Assembly: GCA_012845835.1 (NCBI GenBank)
Contig: JABAKD010000024.1
Location: forward strand, 5,906,078 to 5,970,077
Source of the DNA: Undaria pinnatifida
Lineage: Eukaryota; Sar; Phaeophyceae; Laminariales; Alariaceae
Direction: 5' to 3'
DNA length: 64,000 nt
Shown one piece after another: positions 1 through 64,000 of this stretch. The translations under genes and the position numbers were made by a program. Every line of letters starts with the position of its first letter. Position 1 is the stretch's first letter. Below the pieces are notes generated by a model. That model had not been told where the DNA came from. It did no database searches and was given only the letters and a program-made list of their open reading frames with translations.

Positions 1-20
1 CCTAGTACTTGATCGAATTC
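1..20 (+). repeat. Tail of left terminal repeat of the retroelement
   Basis: The segment tagtacttgatcgaattc (3-20) recurs exactly at 9438-9455 at the end of the right-hand direct repeat, and in diverged form near 7940. An ATG-led Gag-like frame begins four bases later. Confidence 0.65.
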
Positions 21-23
21 AGC

Positions 24-1150
24 ATGGACCCCAAGCCAGCAGCTGCAGGCGGAGGCAGCGGAGCAGGTGAGCAGGTACCAGCGCAGGGGGCGGCACAGGC
101 GTCGTCACAGCATAGTCTCGTCTTACTGCATCAGGTGTCCCAGCATATCCAAGGACAAGGGGCGAGACTGGAAGCCATAGAGTAGCGACTGCAGCTGCAG
201 CAGCAGCAGCAGCAGCTGCAGCAACCGCAGTCGCAACTGCAGCACCCACTGCAGCAGCGACAACAGCAGCAGCACCCGCAACAGCATATGCAGCAGCCGC
301 CGCAATACCCACCCAATGCTTCAGCAACCCACAAATGCACTTTGCACCCCTTCCAGTGGGGGCCGGCTCAAGCCGGTGCTCAGCTGGTGGCAAGTGCCTT
401 TCCGCCCAAACCTCAGAACGCAAGCTTTGCGAGCATATCGCACAGTATGGTGGCAAAGGACGCGGCCAAGGGGAGGGTTAAACTGTGCAGCGAGGAAGGC
501 TGAGCGATATTTTGCATCCTCCGTGGAGGGAGGGCCGTATCCTCGGCCCTCTCAGCGGCAACGCTCTCAAACTTAGTTTGAAAAGTGGCCGAACCCACCA
601 CTAAGATGCTGAACATGTTACTAACGCTCTCCAACATCAACGTCCTAGCCTTCGGGCCGCCGGTACCCGAGGGCTGGGCGCAGTTCCCACGACACCCGGC
701 AAAACATTTTGCCGTGTTCATCAAGGCCTTTGCGATCGTCATGGCCTATGGCACCGAGTCGGCGTCCGAGATCTCCACGATAAGAACGAGGGGGCTATTG
801 GAAGAAATGCGCGCGGTACAAGGGCGTCTGGAGAAGTTCACGGATCATCACGCAGCCAGATTGGACCCACACAATGAAGATGTGGACAAGCGCATCTCCG
901 ACGCCATCAACGCCAACCTGACGGACTTCCTCGGGGCACTGCGAGATTATGCTGAGGCGCTTCGGCAAAGGCACGCCTTCTTGACGCCGGCCAGCGGATC
1001 GTGCCAACCGACGAAAACCCCGCGGTTTGAGCAGCTTTCTTGACTGGTGGACCGAAATCACACACAACCTATTCGGGCGGTTTACCAACGGGCTGGTTGC
1101 ACCGCAGCAAAGGCTGTGGGCAAAACAGGGACGAGCAAGAGGAAACCGGT
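24..1150 (+). pseudogene. Gag-like ORF1 of the DIRS-like element (broken)
   Basis: A reading frame opens at ATG 24, a few bases after the terminal repeat. It passes an in-frame TAG at 183-185, continues through a Gln-rich stretch (RLQLQQQQQQLQ) to a stop near 503, and resumes in the same frame at 585-1043. A frameshift near 1030 lets the peptide run on as FLDWWTEITHNLFGRF to a stop near 1150. Position and composition suit the Gag-like first ORF of DIRS elements. I recognise no specific domain, so the name rests on position. Confidence 0.5.
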
Positions 1151-1680
1151 AGATTTTGTCGACTCGGTGGCACGAGCGCGGCCGCAAAACCAAGCCGCAA
1201 GCGCGGCATCCTCATCGTCTGTCTTCATCCAGTCTATGTCAGAGTGCAAACCGCCCGCCAGGGTGTGCGCTAGTAGCTGGAGAGGACAGAATTTAGAGAG
1301 GATTTCGTGTAAGTACGACCACGAAAACCGCCACCCGAGCGTGGCTCCCCCACCCCCGGGTGCGCCGCCCGTACAGATGTCGGCGCCGTCGGCAGCGCCT
1401 ACGCCAGCGACGACTCGCACCGCGACCAGCGCCGCCCCGCCCATCCAGAGCTCTCCCCCTCTTATCCCCCAGGCATCTGTCGCACGCTCCAGCAACAACC
1501 ACGGGCGAAGAAGCAACGGAGCAGGAGGCAGCAGCAACTGCGGGTACGGGCCTCTCCTTGCGACGGGGCCGACAAGGGAAGGGGTGGGGGGCGGTAGCAC
1601 CGGTGGCGTCGGACGCACGTAAGACGGTACGACTGCTCGCGGCTCCCCAACCCGGGTCCGTGGCACCGGAACTGTTCCAT
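1151..1680. other. Pro/Arg-rich stretch inside the retroelement, no gene
   Basis: Several overlapping short frames rich in Pro, Arg, Ser and Ala are open here because the DNA is GC-rich. None has a recognisable domain or a clear start. It joins the Gag-like remnant to the 57-bp repeat array. Confidence 0.4.
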
Positions 1681-1761
1681 GGTAAATCAAGCGACGCAGG
1701 ACAGACCAAAAAGCAAAACTAATTTCGTTCACGGAAAAAACAAGCAAGACATAGCCGGCGA

Positions 1762-2110
1762 TTCACCGGGTAGGCAGCATTCTTCTCATGGGAATGAACA
1801 GACAAGGGTCCGGGCCGGTTCATCAGGCACACAGAAATTCCCACACAAGGAATCCAGTCATGAAACCCTCGTTGATCCATCAGGCAGACATAACTCCCCT
1901 CGCGACAAAAACAGGCAAGAGATTCACGTCGATCCACCAGACGGGCGGAATTTCTCGCACGGAAAAAGCAGAAAAGATATCTTATTTAATCCATCATGCA
2001 GGCAGAACGTTGAGGACGACAGAAACAGACCAGATATGCCAGATGATCCACCAGGCAGACAGAACCTTCCCGCGGGAAAAGGAGACAAGATATCCCAGCT
2101 GACCCATCAG
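1762..2110 (+). repeat. 57-bp tandem repeat array, forward orientation
   Basis: About six degenerate units begin with a variant of gatccaccaggcagacagaa. Clean unit starts are at 1875, 1932, 1989 and 2046, spaced exactly 57 bp. As 57 is a multiple of three, one frame stays open and gives 19-residue peptide repeats of the type DPPGRQN-FSHGK-RQDI. The same repeat occurs in the opposite orientation at 2360-2790 and 3062-3290. Confidence 0.8.
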
Positions 2111-2151
2111 GCACATGCTACGATTGAGGCAAACCGTTTTTTTGTCTGAAA

Positions 2152-2243
2152 TGGTTTCTGTTTCTCAATGACGGGGCTCCTTAACCCAAACCCCTCTGAA
2201 TTAGGCCATTTATTTTGCATGATTCTCGTCGTGTACCTCCATC
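2152..2243 (-). mobile_element. Fragment of the cgtgctacgatagaggtg MITE family
   Basis: Contains ctcaatgacggggctcctta, a signature shared (in either orientation) with full copies near 6720, 12650, 15660, 25940 and 34740. Only the inner part is present. It lies between the two oppositely oriented 57-bp arrays. Confidence 0.55.
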
Positions 2244-2359
2244 AGGAGGCGTCGTCGACGCCGACCCGCCCCCTGACGCTCCGACACCATTTTGATCCGA
2301 TGCTGCGCCACTTTGTCCGTCGGGGGTCTTGCGCCTGCTATATTGTGTGTCTGGTGTAT

Positions 2360-2790
2360 CTGAGATGACCCCTTTGTCTGTTTCTCCCGTGAGGGAGATT
2401 CCGCCTGCTTGTTGAGTCAACGACAAAATCTTATCTGTTTTCCCCGTGAGGGAAATTCTGCCTGCCTGATTGATGGATCAACTGGGATCTCTCGTCAGAA
2501 TTTCTTGTGAGGAAAATTCTGCCTGCCTGGATGATCAATTGGGGTATCTTCTCTGTTTTTCCTGTGGGGGAATTCTGCCTGCCTGGTGGATCAACGTGGA
2601 TATCTTGTCTGGATTTCTTATGAGGGAAATTATGTCTTCCTGACGGATCAACTACGATATCTTCTCTGTCTTTCCTGAGAGGGAACTTCTGTCTGCCTGG
2701 TGGATCAACTCGGATCTCTTGCCTGTTACTCCCGTGAGGGGAATTCTGTCTTTCTGGCGGATCAACTTGAATCGGTTGAGTTCAAGCTTC
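2360..2790 (-). repeat. 57-bp tandem repeat array, reverse orientation
   Basis: About seven units of ttctgcctgcctggtggatc followed by a pyrimidine-rich half, spaced 56-57 bp. They are the reverse complement of the units at 1762-2110, so the two arrays form a long imperfect inverted repeat around a 250-bp spacer. Confidence 0.8.
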
Positions 2791-2977
2791 GGCGGGGGGG
2801 GGGGGGTACCCCCAGGTTTCACTACCGTGTCTACGCCAGTCGCAAGGGTGACCCTGTACGTCACCGACGAAAACACGTCAAGCGATTTCGTTTGGCGCAG
2901 CGTAGCTACCCACCCCATTGGAGATTCATCATAAAAAAATAAAACAACACGGAAGCCTATGACCGCATGGAACAGGG

Positions 2978-2999
2978 GGGTCACTCGCGCGAGTGACCC
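2978..2999. repeat. 22-bp perfect palindrome
   Basis: gggtcactcgcg followed by its exact reverse complement. An identical copy lies at 15346-15367, a one-mismatch copy at about 6475-6497 and a partial copy near 6326-6344. The first three are followed by related sequence beginning ccgarccaatgca-aaaa. Confidence 0.8.
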
Positions 3000-3061
3000 C
3001 GAACCACTGCAGAAAAAGAGTGGCGAAAAGGGGGTAAAACAACGTAACCCCCCAACCGCAA

Positions 3062-3290
3062 GCATTGGACCTTGTCTGAATTTCTTGTGAGGAAAATTCT
3101 GCCTGCCTGGTGGATCAACTGGCATCCCTTCTCTGTCGCTCCCGTGAGGGGAATTCTGCCTGCCTGGTGAATCAATTGGAATCTCTTGTCTGCATTTTTG
3201 TGAGGGGAAATTCTGTCTGCCTGTGAGATCAACTAGGATAGCTTCTCTGTTTTCCCCCGTGAGGTAAATTCTGCTTGAATGAATGACGCG
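3062..3290 (-). repeat. 57-bp repeat array, reverse orientation, second block
   Basis: Four more units of the repeat seen at 2360-2790, separated from that block by a 270-bp insert containing the 22-bp palindrome. Minus-strand frames again give short repeated peptides (LIHQAGRIPLTGATEK). Confidence 0.75.
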
Positions 3291-3416
3291 TGCTATGAAA
3301 GAGGTTCACCACTTCTTTTCTGAGGTTCTTCAACCTTGGGAGCTTAAGATCTCTCCCAAAAACTGATTTGGAGAAATATAAAACTGCTACTAGATGAAAA
3401 ATCGCATCCCCTAGCA
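3283..3416 (+). mobile_element. MITE, left half only
   Basis: Starts gacgcgtgctatgaaagagg and shares gggagcttaagatctctccc and the following A-rich segment with the full copies at 6537 and 15463. It ends before the right terminal repeat. Confidence 0.65.
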
Positions 3417-3613
3417 AAAATTGTCATACCCCAACCCGAACTTAACCAACGGGGAGAGTCCAACCAAGTAAAGCATGACATAGTTTCGCTAACGTTCAAG
3501 TGGTGGGAGAAGAAAGATAGCATGAACAACATAGACGTCGGTATGAAAGTATGGAAACGAATCACTAACGAACTGATGAACACCTGTACACAGCTTGCTA
3601 GGTTGCATGGAGG

Positions 3614-5010
3614 CTAACTGGGAGACGTCGCAAAAAGAATCGGCGGCACCTTGGTGTCACCGCCGTTGAACGTGCGCGGCGTCGAGCAGTACTTCGGCAC
3701 CACAAAACGCTTTCCGGCCATTGACGACCTATTGGAAATAGTAGCTAACGGCGTTACCGCTAGAACCGCTAGCTCTGAGCCAGACCTAGCAAAGACACTA
3801 AAGTACGGCAACCACCGTAGCGTTGAAGAACACCTACCTAAGATATGGGAGAAAGTATTTGATGACGTAAGAAGGAATCGATGTCTGGTAATGAATAGAG
3901 CAAACGCGCCGGAGGTAGAGGATGTTCGAGTAGCCCCTCTGGCGGCCGCCTTCACCAACAAGGTGCGAATTATAAACGATTTTTCCTTTGACCCTAGAAC
4001 AATTCGGGGAGTGCAGGCCGTGAATCGCTGACAGACGTAGTAGCTCGATGCTTGTGTGGAAAATCCCTGCCCAAATTATTGGCCGAAATTACCAGTCGGA
4101 GAGTAAAATACCCAGACAAGAGAATACTGATGCCAAAAGCCGACGTGTCCGACGCTTTCAGAAGCGTACGCATAGCCCAAGACCAAGCGCAAAACTTCGG
4201 TTATGTTTTGGGAGATGTTTTGGTAGCTGACCCTCGACTCACCTTTGGATCGGCAGGATCGCCGGGGTTCTGGGGGCTCGTGTCGGCGGCGGCGGCATAC
4301 GCACACTGCAACACCTCGTTAACAGATGCGGTAATGCTGCCTAAAGGGATCGCCATGATGTTTCATGCAAGAATCACGGAACCCTGGGAAGTTGGCAAGC
4401 CCAACAAGCCCCCGGCGAGGCCGGGGTTCGACCGACAAAGGGAGGGGGGCTCCTGGACCCGTTTTTTACCACGGTATCCGTTGACGATTACCTCTTGGCG
4501 CGAGTGCTACAGGATTCGAATGATCGTTCCGCGCTGACATCGTCAGCGTTTAGCCTCAGACCATGCTAGACTGACATCGTCAGCGTCGTTAGCCTTAGAC
4601 CATGATAGACCGCTCGGACCGGGAGAAATGGGCGAAATCCCTATCCTGGCGCAGAAGAAGAGCGCTGATTGGGACACCATTATCGACCGGTTAGGGTGCA
4701 CTATCGACTCACACCACATGGGCATCTCCACAATCCAAGCGAAGGTAGAAGCGATTAGGGAGCTTGTAGAGCGAGAATGGCGTTGCGATAGAATAAAGCG
4801 AAAGCACAAGAGGCGCTTAGCGTAGCAGGAAAGCTATGGAACATCACGTTCGTGGTAAGAGCCGGCAGGTATTTTTTGTGGAGGTTGTTTCGCCTCACGG
4901 GCCTGCACAAGGAAGGCAGAACTAAACCAGGAACTCGGAGGATCGTCCGCCTGGGACGGGAATTCCATGGGGACCTAGCCTTCTAGAAGTGGGCGATCGA
5001 TCAGAGACTT
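3614..5010 (+). pseudogene. DIRS-type reverse transcriptase remnant
   Basis: Three frames must be combined. 3651-4031 encodes the N-terminal part including VRIINDFSF. 4052-4440 encodes motif A (KADVSDAFRSV) and motif B (LTFGSAGSPGFWG). A third frame near 4466-4500 holds motif C as SVDDYLLA. 4826-5010 encodes the connection region with FVVRAGRYFLWRLFRLTGLH and VRLGREFHGDLAF, then a stop. These motifs and spacings match DIRS-order polymerases, which would copy element RNA into cDNA. The frameshifts around 4030 and 4450 and the stops show the copy is dead. Confidence 0.8.
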
Positions 5011-5615
5011 ATGAGTCAGGGAGGGTCTCTGAGCGCCCCCTTTTGCGCGCACGTTTTCCATAAACCCGTAAGGCGCTATTTTCTCAGACGCCGGATTCGA
5101 TGCCATTTTTTCGGGTACTGCCCCGATCTTCAGGTTGTTTTGGGGTTACACCACAGACCCGCACAGCTATCCTCAGAAATTAAGCGAACTAAGAGTTGCG
5201 AGATCACTATGAACTTTCTCGAACTGTGCGGCATGATCGTCACGGTCTTTGTTGTACAGATTTTGTTGGTCGACAGACCCACCTCCGAGGGCGAATCCGC
5301 CATGATTCGAGGGGACAACATATCGGTGGTATCGGGGTGAACCGGTGTGGAAGCTCGCACGATAGACGCGCTGGGATCGTCATGAGATTGTCAGGCCACA
5401 TGGAAATTGAGAACGGTTGGTTGGTGTCAAGTTGCAAACATATTCCCGGGGTGGAGAATCGCTTGACGGGCGGTATTTCGAGATGGCTGGAAGAGGAGAT
5501 GCAGAACAATGTTAACCGCTTGACGCAAGAGCAGGGATGGAGGCGACAAGACTTAGCCGGAGGGAATACTGTTCGAGATAGTATATTAGACCTGAACCTC
5601 CCAAAGAGAGACTGA
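5011..5615 (+). pseudogene. RNase H-like remnant of the DIRS-like element
   Basis: One frame holds MNFLELCGMIVTVFVV and DRPTSEGESAMIRGDN (about 5209-5320). The shifted frame holds SCKHIPGVENRLTGGISRW (about 5430-5490). These resemble the LELL-G, RGDN-S-V and HIPG-N--AD-LSR segments of the RNase H domain that follows the RT in DIRS elements. In the second frame the usual Asp after Asn-Arg is not conserved. A frameshift near 5335 separates the two halves. Confidence 0.7.
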
Positions 5616-5889
5616 ACGACCGCGTGTGGAGGTTATAGATGCATTCAGCACACAGAACATTAAATGGAGATGGTGTCCAAAGTTAGAACGAAGGCCCAGG
5701 CTAAAAAAAATTACACCAGACGTGGATGAGGAGGCTCTGATTAGAATCATGCTCGACCGCGGGCATAGATAAGCCCGGCCTTCTCACACGAACCGGTCCG
5801 AAGAACTGATAAACGAATGCAATCACTCGATCGCACGCACGTAAATCTCGCCCGTACTCTTAACCGCAGGAACAGCAGGACGGACAGAA
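5616..5889 (+). other. Retroelement linker, no gene seen
   Basis: About 270 bases between the RNase H remnant and the recombinase remnant. Short frames only. Confidence 0.4.
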
Positions 5890-7455
5890 AGTGACGACGC
5901 GAAGGTGGCCAGACAGATCGAGACCCTCTCGCTCAGTTCTGTGGGCGAAAGCACTAAGAAGGAGTATATAAGCAAATGGGAGACGTGGGTAAAAGAGCTC
6001 GCCCGCAACAATGTAAGCCCGTGGCTGTTGGAGGCGGATGGGGTAGATAGCGCCGTGTCACCGCGCTCGCCAGGTTTATGGCGTCGAGGTTTTTCGTGCA
6101 CAGGAATCAGACCGGGACGACTCGGGGGCATTTAGCGGCGACCAGACATTCCCACAAGATGTTCGCGGGGTGGGAGCTCCCCACTTCGCATTGCATGATA
6201 GTCGCGGTCGGCAAGGGAAAAGATAGAGCTCACGGGAAATCGGTGGTGTGCCTCAGAGTAAAGAAACTTAGGGTCAAGTATACGGCAGAGGGAACACCCC
6301 AATTTTGCACTCCCGGGCTTGAGCCAACTCGCGCGAGTGACTCGGCACCTCACGTGTAGGACAAGAATGCGTTAGGCGATGCTTTGGGGGCAGCGAAGAT
6401 AGCCATTCCATTGCGGGCTGATTTCGTCAAGTTATCTCACACCCCAGCAAGCCTAAGACCGCAGAAGAACAGAGGGGTTACTCGCGCGAGTGACCCCGAG
6501 CCAATGAAAAAAAAAAACGCCTCAAAAAATGGATCCCCGACGCGTGCTATGGTATAGAGGTGCGCCGCTTTTTTCTGAGGTCCATCTGTTTGGGAGCTTC
6601 AGACCTCTCCCAAAAAACTGGCATGGGCCAAAATCAGAATCTGCCACCCGATGGAAAACCCCATGGCCTAGGTACACGACGAGAATTGAGTAAAATAAAT
6701 GGGGCGTATTTCCGACGATTTTGCCCCGTCATTCAGAAACCAAAAATGCCAAAAAATGGTATACCTCTATCGTTGCACGCGTCCCGCCTACCGTAGCCTG
6801 AGTCTTACCTTGGGAGATGTTGATTGCGGATCTGGGAACGGTTGAGCAGATGGGGGCAACGGGAAACCTCGTTTTGGGAGGAGCTGGCCCTGTCATACCT
6901 CCTTCTCTGTCTAGCCTCAGAAGTTTGGGCTTGCGGAAACGGGCTGGTGCACGCAGAGTTCTTCTTGACTAGAGGAAGGAAAAATACGATCTGCAACGGG
7001 CCTACTGGGCTCGTCGGGTCACACCGAAAGAGGGCAGACCGAGTGGAGGTTTTATTCAGAGCGTTGAAAGCAGATCAGAAGAGAGTCTAATGGCGACGAT
7101 TACAAGAACTAGAGTAAGGTCTAACAACACCGACCAGTAAGGAGGTAACGACTTGGACGCAGTTGGGAATCTGCTCGATTGGTTTCACTCGCATTCGGAT
7201 TTGGGGGAGCGCGCGCCACTAATGCAGGAAAATTGTGGGGGGACAGGTGGCAGGTCATCTCACGTTCAGAGCCCACGCTTGCTCTGAGAGAATTTGTGGG
7301 CAGTATGGCGAACCATCCACAGAAATTCGCCCTGCACTCAGGAAGAATCGGAGGAGCCACGCACTCGCCGGGGTGCGGTGCGGGGCAATGGCAATATAAA
7401 CCCAGCGCGCCGGACGCTGGAAATCAACAACGTTCATGGTTTATGTCAGAGTAGG
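5890..7455 (+). pseudogene. Tyrosine recombinase remnant, split by a MITE
   Basis: The N-terminal SAM-like part is visible at 5905-6040 (LSLSSVGESTKKEYISKW). The catalytic part lies near 7310-7450 and contains FALHSGRIGGATHS, the H-x-x-R box of tyrosine recombinases in the form typical of DIRS elements. A full MITE (6537-6786) and several frameshifts interrupt the gene between these parts. The nucleophile tyrosine cannot be assigned: the sequence after HSGRIGGAT (GQWQYKPSAPDAG) is shifted or diverged. Confidence 0.75.
6537..6786 (+). mobile_element. Full-length MITE inserted in the recombinase remnant
   Basis: About 250 bp, starting cgacgcgtgctatggtatag and ending with the inverted match tatacctctatcgttgcacg. 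The interior has gggagcttcagacctctccc, ccatggcctaggtacacgac and attttgccccgtcattcag, all shared with the other copies. No coding capacity. Confidence 0.8.
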
Positions 7456-7554
7456 GGGGGAAGGCGCGGAGTTCGGTCCAGGGCGCTCACTCGGATCGCC
7501 AGACTGGCCGCCGGCTAAATTGATATGATATGCTATCGGGCTGGCCTAATGGGG

Positions 7555-7964
7555 TAGAAATGCCTCGCTCGGAGGGGCGAGGGCATGAGCTCTATAGTAA
7601 GTTGAGGGCGGGGTGGTCCGATGGGGATAACCTACTGTGAAGAAAGCGAGTGGGGCGTTTTTTCACAGTATAGTAAAAGTAATGGTTTTTCGTCGGTTTT
7701 AGTTTTTCATGTTTCTTCGTCTTTTGAGGACAAAATAGTAACGCCAGAATTATTGAGCCAAAGCTAAATGTAGGATTCGGTACATAGGGGAATCCGTAGT
7801 TTGTGGAGACGGTGTTGAATTCGGGAAACGGGGCCCACACGGTCCAGGCGAGCGTGAGCGAATACGAAGGATATAAGAAGAGGCACATGGTCGTTCTCGG
7901 CTAACAACTACGCACTGGAAGGCCGGGGCAATCGCCGGCACTTGATTGAATCCCACCCACCCAC
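7555..7964 (+). repeat. Direct repeat (terminal repeat type), copy 1
   Basis: Starts tagaaatgcctcgctcggag and runs through tgtaggattcggtaca to cacccacccaccc. It is closely similar along its whole 410 bp to 9066-9468, and its tail matches the first 20 bases of the window. This suits a terminal or split direct repeat of the DIRS-like element. Confidence 0.8.
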
Positions 7965-7965
7965 C

Positions 7966-8500
<535 letters not shown>

Positions 8501-9000
8501 NNNNNNNNNNNNNNNNNNNNNNNNNNNNNNNNNNNNNNNNNNNNNNNNNNNNNNNNNNNNNNNNNNNNNNNNNNNNNNNNNNNNNNNNNNNNNNNNNNNN
8601 NNNNNNNNNNNNNNNNNNNNNNNNNNNNNNNNNNNNNNNNNNNNNNNNNNNNNNNNNNNNNNNNNNNNNNNNNNNNNNNNNNNNNNNNNNNNNNNNNNNN
8701 NNNNNNNNNNNNNNNNNNNNNNNNNNNNNNNNNNNNNNNNNNNNNNNNNNNNNNNNNNNNNNNNNNNNNNNNNNNNNNNNNNNNNNNNNNNNNNNNNNNN
8801 NNNNNNNNNNNNNNNNNNNNNNNNNNNNNNNNNNNNNNNNNNNNNNNNNNNNNNNNNNNNNNNNNNNNNNNNNNNNNNNNNNNNNNNNNNNNNNNNNNNN
8901 NNNNNNNNNNNNNNNNNNNNNNNNNNNNNNNNNNNNNNNNNNNNNNNNNNNNNNNNNNNNNNNNNNNNNNNNNNNNNNNNNNNNNNNNNNNNNNNNNNNN
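8501..9000. other. Assembly gap of exactly 500 N
   Basis: A run of 500 unknown bases, probably a placeholder for a gap of unestimated size caused by the GA repeat. Confidence 0.98.
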
Positions 9001-9065
9001 GGCGGGAAACACCTGTCCCTGCTGAGGATCATATCGACAAGAATCCTCGCAAAACCCCCTTTGCA

Positions 9066-9468
9066 TAGAGATGCCTCGCTCGGAGAAGCGAGGGCGTGAG
9101 TTATATAGTAAGTTGAGGGTAGGTTAGCTCGCGATAGGAAGAACTTGCTGTCAAGAAAGTGAGTGGGACGTTTTTTCACAGTATAGGAAGGCTTTAGTTT
9201 TTGGTTTTTTTATGTTTTCTTCATCGCTTGGGGAGAAAATGTAAAGCCAGATTTATTGAGCCAAAACTAAATGTAGGATTCGGTACGTAGGGAAATGCGT
9301 AATTTGTGGAGGCGGTGTTGAATTCGGGAAACGGGGACCACACGGTCCAGGCGAGCGTGAGCGAACATGAGGGACAGAGAGAAGAGACACCGGGTCGTTC
9401 TCAGCTAGCAACTGCGCATTGGAAGCCGGGGCATCATCTAGTACTTGATCGAATTCCTACCCACCCAC
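9066..9468 (+). repeat. Direct repeat (terminal repeat type), copy 2
   Basis: Matches 7555-7964 in order and orientation, with scattered substitutions and indels. It ends tagtacttgatcgaattc, then cctacccacccac. With copy 1 it brackets the GA repeat and the gap. Confidence 0.8.
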
Positions 9469-12030
9469 AAGGGGTGGGGGGGGTGGGGGGGGTGGAACAG
9501 TGGAACCGAGAGAGGGTATGGGGTTAGAGATGGTCTCTACTGTTACGTATCATATATAGTGCTCATTCTTCTTTCGCACTGCCAGGCTGGTGGGTTTCCT
9601 AACACATAATAACATAGGTTGCTGAGCACAGGATGTGGTGTATAAAAAGAGTAGTAAACACTACCACCCGGCTGATATCACCTCATTATCTTTCTGTCCA
9701 TCTAGCATCAAGTCTTCTGGAATAATAATCAATACCAGGTGGGTGATATAAAGGGATGTCTTCTTGCTACAACCGTCAGATTTGTCCCCAATAAAGATTT
9801 ATAGTTGCCGCGCACATGTTGAAGTGTCCCGCTCGCCCCCTCTTTTCCCCTCCGATCCCTCTTGTTCAAACGCCCCACCAAAAATCAAAACCTGCCTGAG
9901 TATTAAACACTACCAGCCAGCTGATATCACCTCATTATTTTTCTAGCCATCCATAACGTAGCTCCAGTTCACCCCCCCACCCCCCCCCCCCAGGCCATTT
10001 TTTCTTCTTCTTATCCACCCTTTTGTAAAAACGACCCACCTACAATCGAAATCGGCCAGAGTAATAAACACTTCTGCGCAATTTATAGCACGTCATTATC
10101 TTTCTAGCCATCGATGACGGAACTTTCATTCATACCCGCGCCCCAACGCCCCCTCCTTCCCCACCACCCGCACCATCGCCTAGATCTAGCACCACGCGTA
10201 TAGCAAACCCCTACATCTATGCGACCTAAAGATGTGGGTTAAAAAACCTCTTCTGTCCCCCCCCCACCTCACCTCCCCCCCCCCTTCCCCACCCCCTCCC
10301 CCACCCCCCTTCCCCTCCCCACCCCCCCCCCGAGCCCCCCCCCACCCCCTCGAACGCTCCGCCCTCTCCTCACTGATTGTACGACTTACAGGATATGATT
10401 TATAGTTGCCACGCACAGATTGAGCTGCCCCGCCCGCCCCCCCTCCCCTCTTGATCAAATCCAGGCCCCTATGTCCATAAAACCTCCGCCCTCCCCTCAC
10501 CGGTTGTTCGACATACAGGATTCGCTAGATAAACTGATGCATCTCCTCCCACAGCTGTCAGATTTTATCCCCCTCCAAAACGGGTTTTATTGTGTCCGCG
10601 CGCACAGACTGACTAACATCACCCCGTTGACCCGGATAGATACACTGTAATTCCACGGGAAGTCGCCGACCTATATCCTTAATGAGGACACACAACCTGT
10701 AATACGCGCGATCGAAGTATCACACACAGCCTGCAAAGATGAGTGTCGACGAAACCATCTCACAGCGGGAGTGTATTTTAGTTTTTATAATAAAATGATG
10801 TTCAATATAATATGATAGGGGCGGCTCATCTTTCGAGGTAGAAAGCAATTTATGTGACATAACAAAGGATGTGTATGTGCTATGATGGCGGCCGCTCTTC
10901 TTCCGATGAAGTTCAAGCTTCAAGCATGTATACCCTTTTTCGAAGTTACAGGTGATACGTATGCATGCAGCAAAACAAAATAATACGTACCCTACATAGT
11001 GCGTATTATTACCTGCTGTTACCAGCCTGTTACGTGCGTATACAGCAGTGTATTTTTCTTTCTCGTACGCATTAAAACCGTTTATATTGCTGGGGTCATT
11101 ACCTTTCTAGCCATCCATGTCGCAGCTTTAAGTCATCCCCCCCCAACGCCCCCTACTTCCTCACCACCCGCACCATCGCCTAGACCTAGCACCACGCGTA
11201 TAGCAAGCCCCTACATATATGCGACCTAAACCTGTTAACCCCCCCCCCCCCCCTTTCTCCGCTCCCTCGTGCTCAAACGCCCCACCTAACATCGAAAACT
11301 GCCAAAGTAATAAACACTTCCACGCAGTTGACATCACCTCATTATATTTCTAGAGTCATCCATGCCGCTGCTCCAGTTCATCCCCCCCCCCAACGCCCCC
11401 TCCTTCCCCACCACCCGCACCATTGCCTAGACCTGGCACCACGCGTATAGCAAACCCCTATATCTACGCGACCTAAAGCTGTTAAAAGACCTTTTGTACC
11501 AACTCCCCCCACACACACACTCGAACACTCCGCCTTCTCCTCACTGGTTGTACGACTTACAGGATATACATGATAAACTGGTGGATTCCTACCACAACCG
11601 TCAGATTCGTCCCCTTCAAGGATTTTATAGCTTCCACGCACAGATTGAGTTGCCCCGCCCGTCCCCCCCCCCCCCCCGCTCCCTCTTGTTCAAACCCAGG
11701 CCCCCACGCCCTTAAAAACTCCGCCCTCCCCGCACCGGTTGTACGACGTACAGGATACACTTGATAAACGGATGCTTTTCCTTCCACAGCTGTCAGATTT
11801 TGTCCCCCTCAAAAACGGGTTTTATAGTTTCCGCGCACAGACTGACTAACATCACCCTGTTGACCCTGATAGCCACACTGTAGTTGCAAGGGGAGTCGCC
11901 GACCTATATCCATAATGAGGACATACAACCCGTAATGCGCGCGATCGGAGTATCACACACAGCTTGCGAAGATGAGTTTCGACAAAATCTTTGATCTCAC
12001 AGCTGGAGTGTATTTTATTTTTGCAATATT
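9469..12030. repeat. Cluster of related dispersed repeats, no gene seen
   Basis: Several modules recur. One is gtaataaacacttccacgcag-type sequence followed by cacctcattatctttctagcc, a variable stretch and a C-rich tract (near 9650, 9900, 10060, 11080 and 11310). Another is acgacttacaggatat plus tttatagttgccgcgcac (near 10380, 10500, 11550 and 11740). A third is acctgtaatacgcgcgatcg plus cacacagcctgcaaagatga (near 10690 and 11930). Poly(C) runs are frequent. No exon can be supported. Confidence 0.65.
11970..12030 (+). repeat. [12 protein letters not shown]-type conserved box
   Basis: gatgagtttcgacaaaatct-type sequence that would read [15 protein letters not shown]. Relatives occur at 10739 (deleted), 14456, 24893, 38283, 46955 and 54255, and in reverse near 29180-29230. 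In several copies it is preceded by acgcagcttgcaaag. It is probably part of a dispersed element; similarity at the peptide level may be incidental. Confidence 0.6.
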
Positions 12031-12472
12031 GCTGGTGGTCTACGAGGTACGTGACCTCGTCCCAGTGCGTTTTCTTCTCGTACAGTGCCCTGTTACATAT
12101 CGCACGACGATGATGATGGTGCTAGGGTTACGCGCTCGCAGCTTTTGTCTTGTGCCGATCTGCCGTTCATCGCCTTAGCTCACCCAGCCAGCTCGTTCGC
12201 ACGTGCTCTCGTTATCATCGCCACAAGTCACTCGGCCCGCTTCTTGGCACGTGCTCTCGTTGACGCTCAATATCCAGTCGGTTTTGCTTCTCCCCCGCCC
12301 CCTCAAAAAAGAGATCCTGCTCGCTGCTGTTGCGTGCGGTACGTTTTCACAATGATCTTAAAAAAACATTGTTTCCATGACGGTATATAAATATGCAAAA
12401 GTACGAAGCCCTGCTACCGCCACCACCACCACCGCGACAGGAGCATGTACGGAGTACGGGGTGGTGGCGATG
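12031..12472. other. Intergenic stretch, no feature seen
   Basis: About 440 bp between the repeat cluster and the next MITE. Short frames only; a few CCA/CCG triplets near 12417-12436. Confidence 0.4.
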
Positions 12473-12722
12473 GTAGATGCCTGCTACGGTACAGGTACAC
12501 CACTTGTTTTTCTGGTTTTCCTGGCTTTAGGAGCTCAGGACCTCTCCTAAAAAGCTGATTTGGAGAAAAATAAAACTGCTACCGGATGAAAAAATCCCAT
12601 GGCCTAATACACCGAAAATCATGAAAAAAATGGTATGCGTTTCAGGCGATTTTGGGTCAAGAAGCCCCGCCATTCAGAAAACATTTCACACGACAACTGC
12701 TGCCTCTATCGTCGTAGCACGC
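12473..12722 (+). mobile_element. Full-length MITE
   Basis: Begins gcctgctacggtacaggtac and ends cctctatcgtcgtagcacgc. The interior shares ggagaaaaataaaactgcta, atcccatggccta and cgccattcagaaaacatttc with the other copies. About 250 bp, no coding capacity. Confidence 0.8.
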
Positions 12723-14853
12723 ATCGGTGGTGGTGGGTGGGTGGTTGGGTGGTGTTGATGGACGGTGGTGATGATGGTGGTCAACGACTCTGATGATGGA
12801 GATGTGGTACGAGGCATGTGCATGTTGTGTGGGTGAATGGAAATATCGGCTTTGTTTGTTAAGAACACACTCCCCCCCGACCAACCCGTCACGCGGCTTG
12901 GCAAATCGAACATATCACGAGCAAGCTCTACGAATTCAAACGGATTTTGGACGCGGTCAGAGGTGGATGGGTTTCATGAATTTGGGACGTCTGTAGCCAC
13001 CGGGTAGGCCGAAATCGGCTCCGGGTTGGTTGGCTTGGCTGTGTTTGAGGGGCCAGCGTCGATGCACAGACACACACAGATAGACGGAATCAGGAAAAGA
13101 AACTAAATAACGGCACCCTGTTTGCATTCGTTTTTTCGGAATATTTTCTCGCAGACACCCTGGACACAGTTGACCGTTAGATACGGAGAAAATTCGCTGG
13201 AGCGCTGTCGCTTCGCTCCATCGCCTGCTCCTCATTATTATATACGATAAAGTATGGAAATCGGTGAATTGGTTGGGCCCTTGTGTGCTTCCAGTATTGC
13301 GATCGAGAAGGAAGAAAGTCCAAAAGAGTACTTTAGACCCTAAACCAAAGCCTAACCCCGACCCTGACCCCGACCTCAACTCTACCCATAGAACTTTGTC
13401 TTGAAAAAATCAGACACTTGTTTCGGGGAGGGGCGGGGGCTATAGCAGAATCGGCCCCCCCATCCAATTGTTTCGCTGCTCGGGATGTGACCAAGGGGCC
13501 ACCTACCACGCCTACCGTTGCTTCGGGACGCGTGCTATGCGCAACAGAGCCATTAATATAGCCTATTTTTGGCTGGAACATTTTCCGACGAAGGATGGGG
13601 CTACTTAGCTCACCACAATCATCATTACTCTCCGATCGGCGTTCGGCAAAGGGCCGTTTTGGCGTACCTAGGCCATGGGATGGTTTTGCTCATCGGGTAG
13701 CACTTTCAGTCTACTCAAAAGAACGTTTGTCGGGCAAGGTACATGGAGCTCGTCAGTCGAGCAGCCACCTTCAGTAAAAATCAGAGCTTTTCACGGGTCA
13801 TCACCCGGCCTTCAGACGGGTCTGAAAGTTTTGAAAAATATCTTGGGCTGGCCAAAAGGCTACGGGTTTTAGTGTTTTATTCCCATTTTCTATGCCGAGA
13901 TCAGATCACACGCGCGGGTAGACTCTGTATCCCTTCCTCAAAACCAAACTAAGAAACACTTTTCTAATGTGGTTCGTTGGCTCCAGCGTAAACCAAAAGC
14001 GTTACATGGCAGTGATGTCGCGAAACAGAAAGCACATAGATGGGTAACCAATCGCGCCGATTGTTTCTGAGTCGCTGCAAAGCGAGCCCTTGAAAGTGAC
14101 CGCCCGATCGTAGCGATGGCTGCCTGGTCAGTAAAAATCCAGCGTGCTCCGTCCCGGCATTGAGGGGATGCGAGGGTCTATGGCCTCAAGACTTCGGCCA
14201 CGCATGTAATTAGAACACACACACACCTCTCCCAAGAAACGACTGCTCCAGCCAGGAACAGGTGAGGAGCAAGAAAAGGAGACCACCTTGGGGAAAGGTC
14301 CATCTGGTTGCCGGGATGCCTGCTTTAAACCCACGATGCTCGCGTGCGTCGGAAAGGGGGGGCGTGGCAGTGCCGAGGCTTCAGGAAGGGACAGACGCGT
14401 TCACGTTTGCTAAGATGGAGGTGGCACTTTTTTCGCCAAAAGATTAGTCTAGTATTGACCCGAAATTCGTCGAACTCACGGCTGACGTCCTTGAAATATT
14501 TTTACAAAATTGTTACGGCCGACAAAAGCGGTAGACCCAAAAGCGTTGGAATACCGGGGGGAGTGCAACGTTGTTACATGGACCAATGAGTATGGAAGGC
14601 AAAAGCGAAATGCGCATGAGAAATACCGTTTTGTTTCTCTGCCTGGTGTTATTCTCTCAAGAGGTATAGCTTGGACGTTGGTATAACAAAATAGACCGTA
14701 TGGCCAGCGGAAGCATGTGTTTGGTTCTTATCATCCTACCAAGCCTTATGCACGACAGGTCAGGACGACCTCTGAACTCTGAATTGTAGTACGGAGTATC
14801 TTCCTCGGCATTCAGTCAAGCATTTCACCATTCGAATGCCGCCCTCTTGGGGA
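12723..14853. other. Intergenic region with MITE fragment and simple repeats
   Basis: No gene is supported. 12720-12785 is GGTGG/GATGG-rich. 13338-13381 has degenerate CCTAAC/CCTGAC units. 13527-13735 is a degraded minus-oriented MITE copy with gtacctaggccatgggatgg. 14110-14225 resembles the poly(C)-tailed family seen at 31300 and 51720 (gtgctccgtcccggcat). 14456-14515 is a copy of the 11970 box reading SIDPKFVELTADVLEIF. Confidence 0.5.
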
Positions 14854-15165
14854 GCTCGCCTAACGATCTGGTCGCGTGAACCTTTGCGACGGTAAGCCGT
14901 TCGCGTTCACGAGCTGGGAAGCATTTTCTGGTGGGATCAACGTACACGGACGTAGACCCCACTCAACCCCTAACCCTAACCCCAACCCCCCCAACCCCAA
15001 CCCGGACCCAAAACGGGCGAGAAACGCGGCCGCGCCGCCGTTCGATATAGAGTTTTGTGTTTCCGACCTGCGCACCACCGCATAGCCCTCGGCCAATGAG
15101 AGAGCGTCCAGGCTACCCTCCAAGATCCGCGCGGCCACATTCTCACGTCTGCTGATCCAGGCCGC
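14854..15165. repeat. Dispersed 300-bp repeat with telomere-like core, copy 1
   Basis: gagctcgcctaacgatctgg through cctaaccctaacccc (near 14970) to ctccaagatccgcgcggcca. The whole block is similar to 17270-17580. The CCCTAA-like units are internal to the repeat, so this is not a telomere end. Confidence 0.75.
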
Positions 15166-15345
15166 GGCAGGGAGGGTGCTCCTTTTTTCACTGCCGGGGG
15201 TCTAAGGCAGTCTTGACTCTGTACCTTACTGACGAAAAGGCTTTACGCGGTTTGCTGGGCAGCGCAGCTAACCATGTCATGCGCAGATTCATATCGCAAG
15301 GTTAAGACAGCAAGAAAGTTCAAGGACCGACAAAACGGGACAAGT

Positions 15346-15367
15346 GGGTCACTCGCGCGAGTGACCC
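15346..15367. repeat. 22-bp perfect palindrome, second copy
   Basis: Identical to 2978-2999. A MITE follows about 95 bp downstream, and the sequence between resembles that after the first copy. Confidence 0.8.
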
Positions 15368-15462
15368 CGAGCCAACTGCAAGAAGAAGGCTCCAGAACAA
15401 CATATAATCCCCCTACCGTAGCCTTGGTCTGCTGTCCTTGGGATTTGAACGAAGCAGCATCA

Positions 15463-15728
15463 GACGCGTGCTACGATAGAGGTGCACCACTTTTTTTCTA
15501 ACACTACCAACCCCTCTATTTGGGAGCTTAAGACCTCAGAGCTCTAAGGCAAAAAACTGGTTTGGAGAAAAACAAAACTGCCACCGCATGAAAAAATCCC
15601 ATGCCCGAGGGACCCGACGAGAGTCAGACAAAAAAAACGACATATCTCCGACATTTTGGGGTTCAGGAGCCCCGTCATTCAGAAAGCATCTCAGACGAAA
15701 AGTGCTACCTCTATCGCAGCACGCCTCA
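15463..15728 (+). mobile_element. Full-length MITE
   Basis: Best-preserved termini: gcgtgctacgatagaggtgc at the left and cctctatcgcagcacgc at the right form terminal inverted repeats. The interior carries the family signatures. About 265 bp. Confidence 0.85.
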
Positions 15729-15958
15729 ACATTGTGGTGAATTCAAAATGCCGGTCGGCGCGTTACTCAGGGTCTTTTTTTTCTCTTTGAATCACTTGAG
15801 CATCGGAAAGTTTCTAGCGTAACCCAGGCTGGGGTTTACATTTTGTGACGGCATTGTTCTTCCATACTCGTTGGTTACTGTTAGGAATTGTTCGTTGGGT
15901 TGCAGTTTCGGGCGAAGCACAGAGCTCCTCCAGGGAGGAGTCTTTCGGGAAATCTAGG

Positions 15959-16492
15959 ACACATGCTACGGTAGAAATTCACCCCACTTTCTGTTGCGAG
16001 CTTTGGGACCGCCCAAGTTAAGGGACCGTTTTTGCTTGCGGGACCTCCTCGAGCCATGCGGAACCTCCTCGAGTCACGGGACCTCCTTCATCCTTGCGGG
16101 TCCCGCAAGCCTCGAGGAGGTCCCGCCAGCCTCGAGGAGGTCCCGCGAGCCTCGAGGAGGTCCCGCTAGTAAAAACGGTCCCCCAACTTGGGAGGTCCCC
16201 TAGCTCGCAACGCAGCCCTGAATACCTCCCCCAAACGTTGATTTTGAGCAACCATTGTGATCAACAAACCCATGGCCTAGGTATACGAACAAAAAATATT
16301 TCGAAACAACAACGGAATTCCGACGATTTTGGGTCAACCCCTCTTTGGAGCCCCAAAACACCTCCCTATACTAAATCCAAGTAATTTTGTCCCCGAAAAC
16401 GGGTTTGCTGTTGTAATAAAGGCGTGAAGAAACCCCCATAATTCAGAAAATATTATCGCCAAAACTGCCACCTCTGTCGTAGCACACGTCCC
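15959..16492 (+). mobile_element. Enlarged MITE with nested hairpin and 89-bp element
   Basis: Left end acatgctacggtagaaattc and right end cctctgtcgtagcacacgtc match the MITE termini, but the interior is about 530 bp. It contains a long palindrome of ctcgaggaggtcccgc units (16012-16215) and an 89-bp TTAA-type element (about 16334-16427), suggesting serial nested insertions. Confidence 0.7.
16012..16215. repeat. Large imperfect hairpin of ctcgaggaggtcccgc units
   Basis: The left arm has cgggacctcctcgag units in one orientation. The right arm has three tandem ctcgaggaggtcccgc units in the other. The outer parts ggaccgtttttgcttgcggg and ctagtaaaaacggtcccc also pair. The centre is near 16100. 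Confidence 0.8.
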
Positions 16493-17269
16493 AGGTGCGC
16501 CCCTACCGTAGCATGCGCCATATCTTGCATCGAACACGAACAAGCTCTTACTACTGTAGGGCCTTGGCCAGGGTGCCTGCTTTGCGTCGACGAATATTGT
16601 CAAGTGTCGGCTGGCGAGGGGTGTAGCATCGTGGCCCAAGGACTACGATTTCGTAGGACGATGGTGCGTGGTGTTTGTCCGAACCAGTGTGACACGGAGG
16701 GTCTAATTGTGTGAGCAAGGGTCAAGCTGTCGAAAAGATTTTTGTCGTCACATTTAGGGGAAACAAGAAGTATCCCCGGCGAAGGGCGCCCTCCGGTGCG
16801 AGTACCCAAAACAAGGACGCCCTCCGGTGCGTGAACAACACCGATCAAACTTGCAACCCCGTAAGCACCGATCGCGGGAAATGGCAAAACATGGCCCCAA
16901 TGTCGATGAAACCGCCACGCATCAAAACCCATATATCTGTCCAACCCAGCCTTCAAACGGTAGTTACTAGTAGTACTAGAAACCCTCTTTATCCCGGGTG
17001 TTTTAGATAATCAGCCCGCATAGCGTGTAGATCGAAACAAACATATCGACCGACAAACTGACCGACGGACCAACCAATCACGCATGGACGGACCGCCGGA
17101 ACGAAGCATCGCCGGATCAACAATCACGCTTCAAACGACCTTCTTGTGGAGGGTGCTATCCAACCAAGCCGAATGGTCCACAGGTAGACCGACCGACCGA
17201 CCGACCGACCGACCTACGGACCGACCAACCGACCGACCAACGACTACAGAACTGTTCTCACGGAAACAT
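16493..17269. other. Intergenic stretch, no gene seen
   Basis: Short open frames only. 17185-17245 is a (GACC)n tetranucleotide repeat. Nothing else is recognised. Confidence 0.45.
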
Positions 17270-17580
17270 CCCGAGCTCGCCTAACGATCTGATCGCGCCA
17301 ATCTTTGGGGCGGTAGGCTGTGCGCGTTTGCGAAATAGGAAGCACTTCCTGGTGGGATCAAGGTACGGCCGTAGATCCACCGCAACCCCTAACCCGAACC
17401 CGAACCCGAACCCGAACCCAAAACGGGCCAGACCCGGGCCAGAATCACGGCTGCGCCGCGTTTCGATATAGTTTTCAAGATTCCGATCTGCGGACCACCA
17501 CATAGCCCTCGGCCAATGAGAGAGAGAGTACAAAAACTACCCTCCAAGATCCGCGCGGTCACATAGTCAGGTCTCCTGAA
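17270..17580. repeat. Dispersed 300-bp repeat with telomere-like core, copy 2
   Basis: Same order as 14854-15165: gagctcgcctaacgatctga, cctggtgggatcaaggtacg, (CCCGAA)n units at 17390-17420, and cctccaagatccgcgcggtc. Substitutions are scattered throughout. Confidence 0.75.
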
Positions 17581-17928
17581 CATTCCGCACCACCAACCTG
17601 ATTTGCCTCTGCAGACACTAACCCAACGGGTCGACCGACGCATCAATCCACCAAACACAGGGCAACCACTGTTAAGATTGGACCCGAACTTTCGGGACGA
17701 AAACCTTGTTCGTTGCAGTAGTAAAACGGTGAAATGACCCTTTTTTCGGGGAATTTCAGCCAATCAACTTGAACGGCATTCATATCAATGAAATGCGATC
17801 AACCGACTGACCAATCGCATGTCAACCCCGTCATTATGTCGAAATCATTAGTCAAATCACCTCGAACGATACAGGGAGAGGCAAAAACCGGCAGATCGGG
17901 ATCGGCGGAAGGAGAAATTACGCGTCGG

Positions 17929-18004
17929 ACTCGGGCATGGCATCTCGTGCGGATCTCCAGGAATCTACGGAGATGTGTCCGAAACGTTTCAGCACCCCAA
18001 CGAA
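17929..18004 (-). pseudogene. Decayed copy of the NPRL3 terminal exon edge
   Basis: acgcgtcggactcgggcatg followed by tctcgtgcggatctccagga aligns with the real terminal coding exon (acgcgtcgaactcgggctca, tctcgttcgggtctccaggt at 18139-18200). It lies about 200 bp downstream of that exon in transcript sense and has no open frame matching the protein. Confidence 0.65.
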
Positions 18005-18137
18005 CCGACCGTTCGATCGGCCAATCCCGCGTCAAACGACTAATAATCTGAAGACGCCTAACCAGTCAACCAGGACCACCTGCGCATGATCACCATATTC
18101 GAGAGATCGACGGACCAACGAACTGATCGACGGAAAA

Positions 18138-18264
18138 TCACGCGTCGAACTCGGGCTCAGCGTCTCGTTCGGGTCTCCAGGTCTCTACGAGGATGTCGCT
18201 GTAACTCTTGAGCAGATGCTCCACCGCTTGCGGGTCAACGATGTCCAACCGCCACACCACCTCC
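18138..18264 (-). CDS. NPRL3: NPRL3 exon 14 (terminal)
   Basis: Acceptor tttttccaacag precedes the exon. The first base completes an Arg codon split with exon 13. It encodes EVVWRLDIVDPQAVEHLL and ends EPEFDA then TGA. It corresponds to the family C-terminus, where a Glu-Glu-Ile-Met-like segment is followed by a helix ending in a Leu-Val motif. Confidence 0.85.
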
Positions 18265-21200
18265 CTGTTGGAAAAAAGCACGACAAGATCGGATAAAACA
18301 AGGCGACGCGGAACATAAGACAAGAAAGGACACAACAACAAAAACGGAGCATTACCTAAATTCGCACAAGACAAGACAACACAAAACAATAAAGCACAGC
18401 ACAAAACAACACAGCGCAACACAGCGCAACACAACGCAACACAACACAACATAACACAACACAACGCAACACAACACAACACAACACAATGCAACACATC
18501 ACAAAATAGGAGCGAGCAAGAACAAGAAACAAAGAACGTTGAGAGACATACTACAACCCGCGAGGTAGAGCGCTTATCCACGGTGTGTGCCGCGACACCC
18601 TGGGCAAAAAAAATAGTCAAGAAGAGGGAGTAGGGGCGTGCAGCAGTACAGCAGTACTGCAGTGGTATGGGCACGACTGCGGAGAACCTTCCCCCCCGCC
18701 GCCGAATCCCCCCCCCGCCCCCCCTCCACCTGTTCCCTTCCCCCTCCGTAACCCTCTCCCCCCCCAGGAAACAAGATAATGCTACAAATACGTGCGTATG
18801 GCAACAGCTCAGCGGAAAAAGGCGTCACAGCGTCAAATATCAAGACGCATGCAAGGATATTGGCCGCACCTAATTTTTGCGAAGTCAGGAGCTCCCTACC
18901 CCACCAAAAACTCATACCAGTTCGACAATAAACATGAGCTCGAAACGACTAATGCTTGCAAAAATGTGCGAATTTTCAATGTCTTACGGAAAGGGGCGTC
19001 AAATAGACATCGCCGGGTCAACCAGCCCATGTTTCAATATTTTTGATCTAGCTGCCTCGTGAAACGATTACAAACGAGCCTTACCGTAAGTTCTTGGTGG
19101 CAGTGAGTGCCGCATGGCCTCAACTCCATATCGACCTTGCCTCTACTTCGTGTCCAACTAACACATCTTGTCGGACTGGCAAGAAAAAAAAAGTTTATCC
19201 CAATAAACGTTATCATAGAGGCCGAGTAGTCTACAGCAATTGTCCTACCCGAAGCTAAGCAGATTGTGCTCTGATCTAGTACGATCTGTGCCATCTGTAC
19301 ACGTTTCCACGTGGTGGTCTGTACACTATGCATGATCTACACATGTCAAAATCCAATGCTCTGCAGGATCTATGGGCCAACAGATCACGACGTGTTCAAC
19401 GTCTTCAGCGTCACCGTATTAAAGCGCTATGATATACCAAGGTTGTTCGACACGTACACGTTTCCACCCGATGCTCTGTACGGTGTGCATCATCTATAGA
19501 CATGTCCCTAACCCACTGATCTGCTGCGAGACCTAGGGCAGACAGATCATGGTATTACACGTCCGACCTCGGCAACAATCCAAAAAGTGATCTGTTAATA
19601 ATGTCCTACCGGAAGCTAAGCTTTCCTCTGAAAAACGGGGCCAGCCTTCGCATCAGCTTTCCAGTTTCCGAGCCATCGTCGCGACTTCTCAAGTATTCCT
19701 CTGCTCGTAAAAGAAATGGGGGGCGCGGGGGAGAGCGGGCACCGTGTGGAAGGCGGAGAGGGGAAGGGCGACAAAGGTGAGCGGGGGGGGGGGGGGGGTG
19801 ACCGAGGGAGATAATGGCGGTGAGGGAAGGGAGGGGGGGAGTGGGGGGAGTGGGGGGAGTGGGGGGGGCAAAGTAGAAAGAGATGAGGGAATGGAGGAGT
19901 GGGAGGTGAGGGGAGGGGTGGAGTGGGGGGGGCTGTGTTTTCCAGGCCTCACCGCATTCCGCGAGTGTCATGCACGTCCATCCTTCAACCCACAAATGTG
20001 CCAGTAGTGTCTGCGACTTGGCGCAGCTTCGAAAAAACTGCAGTGGGGGTCCCTCTATAGCGCCAGGTGAGTAGTGCCGGTTGCCTGCTATAGTGCCTGT
20101 AAAATCGCTTCGTACGGACGGGAACAACCTGTAGCGGCAGTATGCGAGTAGTGCCGGTTGCCGCTATAGTGCCCGGGTGTGTCCGGCTGACACATACCGG
20201 TACTAAAGCGGCAACCAGCACTACTGTATTGGTAGTCCACGAAACCTCTGTATTATAGCTCTTCTCCAAGAAACTTCCCAGTCGGACGTGGCCACGGTTA
20301 CGAATAGGGGTGCAGTAATCATTCCTCTATAGTACCGGTTTGTGCACTATATAGAGGTAATTACCTGCACTATATCGGCAACCGGCACTATTCGGCATAC
20401 AACCACTACTGGATTTTCTACAACTGTGGCAAGCGATTTCACAAGCAATAAAGCGAGAAACCGGCCCTACCCAAGCCGCACTGTAGATGGACCACTAACG
20501 TAGTGTGTGTAGTCGAGAATATTGTCACCAATTTGTCAAAAAGCTGAGTCAAGGTCTACGCGTCTGCGCAGCCCTCATCTGTGCTTCTCTCGGGATGGAC
20601 GCATCTCACGGGCCTTCTAGGCAGGAAGACGTGCCCGCACATTATACGTGAACGCTTCCAAGGCTACAGAGCTTGCACATTTCACGGCAACCTATTGGTT
20701 GTTAAGCACTATCCACCGGCTACTCAGACACTGCGACTACGTGGTCTAGTGAATAGCGCTATAAAACCGTTGGTACAACAAAAGTCGCGCTGTGAGCTCT
20801 TTTCTTCATGACAGCCACAGAAGGTGATTCTTCGAGTATCTATGCGTGTGCGCGTCTGTTTGCGTGAATGGAGTTGGCTTGATATCGTGGGGCGTCGCCA
20901 GCCGAAAAGGGGAAACACACGCTTTCCAGTGACACGCATGAGCTACTGCTTCTTGCTGCAGCTGTATGCTTCGTGTACCTGGTATGAGGTCCCGACCATA
21001 TGTGTGTGTATTTGTAGCATTGGACGTGAACGTGGTGTCATCGTTGGATCCCCTGCTGTGCGCGAAACATACACACACCGGGACTACTGGCACAATGGCG
21101 AGATCCTGAAGCACGGCTGCCGCTGTACCGCTGCTGCTGTATTGCTGTATACCAGGTACTGATTGTGTGACTGCGAGGCTGAGCGACTGCTTTTGAACAA

Positions 21201-24200
21201 TAAAACCCACCGCTCTTCTGGACCGTTTCGTGTGCCGATGACAGCACGCACCCCATCCCGAAGGAAAACCTTGCATGTGATACGAATACAAAAGCAGATC
21301 GTGCGGCTCACACCCGGCAACATGATCTATCGGCCATGCAGATCACATAAACCAGGGATCTGTCTGCCATGGGAGGCAAATACCTGGCCTGGAAGGCATA
21401 TAATAGGGATCTGATCTGTCAGATGCGTGTAATTGGTACGTTTTACGAGCCCCTCCAACTCAGGAATTATATCCCTGACCCCCCCAAAAAAAGACTCTAA
21501 AGACAAAAAACAAGTCGACAACCGAGAAGCCGGTGAACGATGCCATGGGCTCAAATATCGAACGAATAACATGAAAACCGACACAGGACGGTTTTCCAGC
21601 ATTACGGGGTACTTCCTCCGCTACCCCCCTTGACAACGGCACCCACGTTATAAGTGAAAAGAAACGTCTTGAAAATAGTGTGGGGTACGTTTTCCAGTTC
21701 GAAGAAAAGGTTACCTAAAAGGTATATATAATAAGGATTCTACCACTGCAAAAGTAATCCCATACAAATTCCACGTACTTTGTCTCAAAAACATGTGTGC
21801 GTGGTCTAAACGGGGTGTAACGCCTTCACGACTGGGAACCCGTTTTTGAGGGAAACAACTTGGAGTTAATACAGGGAGGGGTTTTGAGGCTCGAAAAGGG
21901 TTAAAAAGGCCCGTCAATCATACCAGGTAACTATTTTGGCCAAAAAGCGCTCTGCCATCCTGTGACAAACCTTCAAATGGCTCCAGCGACGGAGTTTGGA
22001 GCCGGCTGTACCCCGTCGCTTCCACGCCGTTCGACCCCACATTCGATCCGTAGCTCGCCCCCCCCGCCCCGCCCCCCGCCCCCCCCGCCGCTGGCGCCGC
22101 CACTGCCGCCCCCTCACCTAATCCTCCCCGTCCCCCAACCCCAACCCCACCACCAACACCGCCACCACCCCCGACCCCCGCGACCCCAATGCTACCACCG
22201 CCTCCGTTAATACCTCCACCTTCGCTGTGTCTTCGCCTTGGGCTGATATCTTCGACAGCACCCCCAGTAGCGCTCCTGGCTTCCTCGGCAATAGTCGAGG
22301 GTGCGGTGTAGGTGTGGGCGTTGGTGTTTGCAGGGGCAGCATTGGGGGTGTTGGCGTTGGCGTTGGTGTTGGTGTTGGTATTGCTGGTGTTGGCGCTGGT
22401 GTTGGTGTTGGTGTTGGTGTTGGTGGGGCTGGTCTTTGTGTTGGTGTTGGCGTTGGTGTTCGTGTTGGTGTTGGTGTTGCTGGCGGCGGAAGCAGATTCG
22501 GGCTGGAAGGGGTGCGACGAGGGCTCGGGGATGCTGAGCACGATATACCGCTGCGACTGCACCAGAAGGTCCCGCCGCAACAAAAACGTCAGCACCGCCA
22601 CCAGTACATGGCGTTGGGACTTGACGTAATATTTTGCCGAAGGAGGTCGCAGAGGCGGCGGCGGGGGAGGGGGGGGGGGGGCGCATTCATTTGTTGCTTG
22701 CCTTAGTCATTGGACCATTGACCACGCATCCCTTTCGAGACGGAGCGAGGGGGCGGGGGGGGGGGGGGAGGGTTAAGAAGGAGGTTGTGGGGGTGGAGTT
22801 CCAGTGAAAGGTCGCGATGGCGGCGGTGCCGGCGGCAGCGGTGTGGCATGGGCGGAGCAAGAAGGGCGCTGTGGGCGTGGTCGATGGTGTCGGTGGCGGA
22901 GGGGCTGGGGAGGTGAAGAAGGAGGATGGGGGGGGGCGGGGGCGGGGGGCAGTGGTGGGTGGTAGCGGGGGGAGGGGGGGGGGGGGGGGTCACGACGGAG
23001 GCTGGCTGGGGGGCATACGGTTCAGTGGAGAGTAGCGGCGGTGGCGGACGGGGGGGGGGGGGGGGGGGCATTGCAGTTGTGGGTGGCGGCGGTAGGGGCG
23101 GTGGGAGCCGTCGGGGGGGTCGAGGTTCGGCAATTTGAGGGGGGGGGGTCACGGCTCTATTGTGAACAAGTATTGGCGCTATTTGATGAAAAAGAGAACT
23201 GCTATGGCGGCACGCGTCGCTGAGCATAACTTCCAGTTCTCCTAGCGTCAGGAGGTGGTAGAAGGGGAGATCACATGAAGGTGGCGGCAGAAGAAGGGCG
23301 GGGGGGCGAAGAGAGGACAGGGGTGGGGAGGAGAGGGGGGGCGGGGGCCTCTTAAGAAAAAAACTCAGGAGAAAGGTCGCGCTACTGTAGGCAAAATCAC
23401 TCCAAAAGCGTGGATACCATAGAACACCCTTACTGCGCGCGCGGCACGATCTTGAATAAGCTGTCGAAAAAAATATAAACCTCCGCCTATCACAGTCGCG
23501 GCGGCGATAGCACCGTGCTCACCTTTCTAGCTCCGTCCATGATTTCGGACAGCGGGCGATTCTCTCCAAAGCGGGTGAGCTCCTGCGCAAGGGTTAGCAC
23601 GGAGGGGAGGGTGTACGTGCGCGTTTTTTTCGCATTAAACCGCTATTGTCGCGCATCGACATCCTGCACATCCAGCGTGCAGTGGGCGGGGGGGGGCGTG
23701 CTCATTCCGTGCGACGTAGTCTATCGGTCGTGGCATCCTTACAAAGCCATCGGTGAAATACAGAGGGGGGGCGGGGCGTAGTCAGTTGTTGTTCACCTTA
23801 GCGATTTGACCATTTACCACGCATCCCTTTTGAGATGGAGCACTGCAGTGGGTGGTGACGGAGGGGAGGAACAATATCGTGACGTAAAACTGATCGTGTC
23901 GGGTGGAGGACAAAACAAACCAATCGAGGCGGACTCTAAACTACCTGTTGGTCCTGCAAGACAACACAAGTGATTCGATACCGGCTCTAAACGTATCTAT
24001 TGCAACTGTAAGTAAGCTGTGTATGCGTAGATAAATGAACGCCGGAGTAGAAAAGTCGCAATCAAGCCGCCTCTCGTTGCCACTCCCACAGTATCACAAA
24101 GCCCACGCGTATAATATACACACACCTCTATCAGCAGCCGCTTGGGAAACTTCGCCGAAAATTCCGCCATGACTGGAGAGAAGGGCATCGAAGCCCGCAT

Positions 24201-27200
24201 CGCCGCCCTCGTCATCTAAGCGGCCAACGGAAACGAGGCGTGTGGGCGGGGGGAGGGGAGGAGGGTACTCGTTTCATGCGGGGGGGGGGGGGTGAGGGAG
24301 GGGGGGTGAGGCGCGGGAGGGGGCTCGAGTGTTCTGTTGTGGCCTGTGGTCCTGCAGTACCTTGGTATATTGAAGTAGGCGAATTGGGCGGAAATCATGG
24401 TAGCATGATCTCTGGACGGTACGCAGAGTTCTTTCTCACCATGTATCGGTTGGTGCCGCAAAGGGCGTCGATCACGCGCCCATCTCCCCAGAACACCATG
24501 TGACGGGCCAACCGAAGCATCTGCCCGGGCGAGCAACAGATCAGCGCATAAGAAGGGAAAATAACCTCGCCGACCAAAGTATCGTGGGGCAACCACCACC
24601 GAAACGTCAACCAGAGGACAGACAACAGAAACGCGCATTTGTATACGCGCATGCAGACACACGGACAAATCTAAACGCACACACGTGCACACATATGCAC
24701 ACATTTACATACACGCGCATTGTTCGACCACAAAGACCAGCACATTCCCGCACATACTCGCACATACACACGCACACAAGCACAAGCGCGCAATTACCCG
24801 CAGATACACGTACATGCACGCACATACACACGCACACTACTGTAGTACATGTGCGCACATTCACGAACATATACACAAAAACAAAACCACGCAGCTTGCA
24901 AAGATGAGTATTAACCCTTAAATTGATCGAGCTCACAGCTGACGTAGCGAAACATTTAAAACACACACAAACGTTCGTAAAAATAAACGGGTACCTGGTA
25001 CAGTGCACATAACCAGATAGAAATATAGATACGTGTGTTGGAGGTGTTCAATGGTGGTGTGACATACACGGTACCAGAGAGGCCTGTGCCGGACGCTACG
25101 GCGGTTCATCGTCGCACCTCCACCGCACTACTACCACCCTCGCCTAGAAAATTAGTCAAGGCTTTTCGCGGGTCGGATCACGTCTCGTGGGTCGGATCAC
25201 GTCTCGCGAGTCGGGTCACGTCTCGCGGGCCCGCTCGGAACAGAGCGACCTGACCCGACCCGACCCGACCCGTGAGACTCGACAACATCCTGACCCGACC
25301 GGAGGTGACCCATGCCATTTCAATCAACCTCCTGGCCCGACCCGACTCGACCCGCGGGTTTTGGAACACCTCTTGACCCGGCCCGCGGGCCGAATCATGA
25401 CCCGTGAAAAGCCCGTGAAAATTACAAACTAAACACGAAATAAGCACCTCTTGTACCTTACTATCAACATAAAATATTGATGACATTTCCGGGCAGAGTG
25501 GTAAACTTGTGTCGGCTGGTCGGTGTTACTTGCTGGGCTACTCGCGCGGTGGGCAGGTTGCTTTCTTGGCTGTTTCCCCCTATTCAATTTGCCACACCCC
25601 CGGGGTTTCCAGCCAACCACCTCCAGAAGGGAAACCTTGTACCCAACGTATAAAGGCACCTACATACAAGGGCTCTGCATGGGTGCCGGCAGGTATTCGC
25701 CTGATGCGAGTTTCGAAAGGTACGCAGAGCCAAGACACATGCTACGATAAAAGTTACACCGTTTTTCGGCCTGCAGGGTTCTTTACGTCAAGACTTCTAT
25801 ACCCTACCCCAAAACCTTATTTCGAGGAAACTGAATGTGCAGTCAGATAGATGACCACGCCCATGGCCTATGGTGCACAAAACAAAATCGTGTGATGGCG
25901 CAAAAATAAATGGGGCGTATTTCCGACGATTTTGGGTTAAGGAGCCCCGTCATTCAGAAACCAAAAATGCCAAAAAACGGTATACCTACCTCTATCGTAG
26001 CGAGAGTCTCCAACCAATTACGGGGCGCCTTTTCCAGCTGACTGATGAAACCGATTTTTTCTAGGACCGTCGACTGACATTCATCTACAAGATTTTCTGA
26101 GCCTAACGCACACAAGATGACGACAGCTGCTCACATCTTGCTGCGCGAGTTTTCCAGCGACAGCTGTACTATCTCAGCTGGTCTTTTAAAATGGCAACTC
26201 GCGCTTCGCTCGTAATAAAAATCGGATACGAAAAGGACACGGCACCCACACACGTTGAGGACAGCTACAAATATCGCCGGCGGCCGTACAACACAGCAAC
26301 TCGTTTCGCTAGCGCTACCCGCATGTCGTTTTTTGTCACAAGAAAGCGTCCCTTGGGGAGCTCATAGTGGACCTTAGACGTAGTTATGAGGAATACTACT
26401 AGACACATGATGCTGTGGTAAACCGGGGGGGGGGGGGGGACACGCCAGAACTCGTCACGGGTCATGACCCGACCCGGCGAGGTTTTCAAAATCTCGCGGG
26501 TCGAGTCGGGTTGGGTCAGGAGGTGTTAGAAAATCCCACGGGTCTGGTCGGGTCCGGTCAAGAGATTCTCGAACGTCATGGATCAGGAAGGATGACACCG
26601 ACCCGACCCGACCCGGCATCGTAACCCAACCCGGGAAAAGTGACCCGACCCGCAAAAAGTGACCCGACACGGGAAAAGTGAGCCGACCCTGGAAAAATGT
26701 GACCCGACCCAAGAAAATTGACCCGACTCGTGAAAAGTGACCCGACCCGGGAAAAGCGATCCGGCCCGGGAAAGTGACCGACCCAGTAAAAGTGACCCGA
26801 CCCGGAAAAAGTGATCCGACCCAAGAAAAGTGACCCCGCTCGTAAAAAGCAACCCAACCCGGGAAAAGTGATCCGACCCAACAAAAAGTGACCCGACTCA
26901 TCAAAAGTGACCCAATCTGGGAAAATTGACCAGACCCGGGAAAAGTGACCCGACCCAAGAATAATGACCCGACTCGTGAGAAGTGACTCGACCCGGGAGA
27001 CTCGGGAAAAGTGGCCCGACCCAAGAAAAAGTTACCCGACTCGTGAAATGTGTCCTAACCCGGGAAAAGTGACCCGACCCACGAGAAGCGACCCGACCCG
27101 GGAAAAGCGACCTGACCCGTGAAAAGTGACCCGACCCGGGAAAATGCCTAAAAAATAGGGCATAGCATGGGCACCTGAGATAGGTCCGTCTCGCTAGCAT

Positions 27201-30200
27201 AAGCCATCTCTTCGAACGTCTGGTGTGGGTTCGCGGTCTCTATCAGCTTGCGGACTTGCGGAGAGCCGTCTCGAGGGTGCCCCGCTAAAACGCTATTCGA
27301 ATATTGATAAAGAGGGGTGACAGAGAACGGCGTGGGCGGGAAGGGAGGGGGGGGGGGGGGTCAAAGACGGGGGTGGAGGTGGAGGTAAAGGGTTGGTGGT
27401 CGAGAAATAGGACTATACCCAAGACTATACCCGTAAAAACATGTTGGGCATAAAATAAAATATGGGGATATATCGGGGCGGGTTTTCTCAATAAGCAGGG
27501 ATTTTCTTAACAAGATGGATTACTCCGGAGGCAGAACAGCCGGCGTCCCTGGTGGTTCAATTGTAAGCCGCGCAACTATTGAGGTTGACGTCATAGGTTC
27601 GAGCGCCGCAAGAGATTCTTACACGATGACACGCTGAAAACGCGAGAGCACGAGTTAGCGTAATTCGATGCAAATCGCCGGGCATAAAAAGGTGAAATGT
27701 GGCAATGCCGAACCCTGTGCGCCATTAAAATCAAGGCATTTACTGGAGGGGGGACAAAGGAAGACATGGGTGACCACGGCTTGTCCAGAAGGTCACTGAG
27801 AGGGTAAAACCTCTTACGAGTTGAGCCGCAAAGTAAAACCTCTTTCAAGTTGAGCCGCAAAGAACAAGTGATGATGAACAACCAACAACAACAACAACAA
27901 CAACACAAAAAATAACAGGCCCAACTGCGGGACACCTAAGAAAGCATAAACGCATCACCATGATAGAAAAACACCCAACACGTAGAGCAAAAACAGCAGA
28001 ACGGATACAAGCCTATGGAAAGGGGTTGCAAACACGATTTTCGCACACCCGGTACAGAAAAAACAGACGGGTCAGAGGAGACCAAGGGAAAAACATGGGA
28101 GTTGAAGTAGGAGGCAAACATGATTCCTGGGAACGGACGAAACAGCCACTAACCGCAGAGGAAATCCACGTGTACATCCTCCTAACGACTAGAAATCCCC
28201 GTGTGTAGCCCCCTCCTCTCCCCCATCTTCTCCCCTCTCCTTACCCTCCCCTGCTACCTCTCTCCCTCCCCCCTCCCCGCCCCCTCTCGCTTACCCCCAC
28301 CCCCATCCCCTCCATCACTCCAATCCCCTCCGGGCTGACATACATGTGTTTTTCCTCGCGCAGAAGAAGGGTCTCGTATCGTCGAGCATCCGGGATTTTC
28401 CGCTGCGTGGTGACGTTGATCGATAGCCCGCTGGACCTAAACGTTTGGTTAGAGCCGTTGGTTAGAGCCGTCGGGGTACGTAGAGACTTTCGGCTTTGGA
28501 GACGTTGGAGACGTGAATCCTTCCTATTTTCCCATTCGCCCTGATGCCAACCCTGAATTGATCATAGTATGATTCCAAGTGTTTTGTCACCATTTTTTAG
28601 GACTGCGGCTCTAAACGTGACAAAGTACCGTTCTTAATGACACGCAAAAACAGCAACGACGAAAAACATTTTACTAGTCGGTTGCCATAATACGACAGTT
28701 CTGCAAATATCGGAAGTTTGAGTTAGCCTATCATTAAAAACGGCCCCACGGTCAATCGTCAGCATCTGCGCCGCACAAGCACCGGTTACAAAACGGAAGT
28801 ACCTAATCGTGGTCGACGTGGCTGAACGGGTACAATCGCAAACTTAGGATGCATGCGTTGACCTACACAAAAACGCCTAACAACAAATATTTTTAACGGC
28901 GATGACACCTGGAGAAAAAACAGGGGGTAAACGCCGATAGAAAAGGCAAAGCTAAAACCCCCCAGTGCTGAGGGCTCGTCCGGTTCCCATTGAGTCGGGA
29001 CGGGCCGGCCGACCAGTCGAGTCGAAGATCTGCCTCTCACGCTATCTCACTTTTTGATTGTCATCTCGAAAGGCGCGTCGCTCGTGAGGCCTTCGAACAG
29101 CGTCCGTAGGTCCTGTGCCATCTGGTGCTCCTGCGGCCGACCATGGGTAAGGCAACGGGGGGAAACAAACAATTTATCAAAATTATTTCAGATACGTCAG
29201 CTGTGAGTTCGACCAGTTGAGCGGTTGACGCCAATCTTCGCAAGCTGTGCTATACTTCGGCCGTGCGTTGGTACGGATGTATTATTCTCTGAGGATATAG
29301 GTCAATGAATTCCATGTAAAATACCGGTAGGTTTTTAAAAATTAAAAACAACGGTCTCGGGTGTGCGCGTAAGCAAGCAGCTCCATCCACAGAAACGACA
29401 ACTGCAACGGCAACAGCGACGGGGAAAACACCATCACCCTGTACAGCACCGTTACCACCACCACAACCACAACCACAACCAACACCAACACCAACGCCTT
29501 TGCCACCCTTAACTCAACCACCACAGCAACCGTCGCAACCATAACCACCACCAACGGCACCACCCCATTCCAACCCCCTCCCCTCCCCTCCCCTCCCCTC
29601 CCCTCCCCTCTCCTCCCTCCCCCTCCCCTCCCCTACCAAAACCGTTACAGCCCCTTTTTTTCCTACCACCCCTCCCCCCACCTTCCGCGACGACTAGCAC
29701 TACTATAACCCCCCCCCACCCCCCTGCCCAACCACACCACCTCCCCTCCCTCCTCCTCTACCAAAACCATCACGTCACCACCCCTGAATGCCCTACCCCC
29801 CCCCCGCCCCCGCGCCGCCCTCCCACGGAAACAATCACCCCTGTTGCGGTTTCCCGCCACTCAGCCTCTCGGTCTGGGGAATTTTTTCATTCTCCCCCAT
29901 CGATTCCAGTGCGTGACCAACCACAGCATCGCCCCATCCCCTCGTCGCTGCCGCCTCCATACAAAAACCAAAGCGAAACATGCAGGTTCACCGAAAAGAA
30001 AACAAACAACCCCCCCCTGCTCCCGCCTCCATACAAAAATCAAAGCGAACCTAAAACGCTTCCATAACCGCCTCCCGCCGCTCGGGCCCTTGACTCCCTC
30101 TCCTCCGTCGGCTACAGTGCGAAGCCACCAACACCACCCCCCGCTTCCGCCTCCTTAGCAAATCAAAACGAGCAAAGCGGAGGTTAATGACCTCGCCAGC

Positions 30201-33200
30201 ACATGTTAGGTTACCTTGAAAAAACGAAGCAACCCCCAGTCCCCCCCTCCAATCATCTCCACCCCGCTACCCCCTCCACTCCCGTCCCCGTTTCGATACC
30301 AGAATAACATAAAATGGAACGAAATCGGAAAAAAAATTGCCGCCCATCCACCCCTCCCTGCTCCCGCCTCCTTAACAAAATCGATACAAAAAACAGAACC
30401 TAATCCCCCCCTCCCCCCGAAAAAAACCACGTCCATTACCGTCTCGCGGTTTTCCGCCTGGGCCCTCTTCCCCTTCTCACCTAGAGACTCCAGTGCGCGA
30501 CCACCACTACCACTAAGATATCCACGCTGATACCCATTCCCCCCCCCCTCCCGCCTCCATACAACAATCAGTACGAAAAACAGAACTAAATATCCCCGTC
30601 TCCGACCCTCCCACCCGTCACCTAAATAATCGTCTGCCGCCATTCGGCCTGGGCCTTTGTCTTCAGCTCCGCCAACAACACCATCCCCCTCCCCTCCCCT
30701 CCACGACCACCCCTCCTTTTGCCCCCCGGCCCAAGGGGATGAGGCAAGATAAGCAACAAAAACTTACGTAGAGCACCATTCTTGGAGGCGTTTCTACTAG
30801 GAGCAGGAACGGAGCTCCGTCTCAAAAGGGGTGCGTGATCAATGGTCAAATGACCAAGGCAAGCAAAAAACGAGCACCCCCCCGCGCCCCCTCCCCCACC
30901 AAATAAGCACCCACCTCCATGACCGTCTCTCGCCTTTCAGCCTGGACCCTAGTCTCCCTCATATGCACAGATTCCAGTGCGTTGCCATCACTCACACTGA
31001 TATCCCGGCTATTACCCCCGCCCCCCCCCTCCCCCCTCCCTCCTCAATACAAGAAAAAAAGCACAAACAACATAGTCAAATTCCCATCCCCCTTCCCCCT
31101 CCCCCGCCCCTCCCAAATCACCTCTATAAACCGTCAGTCGCAGTTCGGCCTCGGACCTCTTTTCCAGCCTCGCCAACACCACCCCCCTCCCCTTTACTAC
31201 CCCCACACCCCCCAACCCCGCCCCCCAAAAGTCCTTCCCCGCTCACCCAAAGTGGTCTAACCAGAAAACAAACAAATCAATTGGAAGTTTCATCCACGCG
31301 CAGGAAGGTACGCACACGGGGCGAAGGTCCGCCTCACGAGCGGTTCTCAAAACAAAGAGTAGGATGCAGCTCATCCTTCATGCCCTTCATGCGACTCGCC
31401 GAACACCTCACGGCGCTTCACGCTTGCTGCACGCGACGTCTGCCTGATCGGTGAAAATCTAACGTGCTTCGTCCCGGCATAGTAGGGATGCGAAGGTCTA
31501 TGGCCTTAAATTTACACCTATGCATGAATGAGTAACCCCCCCCCCCCCCGCGCCTCCCCCCTCCTTCCCTTCCTCCGCCCCCCCCCCCCCCCCCCTCCCC
31601 CCTCCCCCTCCTCCTCCCCCCCCCCCCTATAGAAAGTAGAGAGAAAACGATCGCTATCCTAGGAGATAGATGGTGGCCGCAGACGGTGAAACAGGACGGG
31701 GACAGGACAAGCAAACAGTTTCTATGTAGCACATGGAAGAAGCGTAATGAGCGCCCAAAACATTGGAGGTGTCTCTGTTGTGTTCTCTGTCTCTGCTTGG
31801 AGTAGGAACGGTGCTCCGTCTCCAAAGGGATGCGTGGTCAATGGTCAAACGACTAAGGCAAGCAACAAATGAGTACGCCCTCCCCCCCTCCCGTTCCTTT
31901 CCTCCCCCCCCTCCCCCCCATCCCCCACCCCTCTCCTCCCCCCCCCACACACACACCAATCACCCACCTCCATGACCGTCTCCCTCCACTCGGCCTGGGC
32001 CCTCATCTCCCGCTTTTCCACGGATTCCAGTACGTTGCCATCACCACCTCCAATATCCCCGCTGATGTTTCCCCCGAATAGGGTAAGCCCTCTCCTTATG
32101 AAACCCGCCCCATTGTAGCAGTGCAGGTACTCCGATGTGGTTAGCTTGCGTGTGACGATGTCCTTGATGGCGGCATCCCGATTGTCCTTTGCGGCCAGCA
32201 GCTCCTTGCCCGACTTGGTTATGAACCTGAAGGTATGTCATGTACGGAGGCGGGAGCGGGGCGGGGGGGGGGTGTACTCAGTTTGGTGTGGGTGGGGGGG
32301 GGGTAACTCATTTTTTGCTCGCTTTAGTCATTTGCCCATTAACCACGCATTCCTTTCGAGACGGAGCACCGTTTCGACTCCTAGTGGAGACGATCCCAAC
32401 AATACGGAACTCATCATATTTTTTTCATGTACCAGGTACTGCACTCGATAAAAAGTGTTGCTTAAAGTATCCCCTTCGTGTATCGCCGTCTGGGGTGGGG
32501 GGGGGGTATGTTTCAATTTACGTGTACGAAATATTCCATATTGTATTTTTTCGTTTTTATTGTAACATAAATATGATCCACTGGCGCGGCCAGCGGTTCG
32601 TGGCCGGACTTCGTCTCGACCCTACATTTGATACTTTGTATGCAAGCGGGAGCGAGGTGAGGGCCATTTCAAATGGTGTCTTTTTTATTTTTCGTGAAGG
32701 AAACGAAGGTCAGCGGCTCCTAGCCCGACTCTTTCACGAACCAAAATATTGATTTTTCGGTTTGGCCTTTATACTGACGCTTGAAACCACGAAAAAAGGA
32801 AAGCAAAGCGAAAACAAAGTAAAAACCAACCCAAGACCAAAACCACGAGCAAAACAAAAAACAACAAAATACCCCGAAGATACCGCCCACCCTACCCTCA
32901 AAAACTGAATGCCCCGCCCTTTTCCCCTCGCCTGCCCCCCCCCCCAAAAAAAACACACACACACACACACCAAACCCAACAAACACCCTCCCACCACCCC
33001 CCACCTCCCCACCCCCGCCCACGACCCAAAATACCAACTCCCACAACCACCAAAACAAAAAATTCCATCCACCCCGCCCCTCCCCGGAACCCCAAAACAA
33101 CACCCCATCACCACCGAAAAGCTACACCCCCCCCGAGAGACCGGGCGTGCGCCCCCAAAGCACCCCCCAACCACCATGAAAATCCCCCCCCGCCCCCGTC

Positions 33201-36200
33201 CCCCCGCGATCCAGGAAAACCACCCCCCAGCAAAAAACAACTCCCCATCCCCCCCTCCTCCCTGCTCACCCATTTAACTCTTCCTCGTGACAAATAGCCC
33301 TGGAGGTCATCATCAAAGCAGACCTCAGCAGGGTCAGATCGACCCCGGGGCCTCTCTCGCGCCCCTCCTCTTCCTCGCGCCGCCCCTCCCCTCCCCCCGC
33401 CCCACCCCCAACCCCAACCCCAACGCTCCCCACCACCTCCCCCTCCACATCTCCAAAAAAACTGACGGTTACGGGATCGGGCATGCTTTCGACCAAGGCG
33501 GGACTGTTTGAGGCTGCTACCCCTGTTCCTGCTACCACGCCTGTAGTTGTCACCACAGGAGGCATTTTTCTAGAAGGGGGGTTCTTGGGGAGGGGGGCAG
33601 ACGGGTAGAGAAGCCGCGGCGGCCGGTACTGGGATCACACAAGAGGAGGGGGGAGGAAGGAGGAGGGGGGGCGGAAGGAGGAGGGGGGGGGAAGGAGGAG
33701 GGGGGGGAAGGAGGACGGGGGGGAAGGAGGAGGGGGGGGAAGGAGGAGGGGGGGGGAGGAGGAGGGGGGGGAAGGAGGAGGGGGGGGGGGGGGGAGGAGA
33801 TGGGGGGGGTGGGAGAGGGAGGGGGGAGGGAGGGGGGGCGCACTTAGTTGTTGCTCGCCTTTGTCATTTGGCCATTCACCACGCAACCCTTTCGAGACGG
33901 AGCAACGTTCCTACTCCTAATGGAAACAGAGACACCTCCAACATCCGGGCGCTCAGTACGTATCTTCCACATACAACATGCAACTTTTTCCCTATCTCGC
34001 AGTGAATGGCATGTTTTACAGCGCTGTTGCCAACCAACGCCACCCCAATATACATTTAATGTTTTACAGCGTCTCGGTGCCAACCAAGGCCAACTATTAT
34101 ATATAGAATATGTGGGGGGGGGCATTATCATCAGCACGCGTAGCAGGAAGAGGGGAGGGGGCGTCGAGGATACTGAAAGCGGACCGCGTGCGATATTACG
34201 GGCGGATAATGGGACGGGCAGCTATTTGAAGCGTTTTTTTGAACGAGCGTCTTCTAGTATTCGCGTCCGTCAACGCATAACATCAGCGCCAAAAGCAATG
34301 GGTAACATTCCGTTGATATAAAAAAAAAACGTACTCGGCACCAGCATCAACAACAACACCAACAACTAAACGAAAGTATAAAGAAGAACAACACCAATAG
34401 CGCCAGAAATAACAACAACAGCAGCACCAATACCACCGATACTAACACCAACACCAACACCAACATCAACCCCACCGTTGTCTCCAACACAGCGCAACGA
34501 CAGCGAGGCAGGAAGCGAAGCTGTGGTCGAGGCCAAGCTGTTGTTGATGCCGCCGTTCTCACACCAAAACAAAACAAAACCACGTGCGGAACACGAAACA
34601 AGGTAAAATAGTAAACTACTGTGTATACCCGATACATAACAAACAACCATACATTCGGTCCGACGAAACACGTCTGTTTTCGGACGCATGCTACGATAGA
34701 GGTATTAAGGTATACCTTTTTTTGGCAAAATCACTTTCTCAATGACGGGGCTCCTTAACCCAAAATCGTCGGAAAAAAAATAAATAATAGGCATACTTTT
34801 CTCCCCGTGGTTCTCGTTCGTGTACCTAGGCCATGGGGTTTTTCCCATCCGGTACGTGTAGCAGTTTCCTTTTTCTCCAAATCATTTTTTGCCTTGGCAG
34901 AGGTCTTAGCCCCTTTACAACTGGAAACCCGTTTTTGGGGACAAAAATTTTTGGATTTAGTACAAGGGGGGTCCGGGGGCTCTAAAGGGGTTAACAGAGG
35001 TCTTAAGCTCCCAAATTGAGGGGTAGAATTAGAAAAAAAGCTGTGCCCCTCTATCATAGGTGGCCATCTCTCGCTTCCGACTCACCTCTGAAACAACGGC
35101 GAACACCAAATCGAAGAATGCCGCGGTTCTAAGATGGTCTCCCCGCTTGGGCGTCAGCTACACGAGACGAGACAGGAGCATCGACGCAACGATCAATCCC
35201 GCCCACCAAACACAAAAAAACGAGCAACAAAAACAATGTTGAAAACAGCGATTTTCAGCGGGTGTGTGTATGTGTTAAACAAGACACGAAGTGTGGAAAG
35301 GCGCGTGGGAAGGGAGAGGGGGGAATGGCGGGAGATGGAAAGCGAGAAAAATATGTGGAAGGGCATTTGGGAGGGGGAGGGGGGGGGGGACTAATTTCAT
35401 GCGTAGCCCAACGGTAGTCGAGGGTTAAAGAAAAACTGTTGAACACGGCAGTTGGCGGAAGGGGGGGGGGGTGGGGCGGGGGAGGGAGTGTTAAACGAGA
35501 CAGCAGATGTGGAAAGGAAAGACGGCTGGGATGGAGAAGGGGGGGGAAGGGGTGGTTGTTAAACGAGGAATAAATGTGGATAGGCATGATGGAGGGGGGG
35601 GGGCGTACTCATTTGTTGCTTGCCTCAGTCATTTGACCATTGACCACGCATCCCTTTCGAGACGGGCCACCGTTCCTACTCCTAATAGACACCTCCAACA
35701 TTTGGGCACTCATTACGTCTTATTCATATACTACACAGAAACTCTTTGCTTATCTTATCCCCTTTCTGTTTCGCCGTCTGCGGCCACCATTTATCTCCTA
35801 GGATCGCGATCGTTTTCTCGCTACTCTTTAGTCTACCAAGCTCTTCCATGTCACATTCGTAATTTTCTCATTTCCTCCTGTAACACATCCCGTTCCTTCT
35901 CGTATATTTCACATTATCCTACTATGTGTGTCCTACTCTCCATTGTTGTGCCACACGGGCACACATGGGGGGGGAAGGGGGGGTAGGGTAAACGAAAAAA
36001 AGGTGGAAAAGCATGTACGAGGTGGGCGAGGGGGTTGTTAGAGGCTTTAGTGGCGCGTCCCATGATCACCAACACTAACGATACCAACACCGACCCCAAC
36101 ACCAACACCAACTCCAACACTAACATCAACACCGAACACCAACTCCAACACTAACACCAACACCCAACACCCACACCAACATCAACACCCAACACCAAAC

Positions 36201-39200
36201 ACCAACACCAACACCAACACCAACACCAACACCAACACCAAACACCAACACCAACACCAACACCAACACCAACACCAACACCAACATCAACACCAACACC
36301 AACACCAACACCAACAGCGGTTTATGCGTGTGTGATTTTCATATCATACTGACATACTGATACTCCCACCCATTGACATCCAGCACCCACAGTGCCCGCG
36401 TCGATGCCTCATCCTATGATAGAGAGAGACGCTCTGTGGTTACAATCTATGAGACAGAGAGATACGCATTTTACATCGCAAACGCTGTAACGGTACCTTC
36501 ACAGTAACCCTAAGCCCGCGAGTACGCCAAACAAAAAGAAACGCGGTGGTCAACAGCTCGATTCAGCTCAGCTCAGCTCAGCTCAGCCAAGACGTGCCTA
36601 AACAGCGCGGTCGATAAACCGCACGCCATCGAGATTAGCAATAATAATGAAAAACAATCGCCATAGACTCGTTATTTATACCGAATAATGCTAAAAAGCA
36701 GCACAAATTGGACCCAGCGAATCTGGGAAAGTTTCCCAGATGAGAACCTCCGTTATTATATATATATATGTATAATGTATATTGTGGATACCAGGCCCTA
36801 TCCCCTAGATCGTACCGCCTCGTTATCACTAGAATCCTTCACGGCCATCCTAGCTCCTCGAGGGCACTCTGAGGTGTTCCCTCATTGCTGACCGTCGAGC
36901 GTGCGGTTACGCACATATCCCACCTGGGTGGGTCTCCACACCTACATCTACGAAAGAGATCAACCTGCTACGGGACTACCGTTCCAGAATATATCATTTT
37001 AAGAATTACTTCCACAGCTCGAGGCTTTACCTTCAGCGACCTTGTGGACAAGCAGTGGTCACGGGTGTCTTCCTTTCTTCTCCCCGGAACATGCCTCCCT
37101 TCTGATCGCGCGTAGGGGTCGGCATGCCCGGTCTTGAGTGTTTTATGCTCGTCGATTTTCATGGAATTGTGCTAACTCACGCTCACGCGCTTCCCGCTAT
37201 TAATACTCATTATCAACGCGAGAAAAATCCCTACTTGTATATACATCACGAATATGCATTCGATCACGAATATGCATTCGGTGAGACCAAAAGCACATAC
37301 AGTCAGATTTGTTTCGGTCAAAAAGATCCAGCGGTATATTCTGTTGAACGCCATAGCAGAGATGAAAAACTAATGAAATCGGGTTTTCGACGAGAAAAAA
37401 CTCCTTGGAATAAGCATGGGATAATTTTGGTGTATCAACAGCCAAAATATAAGACCATTCTGGTAGTTGATAAGACCAGTTCAATTGGCTTTGTCGCCGG
37501 GGCCTTCTTAAATTGGGCACGGCACTGTAGCGGGTTGTGCTTCACATGAATAACTCCGATAGTCAAAAATGTTTCCGCCAAAAACATCTACCTCCACAGC
37601 ATGCGACACCAGTAAAGGATCTCTTATTTCTGACCAGGATGGACTACTTATGTAAGGCAGGGTGTGCCTTATACTATTTTCAGTGCAAAATAGTCCATGT
37701 TCTTATTTTCGTCAAAAAAGCGACCCCGAAACTCTTAGCTGCCAAATTATTGAGCGCCGTCGCGGACACGGCATTGAATAGAGCACGCGGCTACTGAGCC
37801 CAAAGCGAATTACAATGGCGGCTCCACTTTGAGACACGCCGTGACGAACCCCTTCATCTGGTCTCATCTCCAGTTCGGTCTTATTCCGCTGTGAGACCCC
37901 TTTGGTCTCAATCCGGCATACTACTAAAACCCGATTCAAGACCTCGTTGGTCTTGATCCGGGACACTATTATACTAAAAACCCGGGGGGAAAGTCATGCA
38001 CGTGTAAACTGCACACGATTTCTTCGGCTAAAAGGTTCGCTCATACCGGCCCCGACGTCCTCGAAAGGCAGACAAGTTGAAGGTGAAAACGAATCGTAAT
38101 AGGCTGACTGCACTTCGATGGATCCATCAAACAAATAGTGAAATACTTTAAAATACCAACACCAACCACTATAGTAGAAAAAAACAAACTATGTATATAT
38201 ATGTTTTTTTAACAAAACAATATGACCCCTCCCATTAAGAAAAAACTCACCCACATAGTATATTACAAGTACCAACAACGCAGCTTGCAAAGATGAGTAT
38301 TGACCCGAAATTCGTCGAACTCACGGCTGACGTCCTTGAAATATTTTCATAAAATAGTGCACTGACATGTCAAGTCAAGGGTCTTGTAAATACCAACAGT
38401 TGTACAGGCGACATTCTAGTAACGCCGTTTTGGGGCGTAGGGGGTAAATCGGTAATATCTACCAGGGGATTTTTTTTTCGTGACAGGCCTGTCTTACCCG
38501 GCCTTATCTCCCAAAATGTCTTAAAACGGATGGTCTCAATGGGGTAACCGGTTTAAGACCCGCCTGGAACAGGCCAGTGTTACCCCTCTTCATCTCCGTG
38601 ACGCTTTTATCAATACCAGGTAGGTTACAGTACAGGCGTCACACACAAGCCGACGTGACCGCTCTTAACGCCTTTACAACTGGAAACCTGCTTTGGGGGG
38701 AAAATCACTTGAAATTTGTATAGGGAGGGAGTTTGAGGCTTTCACGGGGTTAAGTTTGTACTCTCTTTCTATAGGCGCTCTTTAACGGGGTGCCCTACTG
38801 TATCCCCTGCCATAAAACGAGTCCAAAAATACATCATACCTGAACAGGGCGGCTGATAAAGCGCAATCCGTCGAGGACAATTTCCAGCAGCTCCCCTGAA
38901 AGAGCTCTGTTCGCTTTGAGCAGCTGAGTAAGGCTCTCGGGCGATATCCTGTCGAACAGGCACATCGTTTCTTCGCATGGCCATAGGGCGGGGGGGAAAA
39001 GAGGAGGGGGACGGCGATGGGGGAGGAGGAGAAATGGGGCAACATGCACGGATCGAGCAACAGCAAGACGAAGATCATGAGTAAGACCAGAGGGTGTGTA
39101 GGAAAAACCGAGCAATTAGCTAATCCACCGATCGATCGGCTGGCCAACAGCACGACCCGCCACCACAGATGTCAGGAGGCGGTCAGTCAAGGATACACTC

Positions 39201-42044
39201 CCAGCGGTCATGGGTGTCAAACCGATCGTTCCACACATAAACCAAGTAGTGTGGCGTCAGTCAAGGCAAAGTATTGACAAATTGCCGTCGGTCAAGGGGT
39301 CAGTCAAGGCAAAGTATTGAAAAATTGCCGTCAGTCAAGGGGTCAAAGTGCTTTCTCCTGACATCTTCCGCCACCACTGCAGAAGCGGCCAGCATAAATC
39401 AGGATACGGTAGTAGTACCTGTCGACTACGGACAACGATTGACGTCAAACAAAAGCGTAAGAGTTATAGTAATACTATGTCATACCTGGTATAGTATAGT
39501 ACAACCACACCACACTACCGCCACCAGCAATACTCTACTACTCACGTAAATGCGTAGATGCGTCTACTACTGATGTATGCATAGCCTATATTGCTGTACT
39601 CGACAGCAGTTGGAACAGAAACAAAGCCACAGCTAGAGTGAACTCCAGGCCGGGAAAAATCGACCTCCCCCATCGCGGGAGTGGCATAAACGACGAGCTA
39701 TATAGGCGGTAGTTACACTACGGGGACATTTACGACCCATCCCCGGGTTTCAGGTGGTGCGCTTGGCACATCCCCCCCCCATGCGTCCTCTCCAGCACAC
39801 CAGGCAGCTCCGACATACCAGCCCGCAATAAGAGCTAAACCTAGCGGAAAGCCACGACTGCGGGGAAAGCCCGTACCCATCCCCGGGCTTTAGGCTATGC
39901 GTTTGCATATTCCCGGCACATTCGTCTTCTCCAGCACACCAGCCAGCTCCCACAGACCAGCGTGCGACGACAGAGAAGCTCTGTGGCGAGGACTGCGAGT
40001 TGGCTGGACGTTACGGCTAAGTTATCAGTTTTTTTTTTGTTTTTTTTATCCTCCGGCGGATGAGGAAAAATAAAGCTTTAGCTCACCACACTTCCACGTA
40101 TTTTCATACGCGTCGTGTGTCGATTTAACTCAGTTGCTTTCGCAGCCCAACGCTAGCTGGCGAACCCTTCGGGTCCCATTGTAGGTATAGCGTAAGCTGT
40201 CCCTATCAGTGGTCTTCGTTACAACCCCGGCAGCGCAAGCTGCCGTAGTATACGGATGCGGGTGTAAGTTATCAGATACCACTTGGGCAGCGGAGTAAGA
40301 CACAACTGACTGGCTTAGGTATTAATACAAAATGACACGTCGAGCGATAACCGCGTCAGTCAGACGCAAACACGCACAGCTCCCCAAAAATACCGCCCGC
40401 TAAAATAACTGTCAAACCTAGCCAAGTAGACGAATACGTATAGTCGGCGACTTATAGTCAGCCAACTGATGACTTGCGGTCAGCCACTTCCCAGCCCTAC
40501 TCGCGGCAGCTTCTCGGGTCGCGCACATGGTGGTATAGACCGGCCGAACCTCGCCGATGCAGATCTCACAGCGCTTGAGACAATCGCTGCAGCCCTCTCA
40601 CACGACAACTAAGCCCCAATCCCAACCCTGACCCTAATCCGAAACACGAGGCCTGAAACCCGGGGATGGTCCCTAAATGTCCCCGAAGTCATGCTTCGAG
40701 ATCGACAACTAACCCTAACCCCAAACGCAACGACTGAAACCCCGGGATGGCTCCTAAATGTTCCTTTGGTCGTGGCTTATATCTCGCCTCACAACCGTAA
40801 CCCCCACCCTAAGTCGAAACGTAAGCTGGAAACCCGGGGATGGCCCCGAAATGTCTCTGTAGTCGTGACTTAAGTCAAGCCTACGAAGCCATGACGGGAT
40901 TGTCTGGCACTTGTTAATTCTCGAACTGCGAGGGGCACAGCCGAGAGGCAGCTACCGCAGGGTACCCAGGGATACCCTTACAACACCTTGAAAAAATAAA
41001 GTCATGCGACACCTTTTGGTCAAGTTCTATGATATCTTCTACGTCTTCCCAGACCCAGCACGACCCCAACCCTAACCCTAACCTATTAATAGCGCCAGCA
41101 CTAGAGGTCAGCCGGGGCAGTCGCGCTGTTCCGCGGCGTGTTCGATGGCGTTTTCACAAAAAAAAGCGGGCGGTCGAAAGGCCAGCCTCGACCAATCAGA
41201 CGGTGGTGCTGCAAGAGTGATTTTTACAAGGTGCTGTAAACGCGTGTAACACATTTTGGTCAAGTTCTATCTTGCACGCCAGCCCAGGCCCAGCTCGACC
41301 CTCAAGTCTAACCCTACCCCAACCCTTTGGAGAACTCTACTTCGGTAGGCGCAGTCCGTGTGCTTCGGTTGCGTGTTTGCAACAAAAAGTCGGGCGGCCA
41401 AAAGGCCAACATCGACGAATCAGACAGCAGTGGTGTTTGCACGATTATAATCACAAGGTAGTGTTGCATTTAAGAGCCCCCCTATAGCAGTAGGTCTACT
41501 GCTGCCAAGTAGGTCTACCAGTAGGTCTACAGCTATATGCAGAAGGTCTATGGATGTACCCGTAGCCAGTAGGCGGCTGCTGTACCCAGCAAGTCAACGG
41601 CTGAAGCCAGTAAGCCTGCTATCAATAGTGCAGTACCAGGTACTCAGCAGGTCCACTATTGCACCCGAGCAGGTCTACTGCTCTACGCAAAAAGTGCACT
41701 AATGCTGTACCCAGGTCTACTGCTGTGCAGTTAGAACCATGTTCAAACGCGAATAACAAAATAGCAAAGTAGGATGAACGATTGAAGCTCGCAATCGCCC
41801 ATTCACAGAGCCAGCGACCAAGCCAAAAGGCGGGACAAACCACCAAACTGACGTTTTTCAATAAAACCACCAAAAATGCGAAAATACGCGTACCACAGCA
41901 GTGAATGCACGACGCAAGCTCACGTTTGTTCCAGAACGGGTACCGGAAGGCCTCTTGGGGCGGGCTGCCCTCGTCTGCGATGATCACAGCCACGCCTATG
42001 ACGTCGTGATAGAACCTTGGCAGGTCCGCACCTCCAGCGGCCAT
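18138..42044 (-). CDS. NPRL3: NPRL3 orthologue (GATOR1 complex subunit), 14 exons
   Basis: I rebuilt this gene from the sequence. The coding exons, 5' to 3', are 42044-41924, 38970-38840, 35157-35086, 33628-33270, 32226-31968, 29130-29051, 28436-28344, 27292-27175, 24520-24440, 24215-24126, 23582-23523, 22619-21971, 19700-19610 and 18264-18138. All introns are GT-AG, all phases agree, and the total is 2331 nt (776 codons plus stop). Landmarks match the NPRL3 family in order: AFRYPFWNK, VLDGLRFISRPVQ, AAFFDLVFAVVSE, AICHEEELNG, YETLLLREEKH, MLRLARHMVFWGDG, FLLRRDLLVQSQRYIVL, RLAPFFRGKLSF and VVWRLDIV. NPRL3 works with NPRL2 and DEPDC5 as GATOR1, the GAP for Rag GTPases that restrains TORC1 when amino acids are scarce. 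Animal NPRL3 is about 570 residues; the excess is low-complexity inserts in exons 4 and 12. It diverges from the kinase gene at 43457. Transcript evidence is lacking. Confidence 0.85.
18265..19609 (-). other. NPRL3 intron 13
   Basis: Holds a (CAACA)n/(CAACG)n simple repeat at 18355-18500, a C-rich block near 18690-18770 and GATCTGT-rich dispersed sequence near 19340-19560. Two apparent exons here (18559-18604, 19089-19170) were rejected. Confidence 0.6.
19610..19700 (-). CDS. NPRL3: NPRL3 exon 13
   Basis: Acceptor cttttacgagcag, donor gtagga. It encodes EYLRSRDDGSETGK and LMRRLAPFFRGKLSF, the family segment with phenylalanine-Arg-Gly before the final exon. Phase 1 in and phase 2 out fit both neighbours. 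Confidence 0.85.
19701..21970 (-). other. NPRL3 intron 12
   Basis: About 2.3 kb. 19745-19935 is G-rich. 20030-20420 has inverted modules of tagtgccggttgccgctata and its complement. 21340-21440 is a GATCTGT/CCAGGGATCTGTCTGCC module that recurs inverted at 55080-55170. An 89-bp TTAA-type element lies at 21816-21904. No other gene seen. Confidence 0.6.
21816..21904 (+). mobile_element. 89-bp TTAA-type element
   Basis: aacgccttcacgactgggaa through tacagggaggggttttgagg to ttaa. Same family and length as 34906-34994, 38665-38753 and 53885-53973. It begins 67 bp beyond the exon 12 donor. Confidence 0.75.
21971..22619 (-). CDS. NPRL3: NPRL3 exon 12 with low-complexity insert
   Basis: Acceptor attacgtcaag, donor gtttgt. 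It begins SQRHVLVAVLTFLLRRDLL and VQSQRYIVLSIPEP, the conserved helix and strand of the family. It then runs into an Asn-Thr repeat (NTNTNTNANTNT) encoded by a 6-bp ACCAAC-type repeat and a Gly-rich stretch, and ends TPSLEPFE plus one base. The repeats replace the Ser-rich linker found at this place in animal NPRL3. Confidence 0.85.
22620..23522 (-). other. NPRL3 intron 11
   Basis: Contains a poly(C)-tailed LINE 3' fragment (22665-22745) and a 23-kb block of G-rich sequence (22740-23150). No exon seen. Confidence 0.6.
22665..22745 (-). mobile_element. LINE 3' end with poly(C) tail
   Basis: Read on the minus strand, tcgaaagggatgcgtggtca and tgactaaggcaagcaacaaa are followed by a C run (the G run at 22665-22681). 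This matches the coding end [17 protein letters not shown] of the longer copies. Confidence 0.7.
23523..23582 (-). CDS. NPRL3: NPRL3 exon 11
   Basis: Acceptor gtgctaacccttgcgcag, donor gtgagc, phase 0 on both sides. It encodes ELTRFGENRPLSEIMDGARK, matching the family segment following the F-S-P helix. Confidence 0.85.
23782..23852 (-). mobile_element. LINE 3' end fragment with poly(C) tail
   Basis: Diverged copy (tcagttgttgttcacctta, ttaccacgcatcccttttga) next to a G-rich run at 23765-23777. In NPRL3 intron 10. Confidence 0.6.
24126..24215 (-). CDS. NPRL3: NPRL3 exon 10
   Basis: Acceptor tttccgttggccgcttag, donor gtgtgt, phase 0. It encodes MTRAAMRASMPFSPVMAEFS then AKFPKRLLIE, the family region SP-L-E-F-x-F. 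Confidence 0.85.
24440..24520 (-). CDS. NPRL3: NPRL3 exon 9
   Basis: Acceptor ttgctcgcccgggcag, donor gtgaga, phase 0. It encodes MLRLARHMVFWGDGRVID then ALCGTNRYM, matching the strongly conserved AAHLVYWGKA-like segment of the family. This was the key evidence for identifying the gene. Confidence 0.9.
25165..25420. repeat. CCCGAC-rich degenerate satellite
   Basis: Begins cttttcgcgggtcggatcac and continues with gacccgacccgacccgtgag-type units. Similar blocks are at 26440-26630 and 46445-46765, all opening with a cgcgggtcggatcacgtctc-like head or equivalent. Confidence 0.8.
25736..26012 (+). mobile_element. MITE copy
   Basis: acatgctacgataaaagtta at the left, cctacctctatcgtagc at the right. 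Internal ccatggccta, gggcgtatttccgacgattt and taaggagccccgtcattcag match the family. Confidence 0.75.
26440..27160. repeat. Satellite of 19-20-bp units (gtgacccgacccgggaaaa)
   Basis: From 26630 to 27150 about 27 units of gtgacccgacccgggaaaa follow one another with frequent single-base changes. The minus strand shows repeated S-R-V-G-S-L-F-P-G peptides that are repeat artefacts. It ends about 15-30 bp before NPRL3 exon 8. Confidence 0.9.
27175..27292 (-). CDS. NPRL3: NPRL3 exon 8
   Basis: Acceptor atcaatattcgaatag, donor gtgccc. It encodes VLAGHPRDGSPQVRKLIETA and NPHQTFEEMAYASETDLSQ. This fits the family segment L-D-x-SP-L-x-x-I-x-x-x-x-P-x-x-x-L-x-x-L-A-x-x-x-D before the AHLVYWG block. An alternative AG eight bases further in would break the phase. 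Confidence 0.85.
27535..27925 (+). mobile_element. tRNA-derived SINE with (CAA)n tail
   Basis: The head has box A-like tggttcaattgtaagc and box B ggttcgagcgcc at tRNA spacing. The body has gcgagagcacgagttagc, gccgaaccctgtgcgc and gtgaccacggcttgtccaga, all shared with a second copy at 54320-54640. The tail is (caa)n at 27885-27905. It lies in NPRL3 intron 7, antisense to the gene. Confidence 0.8.
28344..28436 (-). CDS. NPRL3: NPRL3 exon 7
   Basis: Acceptor ccaaacgtttag, preceded by two CTAAC branch-point-like motifs in a 14-bp duplication. Donor gtatgt. It encodes SSGLSINVTTQRKIPDARRY then ETLLLREEKH, matching the I-R-P-Y-H-A-L-L-L-L segment of the family. Phase 2 in and out. Confidence 0.8.
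29051..29130 (-). CDS. NPRL3: NPRL3 exon 6
   Basis: Acceptor catggtcggccgcag. It encodes EHQMAQDLRTLFEGLTSD then APFEMTIKK, matching the A-R-D-L-x-x-x-Y-D segment. The apparent TGA straight after is part of the donor AA-gtgaga; splicing to exon 7 restores Lys. Confidence 0.8.
29175..29230 (-). repeat. Copy of the conserved box (LVELTADV type)
   Basis: Minus strand reads LVELTADVSEIILIN, like the box at 38283. It is in intron 5, 45 bp upstream of exon 6. Confidence 0.55.
29450..29830. repeat. C-rich simple repeats in NPRL3 intron 5
   Basis: CCA/ACA units at 29450-29530, (CCCCT)n near 29578-29635, and poly(C) runs. No gene. Confidence 0.6.
29825..31195 (-). pseudogene. Array of six decayed copies of NPRL3 exon 5 end
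   Basis: On the minus strand, relatives of the exon 5 end (NVLESVEKREMRAQAEW) recur at about 31195-31123, 31010-30915, 30690-30620, 30535-30431, 30130-30055 and 29925-29825. The best copy (31010-30915) reads DGNALESVHMRETRVQAE and RRETVME, keeps the donor gtgggtg and has no stop. Others have stops or frame changes. Shared intron sequence (cgcctccatacaaaaatcaa) between copies shows that exon edge plus flanking intron was duplicated. Confidence 0.8.
30775..30905 (+). mobile_element. LINE 3' end with poly(C) tail
   Basis: aggagcaggaacggagctcc and atcaatggtcaaatgaccaa, then gagcacccccccgcgccccc. Corresponds to [20 protein letters not shown]. Confidence 0.7.
31300..31640 (+). mobile_element. Second poly(C)-tailed repeat family
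   Basis: gagcggttctcaaaacaaag, cacctcacggcgcttcacgc and ttcgtcccggcatagtaggg, then gagtaacccccccc. Relatives: 51715-51960 (+), 52625-52860 (-) and 14110-14225 (+). Each intact 3' end runs into a long C-rich tract. Confidence 0.7.
31629..31945 (+). mobile_element. 5'-truncated LINE 3' end with poly(C) tail
   Basis: Encodes degraded KTIAILGDRWWPQTVKQ, and then RSRNGAPSPKGCVVNGQ before the stop. It ends tgagtacgccctcccccc. Same family as 35605-35960. Confidence 0.75.
31968..32226 (-). CDS. NPRL3: NPRL3 exon 5
   Basis: Acceptor atgacataccttcag, donor gtgggt. The first base completes Gly from exon 4. It encodes FITKSGKELLAAKDNRDAAI, the helical REAKLIL-like region, then a lineage-specific stretch ending ESVEKREMRAQAEWRETVME. 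Phase 2 in, 0 out. Confidence 0.85.
32260..32520 (-). mobile_element. LINE 3' end with poly(C) tail
   Basis: On the minus strand, ctcctagtggagacg and ccattaaccacgcattcctt-type family signatures precede C runs (G runs at 32260-32305). In NPRL3 intron 4. Confidence 0.65.
33270..33628 (-). CDS. NPRL3: NPRL3 exon 4
   Basis: Acceptor ccctcctcttgtgtgatcccag, donor gtgagc. It starts YRPPRLLYPSAPLPKN, carries a Val/Gly- and Glu-rich low-complexity insert (GSVGVGVGGGAGGGEG, REEEEGRERG), and ends VDLTLLRSALMMTSRAICHE then EELNG. The end matches the family helix with paired Glu residues. The ATG at 33565 is internal, because the frame is open back to an acceptor in phase with exon 3. Confidence 0.8.
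33630..33842. repeat. G-rich tract, poly(C) tail of a minus-strand LINE
   Basis: About 200 bp of GGAGGAGGGGGG-type sequence directly adjoining the LINE 3' end at 33843. It also supplies the pyrimidine tract for the exon 4 acceptor. Confidence 0.75.
33843..34000 (-). mobile_element. LINE 3' end
   Basis: Minus strand encodes VSIRSRNVAPSRKGCVVN then GQMTKASNN and stop, followed by the C-rich tract at 33630-33842. Confidence 0.75.
34004..34122 (-). repeat. Paired-unit dispersed repeat
   Basis: Two tandem units of tgttttacagcg(t/c)tg-type sequence followed by gccaaccaacgccaacccc. The same pair occurs in opposite orientation at 63876-63982. Confidence 0.75.
34683..35062 (-). mobile_element. MITE carrying an 89-bp element
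   Basis: cgcatgctacgatagaggta to cccctctatcatagg with family signatures in minus orientation (gacggggctccttaacccaa, acctaggccatggggttttt). An 89-bp element lies inside (34906-34994). The MITE ends about 24 bp from NPRL3 exon 3. Confidence 0.8.
34906..34994 (+). mobile_element. 89-bp TTAA-type element inside a MITE
   Basis: cctttacaactggaaacccg, ggatttagtacaaggggggt, then ggggttaa. Exactly 89 bp, as in several other copies. Confidence 0.8.
35086..35157 (-). CDS. NPRL3: NPRL3 exon 3
   Basis: Acceptor ctgtctcgtctcgtgtag, donor gtgagt, phase 0. It encodes LTPKRGDHLRTAAFFDLVFA then VVSE, matching the family segment in which a short loop precedes the FN-VFAL strand. Confidence 0.85.
35590..35975 (-). 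mobile_element. LINE 3' end with zinc-knuckle-like C-terminus and poly(C) tail
   Basis: The longest copy. The minus strand shows CPCGTTMESRTHIVG, a stop, then CEIYEKERDVLQEE: the C-x-C-x-H-x-C arrangement found at the end of many LINE reverse-transcriptase ORFs. TIAILGDKWWPQTAKQ and NGQMTEASNK follow, then a C run (G run at 35595-35605). Several stops break the frame. Confidence 0.75.
36060..36320. repeat. (ACCAAC)n minisatellite
   Basis: About 260 bp of ACCAAC/ACCCAAC units in NPRL3 intron 2. The same hexamer, expanded inside coding exon 12, gives its Asn-Thr repeat. Confidence 0.9.
36597..36635 (-). pseudogene. Decayed copy of the NPRL3 exon 2 end
   Basis: Minus strand ctcgatggcgtgcggtttat-cgaccgcgctgtttag reads LDGVRFIDRAV then stop, against LDGLRFISRPVQ in exon 2. 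It lies about 2.2 kb into intron 2. Confidence 0.7.
36900..37800 (+). other. AT-richer block with unidentified ORFs in intron 2
   Basis: Plus-strand frames at 37124-37549 (141 codons, with FGQKDPAVYSVERHSRDEK) and 37537-37797 (86 codons, ending AVADTALNRARGY) lie in sequence less GC-rich than its surroundings. I recognise neither. A short tandem duplication (atcacgaatatgcattcg, twice) is at 37246-37282. They may be a degraded element. Confidence 0.3.
38283..38350 (+). repeat. Conserved box, SIDPKFVELTADVLEIF type
   Basis: acgcagcttgcaaagatgag is followed by a stretch reading MSIDPKFVELTADVLEIFS then stop. Nearly identical to 14456-14515 over about 55 bp and related to 24893 and 11970. Confidence 0.65.
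38665..38753 (+). mobile_element. 89-bp TTAA-type element
   Basis: ttaacgcctttacaactgga to cacggggttaa, exactly 89 bp, 87 bp beyond the NPRL3 exon 2 donor side. Confidence 0.8.
38840..38970 (-). CDS. NPRL3: NPRL3 exon 2
   Basis: Acceptor ccctatggccatgcgaag after a C-rich tract, donor gtatga. Two bases complete Gln from exon 1. It encodes TMCLFDRISPESLTQLLKAN and RALSGELLEIVLDGLRFISR then PVQ, matching the family block ending V-R-F-V-G-H-P. Confidence 0.85.
39255..40000. repeat. Tandem repeats: 44-bp pair and 143-bp pair
   Basis: gtcagtcaaggcaaagtatt repeats at 39255 and 39299. acccatccccgggtttcagg (39733) and acccatccccgggctttagg (39876) open two units containing tctccagcacaccag. In NPRL3 intron 1. 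Confidence 0.75.
40600..41475. repeat. Tandem repeats with CCCTAA-like cores
   Basis: Three units of 85-95 bp at 40600-40880 share gaaacccggggatgg and a cctaacccc-like stretch. Two units of about 235 bp at 41010-41236 and 41245-41475 share ttttggtcaagttctat, an internal ccctaaccctaac and gggcggtcgaaaggcca. Confidence 0.75.
41487..41730. repeat. Degenerate TAGGTCTACTGCTG repeat
   Basis: About fifteen irregular copies of taggtctactgctg-like units in NPRL3 intron 1, close to exon 1. Confidence 0.75.
41924..42044 (-). CDS. NPRL3: NPRL3 exon 1
   Basis: ATG at 42044-42042 is the only ATG in the open frame, which extends upstream without one. It encodes MAAGGADLPRFYHDVIGVAV and IIADEGSPPQEAFRYPFWNK, matching the family N-terminus (I-x-V-x-L-V-x-S-G-x-x-x-L-x-F-RYPF). 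Donor gtgagc, phase 1. Confidence 0.85.
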
Positions 42045-43456
42045 GTTGTTGTAGTTGCTGCTGCTACAGCAGTAGTGCGGCTGCTGCTGTTTGACGAAGT
42101 ATTTACCTTTTGGATTGATTGACACCCTGTTCCAGTTCGTATTTTGAACTGTCTATCGACACGCTCCACGATCTAAGAGTTTGGAAGGCCAGCTGCGTTG
42201 CTACGGTTGGGTCGTGGCCTGTCCATTTGCGATGGAGAAAGCGCCGCCGCCGTACTCCCTACGGGGCGGTGGGGCAACAAACTTGTCAACATGTCCACTT
42301 GACTTGCTTGATCCTATATGGGAGAGATGGATCGTATGCCGTCCGACTATTTACAAAACCCTCCTTCTAAATTTCTTAATCATTCCTCGCTGCTCGCTGC
42401 TTTCCGCTAAAGCTACTTTCCACTTTCGACTCTCAGGCAGCGCACAATCGTCCATCAGCGTTGTTGTTTGGCAGGTAGCAGCTCCAGCGTTTGTTCAAAC
42501 CACTCCGAAACACTTCCAAACTACAGAATAGCGCGATATAGGAGTCATCAGTTCAATGCCAGGTAGTAGGGTTGAAGTACGCAATTCCAAATCCGGCACT
42601 CCCGGCCAGATCTTGCAACCTTGTAGTCGTACGCATTTTGCGCTCGTCTTATCTGTGACCAATAAACGTGTTATTATTGTTGTTCTCACATTTTAACTCG
42701 CACAATCAAGTCCGTGGTCACAGGACAGGCTCCAGTCACTCTGGAGCTGAGGAATACCCCAGGGAAAAAACACAAACCAAAGGTGGTACGTGTAGGAACA
42801 CTTGATGTTCTGATGAACTACTTGAACATCTTGGGAGGTAAGTCCAGCCTTACATCTCCCACATGCCCCTTGTCACCCCCCCATGCATACAGCAACATAC
42901 CAGCACACAGCAGCACAGCTAGCAGCACACCACTACATAGAGCAACCTTCTACAGCACCAGCGGTGGTCCAGCATTTTCGTCGGGCACCCTGGCATCCGT
43001 CCATTCTTCTACAGGACTACTATTGGTGGGAAGTTGCGCCGCATATGCACAACATCAAAAACCGAAATCATGAATGGCAACTTTGCAACCTCAACCCCAG
43101 CCGCCAAGGACTAGCACTACTAGTACGCCCTGCCGGCAGAGCGCGTGTGTCATCTGCTATTGGCGAGGCCTTTGGTGAGCCTCGCTTGCAAGGCTCTGGC
43201 TGGTGGCGGGGCATGTCTAGGTGAAAGAACAAACAGGAATAGGACAGGGCAATTTGCTACTTCCTTATTTCTGATGCAGTTATTTCTGGAGCCTCAAAAC
43301 TACAAAAATATTCGCCAGAAATAATAGTCTCTCAATTTTTTTCTATAATATAGTCTAGTACTTTTGCATCCGGGAACAAGGAAAAGGAAACCTCCTCAAA
43401 CTGGTTGCTTCCGTGCCAAGCAACGGAGGAGAACAGCCAGCAACACCACACAGATC
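42045..43456. promoter_or_regulatory. Divergent intergenic region between NPRL3 and the kinase gene
   Basis: The two start codons are 1.41 kb apart on opposite strands, so 5' UTRs and promoters must lie here. A TATA-like tataatata lies at about 43344-43352, roughly 105 bp upstream of the kinase ATG. A (ACAGCAGCACA)-rich stretch lies at 42890-42960. Unassigned frames (42714-42835 with LELRNTPGKKHKPKVV ending at a possible donor; 42985-43224 with YYWWEVAPHMHNIKNRN) could be part of an unidentified gene or element. Confidence 0.5.
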
Positions 43457-43501
43457 ATGGCCTCCTCGGAGGAGGAAGGACGCAGCGCCGACACCAAGAA
43501 G
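43457..43501 (+). CDS. Kinase gene exon 1 (start)
   Basis: [15 protein letters not shown], then donor gtgagc, phase 0. Chosen because the frame and phase join exactly to the first PB1 strand in exon 2. Confidence 0.75.
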
Positions 43502-46500
43502 GTGAGCCCTTCCCCCCCCCACCCCTGTTCGCTTGCTTGCTTGATGCTGTTGCCGCCGCCGCGTGCTTTACCGAGGTCCCCCTAGATGGCATCATCTCCT
43601 CGAGCACAGCATAAAAGACAAAAAAAAAAACAGACAGGAGGAATAGGACCAAATGATTAGACTTCTTGTGGACAACTGGTACCTACCTGGTCAGTGTACT
43701 GGTCAGTGCACAGGGTGCTATAATGGTATTAGTGCATGGGTCTACCGGCACTGCCATGCGCATCCTGCGTGCAGCCTATCTCTCGGCATGCCATGATACG
43801 GACGGCAGCTTGGGATATTTGCCGCGCTCGGGTAGCAAACCGGGCAGCCTACTAGACTAAAACAGCAGCAGCTTGTACTGAGAACCCTTCTGCGGCGTCA
43901 TTGATGACACCGCCCTTCGGCATCCGGCTTGTCGCGGATAGCCTTCGGCCGTAGGACTCCGTTGTATGGGCGGGCTGTACGCACTGTATAGCCCCGGGCT
44001 GCCCGGGCCTTTCTTTGCGAACAGAAACGGCGACATTGTAATTTGTTCCAAACGCCCCCGTCAAAACCAAACGGCTTGCCGGCTTGGACCTGTCCTCTCA
44101 GCACTACAGCACCAGTACCCCTTGTTCTATGTACTAGCGGTAGCTTCGACCCTTCCTTCGGGCATGGTCTGATGTCTGATGTCTTCTGTTTGCTTCCTGT
44201 TGTCTAGTCTGCTGACTGCATGTGGATGATATTGTTCGTTCTACTACTGCTTTCCCAACCCTATCCGGCTTTGCGACATGCCTATGCTGTTTTGGGGTGG
44301 GCTGGCAGGCAGCAAAGCAAGCAAGCTCTGCCGTGGCAGCACGTTCAACCCTTCCTTTCAGCTTTATCGAATGATGTCTGCTGTCTGCCTGCTACCGCCC
44401 ATTAGGTACCTCGGCTATCATGCCGCTGCGGGCAAGCAACTGACACTAATCTGAGTCTGCTGCTGCATGGCGTTGCGTCCCATGTGCTTGTTCCATCCAC
44501 TTTAATAGGTTTATGTACAAGTGACACGGCCCTGTCTCTGCCGCTTTGGGTTTGAAATGAGACAGGCAGACCGCAAGCAAGCAAGCAATCTCTGCCGTAA
44601 CGTTCACCCCCTTCCCTTCAGCATGCCTGCTGTCTGATGTCTGTTGTCCGTCTGCTGCTGCATGCGAATTGTGTTGTTGCGCCCTACCATATGATGATAC
44701 GTCCCATTCGTGTCTGGCCGACATGTCTCTACTGCTGTTTCGGCTTTGAAAGGAGACAAGCAGACGGCAAGAAAACAATCCTGTCGTGCGTTTGCATTAC
44801 GCACAGCTTGCGCTCTATATTGGTACTACAGCAGTAGTCGTGCTTACGTATACGTGAAGTACGAGTGGCTGTTTCCTGTTTTTCCGTATGTACTCGTCGT
44901 ACAAGCAACAACTTCTCTGCCTTCTCTCGTGTCATTGCGTTCGAAAATAGCTTCCATCGCTTGTTCGCCTGTTGAAAAGACCAAAAACGAAAGACGACTT
45001 CTCTCTCACGGCAGCTATCAGGGTAGACTACCGCCGCGTAACGCGCAAGATAACGCACCCCCCATGTACGACGATTTTCTTAGGTGATCTTCTCGAGGAT
45101 GGGGAGAGTGCAAACGCTAGAGCTGTGAGTCGGCCTACCCTACAACCCCTCCCTATACGAATTCCAAGTAAATATATCCCAAAAACGAGCTTCTAGCTAT
45201 AAAAGCATTAAGGCACTAACTAGATACTATTAATAGTCGACTAGTAGTTAGTCGTTTGCTGGAGGCGCCGACTATCCGACTGGTTGGGTTTCCATGCTCG
45301 TGAGAAGTAGGGATGATTGCTGATGTGGAGTGCGTTTTTTCGCTTTATTTTCGGGTTCCCCTCGGGCGGGGGGGGGGGCTGATTTGACTCGCTCTCCTGA
45401 CTTTTAAGTCGGCAAGTCGGCTGCCCATCAGCTCGTTTTGCCAGCCGACTTGCCAACTAAAGTCACTTAGTTGGCTAACGCAGAGGCTAACGGCATCTAC
45501 CGATTAGTTTTTAGTCGCGAAATCCTGCCGACTCAAAGCTCCAGCAAACGCCGAGTAACGCGTCTACGGAAAGAGCGCGACGAGATGAGATCCGTCATTT
45601 TCGATGTATGTGTGCACCAGCTCGTACCCCCCACTACTTGCAATCCTAGAACTGCAGCACCAGTTACCAGCCACACGGTTTGCGGTTCGCGCTTACGCGC
45701 CCACGGCCTTCGGATCGGATGAGGTCCCAACTCCCAGTCCAACCAGAAGCCTGAGCCATAACCTAGCCCCTAAATTATCGGGGGTTGGATGGTGGGATCG
45801 GGGCGTGGGGTGGGATGGGGGCTGGCCAATGAAATGAAGGTGTGGTCTATTGGGGCTGGTCCAATAACGCCTTCAGCCCCTGTGAGACTTCAGAGGGAAA
45901 ATTTGGCGACGATCATTGATGGCTACGGCACCGACCACTGCTGGTTAGCGATGATGCTGTTGGTGTCCGAACGGCCATGATGCAGAGATTCGTACGGGAC
46001 CTGGGCAGCATGATCCTACTCGTATCGCGGCGCGCTCACGCTACCGGTAGACGCTTGAAAATTTCCCAATCGTCGTTTTTTGGTCGTTATACACGGACCC
46101 AAAAAGGTTTAACGCTCAAACGCCGAAAACCCTGATAATTGCATGCGACTTGCACTTTTGGTGCTGCGGTTGTAGGATTGCACGGAGGTCTCGTGTGTAT
46201 CCACTGCTGTCCTCGTTTCGTTTCGTCATCCCGGCTCAGGAATGAAATGTCGCGGAACTGAACGGGCGCTTGAAGCAGGGGTCTACTGCGGCGTGCTATG
46301 CTTTCGGTGGATTCTCCATCTCGTTTTATTGCTGTTGGCCCTTCTGCTGTAGTATTTACTGTATAACATGCCTTATACTATTTCCAAGGCGTTCGTCGCC
46401 AACAGATGGTTGCGCTCTAAATGGGTCAAGTAGTTTGATCAGGGGTTTCCACGGGTCGGATCACGTCTCACGGGTCTGATCTCATATCCATGGCCGGATC

Positions 46501-49500
46501 GTGTGAGGGTGACCCGGCCCGACCCGTGATATTGAAAACCTCGTGACGCGACCCGAGTCGACCCGTGAAAATTACAACACCTCCTGACCCGACCCGACTC
46601 GACCCGCGGGTTTTGGAAATGCCTCCTAACCCGACCCGCGGGTTTTTGAAATGCCTCCTAACCCGACCCGCGGGTTTTTGAAATACCTCATAAACCGACC
46701 GGCGGGTTTTTGAAATACCTCATAACCCGACCCGCGGGCCGGGTTATGACCCGGGAAAATACCTGGTTTTTATGGTTTCCGTGCGCAGAGTGATTACATT
46801 ATGAAATGCGGTATGGTCTTTGTACCACGCTGTTGACCCTGGTATACACTAGCTGGCATACTAGCTAGCCACTAAAAGAGAAACGCCAACCTAAATCCTT
46901 CGTGAGGACGTGTACACCCCGTCACATACGCGATCGGAGTAATGCGCACAGCTTGCAACTATGTATGAGTTTTGACGAAATCCTTGATCTGACGGTCGTA
47001 CGAGTGTGTTTCTAATGCGTAGTGTTTCTGTCCGTGCCCTTATGTTTTTGTAGGTGAAGTTGAAGCTGGAGTACAACGGCGGCATCAGGGTCGTCGTCGT
47101 CACCGGCTCCTACTCGATCCAGAAACTTCGCCAGGTTTGTCCCCCCGTCGGTTTTGCCTGCGCTTTCGTCGGTCGTTTTCTTAGGCACCGGCTCTCAGTT
47201 CGGTGTTTCTTAGGCACTGCTTAGGGGGGGGGGTTATCCCTTCCCATCGGAGATGGCAGGATAAGCAATTGTGAAGGCGGCGGGGGGGGGGACACTATTA
47301 TTGGATTTTTTTTTTTCGAGGAGAAAAGTTGAGCGAATTCTATGGGTAGTGCGTATTTTCAAGGCACAGCATCATCGCCGGCCAAAGCACAGGAGCATCA
47401 ACCTATTAATAGAGCCTCGGCAAGCTGCAGCACCCAAGCACAGGTCACTCCATATCGTTCGGCTTGGGTTTCCAAAAAGCGTTGCCTCGCCCCCGGGGGG
47501 CCAGTCTGCAACTGCTGAAGATACTGTAGCTCTCGCTCGGCACTCGCACCGGTTGGTATTTGTGACTGCCGTCAACTGTTTCTGCGTTGGTGGGGGGGTA
47601 GGAAAATCCAAACCCAACCCAACCCAACCCAACCCTTCCCAACTCTAACCTACCCAACCCAACAATATTTTTGCTGTGATTGAGCTTTGCCGTGCGCGCC
47701 TCAAAATGGTGAAAAGTGGTCTATGAGAGATCGGCTCGTCGTGTGAAACGCGGGACATGGAGAATGAGCCCCATACATTTTAGTGTCGTGGGAAATTATC
47801 CGAGTGCTGCCCCCCCCACGTCAAAACACAACAACACGAAACGACCCCACTCGAGAAAATGTTTGTACCCGTTCCTATATAAGACGAAACGAAGAGTTGC
47901 TTGACATAGAGCGCTTTTGCGACGCCTTTTTTTTATTTCTGGCAGCGCTTGCGTGAAGACTACAACTTCGACGTGTTCTTGGAGTACCAGGACATGGACG
48001 GGGATAGGGTGAGTGAGGGCGGGTGGGGGCGAGGGGGAGGGAGGGGCCGGCGGGGGGGCTCGGACTGAGGGAGGGCGGGGGCGGGGGGTAGAAAGAAGAG
48101 CGGGAGGCTAAAGAGGGCGAGAAAGAAGGGGTTGTGTCGTCCATCTTCCTGGTGCTTGTTGTTTCTGTTGTTTAGTTTGTTGTTTGGGGTGTTTTGGTCG
48201 CGGTTGCCTCTCCTGTTGTTGCTGGTGATGGTGCTGTTGTCGGTGACGTTGCTGCTGCAGTTGGGGGTTGCATGTATTTTGTTGTTGTTTCGTTGTTGTT
48301 TGCTTCTGCTTCCATCGTTGTTGCTGGTGGCTGTCGCTGTCGCTGATGATCGTACTGCCGTTGCTGTTGTCGTTTGTGTTGCTGCACGTTTAAGAGTAGT
48401 TTGTGGGGCTGATGCTGTGTGAATTGGTGTATACAGTTGTTGGCGTTCGTTAATCGCCCAATGGTATTACACCCTGGTTTTGGGGGACGATTGCCATGGG
48501 TTCGTGCGAGACGAGTCTGGCTTTGCACAAGCTAGATCCATGTTTTCAATACTTTTAGACCTTTCACGTAAAAAACAACGGGTCGGAAGGGGTCAAAACT
48601 TGATTATTCCCCATCCCACTCCACCCCATCCCACCCACACTCCAGGTTATACTTAATAGCCAGAACGACCTCAACGAGCTCCTGGCGAATGAAACAGGGC
48701 CGGTTCACGTAGCCGTAACGGTAGCCCGAGAGCAGCCGCCCCCCGTCCCCCCACCCCCGCTACCGCCTCCATCTTCTTCTCCCGTACCTTCCATGGTGTC
48801 GCCAATGGAGATGACGCTCTCAGTGCGAGGAGCGAGGACGGGGGCTGCCGCGGGGTATGAGCTGCGCGGGGGACAGTATGGGGTGGGTAGGGGGATGGCG
48901 AGGGGAGGGGGGAGCTACGGAGAACAAAGAGGGGGCGGCCGAGGGGAGGTGAGAATTTTTGGTGGAGGTGGTGGTGGTGGGCGCGGAGTGGGGGGGTGGG
49001 GTGAGGGGGACGTACTAATTTGTTGCTTGCCTTGGTCATTTGACCATTGACCACGCATCTCTTTCGAGACGGAGCGCCGGGGCGCGGAGGGAGGGGGGCA
49101 TAGCGATGCTGATGTTGTTGGTGAAATTTGAGGCAGTCGGTCTTGAGCTACGTAGGGTTTTGTGTCTGTCTCTACGGGGTTCTGACGCTGTTGCTGGAGC
49201 ATGGAGCGGTTGGTCTTGAACTTGCGTCAACTTCTCTCTCAATCTCCCTCAATCCCTGTACTTATCCCCCCCACCCCCGACACACACGCCATTGCAGCCT
49301 CGCTCGCCTTGCTTTCTTTTCACGGCCATCCGCCCACCCACCCAGGTAGGCACTCGATAGTATATGTCCAACAACCCTATCCCGTCTTCCCTAAACGCCC
49401 CCCCTCCCCCCCCAGCGTCTCGCCTCACCTAGAATACAAGGCGACGACTCTTGTGGGGCGCAAGCTCTTCAGGAGCTGGTTAGGAGCGGCAGCCAGTCTG

Positions 49501-52500
49501 ATCGCAATAGCCCAATGGCAGATCACAGTGCCAGCCAAGACAGATGGGGACGGGGTAGATTGGAAACCCGTGGAGGCAGGGGTGGTGGTGGCGGAGGCGG
49601 GGAGGGGGGGACGCGATCGCGGGGATCTGCTAACTCGAATCCTTGGCGAAAAGGAAGCGAGGGAGACCCTGTTCGGTGGGTTGTGTTGTGTTGTTTTGGG
49701 CCAGGGAGGGGTTGGGGGTTGGCGGGAGGGCGGGAGGGCGGAGAGGGAGGGAAGTTCTCGATTACCCGGCTACGGTTATCTTGTTGCGAAAGTTTTTGTT
49801 TTTGTACCCACATGGCCAAAGAAAGGTCGGGGAAACACCGGAAGAATACTATCCAGATGAGAAGAGATGGGTAGTTGTTTAGTTATGTAGTTGTGTGTTT
49901 AGCGCGGGTACACACGAGCCGACGAGCTAGCAAAGTGCTGACCCAGCTGCGCCATGAAAACCAGGATGAAAGCCGAATCAGGGAGAGGGGGGGAAAGGGG
50001 CGGGGGCGGGGGGGGGGCGGGCATGGAGTTCCTCTTGTGAGAAGCGCCTGAAATGAACAACCTCAACTTTAGGTGCATCCCTTTCCCGTATACTAGCACG
50101 CGTCCCGACTTGACTCCTCACCCTCTCCCTCATGTGGCCCACCACCACCACCGCCGCCGCCGCCGCCGCTGTAGCCCCTTCTCTATTTTTGTTTTGTTAT
50201 GAAGATGACTTTGCGGAGGCGTATTAGGCGAAGGAGCTTCGGCACAGAAGACGTGGCGCTTAACTTAGAGACACGGGACCACCCCCCCCCGTTCCCCTCC
50301 CTTAGCGCCCCTCATCTTCATGTCGTGCGCCACTGCCACCACCAACTACCGTGTTCCCTTACTCTTGTGTTTGTTTTCGTTGGCAAGGTGGGTTTACGGA
50401 GACGTAATCGGCGAGGGGGCTTTGGGGACGGTACACATGGGGCTTAGCTTAGACACGGGGGGGGCGGGGAGTTCCCCCTCCTAAACACGCCTCATCCTAA
50501 TGCGGTGCAACACCAGCACTAACAACGACCACGTTGTTTCCTCGTGGTTATTTGGTTGGCCAAAGTGGCTTTACGGGCACGTACTAGTGGAGGGAGTTTT
50601 CGGCACTGTACACATGGGGCTTGACCTAGGCACGGGGGATCCCCCCCCCCCCCCCCCCCTTGTCCCCTCCCTCCCCCTCACTTGCATGGCATGCGCAACC
50701 ACCATCGTTCTTATTTCTGTTTTTTTGTTTCGTCAAGGTGGCTGTGCGGGGATGTGATAGGCGAGGGAGCTTTCGGTATGGTGCACATGGGGCTTAACTT
50801 AGACACGGGGGAGCTGATGGCGGTGAAGAGTGTGTCTCTCGACGAGGGGGACATGAGCTCGGCGGACGCTAAGGCTTTTGAGAATGAGATAGCCATTCTT
50901 AGGGATCACAAGTGAGTGGGGGATCTTAGGGTAGGGTAGGGTAGGGTAGGGGTAGGGGTAGGGTAGGGTAGGGTAGTGTAAGGTAGGGTAGGGTAAGGTA
51001 GGGTAGGGTAGGGTAGGGAAGGGGGGGTAAGGTAGGGTAAGGTAGGGTGGGGTAGGATAGGGTAGGGTAGCGTAGGGTAGGGTAGGAAAGGAGGGGTAAG
51101 GTAGCGTAAGGTAGGGTGGGGTAGGATAGGGTAGGGTAGGGTAGGGTAGAGTAGAGTAGGGTGGGATAACCATAGCGTAGACACGGGAGAGATCACGATT
51201 GCGGTGAAGAGCGTGTCTCTAGATGGACGGGATATGAGCTCGGCGGACGCTTAAGGCTTATTAGAGCTAGATCGCCGTTCTCAGCGACCGCACGTGAGTG
51301 GGATGTGGTGGAATAGATAGCGTAGGGTAGGTTAAGGGTTCCGCTTTTTTGGCCAGCACGACTCTGACCGACGGGACTCCTGTACTGAGAAATTGCCCAA
51401 CGTCACTGGAGTTCCAATTCCATTCGAATGGATACGGGGGATAGGATTATCATATTGTCGGGTAGGGTAGAAGGATAGGAAATCTTAGGGTCGGGTGGGG
51501 TAGGTTCGAGTTGGAGTTGGCAGAGTTGTGCTGCTTTTCGTTCCTGTCGGTAACGAGCGGGTGAGCTTCAGGGGTGAAAAGGACATCGACCCACGTTGAC
51601 CCTTCCCTCCCCCTTTCCACCTCCCCCCCCCCTCTCCCCCCAGTCTCCCCAACCCACGTTGACCCGCCCCCCGCAGTATAACTCATTGGTGCTGTCGTCC
51701 ATATGCAAGAAAGTAGGCACAAGGTGCCGAAGTCTGTCTTACGAGCGGTTCTTGGAAGGATGCAGTTCGGCCTTCATGCGAACACCTCACGGCGCTTCGG
51801 GCATGGTGCAAGCGATATCTGCCTGGTTGGTGAAAACCCGATGTGCTCCGTCCCGGCATGGTAGGGATGCGAGGGTGTATGGTCATACGACTACGGCCAT
51901 GCACAAACTGAGTACTCCCCCCCCTCCCCTTCCCCCTCCCCCCTCCCTCCGCCCTCTCGCCCACCAAAAAAAACGGTAACGCCACCCTCCTTTCCTATTT
52001 TCATCCTCCCTCTTTCTCATTCCCACCTCACCCCCCTCCCCCCTCCTTCCCTCCCTCCCTCCCTCCCGCCCCCCCCCCCAAACCCTTCCTTAAATATCCT
52101 TACCCCTAAGGCATGAGAATATCGTGAGGTACTACGGCAGCGGCCTCAACGGGCATAAAATGTCAATTTTCTTGGAGTACATGCCAGGGGGTAGCGTGAG
52201 GAGTTTGCTCGACCGCTTCGGGGCTTTCGAGGAGAAGATGACCAGGCTTTACGGAGCGCAACTGATGAGGGGGGTAGACTTCTTACACAGCAACGGGGTG
52301 GCGCACCGCGACATTAAGGTTTGCTGGTGATATGGAGCGGCTTTTTTTGTTGGAGGGTAAGAGGTTGGAGAGGGACGGGGGAGGTTAAGGGTTAACCCAT
52401 TTAGAGCCCCAACACCCCTCCCTATTCTGAATCCAAGTAATTTGTCCCCGAAAACGGGGTTCCAGCTGCGAAGGCATTATTGGCAGTTGTGAAGGCGTTA

Positions 52501-55500
52501 TGGGGGGGGGGGGGGGTAACGGGTCGTGGGGGAGTACTGTACAGAACCGTTGTGACGTACCGCGAAATCAGCGTTTGCTGGCTGTTGTGGTGGGAATGAT
52601 TGCGGTGACGGGATATGGGGTGGGGGGGGGGGGAGGGGGGGGGGGGTACACATGCGTAGCCGTAGTTGTGTGGTCATAGACCCTGGCTTCCCTACTATGC
52701 CGGGACGGAGCACGTTGAGGTTTCACCCCACCCGGCAGAAATCGCGTGCACCAAGCGCGAAGCGCCGTGAGGTGTTTGGCGAGTCGCATGAAGGACGGCC
52801 TGCATACTATTATGAAACAGTTGAGAGGCGGACTTTCCGCACCTTGCGTGTACTTTCTTGCAATTGGGACACAGCTTTTGAGGGGTGGACAGGGGTGGCT
52901 TCAAGCGGCGCACCGCGAAATCAGCGATTGCTGGCTGCTGCGGGAGGGATTTTGTTTGCGGGGGCGGGGTAAGGGGTGTAAGAGGGTGTACTTCCAGCAC
53001 AGCAAAGGAGGCGGCGCATCGTGACACCAAGGTTTTGGGAGGGAGTTGGTACGGGTTCTCGTGGCGTTTTTCTTGTAGGGGTAGGGGAGATGATAGGACT
53101 TTCGGTTTTTGGTGTTGGTGGGTCTATATTGTCGACTTTTGCTGTTAATTCGGTTTGTGAGGCTTTGTCGTTGTTATCGTCTTTGTTGCTGTTGATTCCT
53201 TTTTGGTTAGTTGGTCTTGTAGTTGTTCTTGTCGCTGCTCCTTTTCTAATTTTTTGTCGCTTTCTTGTTTTCGTTCTTGCTCTTTGAGTTGCTGTTGTTT
53301 TGTGGGCATTCCTGAAGCCCCCACCCCCCCCCCTCTATTTATGTCCTCCGATGTCTTGACGGTGAATCTCAGGCGGCGAACTGCCTTGTGGACCAGCGCG
53401 GGGCCATCAAGATTGCCGATTTTGGCATGTCCAAGCGCATAGTGGTAAGAAGAGGAAGGAAACAACTGCCGTATCACTTCGTTTCAATTTTTTTTCTTCA
53501 TTTTTATGTCTGGCTCGAGACGTAAATGCCCCTGCCTGCAGCGACCGCGGAGTCTTCGCTTTACCTCCTCCATTTCTACCGCTCCCTGCCCCCCCACCCC
53601 GCCCACCCGTCCCCCCCCTTCCGCCCTATGCCCTTCCCAATGCCTTATCCAAATACGGCTATATTTGCCCTCCCTTCGTTTTTGTCGTCCCCCAACCCCT
53701 CATCCAACTACGGTTATTTTCCCTTGTTACGGTTTTCCACTGTCTCCATTTGGCGTTGTCGGGGGGGCTGATGGGTGGGGTGGGGTATTGCCGTCTCCAG
53801 GGACTAGCGGGTTCGGGTAACGCCGGAGTGCAGAGCGTGAAAGGGACGCCATTCTGGATGGCTCCGGAGGTTTTACAGGTGAGATTAACGCTTTTACAAC
53901 TGGAAACCCATTTTTGGGGACAAAATTACTTGGATTTAGTATAGGGAGGGATTCGGGGCCCTCAGGGGGTTAATGTCTTGACCCTTTGTCCTTTCGTTTC
54001 CTTTTCAATCATTTCCACCTTTCCTTTTCTTTTTCAATAATTCCCTAGCCTTTTCCACGCCTTTCACATGTCCGACAGATCATCGATGCCCACCTGACGA
54101 TGTAGATCTTTTTCAGGAAGATCTGTAATAATCTAATACGGAGATTCATTGTTGACAGGGATGAATGCCTTGTCATGTTGCAAAAATTTCACCGGAAATT
54201 GCTCGAAATTTCGCAATATCTCGGCCAGAACATCATACCTGGTATATATTACCAAGATGAGTTTCGACGAAATCTTCGATCTCACAGCTGGAGTGTATTT
54301 TCATTTTTTATAATATTACCGGTCGCCCCGATGGCGTATCAGGTTATCCTCGAGCCTGGTACAGGTCAGTTTCGTGAGTTCGAGCCCCGCCGAGTGCATA
54401 CTCGTAAAGATTCGTTGGGACTTTTTCTTGTGGACAAATTGACTTGCGGAAAGCGCGAGAGCGTGAGTTAGCAACACTCGATGAACAATCGATGAGCAGT
54501 GGGATTGCTGAACCCTATGCGCGATAAAATTGAAGGCAAGAACTGGGGAGGAGAAGGGATGACACCTGTGACCACGGCTTGTCCAGAAGCTGGAAAGTGA
54601 AAGTGTGCAAATATATATATATATATATATATATTGCGCCGTGACCGTAAGGCCTATGCGAACGATCCAAGCTATTATTTACCGTTATCGACGAAGAATT
54701 GACAGAGTTATGACCCCATAGGCATTAAATCACCCCTGTTAACAGTGGATCTCCGTAATAGCTCATGTTGCCGGGTGGGTCCGGCATGATCTGTATGATC
54801 TCGCGCTCAGGAAGATCTGTAATAGTTTAGCTCATGTTGCCGGGTGGGAATGGTATGATCTGCATGATTTTGCACATGCTTCCGGGGTTGGATCTGTACT
54901 CTATACAGGTCCTGCACAGCATCTCATAACGGCAGCTGTAGGATCTACTGTAGATGATCTATATGATCTGTATACAGGTCCTGCACAGCATCTCATAACG
55001 GCAGCTGTAGGATCTACTGTAGATGATCTATATGATCTGTATGATCTAGATCGTGGTGTATCGAAGCTGTTTCACATGTCAGACAGATCAGATCCCTATT
55101 TTTTGTCTTCCAGGGCAGATATTTGCCTTCCTGGACAGACGGATCCCTGGTCTATAAGATCGGCATGACTTATAGATTATGTTGCCGTATGATCTGTATG
55201 ACCTGTGTGATCTGTATAGCCTAGCACGTGTTTCCTGGGTTGTGTCTGTACTACACAGCTCCTTTACAAAATATATTATGACGACAGATGTAGGATCTAG
55301 ATGAGCTATGTCGTGGTCTGTCTTTGGCGTGAAACATTTCCGTTTCGTTCGTTTCCATATCTTCAATCTTTCCCTTCCTTCCGTGTTCTATAATATCTGC
55401 TTTTTCCGCGTCGCGTTCTGTTTTATTGCTATAACCTAAAGCTCCAAAAACTCTTAAGACGCGTGATAAGTACCATCCTTACATTGCTGTGTCCGTTATA

Positions 55501-57474
55501 TGTGCATACGCTCGAATCCTCGTGTCATGTTGGTATACCCTACATATACCCGCATCCGAAATACGTTCAAGATTGATAACACCCGAGATGAGGGGGCGAG
55601 TCACGTCTTGGGTACTGTCCATATCCTTTCTCGTTTATCGACATCCCTTCAAATGTTTACTTTTTTGGGCGCGTTCGTTGCAATATATCCCTATATCCAA
55701 AACCTACTAATTACCCACAACCTCCGCAGGCTTCCCATGACAGGTATCCTCATACCCGTTGTAGCCGCATACGATTATCTTCCTTTTTACCTTAATGGTG
55801 TACTTACTGGTGTATCTATCCCCATATCCAAAACCTGCTTGAGGTCCACAACCTCCGCGGCGGGTGGATGAAGGCGGATGTGTGGTCACTGGGGGCGACG
55901 ATCTTGGAAATGGCAACGGGCAGTCCACCGTGGGAAGGGATAGGACCGCTCGCTGCAATGTTCAAGATCAGCTGCACTAGGTAAAGCCCGGTCCAGAGAG
56001 TTTTAAGTTTTGATGCCAAGTTCACGAATTTTATGTTTATGCAAAGTTTCAAATCTACCGTCTCGGGCTGATGGCGCTTAAGGGCCAGGCTGATGGCACT
56101 GAAAGGGCCAGTAGCTAGATAAGATAACTGGAATCTCGTGAGGTTTCAGATTGTTCTCTCCATCTCTCCATCCGCCCTCCAGCCTCACTCTCTCTTCCTC
56201 CTGCTCGTACTAAATAGTCTTTTACTTCGTTCTTCCCCACCCCTCCCTCCCTCCCTCCCTCCCTCCCTCCCTCCCTCCCTCCCTCCCTCCCTCCCTCCCT
56301 CCCTCCCTCCCTCCCTCCCTCCCTCCCTCCCTCCCTCCCTCCCTCCCTCCCTCCCTCCCTCCCTCCCTCCCTCCCTCCCTCCCTCCCTCCCTCCCTCCCT
56401 CCCTCCCTCCCTCCCTCCCTCCCTCCCTCCCTCCCTCCCTCCCTCCCTCCCTCCCTCCCTCCCTCCCTCCCTCCCTCCCTCCCTCCCTCCCTCCCTCCCT
56501 CCCTCCCTCCCTCCCTCCCTCCCTCCCTCCCTCCCTCCCTCCCTCCCTCCCTCCCTCCTTCCCTCCCTCCCTCCCTCCCTCTTCGGGTGCTCCTGTAATT
56601 GGTCGGCGTTCGGGTTCGGCGGCCGCTGATTGGCCGACTTTTGGATTTGACGGCGACTGATTGGCAGGGATGTGCCGACCGTTCCAGACGACGTTAGTGA
56701 GGTCGCGCAGGACCTCATGCGGCAGTGCTTCTGCAGAGGTGAGGGGTGATAGGGATAAAATGCCGAGAAGAGGGGCGGGAAGGGGGGGGTTGCTACTTTT
56801 GGGGTAAGGACTGTAGGATGAAGCGAAGAAGGGGGCGGGGGGGGGGCGGGGCAAGGTGTCTCGAGGGTAATTGCGGAAAGCATGGTATTTACATCGTAGT
56901 ATTTGTTTTTGTTCTCCGTGTCCAGTTACAATCATGAACACTTGGAGCTGGTCGTACTTAATTTTGCACAAGCCTAGTGTTTATAGTGGCCTTGTGTTGT
57001 CCTTGCCTTTCATTTGACCTATTTCCAAAAAAAATTATCAAAATTCGAAAAGTGACCACTGTATGCCTGATTCTTTACTACACACATTAGATGACAGAAA
57101 ACAAGATAATAAACCTACGTAGGGCGCCCGCAAAACAAGCATATCCTTGGACAGCAGGCGTGCACCAGTGCTATCAACAAGAAAAACGACGCAAGATACA
57201 GCGAACAGAAGACGCTCCAGACTTACTCCCCTGGCTCTGCACCCCTCATCTCCTGCTCTATACTTCCACCCCTAACACGACGACACCCCACGGTTCAGTC
57301 CCCTTCCTTTTTGCTTTTCTCCCCCTCGCCGTAACGCTTATCCCCTGCCTGCAAACCCCGACCCACCGACCACCACTACCGGCGACAGCCACTACCAATA
57401 CCACCACCCCACCCACTAACACCTACTATCACTTTCACCAACGCCAACAATACCACCAATACATCCATCCCCCG

Positions 57475-57510
<36 letters not shown>

Positions 57511-60500
57511 CCCCTCCCTCACCCCCACAATGCCATCACCAGACCCTCAGAAGAGGCCTAGCGTAGCCGAGCTTCTCCAACACCCCGGAGTGTGTAACGC
57601 CTCTCGTTTGCACGAGCCGGTTAGAAGAAGGCCTCCATCCCAGATTACCGCTGTACCCGCCACCGCCAGAAGCCAGGCGTTGCACCTCCTCAAGCCAAGG
57701 GTGAGAGAGAAAGGGTGGGATGGAGTGGCGGGGAAGAGAGAGAGTGGGTGATATAGACGGATAGACAGGGTGACAGCTATGGGAGAGAAGGGAGGGAGGG
57801 AGGGAGAGAAAGATAACCGTGCCCCCCTCTCCTCCCTCACTCCCTCATTGTTTATCTCGACAGGCCCGACATGGAAGCAGCGAGGGCACAACCACTACGA
57901 GCCCTAGGAATACATCTCGACAGTCCGGACAGGGTAGCAGCGAGGACGCCACCACTAAGAGTCCTGGGAAATCGCGCACCGCAAGCTCATCGAGCGCGCA
58001 AAGGACACCGATGCACTCCCCTTCACCCTCCGTGGAGGCAGCGCCAGGGCGGGGCAGCCCATCCAGACTCTCGACCGCGAAAACGGTAGCAGCAGCGAAA
58101 GCGGCGGCAGAAGCTGCAAGGGGAATAGCGGGGACGGGGACGGCAGCTGCGGCGCCGCCTCGGGGAGGAGCTGGGCTGCAACCATCGTCGGTCCGGGCAT
58201 GCCTCCCCACGGTGATGCCCGCCGCGACGGCTTCCAGCCCTTCCGACCCGATGCATCTTCTAACCACGAGGCCGGCGGGGACGACGTGGAAGCAGCGGCA
58301 GCAGCTGGCGGCGCGGACGGGCAAGTTGGGGAGACGACGCTCGCTCGAGAGCGCGTGCGGTCGCGTGGGTGTCGACGATGATGGTAGCGGTAGAGGTGGT
58401 GGTGGTGGTGGTGGTCATGATGGTGGTGGCGGTGGTGGGCACGGTGGTGGTGGTGGTGGTGGGGGAGGCAGGAGGTCAATAGGCCTTCTTGTGCACGCGT
58501 GGTCGCCTAGCTCCAGCCTGGACGTGATGGGCTGCGCCGGAAGTTTAGCGGAAGAGGATGTTAAGGATAGCAGCTGCAGTGGGTTGTCCGTGGAGTTGGT
58601 GGGTAGCGATGTTGTTAGCCACAGTGGGAGCAGCGACGCTGGCGACGGTGACGGTACGGATGGCGGTGGGGGTGGGGGGAAGCGGGTGGCTACTTCCACG
58701 AATAAGTCCGCCCCGGGGAATGCTAGCGTGGTGCCTGAAGCGGTCTTCATTGGGGAGGCTAGCAGTGGAGCCTCGTGGGGGAGCGGCCGCGGACGGCTTG
58801 GTAGCGGGAGCGCTAGTGGTGGTGGTGGTGGTGGGTATAGTGGCGGGAGGGGAGCCGTGAAATCGGACGTCACTGGCTCGTTCTTGCGAAAGGTGTCGGG
58901 TGGGGGAGGAGCGACAGGAGCAGGGGGAGCGGGAGGAGGGGCAGTCGGAGGACGAGGAGGGGCGATGGAGTACGCGAGCGGCACGAGAACGATGGGCAGC
59001 GTGAGGTACTTCGGGGGGAGGTAGCGGAGTGGTGATAAAAAAAAAGCTGTGTTTTTCATGTTTGCTCATTTATCTTTCCTCTTCAGTTTCACGCTGCTTC
59101 GTCTTTCATTTTTTTTTACCTTATGCTTGGCTTTGTTTGCTTCCCACGCTTTGCTATTTTCTCGTGGTTCTCTGCTTTGTTGCTCTATCTTCTGCGTGTC
59201 ATTCTCCGTATTCTCTGCTCTTTGCTCTTCGTCCAATGCTTTGTCCTCGTCGCCCTTTTGTCGCCCCCTGTTCCCCCCCCCTCTGTTCCCTGTTTCCTAC
59301 GCTCTCCTCTGTCCTTGGTCCTATTCCCCCAGCGCCCCCCCAAGAACCAAACGAGTTCGCTCAGCAGACGAGGACTCAGAACCAGCGGCGGCAGCCGCAA
59401 CAGAAGCAGAGGCCGCACTCGAATCATCCTCGGAAAGCGCCTCCCCATCCGTGCCCCCTCCCTCCTCCTCTTCCGCCTCCGTCACCACGACCCCCCCCTC
59501 TTCCGCCACCCCCCCCTCCTCCACCCCCACTCCCTCCTCCTCCTCCCCCCCCGCTCCGCCTCCCGCTGCCGCCGGGGCCCCCGCCTCTGCTGGTGCCATG
59601 GCGGGGGGTAGAGTACCCCCGGAAGGCGGTGCCCACCGCGATCGGTGCAGGAGTGGAAGCGTTGGCCGTAGCGGCAGCAGGAGTCGCAGTGCCAGCGGCG
59701 CGTCTGCGGATAATGGGCCTGTTGGGTCGCCGCCGTCGTTGTCTTTGCCGGTACCACTATCTTCGTCGATGCCGTCAGCGACGGGGGCGGGGACGGAGGG
59801 GGCGGGGGCGGTGGCTGCGTCTGTGCCAGCGCGCCGCCGACAGGAGGGTTCTGTTGGTGGTGGTTCGCGGGGGTCGCTTGTCGGGACGAGAACCGCTCCC
59901 GGTTCTACCACTGCCGCTGAAGCCACGGCTGTTGCCGCGGGTGTTTGCGCAGCTGAAACCGGTGCTGGCACCGATGCTGGCACCGGTGCTGGCACCGGTG
60001 CTGATACCGGTTCTGGTGGCGGTGCTATTACCGGTGGGGGTACTGGCGGTGATACCGGTCCTGTTGTCGGTGCTTCAGGTACTGATGCTCCTATCGTTGC
60101 TGCTGCGACCGCTGCTACTTCTGGTGTTGGCGCTATCGCTGCTGGTACCGCTGCTACTGCTCCTGCTGCCGCCGCGGGGGCAGCCGAAGATCTACCCCGC
60201 TCCACCAGTGGAGCTGGAAGCCAGGCATCCTCGCCCGACCCGGGCCTATCGTCGTCTACCCATCCCGGCTTGTTGGGGCACAGCGGCCGCAGCAGCAGCA
60301 GCAGCGCAAACAACAACAGCGTACAAAGCGCGCCTAGCACCAGCACCACTACCGCCACCATTAGCCACAGCTGGATTGGCGGCGGCGGTGGCGCCGGGTT
60401 TGGCGGTAGCGGTGGTTTCGGCGGCGGGGCTGGCGGAAGGTCGCGCAGCCGGGGGGAGTGGATGGCGGAGCCGACCCGCTCTACCCCTACAAGGCGGGGT

Positions 60501-63500
60501 AGTTCTACTGCCGGGTCTGCCACCTCTGGCGCTGCCGCCGCCGCCTCTGCGGCTGACGGTGTCCCCGGCGGTGCTTTTGACACCTTGCACAGCGCGGGAC
60601 GCGGTAGAGGGCGGTGGCAACGGCGGGTTCATGTCGGTGCGGGGTCAGCCTCGCCTGTGGCGGCAGCAATGAAGGCTGCTGCCTCCTGTGAGTTTGGAGG
60701 AGGCGTAGCGACGGCGGGGGCGGGGGGCGGGGGTGGGGGTGAGGGTTGGGGTGGGAGGAGGCGCGACATCCCCCCCGCTAATCGCCAGGGTGGGCTCCAC
60801 CATCATGGAGGGAGCGAGAGTTTGCTGTTGTTCCCGTCACCGCTTCAGCTGCAGCAGCAGCAAGCGGCCGCCGGCGGGTTCTCCGCGTGGTCTCCTCCTG
60901 CGTCAAGGTGGGAGGGGCAGGGAGCAGGGGGGCGGTGTATATTTTTTGTACTAGAAGCCGTGCTTTATTTATATTGTTGAGCCCCTTCTCAGTTCGCGCT
61001 ATTTTTTTTATTTTTTCTCCTCTTGCTCCTCATTTTTGCCCTCCCCGTTCTCGTCATCCTTCTTCTCCCCGACTCCTGTGTTCGCTTTGTCAGGGGCAGG
61101 AACTCTAGCAGCGGCAGCAGTCGATCTAGCTCGAGAGAAGGCGACGCGCTACACCGCCCTCGCTCCACCGCCTCGCATTCCTACGACCACGCTCGCGACG
61201 CTTTTCCCCGCTCTCAAGGAGGCGCTGGAAGCGCCGGTAGCACCAGTGGCGGCAGCGGTGGTGGTGGGGGTGGTGGTGGGAGTGGGGGCAGCGGCGGCAC
61301 CTCCAAGGGGAAGAGTTCGCGATACCCTAGTGCTAGTGCTACCGCTAAGGGTAGCGCTGACACCAGCGGTTACATCAACGCCAACCTCAGCAGTGACACC
61401 GGCGCTCTCCCGAACGCAAGCGTTACCGGTAGCGCTGACACCGACGGTAGTTGTGGCGGTGCTGTGGAAGCGCGGCGACAACCGGTGAGAGAGAGGGCCG
61501 GGTCGGCGTTGGGGCGACGTCGGCGACACGACTGGGGGATGGCGAGTCAGGACGGAAACCGATCTGACGGGACCCCGACTCCAACCCTCGGGATGGACAC
61601 GGGGTCACCCGGCAGGGAGGGCAGCAGCGGCAGTGGGCTGAAGGTTGGGGTGAGCGCGAGGGCTACGCTGTGGCAGCGGCGGATTCAGGAGAGGGGGTTG
61701 GAAGTCCAGGCGGTGAGGAGGGTGAAGAGAGACGGAATGTAATTGACGTTTTTGCCCACTGTAAGAATCGTTCCGTAATGAGTCCGAATGGGTTCTTCCC
61801 GAAAGATTGTGGATGCAGGTTTTAAGAAGTTTCGACGCCGTGCGGTTTAATGGTGGGAGTGCTTGTGGTGATGGCGGGGAGTGGGGGTTGTAGTGTGTGG
61901 TGGTAGTGGTGGTGGTGATAATGATGCTGGTGGTGGTGGTGTTGGTGGTGGTGCTGGTGCTGGTGATGGTGATGGTGGTGGTGGTGGTGGTGGTGGTGAT
62001 GGTGGCATTGGCGTTGGTGTTGACGCTGCTGATGCTGTTGCTGTCGCTGTTGGCGTGGCCGGCGTGGCGTTGGTGGGGTGGTGGTGACGTTGGTGTGGAT
62101 GTTGGTGGTGTTGCGTGGTGTTGGTATTGATGTCGGCGTTTTCTGCTCTCGCCGTTTCTCTCGCTTGTCGCTAAAACTTCTCTCTGTTGTCGGCTCTGTT
62201 GTCGTTTGGTGTTTAGCCGAGCATTTATTGACTCCCAATTTATCGCTTGCTGTTACGCCCTGTGAACAATCACCAATCCAGGCGTCATCTTCGTGGAGCG
62301 GGGGGGACACCGCCAACTCCAGCCTCACCCCCCCTGAAAGCGTCGAAAGCAGCTCGGGGGGCGTAAGCGGGGTTCCCCTCCGTGCCTCCTCGCCACCCTT
62401 GGCGGCTGTAGCAACAGTGACAGCAGTAGCGGCAGCAGCAACTGGAGCGGTGGTAGCAACGGGAGCTCCTGGCATTGTTGACGGGCAGGCGGGGGATTCG
62501 GGAAAGGCGGTGGCATCAGCGGAGGCGCTTCCCGGGGTGGGGATGGGGGTTGGGGAAGGGGCAGGCGGGGCTAGGGGAGGAGGCGCGGGGGGGGAGCGGC
62601 TGTACATTCCGCGCGGATGGAACGATGGGCTGGACGTCGGTGGCAGTGGTGGTGGCAGTGTTGGTGGCATGAGTCAAGCCGAACGCCATAGTCAACAGCA
62701 GCAGCAGCACGCTCGTCGGTCCCGACCTTCTAGTGGCCGTTTCTCTCGAATGATGGGATCGCCCGGGACAAATAGGGGCGGCGGTAGCGGCGGCTGTGGT
62801 GGTGGTGGTAGCGAATCTGGTACGGGGCGCAAGCGGAGCACCCGTCTCGAGAATGTTGACGGCAGTGGAGGCGATAGTGGGGGGGTAGTTGGAGCGGGGG
62901 CCGCCTCGCGGTCGGCTCCAAGTGGCAGCCTTGCTGCTGAATGGGCCAGCAGCGGCAGCGAGGGTACACCCATCACTCCCGCCCCCACCTCTACCCCTGC
63001 CCGTGTCGTCCCCAGTGGTGGGAGCGGTAGCGGTGGTGGCGCCGATGGGGGTGATGGTGGTGGTGGTGGTGGTGGTCGTGGTGGTGGTGGTGGTGGTGGT
63101 GGCAGTGGCGATGTCGGCGGTAATGGTGGTGATGGTGGCGGCGGCGGCCGTGGTGGTGGTGGTGGTGGTGGCGGCGGCGGCGGCGGGCTACTTGGCGCCA
63201 CACACGAAGGGTCCCAAGCAGCAGTTGCCACTACCAGTACCTCTGCTGGTGTTGGTGTCGGTAGCGTTGACCACGACAGGATGGGCTCCTTTACTGGTGT
63301 TGGTGTAGGTAGCAATGACCGTGGCCGGTTGGGCTCCGCTGGCTCCGTGGGTCGGATCCGCAGCGACAGCGATTCCACCACGGCTGTCTGGCGACCCACG
63401 TCTTCTCTGGATAAGGACGGAGAGGCGGGGACGGGGGCAGTGTCGTCTACGATTGCTAAGGAGGCGGGGGTTGGGAGGGGGAGGGGGGTCGATGGCGAGA

Positions 63501-63556
63501 AGGGGGGGGGGGGGGGGGGCAGCGGCAGTCTCACAGAGAAGTCGTGGAGCTGCTGA
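43457..63556 (+). CDS. PB1-domain MAP3K-type (STE11) protein kinase, about 16 exons
   Basis: Exons: 43457-43501, 47054-47134, 47946-48008, 48646-48948, 49416-49675, 50738-50911, 52111-52318, 53373-53444, 53801-53878, 55844-55980, 56668-56738, 57543-57700, 57864-59020, 59333-60907, 61094-61712, 62282-63556, about 2,091 residues. All GT-AG and phase-consistent. Residues 16-90 form a PB1 domain with the basic strand (KLKLEYNGG) and the acidic OPCA motif ([18 protein letters not shown]), i.e. type I/II. Residues 252-515 are a complete kinase: GEGAFG 259-264, Lys281, Glu301, HRDIK 374-378, DFG 394-396, [16 protein letters not shown], and the Arg of QKRPS. The mixed Lys-in-loop and HRDIKAAN signature fits MEKK-type MAP3Ks, which phosphorylate MAP2Ks. 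The rest is a low-complexity Ser/Gly/Ala/Pro tail. The exon 15-16 junction is the weakest call: the frame could instead stop at TAA 61740-61742. Confidence 0.85.
44165..44800 (+). repeat. Three tandem units of about 200-240 bp
   Basis: Each unit has a gatgtctgctgtctgc-like head, a tttgggtttgaaatgagaca-like middle and a cagcaagcaagc-like stretch. Divergence is substantial. Confidence 0.7.
45123..45211 (-). mobile_element. 89-bp TTAA-type element, reverse orientation
   Basis: acaacccctccctatacgaa, ttccaagtaaatatatccc and aaaagcattaa match the complement of 53885-53973. Confidence 0.7.
46445..46765. repeat. CCCGAC satellite with 40-bp higher-order unit
   Basis: Opens tccacgggtcggatcacgtc and then repeats cctcctaacccgacccgcgg plus gtttttgaaatg about four times. 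Same family as 25165-25420. Confidence 0.85.
47054..47134 (+). CDS. Kinase gene exon 2 (PB1, first half)
   Basis: Acceptor ttatgtttttgtag, donor gtttgt. [16 protein letters not shown] then [11 protein letters not shown]: strands 1-2 and helix 1 of a PB1 domain with the conserved first-strand Lys. Confidence 0.85.
47271..47945 (+). other. Kinase gene intron 2, no other feature
   Basis: Holds a short AACCC run (47610-47645) and a T-rich acceptor stretch. No gene. Confidence 0.5.
47946..48008 (+). CDS. Kinase gene exon 3 (PB1, OPCA motif)
   Basis: Acceptor tttatttctggcag, donor gtgagt, phase 0. [20 protein letters not shown] then R holds the acidic D-x-D-G-D core. Confidence 0.88.
48646..48948 (+). 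CDS. Kinase gene exon 4 (PB1 end and linker)
   Basis: Acceptor cacccacactccag, donor gtgaga. [20 protein letters not shown] finishes PB1, then a Pro-rich and Gly/Arg-rich linker ends [11 protein letters not shown]. Phase 0. Confidence 0.8.
49010..49085 (-). mobile_element. LINE 3' end with poly(C) tail, intron 4
   Basis: Family signature ttgttgcttgccttggtcat, cattgaccacgcatctcttt next to a G-rich run (48986-49012). The minus strand would read [10 protein letters not shown]. Confidence 0.7.
49416..49675 (+). CDS. Kinase gene exon 5 (linker)
   Basis: Acceptor ccctccccccccag, donor gtgggt, phase 0 in, 2 out. [20 protein letters not shown] leads into a Gly/Arg-rich linker and ends GSEGDPV. The split CGG codon is completed by exon 6. 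Confidence 0.75.
50201..50279 (+). pseudogene. Glycine-loop exon copy 1 (decayed)
   Basis: Aligns with the start of exon 6 but reads [26 protein letters not shown] has decayed. It is first of four copies spaced 173-187 bp. Confidence 0.8.
50388..50462 (+). pseudogene. Glycine-loop exon copy 2 (open, acceptor kept)
   Basis: After acceptor gttttcgttggcaag it reads [18 protein letters not shown] then LSLDTG, almost the real protein, in the right phase. It lacks the part with the VAIK-type Lys and a clear donor. It could be a cryptic exon. Confidence 0.8.
50565..50640 (+). pseudogene. Glycine-loop exon copy 3 (decayed)
   Basis: Reads [20 protein letters not shown] then LGTGD. The first Gly of the loop is Val, and the acceptor is changed to caaag with one G missing. 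Confidence 0.8.
50738..50911 (+). CDS. Kinase gene exon 6 (glycine loop to helix C)
   Basis: Acceptor tttgtttcgtcaag, donor gtgagt. [20 protein letters not shown], then [12 protein letters not shown] and [12 protein letters not shown]: glycine loop, ATP-binding Lys281 and helix C Glu301. Confidence 0.9.
50925..51170 (+). repeat. (GGGTA)n array in intron 6
   Basis: About 245 bp of ggtag/gggta pentamers with some aagg interruptions. G-rich on the coding strand. Confidence 0.9.
51178..51305 (+). pseudogene. Decayed copy of exon 6, 3' half
   Basis: tagacacgggagagatcacg, gcggtgaagagcgtgtctct, atgagctcggcggacgctta and cacgtgagtggga follow exon 6 and its donor base for base, with a TAA after DA and other changes. 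Confidence 0.85.
51715..51960 (+). mobile_element. Second poly(C)-tailed repeat family, intron 6
   Basis: gcacaaggtgccgaagtctg through gtgctccgtcccggcatggt to gagtactcccccccctcccc. Inverted relative at 52625-52860. Confidence 0.7.
52111..52318 (+). CDS. Kinase gene exon 7 (hinge to catalytic loop)
   Basis: Acceptor ccttacccctaag, donor gtttgc. [20 protein letters not shown], then [19 protein letters not shown] and [12 protein letters not shown] with the catalytic HRD. Confidence 0.9.
52392..52480 (-). mobile_element. 89-bp TTAA-type element, intron 7
   Basis: ttaacccatttagagcccca, attctgaatccaagtaattt and ccgaaaacggggtt, ending gcattat. 74 bp past the exon 7 donor. Confidence 0.75.
52540..53040 (+). 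pseudogene. Three decayed copies of the exon 7 end
   Basis: gtaccgcgaaatcagcgttt-gctgg (52540-52590), gcgcaccgcgaaatcagcga-ttgctgg (52890-52942) and gtgtacttccagcacagcaa followed by catcgtgacaccaaggtttt (52985-53040) all match the exon 7 end plus the first intron bases. A poly(C)-family repeat (52625-52860, minus) lies between them. Confidence 0.75.
53373..53444 (+). CDS. Kinase gene exon 8 (DFG)
   Basis: Acceptor gacggtgaatctcag, donor gtaaga, phase 0. [20 protein letters not shown] then KRIV holds the metal-binding Asn and the DFG Asp394. Confidence 0.9.
53801..53878 (+). CDS. Kinase gene exon 9 (activation segment)
   Basis: Acceptor attgccgtctccag, donor gtgaga, phase 0. [20 protein letters not shown] then APEVLQ. 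Confidence 0.9.
53885..53973 (+). mobile_element. 89-bp TTAA-type element, 6 bp from a splice donor
   Basis: ttaacgcttttacaactgga through ggatttagtatagggaggga to cagggggttaa. Flanked by TTAA at both ends, exactly 89 bp, beginning 6 bases after the last exon 9 base. Confidence 0.85.
54255..54315 (+). repeat. Conserved box, [15 protein letters not shown] type
   Basis: aagatgagtttcgacgaaat continues to a reading [18 protein letters not shown]. The SINE at 54320 follows immediately. Confidence 0.65.
54320..54640 (+). mobile_element. tRNA-derived SINE with (AT)n tail
   Basis: Box A-like atggcgtatcaggttatcc and box B gagttcgagccccgcc, then a body shared with 27535-27925 (gcgagagcgtgagttagcaa, gaaccctatgcgcgataaaa, gtgaccacggcttgtccaga). 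The tail is (at)n at 54612-54634. In intron 9. Confidence 0.8.
54902..55039. repeat. Exact 69-bp tandem duplication
   Basis: tatacaggtcctgcacagca through gatgatctatatgatctg occurs at 54902-54970 and again at 54971-55039 with no visible change, within GATCTGT-rich dispersed sequence. Confidence 0.85.
55690..55735 (+). repeat. Upstream copy of the intron 9 acceptor region
   Basis: tatccaaaacctactaatta-cccacaacctccgcag resembles tatccaaaacctgcttgagg-tccacaacctccgcgg just before and inside exon 10, offset 131 bp. The upstream copy has a better acceptor (ccgcag) and a CTAAT branch-like motif. Confidence 0.75.
55844..55980 (+). CDS. Kinase gene exon 10 (lobe core)
   Basis: Acceptor aaacctgcttgag, donor gtaaag. 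[20 protein letters not shown] then [21 protein letters not shown] is unusual between VLQ and the ADVWS motif and is probably converted intron end, given the duplication at 55690. Confidence 0.8.
56243..56580 (+). repeat. (CCCT)n microsatellite in intron 10
   Basis: About 338 bp of pure CCCT repeats with one CTTC interruption near 56556. The LPPSLPPS and GREGGREG frames are artefacts. Confidence 0.97.
56668..56738 (+). CDS. Kinase gene exon 11
   Basis: Acceptor cgactgattggcag, donor gtgagg. [20 protein letters not shown] then FCR: kinase helices G-H. Confidence 0.88.
57478..57512 (+). repeat. Poly(C) run at the exon 12 acceptor
   Basis: A run of about 35 C interrupted once, 30 bp upstream of exon 12, serving as the pyrimidine tract. 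Confidence 0.9.
57543..57700 (+). CDS. Kinase gene exon 12 (kinase domain end)
   Basis: Acceptor caatgccatcaccag, donor gtgaga. [20 protein letters not shown] holds the final conserved Arg and ends the kinase domain near HP. Confidence 0.88.
57864..59020 (+). CDS. Kinase gene exon 13 (low-complexity tail)
   Basis: Acceptor attgtttatctcgacag. The frame runs to ...MGSVRYFGG and donor AG-gtagcg; the apparent TAG stop at 59022 is removed by splicing in phase 2. It starts with two 20-residue repeats ([20 protein letters not shown] and [20 protein letters not shown]). Confidence 0.8.
59333..60907 (+). CDS. Kinase gene exon 14 (low-complexity tail)
   Basis: Acceptor ggtcctattcccccag; the first base completes Ser. 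[17 protein letters not shown] resembles a nuclear-localisation-like basic patch. Then come Ser/Ala/Thr/Gly repeats ([20 protein letters not shown]). Donor gtggga, phase 2. Overlapping frames on both strands are shadows. Confidence 0.75.
61094..61712 (+). CDS. Kinase gene exon 15 (low-complexity tail)
   Basis: Acceptor gtgttcgctttgtcag; the first base completes Arg. [20 protein letters not shown], then a Gly/Ser tail. The donor is placed at GCG-gtgagg (61713); gtgaag at 61722 is also in phase. Reading on gives a stop at 61742 after RRVKRDGM. Confidence 0.65.
61743..62281 (+). other. Kinase gene intron 15 (or 3' UTR if the gene ends at 61742)
   Basis: GGTGGT-type repeat at 61890-62090, then a pyrimidine-rich stretch (62140-62215) before the exon 16 acceptor. 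Confidence 0.5.
62282..63556 (+). CDS. Kinase gene exon 16 (predicted last exon)
   Basis: Acceptor gaacaatcaccaatccag, phase 0. [20 protein letters not shown], then a Ser/Gly/Ala-rich tail with a (GGT)n-coded poly-Gly at 63040-63185 and [17 protein letters not shown], ending SLTEKSWSC and TGA. Composition and frame agree with exons 13-15, but nothing conserved confirms the join. Confidence 0.6.
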   Translation, partial: ASSSWSGGDTANSSLTPPESVESSSGGVSGVPLRASSPPLAAVATVTAVAAAATGAVVATGAPGIVDGQAGDSGKAVASAEALPGVGMGVGEGAGGARGGGAGGERLYIPRGWNDGLDVGGSGGGSVGGMSQAERHSQQQQQHARRSRPSSGRFSRMMGSPGTNRGGGSGGCGGGGSESGTGRKRSTRLENVDGSGGDSGGVVGAGAASRSAPSGSLAAEWASSGSEGTPITPAPTSTPARVVPSGGSGSGGGADGGDGGGGGGGRGGGGGGGGSGDVGGNGGDGGGGGRGGGGGGGGGGGGLLGATHEGSQAAVATTSTSAGVGVGSVDHDRMGSFTGVGVGSNDRGRLGSAGSVGRIRSDSDSTTAVWRPTSSLDKDGEAGTGAVSSTIAKEAGVGRGRGVDGEKGGGGGGSGSLTEKSWSC

Positions 63557-63875
63557 CAACCACTCCAAAGGTGTGGGCATGTGTTATAGATTTCCTTTAG
63601 TGTATGTAGAAATTATGTGCGTGTCGTAGGTGCCTAGGTGTTCTTGTTTGCGTTTTTTGTATGATATTGCCTGTGCGTGTTAGCTGTGTGTTTGCCGATG
63701 TCCTTGACCAGTTGTGCCCGATATGAGGCTCATTGCTATCGGGGAAAAGTAAATAGTGTTTTCCTTGTTTTCCTGATGTTCTTTTACTCCGGGCGTTAAT
63801 ATTACATCAGTAAAAATTAAAACATCCACTCGCAACACAACAGTACCCCCCCCCCTCACAACCCCGCTTAAAGTC
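63557..63875 (+). other. 3' flank of the kinase gene
   Basis: T- and GT-rich sequence after the stop; presumed 3' UTR. No canonical AATAAA seen. A C run lies at 63846-63855. Confidence 0.45.
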
Positions 63876-63982
63876 TACATGTAATAGTTGGCCTCGGTTG
63901 GCACCGACGCTGTAAAACATTATAGTGAAGTCTATATATTGGGGTTGGCGTTGGTTGGCAACGACGTTGTAAAACATGCCAG
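63876..63982 (+). repeat. Paired-unit dispersed repeat, second copy
   Basis: Two units of ggttggcaccgacgctgtaa-type sequence spaced about 55 bp with tatatattggggttggcg between. Reverse complement of 34004-34122. Confidence 0.75.
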
Positions 63983-64000
63983 TCACTGCGTGAGCTAGAT

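Follow-up and report, generated by a model that had tools for sequence, protein, structure and literature searches.

An earlier note on this stretch of the Undaria pinnatifida genome (the window, 64,000 nucleotides) named seven duplications, in an NPRL3 gene and in an unrelated kinase gene, as spanning splice borders, and proposed that a recurrent process acts at splice junctions. The question raised by this locus is whether copying in this genome is aimed at splice sites. It does not seem so. To assess each junction, a 91-bp segment around it was compared with its own neighbourhood of ±2.5 kb, with the same neighbourhood reversed as the null. The scores exceed the null; the reversed score surpassed the forward score by at least 20 at none of 858 grid positions in the window.

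Local copies at exon ends in the NPRL3 and kinase genes

The NPRL3 gene lies on the minus strand. Its exon 2, read by eye, has its last base at 38840, followed by the donor GT; the 3′ end of this exon (38840..38876) is the source of a decayed 37-bp copy inside intron 2 (36597..36633), which aligns to it with a score of 42, versus 24 in the reversed neighbourhood. The possibility that exon 2 involves only a TCAGC microsatellite was ruled out, as the exon ends at 38840 and the copy is confirmed. The functional copy of exon 5, an open frame between AG and GT, is found at 31968..32226, and copies of its end together with the donor form an array in intron 5 (29822..31010; donor at 31968, score 90 versus 48 reversed). 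The array members are 30887-31010, 30602-30713, 30405-30528, 30061-30145, which ends at the junction, and 29822-29924; four of these copies clearly exceed the reversed null, which scores 43, while 29822-29924 is marginal at 45. The exon 5 acceptor may also have an upstream copy, in intron 4 (32586..32663, 53/77 identical), but this one is weaker, with a score of 53 versus 31, and a separate block-extension run gave no block there. The exon 13 donor, absent from the earlier list, has a weak copy at 19241..19274 (score 40 versus 30). When the copies are skipped, the joined NPRL3 exon model matches Pfam NPR3, its best stretch being residues 205-349, past exon 5; a whole-genome search for the NPR3 family, carried out exon by exon, did not find the window gene.

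The array in intron 5 bears on whether the copies represent a mobile element with dispersed members, or an introner, that carries junction sequence by chance. Dispersed repeats are indeed common in the regions studied, and one of about 119 bp is embedded in this array. Compared with the genome, however, the 1371-bp array matches elsewhere only within query positions 934-1090, i.e., over that embedded repeat; this genome evidence is weak because only 40 of 1678 candidates were scored. In addition, the junction copies align to their own exons, and inverted copies occur at 0 of the 124 junctions sampled outside the window and at 1 of 33 within it. We therefore regard a mobile origin as very improbable.

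The kinase gene lies on the plus strand. Its functional exon 6 (50738..50911), which encodes the glycine-rich loop, is preceded by three decayed copies of the intron 3′ end plus the first ~77 bp of the exon (50119..50737); the acceptor scores 75 versus 28, and units of ~188 bp are arrayed over 50119-50826. The end of exon 6 and its donor are likewise copied in the following intron (51173..51339, score 75 versus 31), but the 4-bp gap and whole-exon reach of this block depend on extension over a TAGGG array and are uncertain. Exon 7 ends at 52318, and its end and donor have three decayed copies, at 52541-52630, 52907-52977 and 52984-53087 (score 59 versus 26 reversed). A pair of copies with an offset of 132 bp, 55611-55731 and 55743-55861, lies across the exon 10 acceptor; the reading frame places this acceptor at 55844 (score 55 versus 25, with only ~18 exonic bases), and an earlier placement at 55861, which would leave a single exonic base, was rejected. 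Lastly, exon 13 contains a 60-bp in-frame tandem duplication identified by TRF (57854..57973, 48/60 identical, open frame), which extends the coding sequence by taking in the last 10 intron bases together with the first part of exon 13. The acceptor of exon 13 scores 72 versus 36 reversed; a match to another place, on the intron side, was discarded in favour of the 60-bp exon-side copy, which is the true one. New coding sequence, as proposed in the earlier note, was seen only this once. With the copies skipped, the spliced kinase model covers positions 5-261 of the 263 in Pfam Pkinase; that is, the domain is nearly whole.

Six of the seven named duplications are therefore local direct copies that span a splice border. 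The seventh, at NPRL3 exon 14 (17900..17974, minus strand, score 79 versus 24), duplicates the terminal coding sequence with the stop codon and flank, and includes no splice junction. Six out of seven is in line with a mutational process directed at splice junctions, for instance through breaks linked to transcription or splicing, or through C-runs beside the sites that act as breakpoints. Such a process would predict an excess of copies at junctions over other positions.

Junctions compared with other positions

The comparison was made for 33 junctions in the window and 124 in a sample of 27 other gene regions of the same genome, 20 for kinases and 7 for the TCP1 family. The window set leaves out NPRL3 exons 1, 7 and 12, the exon 4 acceptor, and the kinase exons upstream of exon 6; the NPRL3 exon 2 donor was added later and is outside the 33, and the kinase exon 10 acceptor was counted among the window matches at its earlier placement. 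For the kinase sample, 25 of 135 matches were used, chosen largely among those listed first; 3 of the 25 contain an internal stop. Matches skipped by eye were clusters sharing one profile span (including C1, C2:11.6 Mb, C33:2.5 Mb and C35), single frames of great length (C45, C50) and a match that contains stops (C20). The TCP1-family sample comprises 37 of 57 matches, some with an internal stop. Before the exon limits were refined, matches were found at 6 of 50 edges, one of which (L021, 3′ edge) is a microsatellite, and at 0 of 25 mid-exons, versus 11.7% of 1800 positions.

In the 27 gene regions, a direct copy within 2.5 kb was found at 15 of 124 junctions, versus 202 of 1913 other positions (odds ratio 1.17, p 0.55); the strict count is 14 of 124, as one match (L016 5914) gave a block that lacks exonic sequence. 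In the window, the corresponding numbers are 7 of 33 and 153 of 852, against a background in which 17.5% of the 858 unmasked positions, repeat arrays included, also have a local copy. The pooled odds ratio is 1.18 (95% confidence interval 0.74-1.89). Stratified by region, 11 junctions with a copy were observed and 12.4 expected. Nor is there a peak at the junction: copies are found at 10.9% of positions at 0, at 20.4% at +400 bp and at 10.1% at +600 bp into the intron. The recurrence claimed for unrelated genes does hold, in that junction segments with a local copy were also found in 3 of the 20 kinase regions and 5 of the 7 TCP1-family regions. The claim of a process at splice junctions, by contrast, is not sustained by this comparison.

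Could a targeted process nonetheless operate? The unmatched odds ratios, at three thresholds, are slightly above 1, at 1.03-1.18 in the sample and 1.23-1.57 in the window. Their pooled confidence limits, however, include 1, and when masking is matched the ratios become 0.85-1.04 and 0.54-0.86, respectively; moreover, the rate of copies 90-400 bp inside introns is higher than that at the junction itself. An enrichment at junctions below about twofold remains compatible with the data. On balance, we consider a mutational process directed at junctions quite unlikely. Dispersed repeats, which amount to ~11% of unmasked bases, contribute to the control matches; removing positions with dispersed matches costs 23 of the 124 junctions and 306 of the 1913 controls.

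Local duplication is widespread in general. Local direct pairs account for 6.4% of unmasked bases (4.7% excluding those with any dispersed or inverted match), and local inverted pairs for 0.7%. In 26 of 100 chained local pairs the copies are separated by no more than 30 bp, and in 53 by more than 100 bp; under a stricter criterion, tandem pairs make up 9% of 109 BLAST pairs. Several units near 180 and 360 bp brought nucleosome phasing into consideration, but the offsets of the 100 chained pairs are broad, with no clear peak. Mid-exons carry a local copy at 1 of 59 positions in the sample and 2 of 8 in the window; the p-value for depletion ranges from 0.013 to 0.086, depending on the setting.

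Splicing as a probable filter of untargeted duplication

Block limits for the copies at junctions were obtained by extension from seven splits per junction, keeping the best score, and are therefore approximate; 20 of 21 junctions gave a block. The copies are local and direct, 67-93% identical to their source, and close head-to-tail in 9 to 15 of the 20 blocks: the spacing is at most 20 bp in 9 and at most 65 bp in 15, and 84-551 bp in 5. Spanning copies were obtained for 18 of 20 junctions, a set that does not include kinase exon 13, and all 43 of them are on the intron side, whereas control copies have no side bias (100 upstream, 102 downstream). This polarity is partly a matter of ascertainment, since the exons were picked from known domains and an exon-side insert would spoil the match. 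In 19 of the 20 blocks, with lengths judged by eye, one junction and a partial exon are duplicated; the uncertain one is the kinase exon 6 donor block. Whole-exon duplicates with both splice sites were not seen, and their expected share was only 7-20% of events. In the sequence models, the copies sit inside existing introns, and no new intron is created.

These properties, together with the lack of a detectable excess at junctions and the few internal copies in the sampled exons, are probably best explained by untargeted local duplication filtered by splicing. This kelp's genes would gain many short direct local duplications, with offsets mostly of 0.1-0.7 kb and splice sites not detectably favoured. 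A tandem duplication over one junction would double the splice site, and splicing at the site joined to the remaining exon would restore the old mRNA. A single-junction duplication may thus be nearly neutral: since splicing apparently hides the spare copy, it would be left to decay as intron, and the intron would lengthen. Duplications within exons or around whole exons would instead alter the protein and be mostly lost. The selection step and the neutrality are deduced from the pattern, as is the mutational cause, which may be replication slippage or template switching, or else unequal exchange.

Alternatively, the copies could be functional, as alternative or decoy splice sites or as alternative exons under selection. 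In the three copies of kinase exon 6, which were read by eye for stops, the exon's frame stays open in copies 2 and 3 but is interrupted by a stop in copy 1. Bases of the GT match in 83% of cases, versus 75% at other positions, and those of the AG in 82% versus 71%; these differences are slight and nominal, and we did not adopt selection to keep GT or AG in the copies. The dinucleotides are intact in 21 of 29 donor and 9 of 14 acceptor copies, and the prevalence of one junction with a partial exon also argues against this explanation, which we deem unlikely.

If untargeted duplication filtered by splicing is correct, the striking junction-spanning copies are the expected residue of a high load of local duplication after splicing and selection. 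As the earlier note had suggested, introns grow in this way; the copies do lengthen them. More tentatively, single-junction tandem duplications might persist as if neutral, so that about one in eight junctions keeps a recognisable copy in the adjacent intron; exon ends and spare splice sites would then flow one way into introns, perhaps as a main source of intron growth in this lineage and as a lasting reservoir of cryptic sites that may give rise to alternative sites or to new coding sequence of the kind seen in kinase exon 13. Intron-side polarity can be measured in any annotated genome, and could serve as a simple signature of the freedom with which splicing buffers duplications and of the share of intron length that derives from old exons.

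Relation to known tandem duplications in genes

The earlier note knew of no described mechanism for such duplications. Tandem genomic duplication, in one case across an intron-exon boundary, has however been published (PMC4974935, PMC3443670). The case in point is the RdRp gene of potato (PMC4974935): like the kelp copies, its duplication is direct and tandem, takes in an intron's 3′ end along with the 5′ part of the following exon, and inherits its splice signals. The potato gene gains a new intron, whereas the kelp copies decay in existing introns, with no new intron seen, and 60 coding bases were added to kinase exon 13. Intron gain of the Rogers or AGGT type (Rogers 1989, Gao and Lynch 2009) reportedly entails, similarly, direct tandem duplication in genes that splicing hides from the protein; there, however, an exonic block gives rise to an intron, while the kelp block already holds a junction and enlarges an existing one. 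In brown algae, the shuffling of LRR exons in ROCO genes (PMC11378527) also involves repeated duplication of exon-bearing blocks; the ROCO genes keep and use whole 72-bp in-phase exons, whereas the kelp copies are partial exons with one splice site, and decay.

Junction copies in the NPRL3 and kinase genes

The exons in the window were placed by visual reading of the DNA, with human NPRL3 as a guide. The joined minus-strand exons match the Pfam profile NPR3 at 54.3 bits (cut-off 27.5), and HTH_NPRL3 at 16.3, below that profile's cut-off. On the plus strand, the joined exons align to Pkinase from profile position 5 to 261 (of 263), and the best solved relative is MAP3K2. This near-complete kinase domain is obtained from an exon model that leaves out the decayed copies, which argues that the copies sit in introns.

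The earlier note had named seven duplications spanning exon-intron borders, i.e., junctions, in these two genes. Six of them hold, namely those at NPRL3 exons 2 and 5 and at kinase exons 6, 7, 10 and 13; at NPRL3 exon 14 the copied block consists of the coding end, the stop and flank, and is thus not a splice-border duplication. NPRL3 exon 2 has a junction copy of 37 bp, and the donor end of NPRL3 exon 5 has four clear copies and one marginal one. The clearest case is kinase exon 6, where an array of ~188-bp units, each comprising the end of the intron together with ~77 bp from the exon start, leads up to a last unit that alone runs on into the remainder of the exon. Junction copies are also found at kinase exons 7 and 10. 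Kinase exon 13 differs in kind from the others; it carries a 60-bp in-frame tandem, by which ten intron bases are now in the coding sequence.

Two simple arrays lie in the same genes. A GGTGTT-type hexanucleotide array (window ~22347-22485) is within the large NPRL3 exon and, judged by eye, appears coding; a nearly perfect CCCT tetranucleotide array of 341 bp (56241-56581) is in a kinase intron. At ~8500-9020, X in the translation (N in the DNA) next to a long AG repeat is probably an assembly gap.

Copy rates at junctions and control positions

Copies, i.e., local direct duplicates, were scored by aligning a 91-bp window to its neighbourhood of ±2.5 kb, with the same neighbourhood reversed as the null. 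In the unmasked window, at a difference of at least 20, copies were found at 7 of 33 junctions, compared with 17.5% of 858 grid positions; these are acceptors (a) or donors (d) of NPRL3 (N) and kinase (K) exons, namely N5a, N5d, K6a, K6d, K7d, K10a and K13a. With simple repeats masked and a difference of at least 15, the window gave 7/33 junctions versus 153/852 controls (odds ratio (OR) 1.23, p 0.65), and ORs of 0.54-1.57 across all settings.

The comparison sample was drawn from elsewhere in the genome searched (511,146,479 bases, 68 contigs) and comprised 27 regions (20 kinase, 7 TCP1 family) with 62 exons and 124 junctions, the latter refined with a simple score for splice sites. At the same masking and threshold (a difference of at least 15), a copy was present at 15/124 junctions and at 202/1913 control positions outside matched exons, among which there may be unrecognised exons and intergenic DNA (OR 1.17, p 0.55). 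At three thresholds, whether or not positions were matched on masking, sample ORs were 0.85-1.18. After positions with dispersed matches were dropped, the counts were 11/101 junctions and 142/1607 controls (p 0.47), and a region-stratified draw from each region's own controls gave an expectation of 12.4 where 11 junctions with a copy were seen.

The rate on the exon side was 3.5% at -90 and 9.0% at -45; it was 10.9% at the junction itself, and on the intron side 10.3% at +45, 12.6% at +90, 13.6% at +150, 16.3% at +250, 20.4% at +400 and 10.1% at +600. Thus, the profile from -90 to +600 has no peak at the junction. The control comparison proposed in the earlier note gives no support to splice-site targeting, with a pooled OR of 1.18 (limits 0.74-1.89). 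Enrichment at junctions is unlikely to reach about twofold; a lesser one fits within these limits.

Orientation, spacing and polarity of the copies

The junction copies are direct. Inverted copies were found at 0/124 junctions versus 48/1913 controls in the sample, and at 1/33 versus 66/852 in the window. Over the 234,513 unmasked bases of the 27 regions, local direct pairs make up 6.4% (4.7% once bases that have a dispersed or inverted match of any kind are excluded), and local inverted pairs make up 0.7%. For matches to other regions or at greater distance, the shares are 10.9% (direct) and 10.3% (inverted).

A block could be delimited at 20 of 21 junctions, with offsets of 117 to 1056 bp. 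The spacing between copies was ≤20 bp in 9 of these 20 blocks, ≤65 bp in 15 and 84-551 bp in 5. Local pairs in general are looser: among 100 chains, 26 have ≤30 bp between copies and 53 have >100 bp, and their broadly spread offsets have no clear nucleosome-like peak. Identity is 74 to 92% in the blocks and 67 to 93% in the alignments around junctions, a spread that points to several ages rather than to errors of assembly.

All 43 copies that cross the border are intron-side; they come from 18 of the 20 junctions in this test. At the other two (L030 701 and L032 6968, in regions of the sample) the shorter query recovered no copy across the border, and both are intron-side in the alignments around junctions. 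Kinase exons 10 and 13 are outside this set; the copy is intron-side at the former and exon-side at the latter. Control copies were 100 upstream and 102 downstream. Sign tests gave 2e-6 (20 to 0), 1e-5 (21 to 1) and about 8e-6 (18 junctions). The polarity is in part a product of the selection of exons, which favoured those with an intact domain. Copies at mid-exon positions occurred in 1/59 sample exons and in 2/8 window exons (the last NPRL3 exon and kinase exon 6).

In three TCP1-family introns (L032:5896-6445, L034:7849-8499, and L030 at reverse-strand coordinates 757-1140), the exon end and donor are repeated seven, five and three times, respectively, past the real splice site.

Probable untargeted duplication, splicing and repeats

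The junction-copy pattern is real and recurrent; as far as tested its mechanism is ordinary, and a sign of splice-site targeting is absent. Most likely, local duplication falls anywhere, regardless of position. A tandem duplication across one junction would create two splice sites, and splicing at the site attached to the remainder of the exon would restore the original mRNA; the spare copy would then decay, leaving the intron one unit longer. Duplication that stays within an exon, or that takes in an entire one, would alter the mRNA and usually be lost. Untargeted duplication filtered by splicing predicts a junction rate close to the intron rate, intron-side copies, few copies within exons, and an in-frame length where, rarely, a copy is exon-side. 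The data show all four, with reservations as to the polarity and the window mid-exons, and with the in-frame length seen in one case only. Slippage, template switching and unequal exchange are candidate causes of the duplications.

The earlier note knew of no described mechanism. A tandem duplication across an intron-exon boundary is reported to have made a new intron in a potato gene (PMC4974935), and tandem genomic duplication has been reviewed as one way in which introns are gained (PMC3443670); in brown algae, exon duplication is known for LRR exons (PMC11378527). The matches listed in the literature search, which covered few subscription journals, included no survey of brown algal introns for decayed junction copies. 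The interest lies in the apparent frequency, about one junction in eight in the 124-junction sample, and in the intron-side polarity, by which filtering by splicing becomes measurable.

Dispersed repeats also occur in the window, in both orientations. One, of roughly 80-120 bp and next to C-runs, is found at eight places in or near introns of NPRL3 and the kinase (22660-22746, 23765-23843, 30814-30900, 31811-31888, 32285-32369, 33821-33903, 35591-35670 and 48997-49079); a genome search started from the exon 5 array gave at least 41 further matches elsewhere that cover it. A second short family lies at 14112-14227, 31433-31547, 51811-51903 and 52650-52745, and a third at 16331-16430, 21818-21904, 34904-34995, 38663-38753, 45138-45212, 52389-52479 and 53885-53973.
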